A DNA stretch of 64,000 nucleotides, taken from Magnolia sinica (Eukaryota; Streptophyta; Magnoliopsida; Magnoliales; Magnoliaceae). The notes below the pieces were generated by a model, which was not told the origin of the DNA, did no database searches, and saw only the letters and a list, made by a program, of their open reading frames with translations. Below are positions 1 through 64,000 of the stretch, piece after piece. A program made the position numbers and the translations under genes. Each line of letters begins with the position of its first letter. Position 1 is the stretch's first letter. The stretch spans positions 28,006,501-28,070,500 of the forward strand of contig NC_080577.1 in NCBI RefSeq assembly GCF_029962835.1, in the 5' to 3' direction.

Positions 1-640
1 CCCAATCGATCAACGAAGATCACTAGTCCGAAGAACCAAGAAGTTTCTCGGATTAGGGATTTGAGAATTTGGGGGTTTAGGGTTTAGATCGGTTCTCAAG
101 ATTTTGATCGAAGAAGGATTAGCCAAAACTGGAAAATAGAAGGAAGAAAATTATTACCTTGAAGAAGTTGGAGGGGCACAAGAAGAAATTAGAAGAAGAA
201 GATCAAGGGAAGAGAAGAAGCACCATTAGAGAGAAGAGAGGAAGGAGGCAACCAAAGGATTTGCTTTTCATTAATCAATAGTTAAAAATTCGAGTTTAGG
301 GCTTTAGCCCATTTAAATAAGCAAATAAAGACATAAATTACTAAAATACCCCTAGGATAAGCAAATAAAGACATAAAATTACTAAAAGACCCCTAACTAA
401 CAAATAACATAAGTACGGGAAAGTTTGGGCGCTTTTGGGCGCTCGGTCTTCTTTCTCCAATCTTCCTTCACATGTCTTCCCTGAGTGGGGTCTTCTATAT
501 GTCCAATCACATGTGAAAGGTCTTCAGCTCTTCAATAGTCGCCTATCCACATATCACTTATGTTTTGTGCCAGTGAATCGTGTTGAACTCTAGAATCAGG
601 AAGCCTCCAGACCTAAGCTGTAAAATTCATATCTGGTAGC
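1..640. other. No gene recognised; short direct repeat
   Basis: No coding sequence can be supported here. Positions about 130-250 are purine-rich on the plus strand. A 35-bp segment at about 318-352 (GCAAATAAAGACATAAATTA) recurs at about 358-393, a local tandem duplication. The style resembles an LTR or other transposon end, but I cannot classify it. Confidence 0.4.
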
Positions 641-2770
641 GGTTGTTTGGCAGCATGGATTTTGGGCAGTTAAGAATTGGAATCCAGAATTGTCATTGCA
701 AACCATGCTCGACACCCCCCCTATTTTTTTATTGGAATTCAAGTCCTACCTGGATTGGAAATTCTCACAAGTGTGTGTGCGTTTCAAAAATCCAAGAGAA
801 AAAAGTTGGGGGTGCAAAATCCTGGATTTTCGACAAGTCCATTCTAGACCTCCAATCCTTAACCTTTCCTGTAAGACTATCTAGTATAGGAAAGTTTGAC
901 AAGTTCAAGGTCATGTTGGTGAAGATTGAGGTTTTCAACAAGTCCAATGCTGAATGATTAGATCAGTTCAGTCATAGAATGATTGATTTCACAAATATTT
1001 GAAAAACCAGATGATATCAAAATTTTATATTTACTTAATTGAATGCTCCATATGGTTATGGTAGTAGGAGATGATATCATAATCTTTATTTGGTCCATCG
1101 AGGGTTTATTTGGATGCACTATAAGATTGAAATGGAGTTGTTGGTCTAACTAAAATGGAAATAGCCAAATTGGCCCGTTTAGATTATGTGGTGTCCAAAT
1201 TGTGATTACATTACCTTCAGGTTGACTCCATATGAACCTAATTGCAATGCAAGTTCTCCTTTGGTTATTCCACATTACTGCTATGAGGGAGCATCATAGC
1301 TTGTCATTCACTCTTTATCAAACTGTAAATGTTCACAATTTAATTCACTTGTGCACCCAAACAAGACCTTTTTAAGGTCTTAATGCTAATATGCTTTGCG
1401 TTTGCTTGTGCAGAGAGGTGGTGCAATCAGGCAAGAACTCGCGAAGCTGAAAAAGCAGGCTATAGCTTAAATATATTCTCTCAAGACTCCCCTGATTTTT
1501 GTTACAGATCTGTCCTAGTTGTGATTTTGGTACTGTTATTTCCGTTTAGTTTTTGTTTTAAGTGCGACTAGGTTTCACCTTTTTCTCTTTGACGCTATTT
1601 GAAGTAATCTTTGAGAGACTTGCATTTAAGGTCAAGTGCAATGAACTGTGTTGATTTACAAAATCGCAAATTGTCCTTTTAGGAAAAAAAAAAAAAAATC
1701 CTTTTCTAATCTTCATTTTTTCTATGGCAATGGCCTCATGGGCAGGATACCTGTTGGAGTGGATTGTCAATGGACAGGGGACCGGCTCAGCAAAATCCAG
1801 ATTTCTGGAGATATCTGGTCCACATGCCCAACCTGATCAAGTCCAGGTCTGGGGCCAAAATTTACACAGGTTCCACACATAAACGGCCCTGTTTTATGGA
1901 GGGGAATCCCCTTCATGCACATAATCGCCTGAAATTAGCTCATTTCATAATGTGGCAACCTAAACAGGGCTTGGTAGATTCTCTCTAGAATGTCTTGAAA
2001 TGGTAGAATGGTAACCATTTGATCTCTGAGCAAATATCCACATGGAACAAGCCAAACGTTCTCAAGATTGGATGGTTAGGATTGTTCAATCATATGATTG
2101 TGAGTTATGACCATCCATGTGATGGCAGACCATTTCCATGGTTTCCATCTCCTGGCATCAGCTAGCCAGCATTCATCAGGGATCATTTCAACATTTTGAT
2201 GCATCTAGAAGCATGATATTTGCACCCAAACGAATTGAAAGAGTTCTGTCTAATTTCTATGTTTCTTACAGAATGAGCTTTGGCTAAGTGCACACGTGTG
2301 TGCAAATAAATAAAACTCATGTACATGCCACACGTGCTAGCATGGCACATCAGTGAGATTCGATCCTTTCTCCCACCAGGTTGGCCTGACCTCCTTATTT
2401 TTCCCAAAAATAGGCTCCAACTATTCAACACAGGTAGATTGGTTCGAAATTTTCAGCCAAGTTTTTTCATAACCAGTGGCATTTGTTTTGCAAAGTAGCT
2501 GACCTGACCAGTGGATCAACCTGATTCTTGGGCCAGGCCACCAATATGGGCAATTTTCTGATGGATGGATTGGATCTCAGTTATCTTGCCATGCCGTGTT
2601 CTTTATTGCACCAACATGTCTTCTTAGCAAAGCTCTTTACTAAAATATAGGGAATTTTACAAAATAAAAATACTACCACTTAAATATATATATTTTTTCA
2701 AAAATATTTTTTGATAAGATACTCTACTAATTTAATTAATTATCATTATTAGAGCACCTACCTTCCGTGC
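641..2770. other. Intergenic, no gene recognised
   Basis: Small open frames here have no recognisable domain and no splice-consistent continuation. Single-base runs (A around 1682-1696) and AT-rich stretches (2650-2760) are visible. No transposon family can be named with confidence. Confidence 0.4.
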
Positions 2771-4387
2771 AAAGATATATACAGCAAGAGTGGGCCCCAC
2801 CATCATGTTTATGTGAAATCCACTCCAAGTCCATACGTGATTCAGGTGGACGATTGGAAACAGTGCACAGGGCAACCCTCACCCACCGAGCTATTTCCCT
2901 TGGTATGGCCTATCAGAATCATGGATGGGCATATGATGTTTAGGCACCTCCTGTAGATTTTGGTTGGTGCGGCATATAATGATTCTGAGTGAATTTCACA
3001 TAATCATCAAGATGGATCTGGTAGTGGATGTCTCTCTCCAAACTGCTGTTTCCTTGGTGTGGCCCACCCAAATCATGAGTCAGCTTGAGGTTTTGGCCCT
3101 AGGACTAAAGTGGGATGCTGCATCTATTGATATACTGGATTTCACATACACATCATGGTGCCCCCCCCCCCCCCCCCAAAAAAAATAAAAAATCAAGGAT
3201 GGTGTCCATTTGGCAACCGTTCAAAAAAAAGAAAAGAAAAGAGAGAGATCTAATGGGAATTTTACGCAACACCCACCCTTGGGTTTTTATGAGTCCGCCC
3301 CTGGTTTTTACTCGTCGATGGTGATGTATATGTGAGATCTACTCTAAGCATTAAATGTGTAATCCCACGCTGAGCCCAAGCAAAAAAATTAGGCTGACCT
3401 GTAGGACTGTCAATGAGCCAAGCTGGCCCGTCAGGCTTGTCCTACCTTGGGCAGGATATAGGATAGAGTATCAGGGCCGATGGCCAGGCTCAGACTTAAA
3501 ATTCAATCCCACTTCTTAATTGGTGCGGGCTTGGACTGTACACAACAATCCGCCAGCACAGCCTCAGCCCATTAGGGCTTGCATCGATAATAATTCTTAA
3601 CAGTGTCGAGTGATTGGCAGCTCGGGTGGGCCCACCGTCATGTTTATGTGAAATCCAATCCAACCACTAGGTGGGTTACCCAATGTTAGATCTAGGGCCC
3701 AAACATCAGCCCCATATATGAATCAGGTAGACCATAGGATTAAGAGAAATGTACAGGGCAATGCTCACATTCCAAACTGTTTCCTTGATGGGGCCTGATT
3801 TTTAAGTCCCATGCCTAAATTTTGGTGTTAAATCTAACGGTTGGAGTAGATTTCATATAATCATCATGGTGGGCTCTCTAAAAATCAAGGGTGGACATCT
3901 CTCTACAAATTATTTCCTTTGGATGGCCCGCATGAATCACAGGTTAGCCTTAGTTTTCAGCCTTGGGCCTAAAGTGGCATTACACATCTATGGTAGAAGT
4001 GGATTTCAAGTTACATCAAGGTGGCCTGTTGAAAATAAGGGTAGCCTCCCAGTTGTGAAAGACAAACTCAGTCCATTAGATGTGTAATCACATTTTAGGC
4101 TCAGGGCAAAATAAATAGGGCTGACATGTGATTCATCTGGGCCACACCAAAGGAAACAATTTGGAGAGACGTCCGCCCTTGATTCTTATAGGGCCCACCA
4201 TGATGATTATATGTAATCCACTCCAACCATTAGATTCCAAGCTAAACTTTAGGCATGGGGCCCAACATAGGGTGACACACCTAGTTTTCAGGTGAATTCA
4301 CATAAACATCGCAATGGGGTCCACCTGAGCGGTTGGCCCCTTTGCTCGCAAGACCCACCCCAACTTCTGTTAAGAAATGGGTCCTTA
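2771..4387. repeat. Cluster of GTGGGCCCAC foldback-repeat arms
   Basis: Several copies of one repeat stand in both orientations. Recurrent words are GTGGGCCCCACC, ATGTTTATGTGAAATCCA, GGCCCACCATGATG and TCAGGTGGACC, at about 2795-2850, 3620-3680, 3850-3900, 4190-4230 and 4290-4330. They match the arms of the fuller foldback elements at 32968, 44100, 49084 and 52410. A run of 17 C followed by A-rich DNA lies at about 3162-3190. At about 3402 one arm appears broken by a segment starting TAGGACTGTCAATGAGCC, which resembles a hAT end; no matching right end was found. Confidence 0.6.
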
Positions 4388-4390
4388 CTC

Positions 4391-4548
4391 ATGGCTTAGT
4401 GGTAGTAGATACAGGAGTTTTTCAACACTAAGGTCATGGGTTCGAGTACCGATTGTAGTGTGTGTGGGTATGGCTTAGTGGTAGTAGACACACGAGTGTT
4501 TCAACACTAAGGTCCTGGGTTCGAGTACCCATTGTAGTGTGTGTGGGT
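4391..4548 (+). mobile_element. tRNA-derived SINE, two tandem copies
   Basis: Two head-to-tail copies with a 79-bp period. Each has a box A-like word TGGCTTAGTGG (4392-4402 and 4471-4481) and a box B-like word GGTTCGAGTACC (4439-4450 and 4518-4529). These are the two internal RNA polymerase III promoter blocks of tRNA-derived SINEs. Both copies continue into TGTAGTGTGTGTGGG. The layout and the TGTAGTGTGTG tail resemble plant Au-type SINEs (family knowledge). A decayed relative lies at 52511-52603. Confidence 0.65.
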
Positions 4549-4931
4549 GTAAGGGTGTGCACATTAAAAAAGAAATTCTATTAAGGAAATCCATCATAAG
4601 GTACTCCAGTGATAATTACTAAAAATTAATGGTGTAGCTTATTAAAAACATCTTTGACAAGGTACCGGAATGTAAATTCTATATTAAGGAGGTAGTTATC
4701 TGTAAAATTCCCAAAAATAAATTGAAGGAATTACAGACAAGCAAATATTTTCCGCCCAAAGTTTTAAAATGGGGCCCCACAAAATTAAATTAGTAGTGCC
4801 TATGAAATGAGAATAAAACACCGGGTCCCTTACATAAATTACCTTTTTTGCTTTCAGGGCAGCAAAAAAAAGAAAAGAAAAAGAAACTGCTACAAAACAG
4901 AGCTTTCGGCTGTAGATGAAGTGAACGCTTT
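4549..4931 (-). other. Downstream flank and likely 3' UTR of DPH6
   Basis: This AT-rich stretch lies immediately downstream of the DPH6 stop codon on the minus strand. It should include the 3' UTR, but I see no canonical AATAAA signal close to the stop, so the transcript end is not placed. Confidence 0.35.
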
Positions 4932-7900
4932 TCAAAGTTTCGACGCAAATAGTTCACAGGTAATCAAGTCATTTATAGATGCACATCTACCAGAACCTAG
5001 GACGGGAACAAGGTTGAAAATATGCTCCTTACCCATCTCAAATTGCCGACTGATCTCTGTACATTCATCGAATGCCTCCGTAAATGTACCCAACAGCACA
5101 TCCACAGTCCAGCACAGACTTGTTGTGAAATAAATCCTCAAATTCTGCAAAAGAAAATCAAGAAAAATCATACGTTTTCAGCATTTTCAACCTTCTTTTC
5201 AAGAAAATTAAAATATAGTTTTAATCAAAAGAAACCCGCGTTATGTTTGAACGTTTGATTTCATTACTATGCAAAAGAAAACAGATTGTTTCAATGAATT
5301 TCCGCAAAAATAACTGCAATTCCAGAAGACTCGAAAATAAGTGATTGGTAAGGGAAGAAACCAACCGTCAGATAACTCCATGAGAAATCACTGTCCATCA
5401 GGACTTTATTGAGAAGATAAATGCAGAATCTTGCTATTCTTTTCATGTGTTTGTCAGTGCCAAAATATCGACAGTCTGCAAGGTTTTGACCAGTTTCTGA
5501 ACAGATCATTGCAGCAGATTCATTTGTAACAGACACAACTATCGAACATATCTTCCCATGAATGATAGATTTCTGGCAACAAGAATCATGCCATGTTGAG
5601 TGTTCAAAACCCCAACAGTTCAATATCTTCGAGCAATCTGGCTTCCATTCTTCGGCTTCAGTTACAGTCTCCTTATCCTGTGGAACGTAAAGGACAGGCT
5701 TTACTTCAACAAGTGCTCTGCAAGACATTTAATAATATGAGCATCTCTGAGCTAGTTTGAATATATTATGGTAGTTATCTTTATATGCATTCTTGTATAA
5801 AGAACATGTAGAACAAAAATAATGATCCATCCTATAATTACTTTCAAGGACTGTTGGATATTCCAGCAACACTAAGTAATAAGTGCAAAACAACATTGAG
5901 GTAACTCCATAATGTAATGGAGCAGGAAGTTGGACCAAGGTTCTTAAAAACTTGGAATTTGGTGCAACCGTAACTCTTCAAGTAATTTCTGAATGGGATA
6001 CGGTCCTGTTTGGATGTATCCCTTAATGAGAAGGGGTGCACACTGGTGGTACTGGGCAGAAATTGGGTTCACGTAATGTATTCAAGATATCCAACCCACC
6101 CATTCAATGCATCAACTCATGTTACCCCTGGAGTCCAAAAATCAAAGCAAAGGGAAACTCTGTTGGGCTATACACGGGGGACAAGTTGAGAGGGCATGCC
6201 CACACTTGATTTTCATGGGGACCCACCATGTTTTTTTGGGAACACAGACCAACCAGAACCTTCATATGCAATGGATGAAGTGTCAGGACAAGAATCCAGA
6301 CCATCCAGACCCTTCATATGCAAGGGAATCAATGATTCGATGGTGAGCAGCCCCTCCCAACTTGTTCCCTGTTCTATGGCCAACCAGAGTCTTGGATCGA
6401 GCTTATTTTCGGGCCCTGTTGGTGACCCAAGGGGACGCATCTGCTGGAAGGGTTGGATGTGATACAAACACCACGTGGGTCCCATATCTGCCTGGTAGCA
6501 CCGTAACACTGCGGTAGTACCGGTGCCACTGGAGCACACCTCTGATGAGAAATGAAGCTCATTTTACAGATAGAGAGCTGTTTGGTGCATCCCCACAAAA
6601 TGAGCATGCAGGATGCACTAAACACCACTGTTCACAGAATCTGCCAGAAAATGAGAATCCAATAATAATGGATCAGACATGTTAACCATCCCATTCTCGT
6701 TTGGAGCAGCAGACACATGCTTCCATCAGCATTTGGTAGACATTTCTACACTGGAGAATTGTGTTTTCAAGCTTTTCATGCACTTCATAGAGTTTTCTCG
6801 GTTTTATAAAATCTGAGTTGCCTCCTAAAGTTGAACCTAGTCTTGATTGAGTTGACACAGTGAGTTCTTTTAGTACTAGACCAGTTTTTAAGTCTTGATG
6901 CAGACACATTCATACATAGACTTAACAATAAGCTGTGCTCATTAGGGAGAACAAAGACTCCATCTGTTTAGTACTTTTTGAACATGCATGGAAATGGCAA
7001 TACCAACCACAAAGCTGATGGCAATCAAAGTTGGTCTTATCGTCATTACACAGTCCTTTGCAGGGTCCTTGCTTGTCTTCGGCTGCCAATGAGAGAATGG
7101 ATTGAAGACTTGTGACTTGGACCGACTCGTCCAGACACTGAGTCAGGCACAACTTCAATGCTGACTTGTTGTACCCAAGTCAACTCAGCCGAGTCGGGAA
7201 TAATTTCAATGCTTAATTGATGTGCCTGAGTTAACTTGGATGAGTGGGCAATCCATGAATGAGAGGGCTCTGCTGTAGAAAAAATAAAAACTCTTTCATT
7301 GTAAATGAAAAAGCATTTTTGGTAGGATTTCTTTTATACATGATTCAAGGGTGGTCATTCCTTGGCTGATGAGGAAAGGATTTCTAGATCTTCCTTAGAG
7401 GTCAACTCCTCGGCTGATGGCCTTTGCTGAGGAAGGGGTTTCTAAATCTTCCTTGTGTACTGGAAACTACTATCCATTAGATCAATGGATATCTGCTGCA
7501 CTTTCCTCTCTTCTTGATACAAGTTTTAACTACTGATACGGAAGGCAAAAAAGAAAAAAAGAAAAGAAAAAGAAAGATCTAACTATAAACTGCTGAAGCC
7601 AAGAACGAAACAGCCAAAACTAAAATATGGCACAAACAGATTTCCTCCAAAAGCTGCAGTCTGAAATGCATACCAAAATTAAGATGACAAGACTTAACCT
7701 TTTTGGAAGATTAGGCACCAGAACATACAGAAAAATGGGATCTAGCACTTTGGACATGCTCCCATTCTGTGAATACGATGTTAGGAAATCTTCCAGCTTG
7801 TTTTGAACTTCCATTCTTTTGGAGGATGTGAGGGATGCGGAACAGTAAATGACGAAAAGAATAGCAGAGGAAGCTAGAGAACAGTTAAAGCAATTGGCCA

Positions 7901-10900
7901 CTGCTTCACTATTATCTAATGCTTGTTGCATTTCGGCGAGAGCACCTCCAGAACGAAGCAGCATCGTGGGTGGGTCAAGCCCCAATTGTCCGGCCATATG
8001 AAGTATTTCTTTATGTAATGTTGCCTGAAAGAGAAACATGGAAAATGCTAAAGGCGTGCTATGAATAGCAATGCTACAATGATAATTTGGCAGACGTTTG
8101 TAAGTTTCACATAAACCCGTTTTAGAAATGTGTTTTTTAAATCATCCAAGAGAATTTTTATAATGCCATTGTAAGAAATGTAGGAGTTTGTACAATGTCA
8201 TTGTAAGAATGAGAATAAAATGAAACACTTTTCCTTCCAGTGCCATTGCAAAAGGTCTGTTGTTAAATATTCAAACAAAACTGATGTAGAGCCGCAATGA
8301 CATCTGAAGAATATTGTAAATGAAGAAGAAAACTCAACTGGATGGTTGTAGGTGCAAATTAAGAGTCACCACTAGCCAATTTCTAAAACATAAGGTAGCA
8401 AAACCTTGTCTTTGAGTTTTTCAAAAAACCCGAAAGGGCTCTTCAAAATTTATGGAAAATGACTCCAAGGGTGACCTCGAATTTGAGATTCTAGGCAAGG
8501 GTCTAGGTGATGTCATTGTTTAGAGTATCCCCAATAGTATCCGTATCTCCAGCTTGGCAATACCGATAACACTTGTAGCAATATTGATAACATTGGTAGT
8601 ATTATAAAAAATTATTGCTAAGTATCACCAATATTTTCGACTGTGTATACTCCAGGTGTCACTTGTATCGCTAGTGTATCAGCAATATTTTGATAATATA
8701 GGCAACGTATTGATGTTGCCAAAAATCTGTTTATTAAAACAATTTCCATTTCGATCTTTTTTTTTTAAAATATATAATGGGTGCATGGTTGTATGCAATG
8801 TTCAAATTGTCGATGATGATCGTTATTGCAACATGGGCGATATCGAGATCATAATCTTCATATCCTTTCCGATTGTCAATGATTTCTCTGTGAAATATGA
8901 TGTATTGTTGATATTCTGAAATATCAATGGATGGATAGGTGGGATTGATGGGATGGTTGAACTAATTTCTTACAACATTACATGCTTCTAGGCCCCCTTT
9001 AAATGGAAATTTATTATGTATGCATTCTTTTTGCAATTTTTTTTTTTTAAAAAAAAAAAAATTCTTAAATATGCAAATATGCATATTTCAGCACCTTCTA
9101 AAGTTTCACTAAAAAATTCCACTGTTTTCCTCATGTTTCCCTACATTTCCGGTTATCGGCGATATCAATATTGTTTCCGTATCCCCAGCCAACGAAACTT
9201 GTAGCAATACTGATACTTCAAACGCTGGGTGATATCGAAGGAAAGTGTTAAGCACCCCCTTCCCCACATGTGCAAAACAAGGTCTCTAATTCATGTGGGG
9301 AAATGAAATTCTTCGAATTTTTGTTAATTGCTTGAGATAGAAGTAAAAAGAAAACAATAAGAAGAAGAATAGAATGGGAATAATATAAGAATGCTTTTGC
9401 AATGTAGTAAACTTGTTGTATGGAGCTTCGTCTTCAATAGTTCTCAATCTTCTTTGGAGGTCTTTTCTTGCAACGTTCATCTTCAATTATTCTAGAAAAT
9501 GGGGTGACAAGAACAAGTGAACTCTTTTGCCCTTAAGGGCATGTTTGGATTCATGAAAAGCATGAGAAAGGAAATAGTGGAAATATTGTTTTCCTTGTTT
9601 GTTTTTCCACAAGATTTTCATAGAAATTTAGAATCTATTTTCAAGTTTGTTATTTGGCAAAATAAAAATTTTTAAAGCAGTCACTTGTGCTAGATTAGCA
9701 CATGTGGCACATGTGGGATGCTTAAAGATGAATAGTAGCACATGTGGCATACACAACATATGTGGGCACTTAAAGCTAAATTGTGGCACACATGGTACAT
9801 GTGAGGTGCTTTAAGTTGTACAGTGACTAGAGCTGACTCGACTCGGTCCAAAATCAACATGGCCTGACCCGAACTCGATCCAATCCGGGACCGAGTCCGG
9901 GTCATCTGACTCGAACCGATCCGAACCACTGCTGACCTAAACTGATCCGAGTCCGACTCGGCCAGGAAAACCGAGTCGGATCGGATTGGGCAAGGTTTGG
10001 TGGAGAAGATAAGCCTGTCCTACAGCCAATGATATCATGACACGTGTCGTTCACGTGTACCATTACGTATTCTTTAATGCACTAAGATCTCATTATTCGT
10101 GTTAAGAAATTTGAATTTCAAAACTCACACAATCTCTAACAGCTCTTTTTCTCATCCACAGACCCAACTCTCATCTGCTTCTCCTCCACAGAATCCACTC
10201 TCATCTCATCTCATCTCTCTCTGAAACTTTTCAATCGCCATGGCCAAGAAGGTTCAAAATCAAGAAAACCGAACAGAAGCAACAGCCCACGACGATACCT
10301 CGAAGCAGTTGGCGAGCTTGAAAGCCCTCAAGATGAAATTGTTGCGTCCGAGATTGAGCAAGCCATGAGCATCCTCATCATCGCTTTAGAATTGGGTGAA
10401 CGAGAGGAGAAATGGAGCGAAAAGATTGCAAGTGTGGAGAAAACGGCGACAGTGGAAGTGGAGATGAAATCAGCAATGACCCAAATGATGAAATCGATCG
10501 AGCAAGATAGGGAACAGCTGATGACACAAGTCACACTTTTTGATGCGAGGTTGGAGGAGAGCGTCAGAGACAGGGAAGAGATCGAGCGGGCCATGGCTGA
10601 GAAAGAGATTAAGGTCAAGGAGATAAGGAAAGAGGTGGATGGCGTTCGAATGGATATCAATCTGCATAAAGAGGTGGCGGGCGGTTGAGATTGGCTGTGG
10701 CGGAGCTGGAAAAGAGCAGTGCAAAGGGTCGAGCAGGAAAACCGAGATTTGAAGAAGAAGAAGAAGAGCACCTGCTCCGGATCGGGTCAGATCGGATCGG
10801 TCCGGATCCATTCAGATTAGGATTTCGGATTGGATCGGTTCGGATCCATTCAGATCAAGTTTTTGGATCGGATCGGTCCGGATAGGCCACTATCTGAACC

Positions 10901-13694
10901 CGACCCGAAAAACTGTTGGATCTGAATGGCCCTACCCGATCCGCACCGATCCAGGCCGTCGGTTCGGTTCGGAACGGGTTGGATCGGGTCTGATCGGGTC
11001 AGACATGCCCAGCTCTAACAGTGACACATGTGGCACAAGACATGCATGGGCACATTTGACATGTAGGCACTGACGCTAGATGACGGCACTTATGCACATT
11101 GGCACCATTGGCACATGCCATTTTTGAAGCATTGAAGATGGACAATGGCACGTGCTATATGTGGAGGATTGAAGATAGACAATGGCACGTGTGGCACATT
11201 GGCACGTGTGGGGCACAAGTAAGATGAATGGCGGTACATGTGACACAATAACACGTGGGGGGAAAGATGAATGGTGACACATGTGGCACATTATCACATT
11301 GGGGGCTCTGTACACGTGGGGCACAAGATAAGATGGATGGCGGTACATGTGGCATAGTGGCATGTGTGGGGCATGACCAAAGATGGACAATGTCTCATTT
11401 GGGACATGTGGCACATGTGCAGTGATTGAACATGGATAGGAGCGCATTTGGGCCTTAACTTTGAGAAACCCATTTTCCTTCTACCGTGGGAAATGCATTT
11501 CTTAGAGTTAGGGGTGGAAGTGGAAAAATAAATTTATTTATTTTCCAACAGATATAGAAAGTGGGAAATGCTGTTTCTTACAATTTCCTACAAAGAAAGG
11601 CTTAACAAACAATGGAAAGTGAGTTTCATGGGAAACACCATTTCCTTTCCCATGCTTTCCATGAATCCAAAACTTTGAGAAACTCATTTTCCTTCTACCG
11701 TGGGAAATGCATTTTTTAGAGTTAGGGGTAGAAGTGGAAAAATAAATTTACTTATTTTCCAACAAAGATAGAGAAAGTGGGAAATGGTGTTTCCAACAAC
11801 TTCCCACAAAGAAAGGCTTAACAAACAATAGAAAGTGACTTTCATGGGAAACACTATTTCCTTTCCCATGCTTTCCATGAATCCAAACAGGCCCTAAGGT
11901 GAATTTTGCTGAATTTTATCAAGCTAGTTGAAAAGTATAAAAAAGCAAAAAAGAAAAATATAGGGATGATGACGAATATCAACCCTTAGGCTTGTGGTTC
12001 ATCCTACCTGCTAACATTTCCAAAATTTCCTCCATAGCACAAATCTTAAGCTGGGGAATCCTTTTTATGCCGTTTTGCCCTATGAAATATTGCTATCTAG
12101 CATTCCATCTTGTTTTTGAACAATCTGTCATGCTCTTTCCAAAAGGTAGGGATGTTTTAGAAGGGTGATAAGTAATTTGATTGATAGGGTTGATTGGGTA
12201 GTAGTGAGGTGAATTTTTGGCTGTTTGAGGGGTAACCAAGGTGGACGAAGGTTGTAGGAGGTTTTCTAGGAGTTAAGGTTTGAATGGGTAGAATTTGGAC
12301 ATGTGTCAAGATTAATAATGCAAGTTAGGGTTTAATTAAGAGTCCAAGGGGTATTTGGTCATAATTACGTCTAAAGGGTCAACTAAAATGGATCTTGGGT
12401 TTTGAATTTTTGTGCAAGGGAATAAATGTAATTGAGAATTGCTCTGTTGCAATAAAAGTGTTTGAGTCTTACCTAGCACACTTCTTGATTTAAGATCGGG
12501 TCTTAGTACTTAGCTATTGATTTTTGGGTGATCTTAGAATTGTTGGAAGCTGATTTAGTAGGCTCTCTAATAGTTTTGGTTCGAGGTTGAAAATCAATAT
12601 GGTTAGAATGATATGGGCTTTGTAAATTGGGTCAACTTTCTGAAATTGCAGTTTTACAGTTTTCTGCACTCTGTTTGGTAATTTGATGTGATCTTGATGC
12701 TCGGCAAGGTGTTCCGTAATGGTAATGGTGGCCGTAACGGCCACCACCATTACCTTTACGATATGGGGCATAACGGCTGTTACGGCCCCGTAATGGCCAT
12801 TATGGTCTCTCTTTTTTATTATTTATTTATTTAATGAAAAAACTCCCAAAAAACCTATATCTATCCCGTAATGTTGATTAAAAAGTATGAAAAACCTGTA
12901 TATGTCCTGTAATAGACTATTACGGGGCTATTATGGCCTTTATAAGGGATGTAACGTGTTGTTAATGGCAATTACAGGTCATTTTTTTTTTCATAACGGT
13001 TGTTATGGCCATTTCGACCCCGTAACGTGTAACAGTTGCCACCGTTACCTTTACGTAACGGCCTTTACGGCACACCATGATGCTCGGAGACTGGATCGGT
13101 CGGATTTTGTGCTCTCATTGTAAAGCTAACTCCATCGGTAGCTCATTGGGATTGGAGTTAAGGAACTAGTTTAAGGAGATGGGAACAATTGGGTCCCGAA
13201 GAAGCTTAGAAAGCAGAGTGCTCTCTAGGTAGCGAAAAGAGGTTTACTGCGTAACGGAGAGTTATCTTAAACAACTTACTAGAACGCAGAAAATGTTTTT
13301 CTGAATCCAAAGAAGCTTAAGAAAAAGGGGGTGAGGGCCCCCAGACATAGATTGGGCTGGTTCCCACACCTCTTAATCTCTTGGGTTTAGGTGAAAACTA
13401 GGTCTAGGCTAGGGCTTTTATGATCCCCACAAAAATTGAAGCCAAGAATACAACCCTCCTGACTGAGTTTGACAGGATTAACTAATCTAGACTACCAATA
13501 TCAGGCAGTGTCAAGATATATGCAATGTTCAAAATATCGGTATTGCGTTATGTATCACATGATTCACATCCTTGGGATATAGATACGTATCGGTTACGGG
13601 ATATATCGTTTGTATTGGGTAATTTATCGCTTTTTTTATAGGAAACATGGGGAAACATTGGGAAAATTGTTGAATTTTTCAATGAAACTTCAGG

Positions 13695-13733
<39 letters not shown>

Positions 13734-16700
13734 ACCTCAATATGCACTTTTGAATCATAACGTCTCAAAAAAGAAGTGCACATAATAAGTTTCATTTGTA
13801 TAGGGTCCTAAGCTATGTGTTGTTTGACTGAACTAATGCAACTATATTCAACTTGAATGCATAACATTTAAAGTGCATGTGATGATCATTTCATCAAACA
13901 CTCCTAAATACTTCGAAATCAGTCTCAATTAACATCTGGTTGAAGGGAAATTTTGGGGGAAAATATTTTAATACTTATTTTTATTAATTTTTAATTAAAA
14001 TTTATTTTTCGAAAATTGACAAGGACTTAACAAATCAGTAGATCAGCCCTCATACACTCAAAATTTGAAATTAAAATGCTTTTGATAATCATTTCATCAA
14101 ATATTTTAAAATTAGTCTCAATTGACAGCTGGTCAAAGGAAATTTTTGAAAAAAAAAATATGGAGAACATGAAGACCAATGGATTTGTAACCATTTGACA
14201 TTGATTTAACATAATTTCAACAAAAACAAGGGATTGGAAATTGAAAATGCTCACCAAATCGAACATGTAGGATATATTGGCACTACCTATGCATTTTGTA
14301 TTGCACAGGTGAGATACAAGATATATCGTGGGATATATCAGCCGATATCGTCAATATTTAAAACATTACATATATGTAAATGTGTGTAGCTTGTAAAGAC
14401 CATTTCCGAATTAAATTCTAATTTGACTTTACAAATACACTTACAAGTAATACTAATATCCATGTATCAATACATATAGAAATGATCCAGTAGAGTGACT
14501 TTGCAGATACACGTACATACAAGTAATATCCATGTATCAATACATATAGAAATGTTCTAGTAGAGTGAACTAGACAAAGTGCATAGTGGCCTCCCTCCCT
14601 CCTGCCCGCCCACCCCCCTGACAATGAATTGTCTGATCAGTGTGATTTTTTTATTTTTTCATTTCAGACCACCAAATGCACCCTGGACCTAATGGACAGT
14701 TCACATTGGTCAATCGAAGTGCCCAAGTGTCCCGATAGGAGCTGATTTCCCTGTCCGTATGCATGCACAAACATCTTTTCTGACAAACTATCACATGTGT
14801 GGACATCAAAGCGATTGAAAACATGGATCAGCATGATGATCACGTTGCATGAAAATTCATCAGGTTTGTGCACTATGTTGTGTTGGACTGTTGGCTGTGC
14901 GATGATTTTGATGGCATGGGACGCCTAATCAGTTGGCTGCATCTATTTTTTCTTACCCCCTTCTATTCGGTTCTTTTACCTATTTTTCTTTTCAATATTT
15001 TATGACATTTTCTGATTTACCATTGTTGCCAGTTAAAAATCGACTTAACTGAGTCACGATTTCTCATCCACCTAGCCCAGTTGAACATAGAAACCAGTTT
15101 CTATGTTGATTTCAAGTTTCAAATATTCGTTTTGCATATGCCATGGGTGAAACATTTCCGGGAATGATCAGGAAAGGAACATTTGGATTATAAGAAAAAA
15201 AGGGGAGAAGAATATGTTGGTTTTTACCTGGCTATATGGACCAATGCAACTGGGTGCCCAGGATGAAATGCTTTGTACATGCAGAACTCTTTTGCTACGG
15301 TCATTTGCCACTAAAACCTCGACATATGCTTTCCCAAGACCAACTTCGGTCAGAGGCAGTTCGATCGTACTGCGAGATGGAACACCCAAGTTGCACTTCT
15401 TTTCTGTAATAAAGCTCACATATGTTTCATTTGCTAAAGCAAAATCATTCATGTTGGCAATGTAGAGATGAATGTATAGAACATCCACCCAATCAAAACC
15501 ACCTCCATGAAGTTGGGCTTCAATTTTCTTCAGAACAGCGGTCAAATCTTTTTCCAGACCTGCAAATACATATTCAAGATCACTGGGCAATCACCTAACA
15601 TTTGGATGAAAAGAAGACTTGAATGGGAAACATGCTCCTAGAGCTCAAAAGTTCTTACGATCTGAACTTCCACAAGGATCTTGGATCCAACAACAGATAG
15701 AAAATGTATCCCTTTTGGTTCTTGAAGTATGCAACTTTGCATCCATAACAGTACAAATATCGGAAGCTAAATCTGCGGATTGGCAGTTGAGTACAGATGT
15801 TGATACACTATCTGCTTCTACTTCACATACATGGCCTGTCTTCTCCGAACTGCTATCAGGCTTGCCATTATTGCTGAATGAAGTGGATTCTTTTTTGTAT
15901 TCCAGATGGAAAGAAGAAGGATGAAGGATGCCTACTGGAGCTATGGAATCCGAAGAGTGCCGAACAACTTGAAAATCATTGACAACAATTCGTGCATTCT
16001 GGAAATTCTACACATTAGATGCCTGATGCAACATCTGTAAAGAAACAATAGAGTAGAAAATATCCCAAAACCATAAAAGCAATTTGATTGTTGCAATTTA
16101 ACATTCCACAAGCAACTGAGATTGTTAGGATGAATTAACAGCCATGAACAGACCACGTCCACTTGAGAATTAGGTGCAAGAGAACACGCGGTTATTAGAT
16201 GCAAGAGCAGGGAAGCATCATCCACACAAACATACAGATCACATCCACACTTGGAAATTAGTTGCAAGAGTAGGGAAGCGTCTATTTCCAAATGTTAGTG
16301 AGTATAACAGATAGGGAGCACAAGCAACACCTAGTTAGAAGGATCATGCAATTAGGGTCTGTTTGGATTGAAGGTAAACTAGGGCAATGCATGGGAGAGC
16401 AAAAACATGACATAAGTGGGAAGTAAATTGAGATTGGCACTAGGGGAAACAAATCCTTTGCACCTACTTGTTTGACTAAGAGAAGTCCTAGAAAATGCTT
16501 TCCTTTGCATTTGCAACTGTTTGAATTACAAACCTATAAAAGAAAATCTTTTATCCTTCAAAATTGCCATTTAAAATGTTACAGCAGAGGCAAACTTTTT
16601 CCCTGCCATTTGAATTTTTGAGAAAAGGCTGTTCTCTCTTGTTGAGCGAAAAGCAAATGCAAACACTTACTGTAGCATTCTCTGCTTCCCAAACAGGTGC

Positions 16701-19700
16701 AATGGTCTTGTTGATGCAAACTGGTTGCATTTCCTAGTTTGCATTCTATCCAAACAGGCCCCAAGGGACAATTGAACCTTCAAGCTCATCTACTTAAAAG
16801 AGAAAGAAAGCATAGATAGGGACTGGAACGACGCAAAAATTGGAACTTACTGTAAAAAGAGGGCAGTCAAGGGTGAGCGTTTCATATTCTCCACCTTCAC
16901 CACATACATTTATCCCATACAACCTGTGAAAGAATAAATAGATAACTTTTTTTTTTTGGAGATGATTTATTATTGCTGGGCCGAAGCCAAAAGAATACAA
17001 CATACAGGAAAGAAAAAGTACAAGAGAACAGAGAATAAACTTTCCTGTGGCTTTAAAAGCTATCACCCATTCCAATACATTCGCATTAGCCCTGTTGAAT
17101 GCATTCGATACCAGGCTGTTTCTATTCTGAAAACACCTATTGTTCCTCTCCTCCCATTCCACCCAAATTGACCACCAATGAAATCTTCCATACTTCTTTC
17201 TCTTCCTTCCCAATGCCTCCCTTGTGCCAAGCCCAAAAGAAACTTTCAATTGATCTTGACAATACCCAAGAGATTCCAAATTCTACAAAGAAAATTTTTC
17301 CGTAATTCTCTTGCAAAAGGGCAATGAAGAAAAAGATGGTCCGCCCTTTCTTCATTCTGCATACGCGTCAAACATACATTCAGCAGAATCATCCATTGCT
17401 TTCAAAGATTATCAACATATAGCACCTTGTTCCTTCCCACCAACCATGCCAAGGCCACCACTTTGGGGGGGAGCTTTATCATGCCACATGAACGACGTGT
17501 GGCTAATTTGCCTACCCAATGAAGATCTAGAAATGAACTTATAAAATGATTTGAGTGAGAATTTCCCTGAATTTTCTTTTATCTAGACCATAAATTCCCG
17601 CTCACCCACCACTGGTACAGCTTGTTGAAGCCTTTCCAACAACTTCCCCACCACAGCTGTGCTTGTTGAAGCCTATCCAACAACTTCCCCACCATTGGTG
17701 CAACTCGCTGAAGTCTTTCCAACAACTTCATCATCTCCTCACTTCTTCTTCCAATAGATTCCTTCTACACAAAGGGGCCCCTGTCACCTCATGTCTTTCA
17801 ACTGAGAAGCAGCAAGCAACCAATATGTTCAACTCCTTTGCGATTCTAGCCGAATTGGGAAAGTCTTCTTGAAGAGAATTATCTATCATCAAAACATCTT
17901 CCAAAAACGAATGCTACTACCGTCTCCCAAGGAGAAACTAACCCCTTATGTGATGGGGACATCTCGCGTACACGCACGCCCCCCTTACGCACGTACACAA
18001 GGAGGGCCCCACCTTCGATCTAGATTGATGACGACATCCATGGAGGGCCTCCTAATTAGAGGACTATGTTTTGGTTCCTTGGGGTGGACCCGATCATCAT
18101 GTGGATCCCATCATTGGATCTCATGATCGTGGCCCACTACCCTAGGTGACCTAGGACTTTGAGTTTTGCTTATTACCGTTATTAGGAATATCATGAACGG
18201 TTTAGATTACATTGATTAGTTGTTATTTTTTATTGCTTCGTCTTTAAGTAATAGTATGCGCACATGGCGTGGCTTTTGGGGTATAGGTTTTTCTTATAAA
18301 TAGGCAACCCCTTGTAGGGTTTTTTTATCATTGAAGATGATTAATAAAATTCTGCATTTTCCTGCTTCTCTAATTCTCTAAGTTGTGGAAACCTAATTAG
18401 GTGCGAAACCCTCTCTTCTTCGAAGGGCTAACTACCGTGGTGCGAAACCACACCCATCCCAAATCACCCCCATCTCCTACCCTCCATATTCTTCATCTCC
18501 TACAGCCATCCCCTCATCAAATCCACCCATGTTTGCAGCTAATCTTTCCCCTACAACAGATTTTCAGAATTTAGCCCTGCAGGAGGGCTGAAACTTCGGC
18601 GGAGCACCGTATTTAAACCGATCATCCGTTTGGCCTGAAATTTGGAAGGTGGCCCAATCCTGGCCGACCATACCGTAGTTGGCTGATTCCAGATTCGTGG
18701 GCCCCACAAACGTACGGGCCGCCATCCACGCACGTGCATCAGGCCGATTTGTTGTCCCACGTGGAGACTGATCACAGGTTCCCTCCCGTCTCTATTTCAC
18801 TCCTCTTTTGCCTTGTTTCCATAACCCTAACCTTAGATCATCTCAAATCCCCAAGTTCTATTCCACTTTTAAAATCCTAAGTTTTCCCGAATTGAAACGT
18901 GAGAATCCCTTGAATTGGGAAATAATCATTTGCATGTGTGGATGAATCTACTATCCTTTGGGCATTGTTTGGTCTATAATTGCAGGCTTGGACCCTCGTA
19001 GATTCCCCTTGCTGAATGCTTGATTTTATGTGGGATGTGGAATTATTGTGATTGTTTCTAAATTATTATGATCTAAAGCTTGAAATCTTGCATATCATAT
19101 CTAATTTTCATGTCCTGCATCATTATGTTTCCTCCTTACACTTGCTATAGTTTTCCAAGCCCCTGATGATATAAACAAGACTCTCTTATCCATCTACCTA
19201 CTTCCTCTATTCTATATTTCTTTACTATGAGATGTCTCCATAGATGACTTTCCTCCTTGCCAAGCCACCATTACCAGTTTCCCAACAGCAACAGCTTAAT
19301 CATTTCCAAATTCTAATACCTACTCCCCATGGTTTTGAATATCCGTATTAGGGGATGTATCGACCCGACCAAAAAACAATACTATATGGGCATCGTGTAT
19401 CAATATCGGTTCGTATCGGACAATATCGGCATGTATTGGTCAAAAAAATTTTAAGCTAAAGAATTAAGGAAAATATCAAGAAAAAAGAAGAAGAGAATAA
19501 TAAGATATTCAAGAATCAATGTTCTTTTTTTGTTTTTCCTTTTTTCGTTTTGTATTTTAGACATGCATATGATGGTGTATCAGACCATTCTTTGATGAGA
19601 ATGTTGTCTATTGGTTTGACGATATGGGCTTATTGGATCTATATTGGCCCCTGCCAGACTGTATTCGTTGATTTTTTTTTTAAGGCAAAATTATTGTAAA

Positions 19701-20307
19701 AATATAAATGAAATATGGGTGTGGGGAAAAAAAATAGAAATTCAAGAATCTCTAACTTTTTATATTTTAGACATGCATATGATGGTGTATCAGACCATTC
19801 TTTGATGAGAATGTTGTCTATTGGTTTGACTTGTTGAAGGTCAACTAAATGGGCCCTAATTGAACACAAATCAAGCATGATTCAGTGAACTAGGACCCAC
19901 TGCATTGAAATACAACAAAAGGAAGATGAAAATAGTGAAAAGAAAGTGAAGGTTTACCCTTCTTTCCGATTTTTCCCATAATGGTCCACTTCGCTTCGAT
20001 TTGTTGAATCTCATTCAAATAATTTGTTTTGATCTCAAAATAGGTCTAGATCTAGCCTAAAATGAGTTTTTAAGCTTCTTGGTTTAAATGAAAAAAGAAA
20101 AGGAAAAATGGGCAGATTTATATAAATATCAAAATTAGACTTTTATGAGCGTATCGGTACCGATATGCCCCGTATTAGCCGATATGGGCCAATACGATCC
20201 CGTATCATGTATCATCTCGTGCCAATACGAATACGATATGGCCGTATCGGCTAATACGATATCAATATTCTGATCTATGCTCTCTCCCTTCCTAAAATGG
20301 CTTCCGC

Positions 20308-20390
<83 letters not shown>

Positions 20391-23300
20391 AAATTTGGAC
20401 TTTTATAAGCATATCGGCTGATAGAATATCGATATTTAGACCTATGCTCTCTCCCTTCCTGAAATGGCTTGCACACCTCTCATTTTATCAAATGGAATTT
20501 ATGCTTATCTTTTGCTCCTTTTTCATAAGAAGTCTCTTCTTCATTTATCCTAGCGGTGAAGCACCCACTTTGGGCATCTGAACAACGACATAAAACATAC
20601 CAAGAGGTTAGATAGCCGCCTTTATCAACATTAACCTTCCTCCTAGAGATAGATGTCTTCTCTTCTAGCTTGATAGCTTCCATTCAAATCTTTCCACTAC
20701 TTATCCCACAAGTGTTTAGCCGGTTTGCTTATAAATAGCAGGAATCCTAAATATGTTGAAGGAAAAGATCCCAACCAACATTCAAAGACTCTAGCATACG
20801 CTTCCACCTCTTTTTAGATAACTGAATTCCTAGTAGTTCACTTTTATTGATATTCACTCCCATGTTTTAAATAGTGTTTGTAACGTAGTGTAGCGTTAGC
20901 AAATAGTGTAAATCCCTCGTAACATATGCTACAGGGTTTGTAGCGTATGTAGCACCCTGTAGCATGCATGAAGCATCATAGCGTATGCTCTTCATGCTAT
21001 GTTTTTTATAAATGATAATTGTATTTTGTACTTAATACTCTCAACCTGTGGAATTTTAATTTCTTTCCATACTTGTGACTTGGATTTCAATTAGACATTA
21101 TTAATCAAATTGGTTTTTGCTTATAAATTTGTTGATGTGATAATGATTTGATTTAGTTTATATTTGTAGATTGGCTTTTGATAAATGATAATTAATAACT
21201 TGTTTGAACACTGCAGGCAAAAGTTTCATCTCCTTAAATGGGGGGAAGGTCTGCAAGCTGATTTCTGAAAGGGGAGTGGGGATCAAGAACTTGGGGCTTA
21301 TGAACATTACGCTTCTTGGGAAGTGGTTATGGAAATTTGGTATAGAAACACGGAGCCTTTGGAGGGGAATCATCTCGGGCAAATATGGAGTTCAAAAGGG
21401 GGGTTGGTTTGTAAAGCCCTCATCTTTATATCGGGCCTCCAGTATATGGAAAGCAATTGCGTCAACGGAACACCGATTTCGAAGAGGGATTTCATTCTCT
21501 TTTGGTAAGGGGGACAAGATATACTCCTAGATAGATGAGCGGTCTAGTGAAAGGCCACTCCAAGAGGTGTTCCTTACTCTAGTTTCTCTTAGTTCGGATC
21601 GTTATATCTTAGTTTTGAGGTGTCTATCTATCATCAACAGTTCTATGGTTTGGTGCACCCGTGCCAAAGGAATTTGTCTGATGACAATTTCCTGCTTTGT
21701 TGGAATAGCTCAAGCTCACCATCGCCATCCCCTTTGGCGAAGGACTCCATAATTTGGAAAGGACACCATTCTCAGATATTTTCGGTTGCTTCTTTTTTAT
21801 TCTCTCCTTTTTTGGCCTAAGTGCGACCCCTCACCCACCCCATCCATTTCTCCATTGGCATTATGCTTGCGCCTTTTGTGTGGCTTGTTGGTCAGCAGAA
21901 GGTGCTAACCATTGACAACCTCTAACGAAGATCTCTCATTCTTCCCAATATTTACCTCATGTGCATGAAGGATGCGGAGTCTATTAACCACCTATTCATT
22001 CATTGTACCTTTGCTCGAAAAATGTGGGAACTCTTCGTTGTTGAGGCTCACATGGCTTGGGTTATGCCAAAGTCTGTAGAGACCATTCTTTAGGCTTGGC
22101 ATGGTGGGGACAGCAGTAAGGCTTCTAAAGTTGTCTGGAGACTACTTATTATGGCTCTTTTTTTTTCTTTTTCTTTTTTTGTTGCCATATGGAAAGAAAA
22201 GAATGAGTGGTGTTTCAGAAATGGAATTCATCGGTGGATTGGGTGATTAAGGCTACAAAGGGGTTTGTGAGGGACTGGACTCCCCATGTTGATGAAGCTA
22301 AGGCTACCCCTTATTTCCAATTTTTGTCCTCTTAGTTTCGTGTTGTATTCTTTCCCTACCCTTGGGCAGGCCTTCTAATAAATTTTGTTCTCCCTATATA
22401 AAAAATAAAAAATAAAAATTTGTTAGAACATGCTTATACTTGAAAAAATGAATCATCCTTTAGGCATTTTTATTTTTATTTTTTTGATTTTTTTCTTACT
22501 ATTTATCATATTTTTCTATTTTTAAATTAAAAAATAGAAGTATGGTGTAGCTTACACTACACGCTACAGAGGGTTGAATGCTATGCCATGAAACTGCCTC
22601 AAAACAAGAAACAATCTTAATTGTCCACCTTGATCACATCCACATCATAAAATAAAATAGTATTATCTGCATACTGAAGGTGAGATACCTGAAACTCTGA
22701 CATATCAACCCTAAACCCTTCTATTAGATTTCATTCCACACCTCTTTGTAGCATTCGACTGAAAGCTTCCATCACTACCACAAATAACTATGGAGATAAT
22801 GAGTGTCCCTTGTCTCAAACCCCCTGAAGATGAAAAATAGCCCTTTAGAGATCCATTAACCAAAATTGAAAAGTTTGCCAACTTGACACGCATCTATATC
22901 TACCTTCTCAATTTCTGACCACAAACCAAACAATCTAACATGTAGTCCAGAAAACCCCAATTCATGTACTCATACGCCTTTTCTATATCTAATTTACAAA
23001 CAACTCCTCTTTTTATTTCTTTCTTTTCTTTATGCTGAGAGTCGATCACTTCCTGTGCGATCAATCGATGCACTATCCATTATCTGCCTGTCTGCTACAA
23101 ATGCTCCTTGCAATTTGGAAATCACCCTACTCAAAACTACCCAAAATCTTGAAGCCAATATCTTTGCTAATAATTTGTATGGACTACCCAATAAATTAAT
23201 TGGACAAAAATGTCGCAAACTCTCCGCTCCTCTTTTTGGGACCAAAGCTATAAATGTTGCACCCAGTTGGGCCAGTATTCTTTTGTATAGATAACAATTT

Positions 23301-26300
23301 ACCCATGATATTAAACTAATAGCTGCAATAATTGCCAGAATGTACATAATTCATACCGTTTGCCAATAAAGAGTTACAAATGGAAAAGGATCTGACGATA
23401 TCACTTATATTTTAGTTATCAAGCACAGCAGGCATGTAAACAATCCAGACCATTACAATCCAGACCATTCATCTGCTCACCCTAGCCATCAATTGGAGGA
23501 CTTTTGATAATTATAAATGGACAGTTGGTTAGTAAAAAGTAAAAGTCCTACCACCAATTGACTTTCAACGGCCAAAAATCCTCCCACTGTTGTTGGATCA
23601 TCCAATGAGTCTGAATTATTGGGCAGGGCCCATCTGCAGTAGGGCCTAATTAATGAATGGTCCAGATCTCACACATGCATCTCACCAGTATGGAGATTGA
23701 TTGCTGGATAACTTACCTTTATGTGGTTAGCAACAAATCCTTTTTCATTACAGACTCTAGTTAGGAATTTGAGGGTCTTGGCAATCAAACAAAATTCATT
23801 GCTTCTCAGCATTTAATGACTATCAGTATTGACAATGAACAAAAGAAAAGAAAAGAAAAGAAAAAAAGAATGAATATATATAAGGACATTGCATAAGATG
23901 ATCTACCCTGACATACTCGTTCAATTGAAGCAGTTGGGGTTGCAAGTGCGCAATCTCTCTGCCCAAGTGTTTTGCCGGATTCAGCCCCATGGCCGCAACC
24001 TGTGACATATCCACATCAGTTCCTTTCATCATTATTTTCCACAGCAAGCCATAAGAAACAATGATCGAAATAATATGGTACAAGTATAGTGCAAAAATCC
24101 ATGTGAGGTATCTCATGTGAGTAACATACAAAATGCATGTCTGGTCCGGAATCAATGCATATAACTCAAGTTATTTCATTTCATCTAGAATAAAGTTGGC
24201 AGGTGTTTGCGCTCATTACAAATGCACTAGGCGGTTATCAATGCATAGCTACATTATCACACTAGAAATTTGTTTATATATGGGTAATAAACATTAATTA
24301 ACAACATTTGAGAAAGGAAGCCAAGAATTTAGAACTTCCGTCATATTTCATTATTCATTCATTCCACAAACTACTAAAATTGAAGGGAAGGCAATGCTAA
24401 TGCTTGGACTGAAAAACTTGAACCAATGATATTACAATGATTATGAACGCAAGGAATCTGCAAAGCTATGATGAAAATGAAATATAAATTGTCAAGGACT
24501 ATATTACAGGGGAAGTTCTAGAAAAATCTTAAGGGGGTTGTGGGAAAAGAAAAGAAAAGATATGGATTCCAACGGCACTATTCAAACATGGATTCCATTT
24601 TTACGGGTCTTGTTTGGATAGCAATTGGAACTCTCATATTCCTCTCACAATACTAACCTGGTATCTTATGCAAGAGAATTTGATTATGGAAAAGGGCAAT
24701 GATTGCTATGTGGCTCATGGTTCAAATTATCATGTATCGTTTTTGTATCAATGACCATTGATACATGATACAATATGTATGGTATTGCCAATACAATCGA
24801 TTTATTGGGATATCGGTATGAAATTTTCAAAGGTAAAAAGATATTGAAATAATATTTTATATTGTATTCTTGTATATATTTGTTTTTCTCAATTAAAAAT
24901 ACTTTTATGTATTGATAAATGACATTAAATACTTTAAGGAGTAAGTAAAATATGCATTTTTTATGTTTTTTCTCTTGATTTTTCTTTACTACACAATAAG
25001 TATCAATTTATCGTATTGATCTTGACTGATACACAATGCATATCAACTGATATGTAAAACCACGATGTGGATTCCAAACATTTTCTTTGTTATTCAAACA
25101 TTGTGAAACATCCCATCATGAGAAAAGTGCTTCATTTTATTTTCTTTTCCCACTATCCAATACTCTAAGCCACCAGCCGCTCATTGCATTTTCAGCAAAA
25201 CAGAAACCACACATGCAGTATACCAAGAGAAAAGAAGCAGGCAAAATCAATTCAAATAAAAACAGCGAAAGAAGGATGAAAGACATAATAAATAATAGCT
25301 TTTACCTTTACAATGATGGCCACAATTCCATTTGTTATCTATTAAGAGTCATACAAGACATAAGTTATATGGTGTCAAAGTACATAACTGAAATAATGTA
25401 GAAACTATCTTGGATAGGTGCTCAACCAACTGACAAATAAAGAAATTACCATCTCTTGCAGGAGCAAAGATTGATCTTGTTTCCATAGATATGCCAGAGA
25501 AACAAGTCCTAACCTGGAACAAACACTCTCCACCCTTAGCCTTTGATAGTCAGAAGCAATAGCACCAGAGGACACTGCAGTGATTGAGGGAATCTGTTTT
25601 TTTACTTCATTGAGCAAAATGAACATATCTTCAACTTCATCATCTGGAGTCACTGTGTAGTTAAGATGCTGATGCCTATTTAAAAAATATATGTAAAGCA
25701 AAGATAAGATTTTGAAGAAAACCCAAATCAAGCCCAACTGATCCAATATAAGAATCTCAAAGGGAACCAAACGTATTTATGAGAAGTTATATAGTTTTTG
25801 AGCAAACATGAAGGACACTATTCTTGACATGAGGCCTTCATGCAGAGGGTTTTATGGTGTATTCTTATGTGTTCTTATCTCATGATTATCGATTATTGAT
25901 TATCTTGGAAAGCTCAACACTCCCAAAAAGGGTTCTCAAGGTTGACAGAGAGATTTTAGATCTCTCTTGTTGAGGTCACTTGATGTGCACGTCTTTCTAC
26001 CGAACTCCATGCATGCATATGCTTCTCCATGATGATTAATGTGATACAAGCATATAAAGATGATGGAATGGGACAGATGACCCAGGTAATATTGTTCATC
26101 TCAACCCATTCTTCAACACCAGTTCCATAGAAACTTAGGGCATTGTTTTTCCCCTCCTAAGTAGAGAGGTGGCTACTGAAATATATACACACTCACACCA
26201 AAATCTCCTTATTTCACTTATATCTCTACAAGTGTATGTGATGATGAAGTCTTTCATGAATTTAAGTGGACGTAACTTTCTCTTGGACGCATACTTGTGC

Positions 26301-29300
26301 TGTTTAGATTTAACTGTGATGAAGCTATCAATATAACTACCCTTCACGCCAGCAATCAATTCATGGTTGCTACAAGTTTTCATGTGTTTCTCATTATATA
26401 TCAATCCCACGGCTTACTTCAAAGCAGATTGGAATTCACTGTTCAAACAATGAATAGCAATATGCAATCCAAATAGGGGTGTACACCGAGTCGAGCTGGC
26501 CTCGGCTAGACTCGGCTCGGCTCGGTCCTCGAGCCTGACTAGCTAGCTCGGCTCGGTTCAGTCAGCAGCTAGGGCCAATTCGAGCCAAAATCAAGCCTCT
26601 GCGGCGTTTTCACAAACACATGCTGTGCACTTTCAATTTCTCACTGTATGTAAAATAGCGGCAGCTGTTTACAAGTATTTTATCAAACGCCTTGTAGGCA
26701 ACATCAAAATCAAGAAAAAATGGTATTTGTTTCATATACATACCTTCCTTGCCACTAGCCGACACTTCGCTGAGTCATTTCATCAAACACTTGGTGAGCA
26801 ACATCAATTGCAAATGAATCGATGGGTCCCTCATTGCAAATGAATGTCTCCATTCCAGTCATCGATCCAAAAAGAAATTTATTTTCTGCAATTTGGACAT
26901 GGAAAAGGCCTACGATCACGTAGACTGAGATTTTCTTCTTTATATGATGAAGTGTATGGGTTTCGGTGAGGTATGGAGAAAATGGATCAAGGAATGCATC
27001 AGCTCGGCGCGTTTCTCTATTCTCCTGAATGGATCATCGAAAGGATTCTTTAAAAGCTCGCGTGGTCTATGTCAAGGAGATCCTCTGTCTCCCTTTCTTT
27101 TCCTAATCATCGGTGAAGCCTTATCTTCAATGCTTCTTAAAGGTCAGACGGAAGGTATCTTCAGGGGTGTCCAAGTGGAAGGACTTCATGATCCAATCTC
27201 TCATGTTCAGTTTGCGGATGACATCTTAATATTCTCTGAAGCCAGCTCTGAGTCTGTTTCTAATCTGCGTACAGTTATTAGATGCTTTGAAGTGGTAGCA
27301 GGGCTGAAGGTGAACATGTTCAAATTTATAATCTACGGAGTCAATATGGACAATCAGGAGGTTAGCGACATGGCAGATCTTATGGGGTGCTCCTCGGGAT
27401 CTTTCCCGGCGACTTTCGTGGGCCTTCCTTTATGCATCAGCCATCCAAAAAAGTACCAATGGGACAAGGTCATACAGCATTTTCATCATCACTTGGTTGC
27501 GTGGAAATGTCGTTACCTATCTATCGGTGGTCGGCTCACGCTGATTAAAGCAGCGTTATCTAATCTCCCAACTTACTTCATGTCTTTGTTTCGCTGCCCT
27601 GTTACGGTCCTTAAATCCATAGACTCCCTTAGGCGCAATTTCCTCTGGTGCAGGAAAGATGACAAGAAGAATTTCAATCTGATGGAATGGAGACAAGTAT
27701 GCAAACCGATAACAGAGGGGGGCGCAGGCATAAAGGAATTAAAAATGATGAATCGGGCTCTCTTAGGGAAATGGATTTGGAGACTTGGTACGGAAAAGAA
27801 CAGTCTGTGGAATAAAATTATAAAAGGCAAATATGGGAGTTTGGAAGGAGATTGGTGGACTTCAGAGTCTTCTTTGTATAGGGCTTCTGCGATCTGGAAA
27901 GGCATTTATCGCCTGAAAAAAGATGTCATCCAAAGGATAGGTTTTACAGTAGGCAAAGGTGACTGCATTCACTTCTGGACGGATATCTGGCTTGGAGACA
28001 CCCCGCTGAAAGAGAAATTCCCCTCCATTTTCCACCTTGCCGTGAAGAAGAACAGTTTCATTGCTGATAACTACACTATCGCTACAAATAGAGTAGTTTG
28101 GAATATTAAATGTCATAGGAACTTGGAGGATTAGGAAATTAGTGAGTTTGTAGAGCTTCTGGACTACGTGCATCATGCTATTCCGAACCAGTCTTTGAAG
28201 GACAGTCTAACGTGGAAAGCTGACAAATCCTCAGTTTTCACGGTCGGATCTCTTTACATGCATCTCTCTCTCTCAATCACAGTAGATCCTCTTCACAGGG
28301 TATTCATTTACTTTGGAAGTATGTTGTCCCCCCAAAATTTATCATGTTTGGTTGGCTGGCTGGGAACAGGAAAATCCTCATCATAGATAACCTCAGGAAA
28401 AGAGGCATGGTCTTAACCAATGTATGCATCTGTTGCTTGAAAGTGGAAGAATCTGTGGACCATTTGTTGATCCACTGCCCATTTGCTCAAGCCATTTCGT
28501 CAGATATGATCTCTTGCTTCGAGGTCAGTTGGTGTTTCCCTAGGGATGTAGAAGCGCTTCTTAAGGCTTGGCATGGCATTAAAATAGGTAGGCCAACATC
28601 TTGTATATGGCAGATGGCGATCATGGCAATATGGTGGGGTGTGTGGACAAAAAGAAACAACTGCTGTTTCCGCAACGAATCAAAATCTTCTCATGGCGTG
28701 GCTTCTTACATCAAATGTCTGATTGCGGAATGGGTTTTCCATATGGATGGGCCTGATGTAGATCTAGCCTTTATTAAGGCTTAGCTTTCCTTCTGCTATC
28801 TCAGCAGTGTTCTTTGTTTGTTCTGTTTTTCTTTTTCTCTTAATATAAGTTATCTTTCAAAAAAAAAAAAAAAAACACATCAATATCAAAGTAAGCGAGT
28901 CACCGAACTAGTTTGATTCGAGTTGGGGTTCGATCCGAGTCGAGTCGAGCTCGGGCAAGCTTGAACTCGGTACGAAATTTTTTCGAGCTAAAAAAATCAG
29001 CTCGACCGGCTCAAACTCAGCTTCGAATCAAGCTTTTTCAAGTCAAGTCAAGCGAGCTAACCGAGCTAACTCGGTTCATGAACACCCCTAAATCCAAATA
29101 TGGTATAAAACCTAAGCATGGAGTTATGCAAGCCAGATGGAATGAAGCTTTAAAGGTATGTTCTCTTAACCATGATGGTGGGAAGTGTGCATCCTTGTCC
29201 TGATTGTGAAGTGACTAACAGTGAAACAAGATGAACTATGAAGTCAACGCTCAGCCTGAACTACCATAGAAGTGGGCCCACTTCTCGTGATCCAGAGTGA

Positions 29301-31702
29301 TGATCAGGTGACAATACTGCAAGAAATAGCCCCATCGTAAAACCCCATCCGCCAACACTTGGTCTAAAGAGTACAAATGGATTGCTAAAATAACTAAAGT
29401 GGGGCCTACCAGCTGAATACTGGTAGCCCAAACGAAGGCACCATTAGCTTGGGCTGTGCACAATACAATACCTCATAAGACAATAGATCTAAGTATTGTA
29501 AACGGAAATTAAATCAGATGAATTAAATAATCAGCAATGAGCGGACGGATCACACACAAGCCATTCATATGATACAACCCACTGTTTCATGTCCATAGAA
29601 GTTTGGTTTCCGAATTTTCCCTTAAAAGGTCATTATATGTTAAAAGGTCATTATATGTTTTCAAGGGCAAAATGCTTAGACTACAAGGTTGTACATTTCA
29701 ACCTACAACTTGTCATTGTAGGTTAACCTACAATCAGTCGTAGGTGATTAGTTCTCCAGTAACTAAGCCTCATACCAATTAAATGGGGTCAGCTACATGA
29801 ATCCTGTTCTGCCATTTAACTTTGTCAAGGACCATATCCTTCGTTGAACCATAGGTCATCAAATATTTTTTTACTACCTCCACCCACATCCTTTTAGGTG
29901 TTCCCCTTATCCCTTTACAGCCTTCAACTCAAACCCACTTACTCCGAACTAGTGCAGTCCTTGGTCTCCATAGCACATGGTCAAACCATCTAATTCTGCT
30001 CTCTCTCATCTTATTACCTATCGGTGCTACTCATAAGTTCCCTCGAGTGCATTCATCTTTAATTCCATCCTTCCTTGCCTTGCCACCCATTTATCTCAAC
30101 ATCCTCATTTCAACTACATCATCCTAGGAACATGTTCCATGATTGCCCAACATTCTGTTCTATAAAGCATGGCTGGTATTATAGCTCTATAAACTTCCCC
30201 TTTGGTTCGATTGTTATGCAGCGATCACACAAAAAAAAAAAAAAAAAAACCCAACCCTAAGGCACATCTCCACTTTATCCAGTCAGCTCTAATTCAATGA
30301 GCAACATCTCCAGTAATAAATTGCAAGTAGAAATCTTAAGACCATACCAAAGCATTAAAGAATAAAAAATGGAACCAATATCAAGCATCAACATGGTAAT
30401 AATAAGAGGATAAAAAACTACTTAGACTTGTGATCCATTCATCAATACAATGCTGGGAGAGAATATACTATTCTCTCATAGGGTAATTGATTTTCCAAAT
30501 AATTTGCCCATATAGAGAGTTTTACCTTGTGGATCCCCGTATCCGCCTTCGAAACAACGGCAGTCCCATGCATTCGGCATAGCTGACCACAATTTGGTGC
30601 CCCACCTGGGAAACAGAATTAACACACACCTCAAAATGAAATGCCATATAGATGAATCATAGGGTCCTAAGCCACTCTAGGTTATGTGTACTTCTCCTGA
30701 AGCGAGTCTGTACAAGTAGGACCCATAGTTTGGTGATCCAGACTGGTAATTTTAATGGGCTGCACTTTGTTTCGACCATACCTTAAGAATCTCCCTAATG
30801 AGGTAATCGTAACCTTTCAAACAGTGGCCTGCAAATTGATCGGTAAGCGAGAAACACAGCAACGGTCCACATTGAATGGGTCAAAAATGTCAAAGATTGG
30901 ATGCTTAGGATACACCCCTCAGGTGAATTTTCTGGGCATGGTCCATCCATGATGGGACCCATAATATCAACAGTCTGGATCGCAGAACCGTGGGCTCCAT
31001 TTGCACAAACCAGGTGCCTCAAGGCATTAGACATCCTGATAGCTGAGGACCCAATGTTTCCTCCACCAAATATCAAGCATGTCTGTCATGAGCAATGATA
31101 GGTTGCTTGGCATTCTACCACAACAACAGTGCAGAGCCCTTCCCCTGTTTTACACTCAGAATATACTTCAAATCCAAACCACCCAAATAGTGGGGCCCAC
31201 TGTAGATGGACCACAATCCAAAAATTACACTGATTATATCCTCAATGACCGATCGGTGGTCATCTAACAATCAAAATTCAACAAAAAATGCCCACTGATC
31301 AGAGATCAGGATACTCCACCCAATCGGATCCTGCAGATACAATCGATCGAAACTGGGCCCCACTACAGAATGATTCACTTAGATAGGAAATGCAAAAATC
31401 ACAAAATAAATAAATAAATAATAATGACAGTGGAGGAAACGTACAGTTTGATACATGTAACTGTCCAATTCATCGACGGAATCATCGGACGGCTTCAAAT
31501 TCGCCAGCGCGACGATCTGCAGAGATAAAATCAAATATATAACAAATAAGGATAAATGAAAAGAAGGAATTTTTTTATTTTTTTTTTTAAGGACAAGAAA
31601 GATGAGGAAATTACGGAGATAGACCTCGTGTCCGTATTGGATGCATTTCATCATGGCGTAGCAGCTGTCTTTGCCACCGCTCACTAACCCTACCACCTTC
31701 AT
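4932..31702 (-). CDS. DPH6: Diphthine--ammonia ligase, complete spliced gene (12 coding exons)
   Basis: Catalyses the last step of diphthamide synthesis: ATP-dependent amidation of diphthine on elongation factor 2, in the cytosol (family knowledge). Coding exons on the minus strand are 31702-31625, 31516-31445, 30605-30526, 25675-25450, 25338-25306, 23999-23917, 16923-16851, 15998-15659, 15559-15228, 8024-7699, 5717-5366 and 5144-4932. They total 2208 nt and encode 735 residues; phases agree at every junction and all introns are GT-AG. The start is the ATG at 31702, whose product begins [20 protein letters not shown] (residues 8-13) is the ATP-PP loop; CGEGGEYET (about 198-206) is a conserved family motif. 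RidA/YjgF-like domains follow at about 330-425 and 425-550 (GPYSQ, then AGQLGLDP). This three-domain order matches yeast and plant Dph6, and the length fits plant homologues. No in-frame stop or frameshift was seen. Exon 5 is only 33 nt. Introns 3, 6 and 9 are 4.9, 7.0 and 7.2 kb and packed with transposons. Confidence 0.93.
5718..7698 (-). other. DPH6 intron 10, no further gene
   Basis: This 1981-bp intron separates the last two RidA-encoding exons. It holds repeats I cannot name, including a segment with ACTCGG-type words at about 7110-7240. A purine-rich run lies at 7540-7580. No coding content is seen. Confidence 0.6.
8514..9227. mobile_element. Non-autonomous hAT-like element, CATNG group, GATATC words
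   Basis: The left end CATTGTTTAGAGTATC and the reverse complement of the right end, CAGCGTTTGAAGTATC, form an imperfect terminal inverted repeat. Flanks are GGTGATGT (8506-8513) and GGTGATAT (9228-9235), a 7/8-matching 8-bp target duplication as expected for hAT elements. Subterminal DNA repeats ATATC, GATATCG and GTATCC words. No transposase is present. It sits in DPH6 intron 9. Confidence 0.68.
9828..11017 (+). mobile_element. Non-autonomous hAT element carrying a gene fragment (Pack-type)
   Basis: Ends are TAGAGCTGACTCGACTCGG and, from the right in reverse complement, TAGAGCTGGGCATGTCTG. The perfect 8-bp duplication ACAGTGAC flanks it (9820-9827 and 11018-11025), the hAT hallmark. About 180 bp at the left and 240 bp at the right are dense arrays of GATCCG, GGATCGG, GACCCG and ACTCGG words. 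The middle (about 10010-10740) is unrelated DNA with a gene-like promoter, leader and coding start, described separately. No transposase is present, so mobility would have needed a partner element. It is nested in the minisatellite of a PIF/Harbinger element inside DPH6 intron 9. Confidence 0.85.
10240..10687 (+). pseudogene. Captured coiled-coil gene fragment inside hAT element
   Basis: A plausible promoter and leader (about 10010-10239, CT-rich near the end) precede ATGGCC at 10240. The first frame, starting [19 protein letters not shown], stops after about 42 codons. A second frame from 10365 continues with a highly charged heptad-like sequence ([20 protein letters not shown], later [20 protein letters not shown]) to a stop at 10688. 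This reads as the 5' end of a coiled-coil protein gene, now frameshifted and cut off by the right hAT array. The parent gene is not identified. Some plant coiled-coil proteins begin with a similar MAKK and ...LKALN pattern, but that is only an impression. Confidence 0.6.
11459..11886. repeat. 214-bp tandem duplication of PIF element right end
   Basis: Positions 11459-11672 and 11673-11886 are two direct copies, clearly alike along their whole length. Both start CTTTGAGAAAC and both end with CCATGAATCCAAA. Only the second is followed by the terminal CAGGCCC and the TAA duplication. The first is therefore an internal copy of the subterminal region. Confidence 0.8.
11898..12696. other. DPH6 intron 9, unclassified
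   Basis: Low-complexity and AT-rich intronic DNA between two transposons. No coding or element structure is recognised. Confidence 0.4.
12705..13079. mobile_element. Non-autonomous hAT-like element, CATNG group, CCGTAACGG words
   Basis: Ends are CAAGGTGTTCCGTAATGG and, reverse complement of the right, CATGGTGTGCCGTAAAGG. The perfect 8-bp duplication ATGCTCGG lies at 12697-12704 and 13080-13087. The 375-bp element is made largely of CCGTAA, TTACGG, GTAACGG and TAACGGC words and can fold on itself. The middle is A/T-rich. No coding capacity. Confidence 0.75.
13088..13514. other. DPH6 intron 9, unclassified
   Basis: Intronic DNA between two hAT-like elements. No feature recognised. Confidence 0.4.
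13523..14368. mobile_element. Non-autonomous hAT-like element, CATNG group, GATATC words
   Basis: Left end CAATGTTCAAAATATCGG; right end in reverse complement TAATGTTTTAAATATTG. Flanks GATATATG (13515-13522) and CATATATG (14369-14376) match at 7 of 8 positions. Subterminal words ATATCGG, GATATATC and GATACG are repeated at both ends. A T-run at about 13697-13725 lies inside. Confidence 0.68.
14425..14568. repeat. 72-bp tandem duplication
   Basis: Two direct copies start GACTTT (14425 and 14497). Both contain ATCCATGTATCAATACATAT and both end near TAGAGTGA. Confidence 0.8.
14573..15227. other. DPH6 intron 9 end, unclassified
   Basis: No gene. A short segment starting CATTGTTGCCAGTTAAAAA at 15021 and ending near 15104 looks like a very small relative of the CATNG elements. 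Its flanks (TGATTTAC and TGATTTCA) match only partly. Confidence 0.35.
16356..16763. mobile_element. MITE-like element in DPH6 intron 7
   Basis: Left GGTCTGTTTGGATTGAAGG and the reverse complement of the right, GGCCTGTTTGGATAGAATG, form an inverted pair. Both continue into AAACTAGG. The GGnCTGTTTGG start resembles PIF/Harbinger MITEs. A clean TWA duplication is not evident, so the family is tentative. Confidence 0.5.
17621..17745. repeat. About 42-bp minisatellite, three copies, within LINE
   Basis: Three imperfect copies of a unit containing TTGAAGCC and TCCAACAACTTCC stand in tandem. They belong to the decayed coding part of the minus-strand LINE, between the RT tail and the C-terminal zinc-finger region. 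Confidence 0.7.
17951..19122 (+). mobile_element. Solo LTR with 5-bp target duplication
   Basis: Begins TGATGGGGACATC, ends CTGCATCA and is flanked by TTATG on both sides (17946-17950 and 19123-19127). This is the TG...CA plus 5-bp duplication of an LTR retrotransposon insertion. A TATA-like CTTATAAATAGG near 18293 and the downstream leader-like DNA favour plus orientation. No internal coding region is present, so it is a solo LTR. It interrupts the minus-strand LINE. Confidence 0.85.
19554..19830. repeat. Near-exact direct repeat, 210-bp spacing
   Basis: A 67-bp stretch, ATTTTAGACATGCATATGAT through GTCTATTGGTTTGAC, appears at about 19554-19620 and again at 19764-19830 with no difference seen. 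Such identity inside an otherwise decayed element points to a recent local duplication. Confidence 0.85.
20311..20389. repeat. Compound (TC)n-(AC)n microsatellite
   Basis: About 23 TC units (20311-20357) are followed directly by about 15 AC units (20360-20389). It lies between two copies of the right end of the element at 19328. Confidence 0.95.
20861..22585. mobile_element. Probable CATNG-group element with GTAGCG words, carrying a LINE
   Basis: Left end CATGTTTTAAATAGTG resembles the group consensus, and the right end in reverse complement begins CATAGCATTCAACCC. Subterminal DNA repeats GTAGCG, GCTACA and TGTAGC at both ends (20885-21000 and 22540-22575). It interrupts the minus-strand LINE between the YADD-like box and NINKSELL. 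A plus-strand LINE fragment fills the middle. No clear target duplication was found. Confidence 0.55.
21215..22420 (+). mobile_element. 5'-truncated L1-type LINE fragment, plus strand
   Basis: Reading frames from 21215 give [20 protein letters not shown], then [24 protein letters not shown] and FGKGDKIYS, typical of the region after the L1 RT domain in plants. After frameshifts follow [35 protein letters not shown] and [14 protein letters not shown], the C-terminal zinc-finger region. It ends in an A-rich tail at about 22395-22420. It is a dead copy nested in the 20861 element, antisense to DPH6. Confidence 0.8.
23291..23916. other. DPH6 intron 6 start, no feature
   Basis: Intronic sequence between exon 6 and the truncated LINE. 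A short AAAAG run lies near 23840-23870. The 23460-23590 segment looks repetitive but is unclassified. Confidence 0.4.
24000..25305 (-). other. DPH6 intron 5
   Basis: This 1306-bp intron contains one small CATNG-group element (24716-25064) and otherwise AT-rich DNA with no recognised feature. Confidence 0.5.
24716..25064. mobile_element. Non-autonomous hAT-like element, CATNG group
   Basis: Left end CATGGTTCAAATTATC and right end in reverse complement CGTGGTTTTACATATC. The flanks ATGTGGCT (24708-24715) and ATGTGGAT (25065-25072) match at 7 of 8 positions. Subterminal words include GATACA, TGTATCG and CGTATTG. Confidence 0.65.
25676..26465. other. DPH6 intron 3, unclassified part
   Basis: Intronic sequence upstream of the hAT insertion. 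No coding or element signature is recognised. Confidence 0.4.
26660..26808 (-). pseudogene. Captured pentatricopeptide-repeat (PPR) fragment
   Basis: On the minus strand from 26808 the frame reads [17 protein letters not shown] followed by a stop, the VFDEM...RSV core of a plant PPR motif. A second weaker copy ([12 protein letters not shown]) follows. PPR proteins are organellar RNA-binding proteins (family knowledge). Here it is a short, broken relic within a hAT element. The element at 51476 carries a related and clearer fragment, which supports the reading. Confidence 0.55.
26809..28877 (+). mobile_element. L1-type LINE, 5'-truncated, nested in hAT element
   Basis: From about 26880 the frame gives [11 protein letters not shown], a stop where tryptophan is expected, then a 396-residue open frame (26944-28134). 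It contains [30 protein letters not shown] (the catalytic YADD-type box, here FADD) and [20 protein letters not shown], ending in NLED and a stop. The frame continues with defects through [30 protein letters not shown] and [14 protein letters not shown] poly(A) tail spans about 28859-28876. ACATCAAT flanks it (26801-26808 and 28878-28885), a probable target duplication. The first 70 bp after the left duplication do not look like LINE coding sequence. Confidence 0.88.
29101..29764. other. DPH6 intron 3, unclassified part
   Basis: No gene. An 18-bp unit AAAAGGTCATTATATGTT is duplicated in tandem at about 29625-29660. Confidence 0.4.
29765..30222 (-). mobile_element. RTE-type LINE fragment, C-terminal part
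   Basis: The minus strand, with frameshifts, gives the tail typical of plant RTE-type elements: [20 protein letters not shown]-like, [40 protein letters not shown] and HVADPI at the end (about 29790). It is a decayed fragment in DPH6 intron 3, in the sense orientation of DPH6. Related tails lie at 54056 and 56180. Confidence 0.7.
30606..31444 (-). other. DPH6 intron 2
   Basis: This 839-bp intron holds GGGCCCAC-type repeat arms (about 30950, 31190 and 31350) and no coding sequence beyond the exons. Confidence 0.5.
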
Positions 31703-31990
31703 CTCTCTCTCTCTCTCTCACACACGAGTGATAAGGAGAAGTAGAAAAAGAAGAAGGAGACGGCGCTTTGACTCGATTGAAGTTTAAATGGGAAACCGGT
31801 CTCGTACAAAATGACTGGCTGAAATGACGATTCGACCGGAATCGTGGACAACATCTGTTTTACGAACCAAGTTCTGTGGGACCCACCATGTTGTATATAT
31901 AAATCCATTCCGTCCATCAGGTGTGAAACCTTATTTTTACTGTACATTAACAAGATCATCCTGATATAATAATTTAAACGGCTACAAAAT
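31703..31990 (-). promoter_or_regulatory. DPH6 5' UTR and proximal promoter region
   Basis: Immediately upstream of the ATG the minus strand carries a GA repeat of about 16 nt, then a TC-rich leader. About 190 bp upstream, GGATTTATATATACAAC (31890-31906) contains a TATA-like core. It lies within a GTGGGACCCACCATG foldback-repeat arm (31874-31920). No transcription start was mapped, so the promoter assignment is inferred from position. Confidence 0.4.
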
Positions 31991-32967
31991 TAAATTGGAA
32001 ATATATAAAATTACTCCTGAAACATCTAAGTTCACACGGTGGGACATGTTTGAATTTTATATCAGATTTTTGCATGGCCTCTTAATCCTTGTGATTTAAA
32101 CCTAATTAACGGGTTTGATGAATGGTATATTGTTATCCCACATACAAACCTATGGTTGGGATCCCCTTGGTGTGGCCCTTCTTAGTTTTGGATTAGGCTG
32201 ATTTCCACCCGAAAGATCTTATATTGCGGAAAATCTGATGGATGGAATGGATTTTATATTTACCTTTGGTGGGTCCCACGGATTGGGTGTTTTGTGTTGT
32301 AAATGTACCCAGAGGGGACCCTACATTGATGTATTTATTTTATGCTCATACTGTTTATCCATTTTTCTATAACATTATTTTAAAAGGAAAGGAGATTCAA
32401 TCATCTATGGGTCGTACCATAAAAATTATTGGTGATTGAAGACCTTATTATTAAAAACATCTTAAGTTGTACCTAAATGCTTTTATAGTGTTTATTGGCC
32501 AATTTAATACATTGATAAGGTAATATAAACCTAGATAAAAAGAAAAAACAAAAATTAACTTATCCAAAACATTAGTGGCTCATTAATAGTAAATCACTGC
32601 TGTTTCTTATGGTATGATCCACCTGGTAATTAGATCTGCATCAATTTTTCAATAATATCTTTAAATGATATGAAAAATGTATAAACTAGGTAAATATAGA
32701 ATAAATGCATCAATGTAGGCCTCATGGTCGGGGCCGTACTGTTGCTCACCAGAGGACTCCGGTTTACAAATGACTGTCAATGGGCCGCGCTCAGCCTCAA
32801 ATTTTACAATTTTGAATAGTGCTGGCCAACGGTCCAGCGCCAAACAGCTCAAATCCGGCTCGAAAAATAACTCAGGTCCGGCCCGCTGGCAGCCTTAACT
32901 GAATCCACGGTAACTCATGCCACGTGCGGAAGCAGGTGGGATGATTGCCCAAAACCAAAGGTGCTAA
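31850..32967. repeat. Intergenic foldback-repeat arms and AT-rich DNA
   Basis: Arms of the GTGGGACCCACCATG family lie at about 31878-31930 and 32225-32330. A small segment at about 32774-32896 has ends GACTGTCAATGGGCC and, in reverse complement, AAGGCTGCCAGCGGGCC, which looks like a tiny hAT-type relic. No gene is present. Confidence 0.5.
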
Positions 32968-33445
32968 GCCCTGTGGGACCACTGTGATATGTGAATTTTA
33001 TCCACGCCGTCCATCTGTTTTGTTATCTGATTTTATGTCCTGATTAAAAAAAAAAGTAAATTAAAAGCTCAAGTGAACCACACCATAGAAAACAGTGGTG
33101 ATTAAATGCCTACCATAAAATAAAAATAAAAAACTTCACCGAGGCCACAAAATTTCGGATCAAATTGATATTTGTGTTTTCCATCGTCAAGATTCCATGT
33201 GACCTTATAAGCAAGCTGAATGGCAAATATACATTACAGTGAAATCTAAGAAGGTTTCAACGAGCGTCACTCCAACAAGGTTTTAAATCTAACTTTCATT
33301 ATCCCTATTGTTTCTTATGGTGTGGTCCACTTAAGCTTTCGTATATGTTTTTTGAGCTTATGCTGTAAAATGAGCTAGCACAACGGAACGGTCACATGGA
33401 TAAAATCACACATCACGGAGAGCCCGACAACACCCAACACCAACT
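32968..33445. repeat. Foldback element, about 480 bp, centre near 33210
   Basis: The left arm runs CTGTGGGACCACTGTGATAT through ATCCACGCCGTCCATCTG and ACCACACCATAG. The right arm is its imperfect inverse, ending near GGATAAAATCACACATCACG. The centre (GATCAAATTGATATTTGTG, then CCATGTGACCTTATAAG) is shared with the copies at 44100, 49084 and 52410. Confidence 0.65.
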
Positions 33446-34060
33446 AGCTGGGTGGTGTTGGGTCACCACCCAATCCAGGGCGTCTATGACCCACCATCTT
33501 GTATATGTAAAATGCAATTCGTCTATCAGGTGAGCTCCTTGATTATAGATCCTAAGACTGCTAAACATCAGCCATTTCCACAACTCAGGTGGGCCACACA
33601 GCAGGTAACAACAGGGAGGAGACGCTAACCATAGGTTTTTGCGTAGGGCTACCCTGCTCTGTATCTTTCCTCAAATTCGAAGATGCAAAATATCAATATG
33701 ATCCAGGACTCAGTGGACCACAATGCCTGAACTTGATATTTTGGGTACAAATTTACATTGTTCCAGTGGTGTGGACCACCTGAGTCTTTTATCGGGCTGA
33801 TTTTTTAGTATGTAAGGTGAAGATAAAGATTATCACCTGATATACGGTGTGGATTTCACGTATAAAACATGATTGCCCAAAGAACTTGGTGTTTTGGATT
33901 AGGAAGGCCTACTACTTCCTGTGGTGTGGCTCACTTGAGTTTTGGACCCTTTTTTTTTTGGCCTCACGTCCTAACATAAGCAGGCCTAATTGATATACGG
34001 AGTGGATGTTAGACAAACATCATGGTGGGCCCCACAAAGCTTTCTGTCAGGACTCACATA
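33446..34060. repeat. Second foldback-type repeat
   Basis: CTATGACCCACCATCTTGTA near 33485 and ACATCATGGTGGGCCCCAC near 34018 are inverted arms of the same general family. The middle differs from the 480-bp copies. No coding sequence. Confidence 0.5.
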
Positions 34061-34855
34061 GCACCTTTACGAGCAGCAAACGAGCCAGGTTGGGAAGCAT
34101 GCTGGGCATTTGAATAGAGTATAAGGTCGACTCTATCGTGAAGATGACCATGCTCAACGGTAGGGATCTTCCAATCATGAGGGCAACATGTGTGCTTTTA
34201 ATCTGGACCGTTTCTTTAGGGGTTTATTTTGTTTCTCCATTGTTTATTTTAGGCCATCTAATAAACAGCCAAAAGTGATGATCATATTGAATTTCTTTTT
34301 TTTATCATTAATTTAGATCATTCATCATGTATCCCATTTTTGATTACCCATATTTCTCTAAAGGCACCATCAGCCAATGATTCTAAACCATTTGATCAAT
34401 TGCCATGAAGATGGATGGTTTATATTGATTGTATTAGAAAAGGTGCAATTAATTATTTAGACCAATAATCATACTGAGCCAGCCACCTTTGATTTCACAT
34501 GGCTCCTTAAAATGATTTTGATTAAATGACCATAGCTAGCCAACCAATGCCGTGAAAATAAATGATCCATGTAGATTATGGTAAAGACTTAATAATTGAT
34601 GTAGATCATCATGTGTGGGCATACATGAGTGTGGATCCCTCCCAAAAGTTCACTTTGTTTGCATTGTCCTAGCCATCTAATACAAAATTAGGAAATGGAT
34701 GACTGATTTCTTATATATCTACTTTAGAAGTTCAATAATTGTAATTTATATGTGGCCATTTTTTATTGTCCATCACTATCAAAATTACTTTCATTCGATG
34801 TTTAATGTTTAATCGATGAATGGGGATACAAAAAGGTCCATCTTTTTCTTTCCTT
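34061..34855. other. Intergenic, no feature recognised
   Basis: AT-rich DNA with no supported gene or element. Confidence 0.4.
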
Positions 34856-35689
34856 TTTTTTTTTTCGTTTTTCAAGGAGAGGTAAGAAAATTTTCTTATT
34901 ACAAACCAGGAGGACTAAAGGCCCTAAAAATTATATTAAGAGGAAAAGGACAAAGCAAGAAGGAAAGGAGAACAAGCCTTCACAAGACCAAATAAATAAA
35001 TAAAATTGGCTCACACCTTGGGCTGAGGGAAACAAAAGGAAAAAAGGCTTACACGCTAGGATAGGAAAAACAAAGAAGAAGAGAAATCAAATCAAGCTGA
35101 CTAGCTATGTTAGTGGTAGAAGCTTGACCAAGGAGTGGGAGATAGAGATTTCAATAAGCTTGGAGGTAGAATTCTTTCTTCAGCTCCCAACAAGACTAGC
35201 ATAGACCTTCATATTCTAAAGTTAAGCATAGAGTGAGCAAGTGTAAAAGCGCATGACCCAAGAGGGACACTTGGGATTTTTCATGGTGTGGACATTGGAG
35301 AGAGGTTTCCCAAAGGGATGGGAGATCGGCTTGCATTTCCACGAGTTGCTTCACTCGAGGGCTTTCATTTAGGGGAAGATAGTGTTATATTTTACCACAG
35401 TCACCACTAACCAATTACTTTGAATCTACATTCAGTTAGACCTTATAAAAACGCTTAGGATTGAGAACCCATAGATCCTTAACCCTAAGATGACTATTGA
35501 GTTTGGGTTACAGAGATTTTAAGTAAGGGACCACGGTTACAGAGAGGGAAGGTGTTAGGCACCCTCTTTGCCCGTACAGATATATGGTCTTTACTTCATA
35601 AGATCTGACTAATTTTCGAGGAATGGGTTAGTTCTTACGTATAGAAAATGTAATGTGATGCAATGACAATAATGTGGATAATCGGTTTG

Positions 35690-36075
35690 AATTTCTGATG
35701 GGCAAGATCTGATTATATCAACAAGTCACGGAGCATATAGTCGAACCGACCAAGTGCAGGGTGCAAAGTATATAAAAATTGTGATATATGGGATGCTTGA
35801 TGCTATATTGATATTTATGATAAAACAATGGCTAATTGGCTAAGGTTTCTGGTGGGCAAGCTCTTATCATATCAGCAAGCTACAGAGCATATGCTTACCA
35901 GTTAAATATGAGAAAACGATGGAATGTGATGTAATGCTGATGTATATGACAAAACGATGGCTAACTGGCTAAGGTTTCTGGTGGGCCTGCTTCAATTACA
36001 TCGATAAGCCGTAGAGAATATGCCCGCTAGTTAGATGCAAGAAAACGGTAAAATGCAATGTAATGATGATATATA
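35690..36075. repeat. About 125-bp tandem repeat, three copies, within LTR
   Basis: Three imperfect units share GGCTAAGGTTTCTGGTGGGC, a following AGCATATG-type segment and GATGTAATG. Units begin near 35690, 35821 and 35946. Confidence 0.75.
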
Positions 36076-36271
36076 TGAGAAGAAAGGGAGATAAGAACGA
36101 AATAAGTGTTATACGATGCTAATACTCTAATTTCATAATACTGATTGAAGCTTAAATAGTTGGATGAACGGTAATATGATAAGGATAGATCGAGTGGCTT
36201 AGAATCTTAGATTATGACTCGGGTAGCTCAGGAGACTTAGATCCTGTCTTGATTAGGCTACACCAGGGCTG

Positions 36272-36273
<2 letters not shown>

Positions 36274-36310
<37 letters not shown>
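36274..36310. repeat. (TC)n microsatellite
   Basis: About 18 uninterrupted TC units inside the LTR-like element. Confidence 0.95.
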
Positions 36311-36315
<5 letters not shown>

Positions 36316-37478
36316 TACTCTCTTTGGTGGAGGGATGGTTGAAAATGGGAAGGAATGCTTCCTTGAATGCCTGATGCTTCTGAATCTATTGGATGCTCCT
36401 GGATGTAGTGAGGGGCTCCCTAACTCTATTGGATGCTTGAAATGAGAAGGGGAGGAGGTTATTGATAGCCTCCAAATCCAATTTTCTTATAATTCCTGTA
36501 AAGTCCAGGGGTAAAAGATAGTTAAAGGGTTAGGATTAGGATTGCTACATAAAATAATCTCATGGATTGGATGAGGTAGTAAAATGATAATTTTGGATAA
36601 AGAGATGGACATCGGAGTAAATACACCTTAATTAACCACATACTTAGGGTTTGAAAAAAGGAGATCCCACGTGCTTGAGGGATACTGCCCTAAAGAGGGG
36701 GAGTGCCACATGGCCGATGGTAAGTTGGTTACCGTCGATCCCCACTTGGACTCCATGCTCTGGGAGGTAGCCTCCTCCAAGCGCGTGGAGGCTCTGATGT
36801 GAAGGACGTTGTGTTGATGTTTTGTATGGTACACCGATTGGGCTTGCTTTTGGGCTTTGGTCTAAGCTTACTTTTGGACTTAACTAGGTGAGTTCAATGT
36901 GTTGTTGGACTGGGTAGGCTGATCGGGTGAGTTGACTCAGCGAGTTGACTAGGTGAGTTGACTCGTTGAGCTAACTCAAGACTCTAGAGTTTTAGGTTCC
37001 TATGGTTGAGGATTAGGTTGACTGGATTGATTGGGTTGAGTTTAGGATTTGGGATTAGAGTTCCTGGGGTTTAGGCTTTTGGGGTTAAGGTTTAGATTAG
37101 GGTTTTGATTGGTTATCTATTGGTTCAAACTCGATCAACTTATCAACTTAAGGTAGGGTGTCTACACAAAACCAGAAGACAAGCCTCATCATTCAACTCA
37201 AGAACAAAATTTTAAATGTTAGAGGTAAAGAGCATAGAGCGATCAAACCAAAGGATCCGAAGACTCTTATCATCAGGGCCTTAACTATCTTCAACATAGA
37301 CTGCACCTCAAATAGCCCTTGAATGGAGAGGAAAGCAAAGAAGGCCCATTTTTTAAATCATTTATGGTAGCACAAGACAAGCATCGGTTACTAGATTTAG
37401 GCCGACTAAGACAACCTCAACTATGAAAAGCAAGAACAGTCCGGGGGAAGTCACCAAGGTAGGGATGGAATCTATGGT

Positions 37479-38590
37479 TGTAATGCCTCAAATTTTAGGG
37501 GTCGAGTACACACTCAGTCCTCAACATTCCAAAAATTACTTTGATATTATGAAAACCTGGTTTAATACTATAATCAAATTGGCATCAAAATTAATTATAA
37601 AGTACCAAACCAAACAGTGTATAAAGTATAAAAGTAAAGTAATGCCACATTAATCAAGCAAATATTCATACAGTCATCCAACCCAATAACAAAGTCCACT
37701 CAATTAGGGACTCAATATACATGTCCAAGATGTACTGAAAAGTCTAATAAACTTAATAATTACTCCAATTGTAATAATCGAGTGAAAACAAGCTGGACTA
37801 CGTCTTCTCATCAACAATTCAGAAGTACAACACTTCCTCAGTTGGAACCACATAAGGCTCATCTAAGACTGTGGCCTCAATAGTACTTGCATCAATGATA
37901 TTTGCATGGTGTTTTAAAACATTGTCCTGAGAGGGAGTGAGTGGCCAACTTAGTGTTACCATTCATTTAAATTACTCACAATATCAACATAATCAAGCAC
38001 AAGTAGTGATGGCATAATATAGTAATCAATTTCTTAATCTAGTTAATGAAATGCATATATGTCGTGATGTGTGAATGCATGTCTCGGGAATAATTGACAG
38101 TGATGTGACTCATCACCAAAATCACCCACAAAATTATCAAATCGACAATAATATGGCTTATCACCAATATTGCCTGCAATGCAATTTCAAACTGATAGTA
38201 ATGTGGCTCATCACCCACATTACTCATAAATGCCATTATATGCATGTTTTAACCCAAGCCTTTATTAATCTATTTACATACAACCGTATTGGGAAAGCTG
38301 AAATGCCACAATTGTATCATGAGTCAAATAACCCAGATCATGTGGCTCATTGCCAGTGTCTCTTAATCCAAATGTAGGTTCATCGCCCAATTATCAAATA
38401 TTAATAATCATTCCAAAGATAGGGCTCATCGCCCAAAGATATAATCAACATGATAAGACTTGGTAATATCAGAGTAAGTTCCAGTAATTATTATAACTGC
38501 CAATCTAAGTATAGGAGTTGTGTCTAGCTTCAGCCATTTAATGAGAGAGCAGGGAACGAAAGAAGTTGTAGCTTCAGTATCAATTAGAAT
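37479..38590 (-). mobile_element. Gypsy-type LTR remnant, with degenerate tandem repeats
   Basis: TGTAATGCCTCAAATTTTAG then GGTCGAGTACACAC at 37479 is the reverse complement of a gypsy-style LTR 3' end (compare CTCGACCCCCAATTTT at 42680). At 38098-38440 a roughly 55-bp unit with GGCTCATCACCCA and AATAATATGGC recurs about five times. It lies at the expected downstream side of the minus-strand gag at 38590-42910, but no pol gene separates them. Confidence 0.45.
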
Positions 38591-38747
38591 GAACAAAAGT
38601 GTACTATGTTAGACAGATGAGGAGGATGACTCCCCTACCGAGGAGGCATGATGCTTTCATCCATCATTTTCTGATAACAAAACTGCATGAGGTGACCGGG
38701 CTTCCTGTAATAGGTACGAAACCTATCCGTCTTTAGAGCAGGAGCCG

Positions 38748-38835
38748 GATGTGGAGGAAGGTGAGGTCTCTTGTCAAATGGATAAGGGGGAGGAAGGTGA
38801 GGCCTCTTGTCAGACGGATAAGGGGGAGGAAGGTC
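38748..38835 (-). repeat. 36-bp minisatellite in gag
   Basis: Just over two copies of a 36-bp unit encode LPPPYPSDKRPH repeats on the minus strand, next to the zinc-knuckle relic. Confidence 0.8.
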
Positions 38836-40311
38836 AAACCTGATTTTGGAGCTTGACTGCATATGATCCCTGCAAATCCGCTCTCCATCCTATTCGGCTC
38901 GTAGCATCATGTCCACCATTTCTACATAAGTAGAGATGCTAGTGCAGCACATCCTAGTGCGGATACCAGGCCGTAGTCCATCTTCAAATCTTCTCATCTT
39001 GATTGCTTGTCCATCATGATCATAGAAGCATATCTAGATAAATGATTCTCGTATTCAGCCACTGACATATTTCCTTGTTGCAGTCAAATAAACTGACTCT
39101 CTTTCTCCTTTTGATGTGTGAGGGGGAAGTATTTCTTTTTTTAAAAAAAACCTCTTTCAAACTCAACCCACATTTATTGAAAATCAGTTGAACACAGTTC
39201 ATAATACACTATCCCACCATAAGTCAACTTCCTTCTTAAAGACGTAGATTATATGCTCTACTTGTTCAACCTTTAAACACCATAATGGTCTAATAATCTT
39301 AACAATCCGATGGAGCTAGTGCTCGACCTTCAAAGGATTATATGAATCGATGAATGTAGGCGATCATAATCTCTGAAATCTCTCAAATATGCCCTCATCA
39401 CAGGCTGGTGTGTGATGAGGGGTTGGCGTTGCTGGTAGGGTAGCCTGCATATTCTGAGCTATTGTCCCCATAAGCGTTGTGAGGGTTTGCTATTGTTGCT
39501 GCATAAGAAGCTACATTTGTCCCAATGCTCACTTGTAACGTCTCGAAAAAATCCGTACAAAGGCCCGAGTACCACCTTAGGCAGAAATCACACAGGACCA
39601 AATCCTTTAGAAATTAGGCAGGAATTAACTAGTGCTAAACTAGCTTATCTGTGAAATTAGCACTAATCACTTTAAATATGATTTGCATGACCTAAACCGT
39701 GCAGAATTATTACTGCCGCATTAGCTTAAAACTTAAGATCAATATCTAATCTCGGTTGCTCTTGGGAGCGCTTTGAAACTCCGTATCAGACCTAGACCGC
39801 ACGTCGAAAGCCCGATGACCGCGAAACTATACTGTTATGACCATCTTATTGGACTTGACTACCACCTCAGAAATCAAGTTCTAATTGTATCTAAAAATGT
39901 ACAACTTGAGCCCGGAGCGAAGTGGGTGAGAAACACGAATATCTTTAGGAAATGAACTGGGACTTAAGTAAACTGAGTCGTTCACTTGTAGGTCGAAATA
40001 TAAGGATTCAGACCGTCAAAATCTGACCTAATTACACCCTTGGATCAGGGAAAATTTTCAACACAGGTCAGTACACTTGTGGCCCTGATCGAGTACTGGT
40101 GACCGTTGAACTGAAACTGGTCCGCCACAGTCGATCTGTAAATCTGATCGGACCGAAAACTCAGCTTGACCTAGATCCAATGTCAGGGAGCTTAAGTCCG
40201 ACCGCACACAAAAGAAGGGCCACCAGAAGTGCTCTGTTGGGCTGAAACAGACTCCCTTTGGATATAACCTAAGTATACCTTGGCCCTGGGGCTATTTCCA
40301 TCAGACCTGGG

Positions 40312-40323
40312 CCTATATAAGGG
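40312..40323 (+). promoter_or_regulatory. TATA box of LTR promoter
   Basis: CCTATATAAGGG lies about 780 bp into the LTR and precedes a pyrimidine-rich then purine-rich leader, as in plant LTR promoters. Confidence 0.5.
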
Positions 40324-41559
40324 CCTTAAACCCTCTCTCTCTCTCATTCCATACGAATTTGAAAAACCCTAAGGGAGAGAAGAGAGAAAAGAGAAGGAAA
40401 GAGAGAGAAAGTGAGGGTGAGAGTTGGAGTTCGTTCTTGGGATTCTTCCCGCCGCTCCACGTGCTTAACCACCATTCCTGTATCGCTATACGGGCGATTT
40501 CGATTCCGTTCTTAGGTAAGAAAACCTAACCCTAATCTGTTTTAGGGTATCATATAATGTTAGTGGTGAAATAGCTAACCTAATTCATGCTATAGGTTGT
40601 CATTCTGCCGTTGATAAAGACTGAGTGTCTAAAACGAATTCGTTACACGTTTATCGGCATAAGGTGCGGACTATAAACGTTTAGGTTATGGTTTTCAAGG
40701 CTTTCACTGTCAGTAATGATTTATGACTAACTTGATTGCTATCTCATATGCCTAGATATGATGTTTCTCGCACTTTACACATATATATGAACTATGTTGA
40801 ATATAGTGTATTCTAAGTGTTTGTTGATATGTCTGAATGAATATGGAATTTGTATTTGTGCTTGCCATAATTATTAGCTATGGATATATGCTTGTTGTGT
40901 ATGTGGCAACTCTTTTGTAAAAGGGGCTTGTCGGGATGTATGTTGTAACTAGTCTATCACATATGTGTAATACGTGCAGGCTAAGTGTTTGAAAAAATGC
41001 CTGAATGAGGAAATGTTTGTTTAAATGTATGTAATAAGGGTGTTGAGATAGGATTCTCAATTCCCTTAACTATGGCTATAGTTTCCTTTATGTAACCTAC
41101 ATCGCTACTACGTGCTTTATGGCTGAAATGCCTATGTATGCTAACATGTACCCTATGTGTTTGTTGAAATGCTCAAATGAGATTTGTATTTGAGTTCAGT
41201 TGTCACATGCTGTTTGGCTTAATATGAATGCTATTGTTTGGAATATGATTGGGGCTACGACATAGTCCATGCAATCGGTAATGGTTTACGATAGGTGGTC
41301 GTACTACTTAGCCACGACAGACACGCCCGATGAATCCGAGTCGTACGCTGCTAGTCGAAAGTGGTTAGGCCACGCGGAGTGCTTATGCTCTCCATGTCAA
41401 TCGGCTCGATGTATGCTCGTACCAGTCGAGCTTGTCAAGTAACCCGATTGCCCGATGTAAGTTCACCATGTATGGATGCTATTGTTTGAATCTAAGGTAC
41501 CAACTTACCAGTACGAAGCCGTTTAACCTTGGTACCATGATCTGCTAAGACTCATGAGA

Positions 41560-41840
41560 CGGGCATGATGGTATGGGACACCGTGGTCAAGTTGTCGGCC
41601 TACGCTGGGGCGACGAGCCTCCCCGTAGTATCCAGTGAGCAACATAACCTCGTGAGCCAAATACGGTAGTATGAGACACTGTATTCGAGCTGTCGGCCTA
41701 CACTGATCAGGTGACGAGCCCTTTGTAGTGACCTCGAGCATACTCTGAGACTGCGTAGAGGCGACGAGCCTTTCTGTAGCAACTAGAGTACAAACTAGGC
41801 CTATACTGATCAGGTGACGAGCCCTTTGTAGTGACCTAGA
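41560..41840. repeat. Imperfect tandem repeats in LTR
   Basis: Units contain GACGAGCC(T/C) and GTAGTGACC. The block CTGATCAGGTGACGAGCCCT occurs twice (about 41703 and 41798), giving a 95-bp period with shorter partial units between. Confidence 0.7.
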
Positions 41841-42910
41841 ACCGTAACACTGTATGAGATTTACTAGGACTGACAACCCTAGAATGGATCACTGTTTGGG
41901 AAATGATATAAGGGAGGTAGCTTAGCTTTCCAATTCTGCTATATGAAAAGGACTAATAAGAACTTGGTAAGCACGCTCATACACCGTATTACGTGTGCCT
42001 TTGGCGTAGCAGGTCAAGTACTGAGGAAGTGTTTCATGCCGCGATCGTGAGATGAAGTCGCTAAGGGAGCGCAGGCGAGGACATGCATCATTATTTCATA
42101 TCATTCTTACATTAACAAGAGTACTTAGGACCTGATTGTTGTATTGCGTTATCATTACTGCTTGACTGAATTGATAACATGTTAACCTTTGCTTTATTGT
42201 TTCACTGAGTTGATTACTCACTCCCATGTTACGGGACGGTGTTTTAAACACCCACCAGACCCTGTTTTAGTTTCAGATGATGGCGATGTGTATGATGCCG
42301 AGCCGGACTTTGATGATGATAAGGAGGCATTCTCATATATACAGTATTCAGGCGGGTTTTTATAGACCGTTCTGATCGACGGGGCTTTAGGGCTTATACT
42401 TATAATGGACCATTACTTTTTTGACATTTTGTATTTTGAAACAATACTTGTAACTATTTGACCGGGCAATGCGTTCATACTTTGGGGACCTATAATGGTT
42501 TATTCATTTTATACATTTATCACAGTCTTCTGCTTGCATAAATTCAACTGTCCCTAAAGTATGATTTGCTGATTTAGCTTAATCTCATTCATGTTTTATG
42601 CACTAACATGGACAACATTAAATCATCATTATTTATGTTGCATAAGTGATACGTTGGAACTCGAGAGTTGGGTACCTGCTCGACCCCCAATTTTGTCCCA
42701 ACACATCGCTGTTGGGGTTGCCTAAGGAGTAAGTAGCGAGGGTGGAGAGGTATGATTGTGACCAGTATTAGGGCCACCTTGAATACCCGACAGAACAAGA
42801 TAATCCTCAATAGGCTCATCTTGAGTGAGTCCCTCCTATTGGGAGCAACTAGCCTATTGGCGACTATGCTTGGGTGTCATGTCTTAGATTTGCAATGAGT
42901 TTATCAGGAT

Positions 42911-43132
42911 TTAGTATATAGGCAATTGATTCCAATTCATCGTACAACACTCCAATTTAGAGATTAAGACCATTTCAATCATTGACTTTTGGTAAAATTA
43001 TAATTGTTTGATTACAAGATATCAAAACAAGACTACATTTAATTCATTCCTAGTCAAATGGCTTACATACAACAAAAGATGGTAAACATTGATAACTAAC
43101 ATTCAGTCCTATCTCACCTAACAACTACTAGG
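42911..43132. other. Intergenic, no feature recognised
   Basis: AT-rich DNA between the gag relic and the hAT insertion. Confidence 0.35.
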
Positions 43133-43614
43133 TTGGTGAATAGAGCTAGGCATATATGACACGATCCGGTGAATCTAACCCGATCTGACCCGTTCCAAAC
43201 CGAACCGACGACCTGTATCGGTGCGGATCGGGTAGGGCCATTCAAATCCAACATTTTTTCGGATCGAGATCGGGTTGTGGTCAATCCAGACCAATCCGAT
43301 CCGAAAACCCAATCTGAATGGATTCGGACCGACCCGATCCAAAGTGGTTCTTATCAATAATTCTACTTTTTCCAGTGGTATGGTCCACTTGAGCTTTGGA
43401 TATGCATCAATTTTGGGTTCAACCACTGAAATGATCTGGATAAACGAATGGACGGCGTGGATAAACCACATGCATTCACTGTGGGCCCCAACAGAGTTTA
43501 CTTAGTACGATAAGAGCCCATTGAGAAATTTCGTGATGTCCGCGTCAACACATCAGTTAGCAGCTTGGAAGCGGATTGCGTAGTGAAGATGAGCATTGAC
43601 GCTCCCTTGAGCTC

Positions 43615-44020
43615 TGAGTTGTACGAACAGTTCAAAGGAGATCAAAGTTATATGGGCCCCATAGTGATGTATTTATTATATCCGTTCATCTATTTTTAGA
43701 GATCATTTTAGAACATTATCCAAAAAATGAATCATATCCAAAGATCATCTGGACCACACCACAAATAATTCGTAGGGCCCAACATAGCTTTTATTTTCCA
43801 TCCAATCTGTTCGTAAGGTCACAAAGACCTAAATTAAGAGGCAAAACAAATTTCACATTGATCCAAAACTTCTATGAGGCTGTGACCCCAAAAAGGCTTT
43901 CAATGGTAGACGTTCAATCCCCACTGCTTTTTTTTTGTGTGGTCCACCTGACTCGCCAAATAGATGGACGGTTTGGATATAACACATGCCCCATGATCAG
44001 ACCCACAAAACTTGCTAACG
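43615..44020. repeat. Foldback repeat inside hAT element (first copy)
   Basis: Contains GGGCCCCATAGTGATGTATT at the left, the shared centre in inverted orientation (CACATTGATCCAAAACTTC), then GTGGTCCACCTGACTCG and the right arm near 44000. Bordering GAGCTCTGAGTTGTACGAAC recurs before the next copy. Confidence 0.55.
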
Positions 44021-44099
44021 TAAATGAAGCAATGCAAGCACTTTCGTGCATGGCACATTACAGCTACACGCTGTGTACAGCACGTCAACGCAACTGTAG

Positions 44100-44612
44100 C
44101 ACCTCGAGCTCCGAGTTGTACGAACGACTTAAATGGGGAACAGAGTGGTCGGTGGTCTGTGGGCCCGAAAATAATGTATATGTTTCATCCATGTCGTCCA
44201 TATATTTTTCCAGGTCATTTTATGGTGTGAGATAAAAAATGAGGTATATCCAAATCTCAAGGGGAGCACATTAAAGGAAACAGTGTTGAATGAGCGTTGA
44301 CCATTAAAAAACTTTTGGGGGCCATAAAAGTTTTGGATCAATCTGATCTTTATTTTTTCCATTCATCTGGACCTTTATGACCTAATCAACATATTGGATT
44401 TCAAATAAACAGTACATTGGGCCTCAGGAGGATTTTAATTGTGGATATCCAATCACTATTGTTTTCCTGTGGTGTGGTCCACCTGAGATTTATATCCCTC
44501 TCATATTTTGGGTCAAGTGCTAAAATGATCTTTAAAAATGGATGAATGGAATGGATTAAAAACACACATCATGGTGGGTCCCACAGAGCACTGACCACCA
44601 GCCACGGGGCTA
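44100..44612. repeat. Foldback repeat inside hAT element (second copy)
   Basis: Roughly 220-bp inverted arms: GTGGGCCCGAAAATAATGTA on the left, GGTGGGTCCCACAGAGCACT on the right. The centre (GGATCAATCTGATC) lies near 44340. Shares its centre with the copies at 32968, 49084 and 52410. Confidence 0.65.
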
Positions 44613-45040
44613 GTGGTAAGGGGAGTAGCCAATCCGTTTCCGCTCAAACGAGATTAACATTACATGGGCCCCACAATGAAGTATTTATTATATCCATACC
44701 ATTTATCCATTTTTTGTGATCATTTTAGAGCATTTGGAAAAAAAAAACGAACCATATCTAAAGCTCAAATGGACCACACTGTAAATAGCAGCGAGGATAA
44801 TGATTTTCACCATTAAAAAAGTCGATCCAAATCGTACCCAACCCAATCTGACTCGGTTTCCCTAACCGAGTCGGACTCGGTTCGGGTCAGGCCAACCGTG
44901 TGTTGGATCGGTTCAAGTCTTGTGTCCCGGACTCGGTCCCGGATCGGATCGGGTTTGGATCAGCCCAACTACATTTCGAACCGAATCGAGTTGGATCGAA
45001 TCCGATCCGACTCGGTCCGATGCCCAGCTCTATTGGTGAA

Positions 45041-45640
45041 TTTGGAGATGGAGAGGCTGCTCCCTTTCCTATAGGCAGCACATGATGTTTTTCACCATGC
45101 GATATATTTTATTCGTCTTCTACTCCAAATGAGCTCAATCCTGCTTCAACTCGACCAAACCAGTTTCAACCTCTGTTAGTTCTTCCTTCATTTGTTCAGG
45201 TGAACTTCGATGTTTGGAGGCGCCTGGAATTCCTCTTCTTTGCTCTCACTTCTTCTTTTTCCTTAAATTCCTCTTATCTGAGGAGGATTTCTTCCTCTCT
45301 CTGTTGTTCTCTTAGGCCCATCCGACTGATTGTTTGCTAGTTGATTTCTTTGAATGGTGGCGGCTTGGAATTGGTGTTGGGTAAACCACACTGCCTAGCC
45401 AACTTACAGATTAAATGACCATTGGATAGAACTATTCCGTGAGTAGCAGAAGTGACTGTTAGAAAGTGGCGTAGGATGATGAAAGGAAGGCAAAGATTTT
45501 CACCTCTACCCAATCAGTATAGAACTTCCATCATGTAGGGCATCAGTTGCATTCGATTTTCTGCCCTCAGGCACAAATTGAATGTAAAAATATGGTGGAG
45601 AACACAGTCTATGGGTAGCATTTTAGAAGCCTTTAGACTA
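45041..45640. other. Intergenic, no feature recognised
   Basis: Continuation of the DNA interrupted by the hAT insertion. CT-rich around 45120-45330. No gene. Confidence 0.35.
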
Positions 45641-48200
45641 TTGTCCTACTCTCACAACTCGTTTTACCACAAAGGAAGGTAGTTTTCTCCACTCGGTACT
45701 TCTTCCTCTCAATGTCTTTCTCTTGAAGAAATACTTCACCCCTAGCTACCCCAATGGCTCGAGAAATGGCGTCAATGTCGAAATAGGTAACACGTCTGTG
45801 AAGTACGATGTCAAAGTCCATCGGTTCCATGCAAGGATTTTGAATTGAGATGTAGAAGAGCCAGACTAGCTTTTCATCGGCTTTGCCACTGGGTGTCAAA
45901 ATAGGGTCACATCTGAGTTTTGAGAGCCACTCGAGTGCTTAGTTATTGGCGAATAGGTTATCATTCACTCGACACTTGAAACGGACTGATCAATTCAAAA
46001 ACTTGCCCACACCTATGACGCATTGATGATGTTCATCTTCATGCTCGGCTAAGATCAGGGAACCACCCCAAATCTCTTCTCGGTAGTTGGCAAATCCGGT
46101 GTTAAAAATTTCGTCCAACTCCGCCTGATGATCCTCAGAGGATTTGTAGGCCGCCACCACCCTCGGCTCTCTGAACGAGATCCTAGCCTCTAACTCAGTT
46201 GCCCTTGTACTCGCCTTTGCCACCTCGGCCTCCAGCTTGCCCCCCTGGCCATTAATGCGACACTCCATTGACGTTCCTCCACCAGTTGGAACAGGTTGGC
46301 CTCCCGCCCTTGGATATGAGAAGGGCGTCACGAAGCTCCTCCAAGGTTGTCGTGGCCAACACAAGCTCCCGAGCCTTTGCCTCAAGGTCAGTCCGGGCAT
46401 AGTTAAGCTAACGATCTGTCTCCTTGACTCGAGCCATCAAGTTAAGGGATTATTGCCAGAGGGCTATAATCCCGAGGGCCTCCTACAACACAGAAAAGAC
46501 CAAGGTCAATAGAAAGGAGAAAAAAAAAAAAGAATCAACCTTCTTCGGGCTACCAACATGCCTTAATGGCTGAGTTTGCCATTGCCGAGAATCACTGCTC
46601 TTGACACAGAGACAACAAGGAATTTACTTCCTCCTCAGATACTTGACTGTGCCCCTAGCCCAGGAGCATGACCAGATGCCTCGAGATTGGGGAAGACGAG
46701 CCCCCCTAGTGGCATCCTTGGGGGCTGAGCTTTGGTGCTCAGAAGAACCTCCAGTACCCTGGGCCTCCTTAGCCCGAACTCTCTTAACCCTCGAGGAGGG
46801 CAAGTCCAACTCAACCACTTCGAGTGGACGAGCATCAGGAGGTATAACAGTAACACCCCCTCCGGTCCCGGTTGGATTTGTTGTGGGAGTAGCACTAGCA
46901 AATGCCCTGCTTATCGATGGGTCGGAGGCAGGGGCAACAATTTTGAGGGGGGTGGTGAGAGGAGCCGACGGGGTCACCCTCTTTCCCACACTCTTTAGCC
47001 CCTCCATCTTAGCCCTGGACAGAAGCTTCCTCTTCTGGGACTAAGGACGATTCGACATCGTTGTAAAGGCAACGGAGAAAGGTCAATACAAGAGAAAATG
47101 TATCTACAAGACCAACGACCAAGAGCAAACTTAGGTCAGGAATTTTACCTTCCGGAGCAAAGCTGAATTGTTGTAGGAGCTGCGAAGTGACCAACCTTAT
47201 ATAGTCCCGCTGAGCAGTAGGTCTCTCTCAAGCAATATTGATCTAGCGCAGATGAAAGGTAGAAAGGTTGGGTTGTGATATGAGAAAAGATGTAGAAGGA
47301 AAAGAACTAAACAACATCACTAAAAGAGAAAGCAAACAAAATTCAAGTATAATGGCTTAGTATGTGTTCCAACCTGGGAATTCGAAGGAGGTAGGGATTC
47401 GAGCTTATAAGCCCTCTAGCTCTGCCATAGGATCCTCCCATTCCTCATTTGCAAAGAACCACTTATCCTTCTAACCCTTGTTGGAGGAGGGGTTGTTAGT
47501 GATAATGGCATGACCCTTGCTCGACCACGAAGAAAAGTAATACTAGCCATGAGAGCCAGGGTTGTTCATGGCTTCGTACAAGCAGAGGAGCTCATCCATT
47601 GTGAGCTTGAAATTTTTGACCAATTCCCAAAGAACACAACAACTGAAGATAGCTCATGGCGACTTTACGGTGATGAAGTACCCCTCTCACCACAGGATGG
47701 AGAGGAAAGAGGAGAGCGTAAGAGAAGAACACTGGATATAAGCGACCTCTCCAGTGGGAGGTCGGCTAGGGACTTCTACACCTTGGGGAAGTCGAAGCCC
47801 CATCGAGTTGGGAATCATGTACTCGGACATAAGGGCCTGCAAGTCAACCACCCAAAACCTGGAGACAAAAATATTGCTTGTAAGGGCCATGTCTTTAGAA
47901 GACGAGGAGGCCGACTCAGCTTGCCACGAGGAGGTTGCCTCAATTTGTGGTTCCACCCTTGATGGTTATTCCATCTCGGGTGAAGTAATGGGCTCCTGAG
48001 GCTCAGACTCTACAGACAATGCAGACCTGGAATTGGAGCTACTGCCCACTATCTCCTCCTGAAATGGGCCAGAGATAGTGGACGCCTCGGAGTCCTCCCC
48101 AGAAGACATAAAAAAAGTAAAAGAGGAAAATAAGAGGAATGGAGATGGGATCTGGTGTATCGAAAAAAGCTCCTGCACGGGAACTTCAAACTAACGGATG
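45640..48200 (-). pseudogene. Decayed gypsy-type transposon ORF
   Basis: Minus-strand frames run from an acidic serine-rich start (MSSGEDSEASTISGPFQEEI, 48111) through ALMSEYMIPNSMGLRLP, PPTGEVAYIQCSSLTL and, after frameshifts, a region equivalent to WYYFSS...KGHAIITN and WFF...EWEDP. Then come a proline/serine-rich linker (46624-47007) and a charged helical C-terminus (KLEAEVAKASTRATELEARI). This order resembles the plant 'putative gypsy type transposon' (Transposase_28) proteins. Many stops show it is dead. Family assignment is from memory of the pattern. Confidence 0.5.
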
Positions 48201-48440
48201 CTGGGGAGAGAAGACCGTTGGGCTGAGGTGAAGATCGGACACTGGTCGGTAGAGCTCAAGCTTCGTAAAACAAACAAATAAATAGAAAGGGGGATTGACA
48301 TATTTATAGCACTCCCTTAACAATGCATTTACTCCTGCACAGTGTGACATGTCAGCACGAGATCCGGAGGTGACGCTTTGACTGATGCGCCCCTCCACGT
48401 GGCGCCTGAAATTCATCCAAGTAAAAATGTGACGGCCCAA

Positions 48441-49083
48441 GTGATAGCTGTCGACTAGTGATTTTTCCAGAATTCGTATAACAATCTACCGTTAATGCAC
48501 GTCCCCTCATATCCTGTGATAGTAATCATCCCTTTTTGACTTCCGCGTCAGGCTTTAACTTTTCAGCTCCCGCCTTCGCTAGCAAATGACAAACTCGGGC
48601 TCGATTTAAAATTCGATAAAGATCGAGGACTGCTTGAAATTCAAATTTTAATTCCTGTACTTTCAGACTAATTTAAGATCTTACTTCTTGAGTACATGTA
48701 AGCCGACCGAGGAGGGCTTTGTGATATTTTTTGGGAGAAGATTTCTATCCAAATAAGGAACGTCCAACATATATACAATAGTCCTAGTACTTAAATTAAT
48801 TTTAGATTTTTTTTTTTAATTCAGTTTACCAAACACACTCTTAGTATGAATTAGAATCCAATTACCAATGAATCAATGCTTTTAGAATCTCTCCTAGAGA
48901 ATGTGATTTCAATTCCATTTACCATCGACTCCTCAAACAGGAGAAAATCAGACCACTGGATAGGAAAGTTTTTAAAGCAAACTACATACTAGTGTGGGTT
49001 GTGGGCTCTCCCACATGTTTATGTAAAATTTACCACACGTTTATGTAAAATCCACCCCAACCACCAAGTATGTCACAATCATG
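48441..49083. other. Intergenic, no feature recognised
   Basis: AT-rich, with a T-run near 48800. No gene or element can be supported. Confidence 0.35.
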
Positions 49084-49591
49084 GTTTGACTAGTGACCCC
49101 AACACCAGCAAGCTAGCTGGTGTCAAAGCTCTATGGGCCTCACCTTGATGTATGTGTTTTATCCACGCCATCCATTCACTTTTTTAGCTCATTTTGCATG
49201 AGCAAAAGAATAAGGCATATCCAAATCTTAGGTAGACCACACCATAGGAAACAATGCCGATTGAACACTTACGGCAAATTGTTTGGGGTCAAAAGTTTTG
49301 GAAAGTTGATATTTGTTTTTCCCTTCATCCAAGTCCATGTGACCATATCAATGGGTTGGATAGGAAATAAACATTATAGTGGACCCTAGGAAGTTTTTAA
49401 TGCTGGGCATTCAATCAACATTGTTTTCCTGTGGTGTGGTCCACCTGAGATTCAGATTTACCTTTGGGCTCATGCCTCAAAATGAGCTGGCAAAATGGAT
49501 GGACAGCACGGATAAATCACATACATCATAGTGGGTGCCCAAGGAGTTTTGACACTAGCTATCTGGCAGGTGTTGGGGTCACTAGCCAAAC
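49084..49591. repeat. Foldback element with about 220-bp terminal inverted repeats
   Basis: Left end GTTTGACTAGTGACCCCAAC and right end in reverse complement GTTTGGCTAGTGACCCCAAC. The arms stay complementary for about 220 bp (ATGTATGTGTTTTATCCACG, ACCACACCATAGGAAACAAT). The centre is TTGATATTTGTTTTTCCC then CCATGTGACCATATC. This is the cleanest copy in the window. No target duplication was recognised. Confidence 0.75.
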
Positions 49592-50925
49592 TTTGTTCCT
49601 ATGTCACCCTATTTTAGGCCCATGGCAGAAAAATCAACTCATTTCATGATTTAGGCAGGCCATACAAAAGGAAATATTTGGGAAGGGATGCCCATCCTTG
49701 ATTTTAGATGGCCCACTGTGATGTTTACGTGAAATCCAAGTGTCATCTCAACTTAGGTCTAAGGACAAAAAATTAGGTTGACTAAGCCTCAAGAGAGACG
49801 TCCACTCTTGATCTTTTTTAGGGCCCACCGTAATATCATATGAAATCCACTCCAGCACACCCAACTGTGATTCGGATAGGCCACATGAAACAACATAGTT
49901 TCAAGAGTGAGTGTTGCCCTATACACATTGTTTCCATTCGTATGGACTGCCTGACCTAACATGGCGGGATGCACGTGGTAGTTAGGGTGATTCATGGTTG
50001 GCTTGTGTGAGAATTCCTGGAATCCCATTTGGTTCAAAGCTACGATAGTTTAAAACATCATGCCGTTTCACTTCAGAAATAATGGGCTCACTTTGTTGTC
50101 TACCTCGGGCTAAAAAATTTATAATTTTTACTGAAGTATATATTTCGATGAGCTTATTACAATCATTATATCAAATATCATATATAAACATTAATTTGGT
50201 ATATTAAAGATGATTTGCTTTAATCAAAGGGTCTTATGAATATGGTACCGAATTCCAATGCATTTCATCACCGGCCAGCAGACATAAATTTTTTTTTTTT
50301 ATTCCAATATATTTCAATTATAAGATGTCAAACACAACCGAAGGGCTCCAATTTAGATAAATTCCATAGAGCAATGATTTGGATTCTAATTCATATCAAA
50401 TACAAGCTATTAAACCAGCTCGAAGTTATAATTTTTAACTACATAAATATAAATATAACTAAGGGTTCTATTTATATTTTTTAGTGGAGTACCTACTACA
50501 TTTCAACTTCATTCATTTGTCTTTTTCTTCATTTTCTCTCATTTTCTTTTTAATTAATTCTCTGGTGGGGTATAATTGATGATGCGCAGAAAAGAAAAAT
50601 TAATTAAAAACTACTAAATGAATTATAAGTAATTCAAAGTAAACCGTCCAAATTATGGTCCCAATTTCGATGCACCTGACCAATAGGCTTATTTGGTTAT
50701 CCGAGTATCAGAATGGTGGACATTTATAGGACAGTTAAAAATGAAAATATCCCAATGGCCCTACTTCAAAAAACAAGTGTCCACGAATTAACGTCCAGGA
50801 TTGTTTAACCAATCTGATTTTGCTATTCCACGATTTAATTGGTTCAATTTGAGTTAATCGTATGTTCCATTACAATTGGACTGCTTGAGTATGAAGCATC
50901 ATGCTCTACCAGAGTGTCAAATGAC
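49592..50925. repeat. Foldback arms and a dispersed repeat copy
   Basis: 49690-49960 holds further GGGCCCACCGTAATATCATA-type arms. 50000-50630 is AT-rich and unclassified. 50636-50900 resembles 53386-53700 (ACCGTCCAAAT, ACAAGTGTCCAC, CTGATTTTG in the same order), so both are copies of an unnamed repeat. Confidence 0.45.
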
Positions 50926-51111
50926 CATTGTTTTAAGACTCCGACCAGTTTGATGCGACTCGTCTGAGTCGACTCGGACTTGGTCAGACCCAATTTAGTT
51001 TTAGATGCAATGACTCTTCCCTGAGTCGGGCAAGTCGGGCCGATTCAGCCCGAGTTGCGACCTGACTCAGAACCCACGAGTCACGTCGAGTAATCGAGTC
51101 TTGCAAGCATG
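50926..51111. mobile_element. Small hAT-like element, CATNG group, ACTCG words
   Basis: Left end CATTGTTTTAAGACTCCGAC; right end in reverse complement CATGCTTGCAAGACTCGAT. Flanks CAAATGAC (50918-50925) and CAAATGAG (51112-51119) match at 7 of 8. The whole 186 bp is ACTCG, GAGTCG and CGAGT words. Confidence 0.7.
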
Positions 51112-51475
51112 CAAATGAGAAGTGATCGTGTCGAGTAACCGGTCAGCATTCAATAGGCGGAATCCTTCAAACAATGGCTAGAACGTCCAATCACTAATTT
51201 TGGGACTTTCCCCCTTCACAACGAGTCCCGATTTAGAGAGTTAAACGTTAGCATGCGGGGTACGCGGATTGCCTGCAACAGGAAGCTAGATGAGGCCCAC
51301 CGTGATGTTTGTGAGAAATCCACCCCATCCGTCCGTTTTTTTCATATCATCATTGAACATAGGCCTAAAAATGAAGCAGATCCAAAACTCAAGTGAGCCG
51401 CATGACAAGAAAAGTGGATAGGAAAATGCCCACTGTTGAAACCTCGCTGGACTCCCACCGTGATGTTTATATCAG

Positions 51476-52142
51476 TAGAGCTGTATGCGAGTCGAGTTAG
51501 CTCGGTCAGCTTGCTTGACTCAACTCAGAAAGCTTGCTTGACTCAACTCAGAAAAGTTTGACTCGTCTCGGCTCAAAACTAAATTTGGACCGAGTTGAGT
51601 TGGTTTTTAGATCTCGAAAGAATTTCGAACCAAGTTCGAGCTTGCCCAAGATCCTTGGGTTAAACCCCAACTCGAATCGATAGAGATGAATCAGCTTGGT
51701 GACTCACTTATTTTGATCTTGATGCTGCTTGCCGAGTGTTTGATGAAGTGACTCAACGAAGTGTTATTTCTTAGACTGCCCTCATATCAGAGTATTTATG
51801 AAATGAGCATTCGAGGAAAGATACAAGAAATTTTAAAAAAAAAATCTTTATATTGTAGGACTACCCTCATATCTTGATTTTGATGTTGCTCACTGAGTAT
51901 TTGATAAAGTGCTTGCAAAGTGTTGTCATTATTTTGCATTCTGTAGGAGATTGAAGATGCATTTCTGTGTGAAAAAATGTCGCACTAGCTCAATCTCAAC
52001 TTGAACCGGCCTGAATCGCTGTCCGAACTGAGCCGAGCTAGGCAATTAGGCTTAAGGACCAAGCTGAGTCAAGTTTGTTCTAAGGTTGGTTGCTGGCCGA
52101 GTTGAGCAGAGCCATGCCAAGCTCGACTCATGTACGTCTCTA
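51476..52142 (+). mobile_element. Non-autonomous hAT element, TCGAG words, with PPR cargo
   Basis: Left end TAGAGCTGTATGCGAGTCGA; right end in reverse complement TAGAGACGTACATGAGTCGA. Flanks TTTATATC (51466-51473) and TTTATATG (52143-52150) suggest an 8-bp duplication with one mismatch. Two extra bases lie at the left border. Subterminal DNA repeats GAGTCGAG, CTCGGCT and ACTCAACTC. Its left half aligns to the reverse complement of the right half of 26474-29090. Confidence 0.7.
51715..51795 (+). pseudogene. Captured pentatricopeptide-repeat (PPR) fragment
   Basis: The plus strand reads DLDAACRVFDEVTQRSVIS, a stop where W is expected, then TALIS. This is the canonical core of a plant PLS-type PPR motif (VFDEMxxRxVISWTALISG, family knowledge). 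A second, more decayed unit (TTLIS, DFDVAH, VFDKV) lies near 51850-51910. It is a dead fragment carried by the hAT element, related to the one at 26660. Confidence 0.65.
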
Positions 52143-52409
52143 TTTATATGCCATCCATAATGTTCATAAGGTCATTTCTATTGGGACGAACTGAATTCAC
52201 ACAAAATTTAGCATCATTTTTGAGCTCATATCCTAACTTCCTATGACAAGCTGCGGTTGTGGATTGCCTGCTACAACTTGGAAAAATGGATGGACGGGGT
52301 AAATTTCTCATAAACATCACGGTGGGCCCCACCTAACTTCCTATGACAAGTTGTAGCAGGCAATCCACATCGGCAAGCAGGTGTCCAACATGGCTACGGA
52401 TAAGGTTCG

Positions 52410-52990
52410 GCCCTTACCATGGGGTCCAACTTGATGCATGTATTCTATGTCCACACTATCCATCCCTTTTGCGAGATCATTTTAGGGAGACCACCGTGGA
52501 CCCAACTTACTCATAGTTCAGTGGTAAAGTCACAAGAGCTTCGACACAAGGTCATGAGGTGCGTGGGTTAAAAAGAAATAAAATAAAATAAAAAATAAAA
52601 ATTTTGAAGCAGATCCAAATCTGAGGTGGACCATATTATAGGAAACAGTGGTGATTGAACACTCCACCATTAAAAACTTCCTAGGGCCCACTGTAATGTT
52701 TCTATAATATTTATTTGCCATCCAACATGTTGACAAGTCACACAAACCTGTATAAAGGGGAAAAACAAAGATTAGCTTGATCCAAAACTCGTGGTCCATC
52801 GAGAAGTTTTTAGTGGTCAATCACCACTGTTTCCTATAGTATGGTCCACCTCAGATTTGGATCTGCTTTATTGTGTTTCATGCCCTAAAATGATATGGAC
52901 GGCGTGAATGCAGAATACACACATCAAGGCAGGCCCCACAGTGGCCGCATCGTCTTGGGTGAGGCGGGTGCCGCACCTAACCCGCTCCTG
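52410..52990. repeat. Foldback element with SINE fragment in one arm
   Basis: Left arm starts CCATGGGGTCCAACTTGATG. It is interrupted at about 52490-52605 by SINE-like and A-rich DNA, then resumes with GCAGATCCAAATCTGAGGTG. The centre in inverted orientation is GATTAGCTTGATCCAAAAC, and the right arm ends near 52945 (CATCAAGGCAGGCCCCACAG). Confidence 0.6.
52511..52603 (+). mobile_element. Decayed tRNA-type SINE fragment
   Basis: TAGTTCAGTGGTAAAGT (box A-like), then GAGCTTCGACACAAGGTCAT and GTGCGTGGGTT where box B should be. An A-rich tail with AAATA units follows. It resembles the SINE pair at 4391 in layout and inserted into a foldback arm. Confidence 0.5.
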
Positions 52991-53700
52991 TCTAACATGG
53001 CCTATGCTCATCTTATCGTATTGATGATTGAGGTATTATACAGTGATCGGGTCAGCGACAAATAGGGCTCATGGTTCAACAATCCAAGCAATTGATCTTA
53101 TGGACCCCACTGTGCATGGACTATTATCCCAAATTCCCCAGATTGAAAGAATCCAAACCCTTCAATAGGTGCTGACAAATAGACAGTCAAGGACAAAATA
53201 CAGCAATGGTTGGGATTGAGCCCTGTATCAAGGCACAGCCCTGAACCATATCTGCCATAGACGTGCCTGTACACTCATGCCAAGCCTTAGAAGAAAGAGA
53301 AACTTTGATGCTCTGGCAGGATGTGATGGATGATACACAAGTAGGTACAAATTAGTTAGAAACTACAAACCTTGGGAACACAACTAATTCAAATGAAACT
53401 GTCCAAATGATGGGTCCCAGTCTTGATCTATCACGACCCAAAATTTATGCTTATTTGATTTTCTTCCCATCGTATTGTTGTACAATAATTGCAAGGTTTA
53501 AAATGATTAAATAAATAAATAAATCCAACGTTCCTATTTCAACAAACAAGTGTCCACAAATCAGAGGATAAGAGGATAGGGTTGTTCAGATTATCTGATT
53601 TTGGGACTGAACTAGCAACAGTGAGTTCTACAACTTTAGTTTAATTTGGGTCAATTTATGAGATGTGTATAATTTTGAGCATCTGTGTGTCAAGGGTAAT
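52991..53700. repeat. Intergenic DNA with dispersed repeat copy (53386-53700)
   Basis: 52991-53385 has no recognised feature. 53386-53700 parallels 50636-50900 (AAACTGTCCAAATGATGGG, AACAAGTGTCCACAAATCA, CTGATTTTG). It is an unnamed interspersed repeat. Confidence 0.4.
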
Positions 53701-54049
53701 ATGCAGCCAGAGTATCAAATAAATCCCCTAAAGAAAATCTTGTCAGGCCTCGCCTACATTCAGGCTCACCCCCAACACACAGGCCCAAGTTCAGGTCAAA
53801 GACCAAGGCCCATGGTAGGTTGGGGCTGGAAGACCATAGGCCAGCCTCGCCCATTGGCATGTCTAGTATAAAAAAGGACCCATATGGCTCCACATTGCAT
53901 TTACAGGCATCGGTCTCTACGGACAGACTCTGTTCAACAAACCATTGGCTGTACCAACTCATGGCCCGAGGAACTAGTCATCATGCATTGATCATGCTAA
54001 GGCCCTGGTGCGGTCTGGTTAAAAAATAAAAATAAAATTACAAGATTAA
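53701..54049. other. Intergenic, no feature recognised
   Basis: C-rich patches around 53760-53830. Open frames here have no recognisable domain. Confidence 0.35.
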
Positions 54050-54055
54050 AGAGGT

Positions 54056-54197
54056 GGATGGAGGTAGTAAGAAAAGACTTGATGAACTATGGTCTAACCA
54101 AAGTTCTCGCCCTTCATAGGGTATAGCAGAATGGGATTCATGCAGCCGACCCTAATTAATTGATATAAGGCTTAGATGATGATGATGATGATTAGAA
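54056..54197 (+). mobile_element. RTE-type LINE 3' tail
   Basis: Plus-strand frames give MEVVRKDLMNYGLTK, LALHRV, NGIHAADPN and a terminal (GAT)n run at about 54176-54192. This is the C-terminus and simple-repeat tail of an RTE-type LINE. Confidence 0.65.
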
Positions 54198-55565
54198 GAT
54201 TAAAGAGATTTAGTTAACCATTGAAATGTTAACCTTAACAGAAGCTTTTCTAAGCCCACACACATGTACAAGTCAGCTAATGCGCACACAATCACATGTG
54301 CAAGTGTAGCAGACAGGTGCAATAACCAAGCCATCCATCAGACGGGTACCACAATGTAGACCCTCTATCCCAGGAATCAGGTCAGTCCAGTAGTCAGGAG
54401 GGTCACAATCAACTGAACAAATGTACAGTTGTGAAAAAAAAAAAAAAGCCAACTTAAGTTTTCTAACCAGCTCACTTATTTCTAATATCATGGCACACCT
54501 ACAGAGTGGACCACCTTTATCTTTTGGTTGTAGCGTCTACTCAGTAAGGTCCACATGATGGATGGCTTGGATATTTCACCTGTGTGCCACACAGGCATGT
54601 GGTAGCATGTGCATTAGCCGGCTTGTTACCATCTGTGTTGAGTGTGTTTACCTTCACTGGTCTTGATCAATATATGTGCTTGTTGATCAAAGCTGTCAAC
54701 TACAACACCCGCCTGTTCTTCTTTTTCATTTTCCCTTCCTTTTCTTCTTCCTGTTCTTTTTTTTTTTTCAATTTTTTTTTATTTAGTGGAAGGACCAGGG
54801 ATTGAACCCTGGATTACTTAAACACACTACCCATTCTCTGCAGGCTCATCTAAAGAGTGGGAGACTATAACACCCACCTTTTAGATAGGCCATGCTCAAA
54901 ACCAAGGTCAGAAGGACCAGTAGTCGGTGGCCTCTAGTATTCATTAATAGGTAGATTGTAATTTTATCCTACTTTTTCAACAACTTTAGGCTGAAATTGT
55001 ATTTCCAATTGATGGATATTGTAGGCTACTTTTTGCACGGTTCAGAACACCCAATCCATGTGGACTTTGTCAAATGGCCTATCCAATAGGTGGGACATTC
55101 TAACGGACACCCAGATCGATACGTGCATTCTCTAACAAGTGGCAGTGAAGACGGGTGAAGGTTAACACCCTTCACCAATGCAGTGAATGTGGGCAAAACC
55201 CTTCTTTAACAAACTTACCAAAACAAAAGGCTTTTCCAGGCTATCATGGGCATTTGTGATTTTGAAAATGTTCAAAGGGGGATTGTAGTTTGTGTTTACA
55301 TAAAATAAAGTTGGCATGAAATCTTGTAGCCAATTGAGCATTGCAAACTGTAAGGTACAAACCATACATAATAATATGAACATTAAAAATGAATATGAAG
55401 AATGCAGTTTTTACACCAATATGGTTAAGAGCCAAAACAATTACAACTATAAACACACATCAATCAAATCATCTCGGCATTTCCGGCTTATCAAACACAA
55501 ATAAACAATCGATGAAAGAAACCATGCATTTTTTCATCCTGACCTTAAATTTTGGGGGGCCCTCG
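54198..55565. other. Intergenic / CIP7-like downstream region
   Basis: No gene recognised. AACCAGGGATTGAACCCTGG-like sequence near 54792 resembles a T-arm but is not a tRNA gene. T-rich at 54720-54780. The CIP7-like 3' UTR must lie immediately left of 55566, but no clear poly(A) signal was assigned. Confidence 0.35.
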
Positions 55566-58500
55566 TCATGTCATCAGCTTCTTCTCACCGGTCTTGCTCC
55601 GGAAAGTCGACAGTAACGAGAAAGGGCGGGAAGCTGAAAAGAGAGAATCAAAGAAGAGCCTGAATCCATTTCTACCTTGGGTATAAAACATCAAAGCTCA
55701 TTCGTGTGAGGAAAAGAGGGTGTGAGGGAAAGAGGGAAAAAGACAAAAACGATACGAAAAAGTCCTCACCCTTTTGTGCAGTGCCTCCAATGGGGACATC
55801 GTCTTGGGGGATAAGATTCTTCAGCATATGAACTGAATAACATCAAAGATATAGATATACAGATCAGCTATACATTTAATGATTTAAGATGACGCTGTAG
55901 CAATGTTCAAAAACTTGGGACTCATACTTGGATATCGATCTTCGGAATTGAGAGTTTAATTTGGACTGAAACTAACGCCCTGTTTGGGAAAGGAAGTGAT
56001 AATGTGAATTTGGTGAATCCATAAACTTGTCAAATTCATGGACTTTCATTGGAATTGAGATTTAGCAAAATCCAACGTACACTTTCGGAATCAAACACAA
56101 ATCCAGGGATTTGGAGAGAATTTTCATTTATTGTAAAGGAATTACCTTTTCAGCTTTTTCAAGAGTTGATGGTAGTAAGAAAAGGATGTGGATGAAGGTA
56201 GTAAGAAAAGACTGGATAACCTATGGTCCACCTGAAGGTCTAACCCTTGATAGAGTAGAATGGTGGAACAGGATTCAAGTAGCTGACCCCAATTAACTGG
56301 GATAAGGTTTAGAAGATGATGATGAATTTCATTTTCAGCTTTTCCATGAGTCTCTCAGTTTGAGGTTGGAAGTCTTTAGTTTTGTTGGGGATTTGATTAT
56401 GCCCTAAATCCATAGATTTATGGAGGTGCAAATTTGGGAAATCAATGGATTTGTCACGTGCCCAACAAAAAACAAACAGGGAAGATTTGAAAGCCATGGA
56501 TTGCACAAATCCTTGCTCCAAATCCCTTACCTTAGCCCCTAAGAGAGATTTAACTTTTGCTAACAGAAAAATGGTTTTGATTAAACAATGTTGGAACTGG
56601 GTTTCCAGGATAAATCATAACACTGAAACAATTGAAAGTTCACCCAACACAAAACCCTGACATCTGCAGTACTGATTATAGCAAAGATCAGATGACAAGT
56701 TTTACTGAGATCTTCTAAGAAATCAACAAGTTAGCAGGATACTTTGGTAAATACCAAATTAATTCAACATGAGTAGATAAGACACTTATGAATTCATTTT
56801 TTTTCACACTAGGCTGCCTTTCAGTTGATAGTTTCCTTGAAATTTACTGAGATCGGTTAATCCGAAGTGGGAAGACTAATCTTGCTTTCTCCAAGAAACC
56901 TCTTTTTCCTGCTTGTATGTTATCTGGGTTCCAAGCATCTGAGATTTACACCGTCATGTCTAACATTCTTTTACTTAATGATTAATGTTGAAGTAGAGCA
57001 GTAACAGCCAAGGTTTAGAAACAAGAAACAAAAATCAAGACTCAATGACGACCTGAGTAAGAGCCAATTCCAACATCGGGCAAGTTAGATAAAAGTACTT
57101 GATTAAGTCCTTTTGAGTACCAAATTGAGTTTTGAAAATCTCAACTGAGTTTTTGGAGTAACATATTGAGTTTTCATCATGTTCCAGGGAAAAAGAAAAA
57201 CAAAAAGACAAAAAACCTTAAACCTCTAATGTGATCCAAGTCTATCAAGTTTTTCAAGTATTTGACCAAGTTTCCAAAGAGCAAAAACAGACACATTCAG
57301 GCACAGAATTACAGATTTGAGTCCAACAGAATACAGGAGTGATGAGTGTTTACCTTCACTAGAAGAAGCGGTAGTTGCAATATGTTCATCAACAGCTGAG
57401 CTGTCAATGCTCAAGTTATCTGAATCCACGTTAGGTTCAGTCACAGCTGAACTATGGTTCTTTCTTCCGAACTTAAGGAGTCGTCTGAAACCTTTCGAGG
57501 ATTCCTTACCACGCGGCTTCTCCACTTCTTTGGAAATTTCTTCTTGGAAATTTGGGTCAGTAAAATCAGATATGCGCAGTTTGACAGTCTCAGTGCTTGT
57601 TGCCATTTCAGAATTTATTGTTGTTGTTTTACTGCATTCTAAATTGCTGGTGCATGGATCTTCCAGTGATAAGTTTCGAGCATAAGGCGCATGATATGGG
57701 GTTTCAGCAACCCCGATACTGGAAGCATTCGGCATTTCATCCCCTGTGTAATCTAGTGTCACCTGATCATCAGAAGAAGGATTGGGTAACCAGAATCAGC
57801 AAATAAAGAAGCAAAGCTGTGCCACGCTATGCGAAAAGAAAAATACGCCATCATACTGTATCACCATATGCAGGCTCCCAACCAGCACCAAATACAAAAA
57901 ATTCACGATAACCAATTTTAACTTCCAAATGTGGATTTGATTCAAGCAGGGGCAGTTTTGGCTCTGAGGTAGAGCAGGTCCAAGATGACGGAAACTACAG
58001 CAATAATCTTAATTACTGTTCCCAATATTCTTTTTACGTGCAAACAACTGACACCAAATCACTCTGATATTGGAGACCTGACTGGGGTCCTTGCAGGAAA
58101 TGTGAAAAGGAAGTTCAATTGATTTGAATAAACACTAACTACTAGCAGAAGAAATCACAACTACTCGGTCCATTTCTTAAAAAAGAAAAGAAAAAAAAAA
58201 TCAAAAAATAACTAGAATATGGGAGCATCCCATATCTTGAAACATAACTTCTTCAACCTGAAGATAACTAGAATATGGGAGCATCCCCATATCTTGAAAA
58301 AACAAACACTAAAATTTGCAAATGAAACTATAATGAACCCTATGCAAGTCATTCCATTTTTAGGTAAAAAGGTGATGTTTTCCTTTCCCACAATAAAAAT
58401 GATGACAAGTGATGGTGATGACAACATAGTTATAGCTCTCTAACGACAAGTGCATCCAAGATAAAATAAGAAGAAACTAAAATAAAGTAGAACACATGAA

Positions 58501-61500
58501 GAAAAGAACCACTTAAATGCTTTTTCTAACAAACATACCTCATTAGATTTAGGCTGCTTGTCAAGCTGGAATTTGCTAGGGTCTTGACCAACTTCACCAA
58601 TGACAATAGGGGAAGGCGGTGCACCAATAGCTGCATATTCTGCTACAACCTCAGTCTTCTCTTCAGTATCATCACCATATGAACCTCTCTCTATCTCTAT
58701 CTTTTCTTCAGATGCCTGCACAATGGGAATGGCAGGCATCTCATCTTCAAGCATCACAACGGTCTTCTCAATAACAGAGTTATCATCCAATTGATGCGAT
58801 GTCTTCTCATTACTTTTTTTCAGTTTGATACTTTCAGAAGTCACAGAAGATCCGCTAACATTGCTCTTCTGCACTGTCCCCCTTGTAGTTGAGTTGTTCT
58901 GATCCAAATTGCTTCTTGGTGTTCTAATCTTCATTTCTGGTAGTGTTGCAGATTTAGTTCTGTCAAGGCTTGTAATTGAAGAGATCTTCTTGCTTTCAGG
59001 TTCACCAGATACTTTTGGCTTTGGTACTTTATCACTGCCTCCTGATTTCAGAGAAACCTGATGGCCGCTGCTGCCTTTAGGGTCTGATAGTCTTCTAGTT
59101 CGGATTGAGGCTGCCTTTGGTTCTGAGTCTTTGGGCATGTGACTGTCATTATCATGCTTCAGCTCTGTTAACGATGACATTGATTGGGTTAACCCACTTC
59201 CAGCCGGGTGTACACCATTTAATCTGCTGCTAGGCCTTGTGGTTTTCTGAGAACCACCTGACCCCACAGCAGTCCTGGTAGACAACTTTTGTATAGGTGA
59301 AGAAGAGTCGCTGGATTTCGGCCCTTTATTCGAGCCTGTTGTACGCTTTGTTGGCAATTGGGTTCCGGTCTGCTGAGAGGGCAGTGGCGATTGAGCAGGG
59401 TTTGAGCCACCTCTCGCAGCGATTCTCTTTTGCCGCTCTCTCTTTAAAGCTTCTAACCGCTTTACTTCTTCCTCCTCCTGAAAAATTTCAAAATAAAAAA
59501 CTCTTGAGGTATAACCAAATCAACCCAGCTGGCAAAGGAACCATAAACTATAGAAAATAATAGGCTGGTTACCAAAGGTGAAAACTGGTGAAATTTGAAA
59601 AATAGATTGGTCAGTAAAGGTGCAAACTAGTGAACATAGAATAGAGGTCCGTTATCACCTACAAATAGTTGCAGGTTAACTAAACCTACAATTCTTTTTC
59701 ATAGGCATTTTCCCCAGAAAACATAAGATAATCCTCAAGAAAATTATTTAAAAGGGGCAAAACTGGAAACCAAAATTCTGAAGGAATAAAAAATGTGCTT
59801 TAGCATACAACCAGTTCTAGCCTTGTAGGTAACCTGTCCTCTAGAAACTCAAGTCTTGATAACCAAATAACATTCCTAGATTGCTTTTTGTAAATTTTCA
59901 TTTCAGTTTGTATGGTACAGCGCACACAGTATTCTTCAGTGAAACACAGAAACGTACACACTGAAATTTCAAAAATAGAAGAACAATCTGGCAGCTTGCT
60001 GCAACACGAACAGAGAAATTAGGCCTACTAAAAAAAGAACTTTCAAGCTTTTTAAAACTAGTACAATTCCTTAAATTTCTGAATGAATAAAAACAGAAAT
60101 TTCCAGATTGGCAAAATAGAGAAATGTTCTTGAAAGTTAGTACAATATACCAACATAAATTTGATGCTTTCAGCTGAAAAAGATTTATGCATCAAGGATC
60201 ACAAAGAATCAGGAACCTCTCTTTAAAAACCCAAAATACCCCTGATTCCTGATGTGTTCATATCACTGACTTGTTTAAAGTTAAACTTTTTTTTAAAACA
60301 TTCTGACTTGTTTAAACTTTAAAGTGAGCAACATGGATGATTGATAATTGGCAACAACAATCGCTTGTGCTCTCTAATGTTTGCTTAATGTGTATGGCAG
60401 GCGCATAGTCCATCGACCACTTATTTATCCACTGTCCTTTTGTCTGAAGAGATTATTTTCTAGTTGCAGCTCAAGTGGCTTGGGTCATGCCAGAATCGGT
60501 GGAAGATCTCCTTTGGGGAGTGGCATGGTGGTGGGAGTGAGGAAAGTTGGTAATTTTGTTTGGAGGCTTCTCCCTTTGGCCTTTTTTTGGGCTATCTGGA
60601 AGGAAAGGAATGAGCAATGTCTCAAAAACAGGACCTCAGTTCACAGAGTGATTTATGCAGTTAAAGGCTTTGTAAAGGGTTGGGCTCCTTTTGTTAATGC
60701 AGCTATGACTATGTCTGTTTCTTTCCATTTGGGTTGTTAGTGTTGCATTGCATTCTTTTCCTGCCTCGCGGTAGGCATTCTAATAAATTTCAAAAAAAAA
60801 AGAAAAAATAAATAAAGAAAGAAAGTGAGCAACATGAAAAGCCAACAAACATTAGATGTGACAAAATAACAAAAAGCCCAACTAAAGTTCATTTGATTCT
60901 TTTCTTTCTACAAAACAACCATTTTCCGGTTTCATGTTTCATTCTAAAATTCATTAACAATTAGCACTAAGTAGGACATGGGCATGATTGCATAAATATG
61001 ACACAAGAAATATTTGAAAAATAAAAAATAAGTAAATAAATTGCTGCTAATTTGAGAAAACAAGAGCTTTTCAATCATTTACACACAAAAAAAATAATAA
61101 AATAAAATAAAATCACTTGGTTGGTGGGTAGGAGAAAGGTGATCACAATAGAGATTCTCTTAAGAAGAGAAGGATGATTATCACAAATGGGTGCCCCCTA
61201 TGCCTAAAGGATGACGAGTCAACCAACGATTTGTTTACCATTTGTTTATTCATCACTCCTTGCAAATTACTTCGTGGAAATTCCTTTCCCTCCATAAGGT
61301 GGCATGGGGTGATGTCATCTTCTTGAAGGCTCTTATCAAAGCATGGTATGGCGGTAGGAAGAGTGAGCACTTATCTTTGCTTGCTATCTTGTGGCAGCTG
61401 GCAAGAACGAAGCAATTGCATCTCCATGATTGCTCACCCACTCCAGATGGTGTCTTTCTCAAAGCTAAGTGTTATATAATCAAATGGGCTTCTGCATTTA

Positions 61501-63492
61501 AGATGTTTGAGAGCAATTGTAGGTTTTTTGAGGGTTCATTCGGGTGTTGTTTTCCCCTTGTATCTGACATAAATCCTTGTCATTCTTTACTTTTGCTTTA
61601 AGAAAATTTTGTTATCCTTCAAAAAGATATATAATTTTAGCCATTTGAGGCAGGAGGAATATAGTAAATTTACCAATATCTGAATTCACACAGGATATTC
61701 CTTTTTATTATACACTTTTTTGTTTTTATTCAAAACTAGAAGAGTATTAAAAAGAATAAGAAGATCAGTTAAGCCAGCTTCAAGTTGCAACCATCAGGGT
61801 GTTCAACCTTTTCCAAAACAGAGCTTTTCAAAAACGTAAAAGAGGAGAAACATACCTGTTCTTTCTTCATTTTCTGAATATCAGCTTTGAACATGCGTAA
61901 CTTCTCAGCACGTTCTTTTGCTTCAGCTAAAGGACTATACTTTGATGGCTTTACCTTCCTCATCGCCGCCTCCATCTTCCTTTTCTCTAAAGCATCTTGC
62001 GCTCTTGACTTCTTTTCCTTGTCTAACTTCTTCAATCCTTCCTTACCACCCGTCGCTTCTTCTGGGTTTACATTCTCAAACACTTTGGCATCTTCAGCAC
62101 AAAGCTGCATTTCATAATCTATAGCTGGATCATAACCAATAGACTCCCTTTCTACTCCACGCTCTGGCATCATACTCAAGTCATCTGGTTCATAGCTGAG
62201 TTGGCTTCTAATCATATTGGAAGAATCTTCTGTTCTCTGAAGAGACGATGAGAACTCGGAACCCATATCGATGGCAGCTCTGCTGTCTGTTCCAACTTGA
62301 TCTTGCGAGCTTGACCTAAAAGGAACTATGAATGATTCATCTGTTACGTTATTTGATCTTTTATCCAAATTATCAGCAGGCCAAAATTCATTTCCGGCAA
62401 GCGGATCAGGTAGATAATTCGTAGTGCCACTCTTATTTCCATGTTCATATATCATGAAAGCATCATTTGCCCTTCTATACCTTCCACCGCCACTTTCTGT
62501 TTCTGTGAACTGCACATCCAGCTGGCTATCTCTCAATCCTCCACTAGGATGGAACCCTTCATGAGAAATTGCCGATTCATCATTTGATGCCCTCTGCTTA
62601 TAGATCACTGCCTGGCCACTCACTATATCAAATTCAGACATTCTCTGGTTTGGAACTGTGGTCAAATTTCGTTCAGGAGGAAGTATAGGATCTTCCACAA
62701 CTCTACTTTGTTGCCTCTTTACAGTGACCTCTTTTTCAGCAGAAAACATGCCTCTATCAGAAAAATCTGTTTTCTCTTCATCATCTCGCAATAGAAAATT
62801 CTGAAAAGCCTGCCAGTTTTCACCATTAGCATCCTGTCCATAAACTGCACTATCCCCATCATTTGAACTCCGAGTATTGGTAAACTTGGAATGACTTCCT
62901 TTACCTTTTGCAGATCTCACAGAGTTCTTATGATTCCTTACTGGAGCATCAGACTGCAAATCATCATCATCTTCATTGGTCTCGGGTTCCGAAGCTGATT
63001 GAGACTCACTTCCTGATGAGTCGTGCTTCTTCGAAGTAATATAATTGAGGTTTCGAATAACAACCATGCCCGGTTGTTTCTTACCTGATCGACCAACTTT
63101 TTTCCTCCGTATTCGAATCTGTAAGTCTTCTTTCTCTAACTCTGACATGTTTTGATCTCCACCATCTTGTGATTTTGCAGTGGAAGTACCCATTTCCGAA
63201 CTTTCTGACTCGATATTGCTATCTTTACTATCCATGGAATGCCTTTTATGCCCCATTCTTTGTGCAGCATTGAATCTGGGATCCTCCATTGGAGGATACG
63301 GTGGCTGGAAAAATGGGGCATTTCCCGGATAGTTCTGATAGTAAGGCACCCCTTGCATAGGATACTGTTGAAAGACTGGAGCACCCGGTGGAGAATGAAT
63401 AGGCCACTGGGGATACATAGGATGTTGAAAGTTGCCTTGAAAATATTCATGAGGGCCTGAAGGAACCTGGGAATGGATGGGAGGCCTTTGAT
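55566..63492 (-). CDS. CIP7: COP1-interacting protein 7 (CIP7)-like, 3' part of gene
   Basis: CIP7 is a plant nuclear protein that interacts with the light-signalling repressor COP1 (family knowledge). Five coding exons on the minus strand: 63492-61856, 59477-58539, 57762-57354, 55832-55770 and 55633-55566, 3116 nt in all. Phases agree and introns are GT-AG. The visible protein starts within a proline/tyrosine-rich segment (PHEYFQGNFQHPMYPQWPIH). It then has a basic patch (RIRRKKVGRSGKKQPG), acidic and serine-rich linkers, a charged helical region spanning the first join (KADIQKMKKEQ, EEEEVKRLEALKRERQKRI), and Ser/Thr/Lys-rich low-complexity sequence. The C-terminus is VHMLKNLIPQDDVP then SRPFSLLSTFRSKTGEKKLM, a tail I recognise from CIP7-like proteins. 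No catalytic domain is expected. The exon beginning at 63492 enters at phase 2, so the start lies beyond 64000. No stops or frameshifts were seen. Confidence 0.85.
55977..56481. mobile_element. MITE-like element in CIP7-like intron, with nested RTE fragment
   Basis: Left GCCCTGTTTGGGAAAGG and the reverse complement of the right, CCCTGTTTGTTTTTTG, form short inverted ends of PIF/Harbinger style. AAATCCATNNATTTG-type words recur inside. No clear target duplication. Confidence 0.45.
56180..56327 (+). mobile_element. RTE-type LINE 3' tail
   Basis: Frame reads RMWMKVVRKDWITYGPPEGL, then TLDRVEWWNRIQVADPN and a stop, followed by a GATGATGATG tail. It is antisense to the CIP7-like gene. Confidence 0.75.
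58206..58302. repeat. Tandem copies of a palindromic 37-bp unit
   Basis: ATAACTAGAATATGGGAGCA followed by TCCCATATCTTGAAA occurs at about 58208-58243 and 58264-58300. Within each copy GATATGGG and CCCATATC are inverted and flank AGCATC, so each can form a small hairpin. Located in a CIP7-like intron. Confidence 0.8.
60366..60830 (+). mobile_element. L1-type LINE 3' fragment
   Basis: Plus-strand frames give SIDHLFIHCPFV, AQVAWVMPESVEDLLWG, LPLAFFWAIWKERNEQCLKN and VKGFVKGWAPFVNAA, the C-terminal zinc-finger region of plant L1 elements. An A-rich tail follows from about 60789. Antisense to the CIP7-like gene, in its 2.4-kb intron. Confidence 0.75.
61185..61640 (+). mobile_element. L1-type LINE 3' fragment, more decayed
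   Basis: Frames give NGCPLCLKDDESTNDLF, KALIKAWYGGRKSEHLS and IIKWASAFKMFESNC, the same C-terminal region as the copy at 60366. It is more diverged, with a short A-rich end near 61620. Confidence 0.6.
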
Positions 63493-64000
63493 CTGGACAT
63501 TAAAAAATGGATACCCAGATCATGAATTTATGATGTTCAAGTAAAATGTAGAGAAAAGCATAACTAGTCAATAAACCCGTGGAACTAATGTCGACATGCA
63601 TGATGTTTTGAAAATAAAAGGCACCATAAAACAAGCTTGACCCAGCCTTAGGCTGGGCTTGGACCTACTAGCTTGGTTTGTGGGACGGGCTTGGCCTTGC
63701 ATTCAGGGCCTAATCGGGTCGGGCTTTGGCTAAGTCATTTTAGCCCAACCCGACTTTATATGTACGTGTTTTATCCTACAAATATGTCATTCTAATCCTT
63801 AGTCAGGCAACCGTCTAATTTGAATGTGGACAATTGGTTTCATTCCTCTACAATGTTTATTTCTTTATGCATGCATGGCCCACTTGATAAACAAATACAT
63901 AAGGAAAAATCAAGGGGGGAACAGGGATTTTATCAATTTTCAGGCTGGATCAGGTTGGACCGGGTTGATACCGGGCCCAACCAAAAAAAAATTCAGGTCG
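63493..64000 (-). other. CIP7-like intron, partial, with GGGCTTGG word array
   Basis: Intronic sequence upstream of the first visible CIP7-like exon. From about 63638 it is rich in GGGCTTGG, GGCCTAATCGGGTCGGGC and CAACCCGAC words. This looks like the subterminal region of another word-array element that may extend past the window edge. Confidence 0.45.

Follow-up and report, generated by a model that had tools for sequence, protein, structure and literature searches.

Probable non-autonomous hAT-type transposons of three subterminal word types in a 64-kb stretch of Magnolia sinica

The window, that is, the whole stretch of DNA analysed here, comprises 64,000 nt (64 kb) of the forward strand of Magnolia sinica (GCF_029962835.1, NC_080577.1:28,006,501-28,070,500). 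It contains a gene for diphthamide synthase, marked by Pfam matches to Diphthami_syn_2 (25408-25776, 1.1e-10; 31382-31717, 0.0002, below cut-off) and to Ribonuc_L-PSP (15171-15590, 1.3e-8; 7623-8141, 0.00089, below cut-off). E1-E4 and E6-E8 lie inside the span of this gene, between its coding pieces, and E1-E4 most likely sit in its introns. The features are as follows, with duplications given as left/right flank and terminal inverted repeats (TIRs) as matching positions.

7623..31717, minus strand: host gene, diphthamide synthase (diphthine-ammonia ligase) with RidA-like domains, from Pfam matches
E1, 8514..9227, unstranded: putative non-autonomous hAT-type element, TATC word type; duplication GGTGATGT/GGTGATAT, 7/8; TIR 12/16
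E2, 12705..13079, unstranded: putative non-autonomous hAT-type element, CGTAA word type; duplication ATGCTCGG/ATGCTCGG, 8/8; TIR 13/16
E3, 13523..14368, unstranded: putative non-autonomous hAT-type element, TATC word type; duplication GATATATG/CATATATG, 7/8; TIR 12/16
E4, 24716..25064, unstranded: putative non-autonomous hAT-type element, TATC word type; duplication ATGTGGCT/ATGTGGAT, 7/8; TIR 11/16
E5, 50926..51111, unstranded: putative non-autonomous hAT-type element, GACTC word type; duplication CAAATGAC/CAAATGAG, 7/8; TIR 12/16
E6, 19328..20446, unstranded: putative decayed TATC-type element, duplication 4/8; right end present twice (20279, 20446) with flank
E7, 20861..22585, unstranded: possible decayed TAGYG-type element with a LINE-like insert; duplication 0/8
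E8, 26474..29090, unstranded: further hAT-type element, absent from an earlier, sequence-only reading of this DNA; TAGGGGTGT tips; duplication AATCCAAA, 8/8

The coordinates that the sequence-only reading had given for its elements are right to the base. In a Pfam search, none of the seven ORFs of at least 60 aa inside E1-E4 matched a family above cut-off, and neither did three ORFs overlapping E6, the longer and microsatellite-free ones among its nine of at least 45 aa. No stop-free stretch in E5 exceeds 42 aa.

The flanks of E1-E5 match at 7, 8, 7, 7 and 7 of 8 positions, just as that reading had it, with a single mismatch in four of the five duplications (E1, E3, E4 and E5). Random 8-mer pairs taken at equal distances reach at least seven matches at a frequency of 0.0007 (200,000 draws), and none of the 42 cross-element flank pairs from all seven intervals does so, the best having six. 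With the tips as given, the flank identity of E1-E5 is 0.90 at length 8 and lies between 0.13 and 0.34 at the remaining lengths in the range 3-13. If the tips are shifted by one or two bases, other lengths give 0.78-0.91 and the inverted match of the ends drops from 12.0 to at most 5 of 16, the sole exception being length 10 with both tips one base shorter (flanks 0.78, ends 11.8); when tips are movable, flanks and ends together fit best at length 8. An 8-bp target site duplication, one of the marks of hAT elements, is present in E1-E5 and is not found in E6 and E7, for which the lack of a clean duplication had also been described correctly (4/8 and 0/8).

Mutator-like elements, with their 9-bp duplication, or other TIR elements would account for the finding that cutting one tip by a base brings the flanks to 0.82-0.84 at length 9, with 9/9 for E2. 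However, the unaltered tips give a flank identity of 0.13 at that length, and the shortened tips lose their inverted match (4.4-4.6 versus 12.0 of 16). As a 9-bp duplication is not found for the elements as delimited, a Mutator (MULE) assignment was rejected, and an origin of this kind is very improbable.

The ends of E1-E6 form short imperfect terminal inverted repeats, as is typical of hAT elements, with 11-13 matches of 16, and begin with CA except at the right of E3 (TA) and E4 (CG). The sequence-only reading had ascribed to them one end, CATNG and then AAATATC or AAGACTC. Taken strictly, CATNG occurs in four of the ten ends of E1-E5 and AAATATC or AAGACTC at positions 10-16 in three; the E2 ends, CAAGGTGTTCCGTAA and CATGGTGTGCCGTAA, have neither. 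We ranked each end with a leave-one-out profile of positions 3-11, using sites beginning CA or TA as background. E1, E3 and E4 have each of their two ends in the top 0.07-2.5%, a range that also takes in the ends at the left of E5 and E6. The E2 ends do less well (top 6.3% and 5.0%), and so do those at the right of E5 (top 8.1%) and E6 (at 20279; top 12.8%). The right tip of E7 is indistinguishable from background in the profile, 19% of sites scoring equally well, and it is possible that it arose by chance. Hence not all ends fit one CATNGTTTTRAATATC profile, E2 and the right ends of E5 and E6 being near background, and the CGTAA element E2 has a generic tip with little in common with the others beyond CA..G.

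These weak ranks are what would be expected of unrelated hAT families that have in common a generic tip (CA..G) and a size class, the CATNGTTTT likeness being A/T-rich convergence. Both the high-ranking ends and the interior sequence common to E1 and E3 argue against such a view, which we nevertheless regard as a serious minority possibility.

Each end is bipartite, with loosely shared outer bases followed, at bases of about 12-16, by the first copy of the element's own recurring word. The words that recur in the terminal stretches are TATC (elements at 8514, 13523, 24716 and 19328), CGTAA (12705) and GACTC (50926), and that of the element at 20861 is perhaps TAGYG. Both tips of E1 have GTATC at position 12, both of E2 have CGTAA at position 11 and both of E5 have GACTC at position 12. 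E1 holds 9 TATC in its inner terminal 264 bp, E2 7 CGTAA, E3 15 TATC, E4 11 TATC, E5 7 GACTC, E6 14 TATC (end at 20279) and E7 7 TAGYG. Such counts were matched by 3 of 4000 random windows for E4 and by 0 of 4000 for each of the others, in a comparison that pools both ends and is uncorrected for the fact that the words were chosen after the elements had been inspected. Repeated subterminal motifs, a further hAT character, are thus present in E1-E5.

In the inner terminal stretches of E1-E7, CGTAA occurs 7 times in E2 and 0-1 times in the other six, GACTC 7 times in E5 and never in the other six, and TATC 9-15 times in E1, E3, E4 and E6 and 0-1 times in E2, E5 and E7. Across the 64 kb, all windows with at least 9 TATC per 264 bp overlap E1, E3, E4 or E6. 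GACTC is not exclusive to E5: the terminal 400 bp of E8 has five copies, and E5 tip words are enriched 3.4x in the E8 interior. Likewise, E2 tip words are enriched 3.65x in the interior of E6. Over E1-E8, an element's interior is enriched in its own tip words 4.86x and 4.34x when these are taken from positions 12-13, and 0.79-1.24x when they are taken from positions 1-9; the mean for positions 12-13, 4.6, was reached by 0 of 2000 random interval sets (mean 1.12, maximum 2.44). When tips were assigned to interiors, the observed sum was reached by 16 of 40320 permutations and, when a single element stood for the TATC type in each run, by 1 of 120. In a control with words taken from positions 1-11, the assignment again came out best (1/120) when E3 was the TATC representative; the values were 6, 10 and 4 of 120 for E1, E4 and E6 in that role, and some signal thus resides in the outer tip too.

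Why did the interiors seem unrelated? In their words they did so because what comes after the tip is no fixed AAATATC or AAGACTC end: there each element has the first, outermost copy of its own subterminal repeat. The claim that they are unrelated does not hold, since dense TATC arrays are common to four elements and E1 (8514-9227) and E3 (13523-14368) share 53 bp in inverted order at 79% identity.

A single hAT family, whose one transposase recognises only the common CATNGTTTT tip and for which interior words are irrelevant, would be in keeping with the left tips of E4, E5 and E6, which lie in the top 0.007-0.014% of sites in a profile over positions 1-11. Against it, the words vary by type, are fixed at about tip position 12 and are enriched inside, the E2 tip fits the shared profile no further than CA..G, and in both Ac and Tgf2 it is the subterminal repeats that confer specificity or strong binding (excerpts of PMC3260210 and PMC4890040). 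One family with one end was rejected because its profile is not fitted by all ends and E1-E5 carry three different words where a common subterminal motif would be expected; a single family is, in our judgement, unlikely. The coherent group once proposed therefore survives in part. It stands for the TATC-type elements at 8514, 13523 and 24716, and its left end and word bring in the one at 19328; it extends loosely, by the left end only, to the GACTC element at 50926; it fails for the CGTAA element at 12705 and is not demonstrable for 20861-22585. E1-E5 look like several small families rather than one new group.

A blind scan for inverted tips with an 8-bp duplication returned seven hits, four of them E1, E2, E3 and E5; this profile-free scan missed E4 because its right tip begins CG. 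The same scan gave 2, 8, 4, 1, 1, 2, 1 and 2 hits on eight resampled sequences, so that the hit count alone is not decisive. An end-score scan, blind to E2 and to the right end of E4, was set against 40 first-order Markov resamplings: at a loose score of 11/16 with flanks of at least 6/8 it found 7 pairs versus a mean of 5.65, which is no excess, and 2 versus 0.2 at 12/16 and 2 versus 0.0 at 13/16. The most frequent 4- to 6-mer, compared with resamplings, was clear for E3 (6-mers) and E5, mixed for E7, whose leading words are A/T runs, and weak for E1, E2, E4 and E6 (end at 20279), since frequent words turn up in A/T-rich resamplings as well; with the E6 end at 20446 the leading words are its CT and AC microsatellites only. 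The random-window and tip-position tests took the place of this test. The little or no excess at loose thresholds is what chance pairs of A/T-rich ends picked by eye would produce, but all five flanks match at 7/8 or better at one identical length, and the word arrays are bounded by those same ends. Flank matches, word arrays and random interval sets led us to reject chance for E1-E5, and we give it next to no weight.

In E6 the right end and its flank are duplicated (20245-20314 versus 20412-20481, 86%), with identical right-flank letters after both 20279 and 20446, and it is this second copy that makes the boundary ambiguous between the two positions. The LINE-like fragment in E7 spans about 21213-22419 and is bounded by TTGTTTGAACA/TTGTTAGAACA. 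An ORF of E7 (21192-21527) and the reverse-transcriptase ORF of E8 (26929-28131; Pfam RVT_1, E=4.2e-12) are 48% identical across 108 aa.

Taken together, the 8-bp duplications, CA-type inverted tips, subterminal repeats and lack of a domain above cut-off in the scanned ORFs make E1-E5 hAT-type and bear out the proposal of non-autonomous hAT-like elements. Judged on these sequence features, E1-E5 (186-846 bp) are very probably non-autonomous hAT transposons and E6 a decayed one, with three word types among them. E1-E5 belong to a known kind, an ordinary, non-coding class of plant repeat.

The definition of hAT elements and their bipartite end recognition follow excerpts of PMC4890040. In maize, according to excerpts of PMC3260210, Ac/Ds has 11-bp TIRs and 8-bp duplications and likewise comprises heterogeneous non-autonomous elements, such as Ds1 (<500 bp) and Ds-l4 (about 1 kb), and none of the Ds-l elements tested was excised by Ac. 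The Ac word is AAACGG, whereas here three word types occur within 64 kb; on either strand of terminal stretches of up to 200 bp per side, AAACGG, the hexamer to be expected of Ac/Ds proper, is absent from each of E1-E8. In the goldfish hAT Tgf2 (excerpts of PMC4890040) an 11-bp TIR, as read from a printed 50-base probe, is likewise immediately followed by subterminal repeats, and bipartite end recognition takes place via a BED-type zinc finger; unlike the Magnolia elements, Tgf2 is from an animal and has a known transposase, another tip (CAGAGGTG...) and another word. The mosquito hAT Herves differs from E1-E5 in being an autonomous animal element with the motif CG/AATTCAT; the excerpted text (PMC3143072) reports that its right TIR alone was bound and that binding regions vary in sequence among hAT transposons. 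Plant hAT MITEs, typically 50-800 bp long as MITEs are, are prevalent in nearly all species surveyed in PMC12550479, the excerpt of which gives no tip sequences. The excerpt of the BuT2 paper has nothing on a tip consensus, and none of six tip strings occurs in the open-licence PMC text that was searched.

By analogy with established hAT biology, E1-E5 probably owe their movement to hAT transposases whose genes lie elsewhere in the genome; these enzymes would cut at the loosely shared outer tip and would owe their specificity to binding of the repeated word, whose outermost copy lies beside the tip. The three putative binding-word types of E1-E5 (TATC, CGTAA and GACTC) would then probably depend on three or more hAT transposases that have diverged from one another. 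More tentatively, several hAT families here may keep one cleavage tip of about CATNGTTTTAA (bases 1-11) while the binding word is replaced as a unit, the replacement being seen simultaneously at end bases 12-16 and in the whole subterminal array. If this modular arrangement were true, tip and word would be separable modules, and the words would record changes of zinc-finger specificity; GACTC behind a different tip, TAGGGGTGT in E8 (26474-29090), would suit such mixing. The useful part is the measured layout, a loose outer tip and then, at about base 12, a type-specific word that recurs inside, which lets hAT MITEs without other common sequence be sorted by type of binding specificity and directly predicts which transposase drives which MITE.

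Five intervals of this stretch are real non-autonomous hAT-type elements, and they carry three types of short subterminal repeat, here called words. The features concerned, including two elements that had been reported without a clean duplication, are:
8514-9227: element E1, TATC type
12705-13079: element E2, CGTAA type
13523-14368: element E3, TATC type
24716-25064: element E4, TATC type
50926-51111: element E5, GACTC type
19328-20446 (alternative right end 20279): element E6, TATC type
20861-22585: E7, a possible element of TAGYG type
26474-29090: E8, an additional hAT-type element, tipped by TAGGGGTGT and flanked by an exact 8-bp duplication, AATCCAAA
31382-31717, 25408-25776, 15171-15590 and 7623-8141, minus strand: coding pieces of a diphthamide synthase gene with RidA-like domains (Pfam; the first and last score under the Pfam cut-off)

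The sequence-only reading had proposed hAT-like, non-autonomous elements with flanking duplications matching at 7/8 or 8/8, and for E1 to E5 both proposals hold, on length-8 duplications, inverted ends and subterminal words. The left and right flanking 8-mers agree at 8/8 in E2 and at 7/8 in E1, E3, E4 and E5, whereas agreement of 7/8 or better has a frequency of only 0.0007 among random 8-mer pairs drawn at equal distances, and flank pairs taken across elements never show it (0/42). When the last k bases preceding each element were compared with the first k bases following it, keeping the original tips, flank identity was 0.90 at k = 8 versus 0.13-0.34 for all remaining k in 3-13. The flanks alone do not set the boundaries of E1 to E5, because moved tips still give high flank identity: 0.75-0.85 when both tips slide jointly by 1-2 bases and, with one tip moved, 0.80-0.91 at length 7 and 0.78-0.84 at length 9. 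The ends of these elements have an inverted identity of 11-13/16, and their inverted match, 12.0 of 16 with the original tips, is no higher than 4.8 with moved ones. The sole symmetric alternative is a length of 10 with each tip one base shorter (flanks 0.78, ends 11.8 of 16). Flanks and ends combined are best fitted by length 8 with the original tips, as expected of hAT insertion.

How much do the ends say by themselves? An open scan for any CA/TA-tipped inverted end pair whose 8-bp flanks agree at 7/8 or better returned 7 pairs in the window, 4 of them elements already proposed, and 2, 8, 4, 1, 1, 2, 1 and 2 pairs in eight resampled sequences. With the proposed end consensus at 13/16, 4 pairs were found against 0.6 expected, and in two of these the flanks agree at 6 or more bases, a combination seen in none of 40 resamplings; at 11/16 there was no excess of pairs over resamplings. 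The ends by themselves are therefore weak, and the case for the elements is carried by the duplications together with the subterminal words.

The idea of a single group known by one end gives way to a loosely common tip plus type-specific words. Of the claimed end, strict CATNG occurs in 4 of the 10 ends of E1 to E5, and AAATATC or AAGACTC at positions 10-16 in 3 of 10. Ranked among sites by a leave-one-out profile of positions 3-11, the common outer tip fits both ends of E1, E3 and E4 and the left ends of E5 and E6 (top 0.07-2.5%). Outside it fall the ends of E2, apart from CA..G (6.3% and 5.0%), and the right ends of E5 (8.1%), E6 (at 20279; 12.8%) and E7 (19%). Nor are the interiors wholly unrelated, as had been supposed: E3 and reversed E1 share 53 bp at 79%.

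Words were counted in terminal stretches of at most 132 bp a side, after trimming the outer 18 bp. TATC occurs 9, 15, 11 and 14 times in E1, E3, E4 and E6, and at most once in each of E2, E5 and E7. Seven copies each were counted of CGTAA in E2, GACTC in E5 and TAGYG in E7, with 0-1, 0 and 0-1, respectively, in each of the other six of E1 to E7. Equal-size random windows reached these counts in 0/4000 trials (3/4000 for E4); the words had been chosen after inspecting the elements, and the figures carry no correction for it. Across the whole 64 kb, every TATC-cluster window overlaps E1, E3, E4 or E6. At both ends of the element concerned, GTATC begins at tip position 12 in E1, GACTC at 12 in E5 and CGTAA at 11 in E2.

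A test free of named words compared tip 4-mers with interiors in all eight elements. Enrichment in the element's own interior was 4.86-fold at position 12 and 4.34-fold at 13, versus 1.48- and 1.58-fold in other elements' interiors; at positions 1-9 it was 0.79- to 1.24-fold. Random interval placement gave a mean of 1.12 and a maximum of 2.44 against the observed 4.6 (0/2000 reaching it). Permuting interiors among tips reached the observed sum in 16/40320 cases, swaps inside the TATC type included, and in 1/120 with a single TATC representative each time. Control permutations with words of tip positions 1-11 gave 6, 1, 10 and 4 of 120; therefore the outer tip contributes little of the signal, though some. 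The match is not fully exclusive to the own element: E5 tip words are 3.4-fold enriched inside E8, whose terminal 400 bp hold GACTC five times, and E2 tip words 3.65-fold inside E6.

In the E8 duplication all 8 bases agree at length 8, as against no more than 4 bases at other lengths within 4-12. Words of the CTCGG/GAGTCG type lie near its ends, GACTC being common to E8 and E5 behind different tips. Inside E8 is a reverse-transcriptase ORF (26929-28131). Within E7, TTGTTTGAACA/TTGTTAGAACA flank a LINE-like fragment; the ORF there (21192-21527) gave no match in a Pfam search but is 48% identical over 108 aa to the E8 ORF. The right boundary of E6 is either 20279 or 20446, because its right end and flank occur twice (20245-20314 and 20412-20481, 86% identity). 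Within 19328-20481, each copy of the right end has about 35 bp of flank, and (CT)n(AC)n microsatellites lie between the two. Two 73-bp copies inside E6 (19548-19620 and 19758-19830), 210 bp apart, are 99% identical, and this internal duplication of an otherwise decayed element is seemingly recent.

All of E1 to E7 except E5 lie between the diphthamide synthase coding pieces, and are most likely intronic in that gene. The kinds of gene and repeat present point to a plant genome. Other repeats in the window include a near-perfect inverted repeat at 52607-52868 (57-bp arms, 96%), whose family has six diverged copies here, and two long inverted pairs, one of 171 bp with 84% identity and one of 176 bp with 77%, whose partners in 9825-10994 and 43173-45002 are separated by some 32-35 kb. 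Two tandem 79-bp units at 4391-4548 (94%) contain GGTTCGAGTACC and resemble a tRNA-derived SINE head; ARAGORN reported no tRNA.

Passages of PMC4890040 give TIRs, subterminal repeats and 8-bp duplications as the defining features of hAT elements and describe end recognition by their transposases as bipartite, weak for the TIR and strong for the subterminal repeats, the latter via an N-terminal domain; the Tgf2 probe described there comprises an 11-bp TIR plus subterminal repeats. For Ac, a passage of PMC3260210 holds that specificity is most likely imparted by AAACGG repeats. The window elements share this Ac/Tgf2-type layout, but their words differ, and none of their terminal stretches contains AAACGG. 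The outer tip would be the cleavage site, and base 12 would start the outermost transposase binding site; with such a putative site and three word types, at least three transposase specificities have probably acted on these elements, which belong to an already known kind of transposon.
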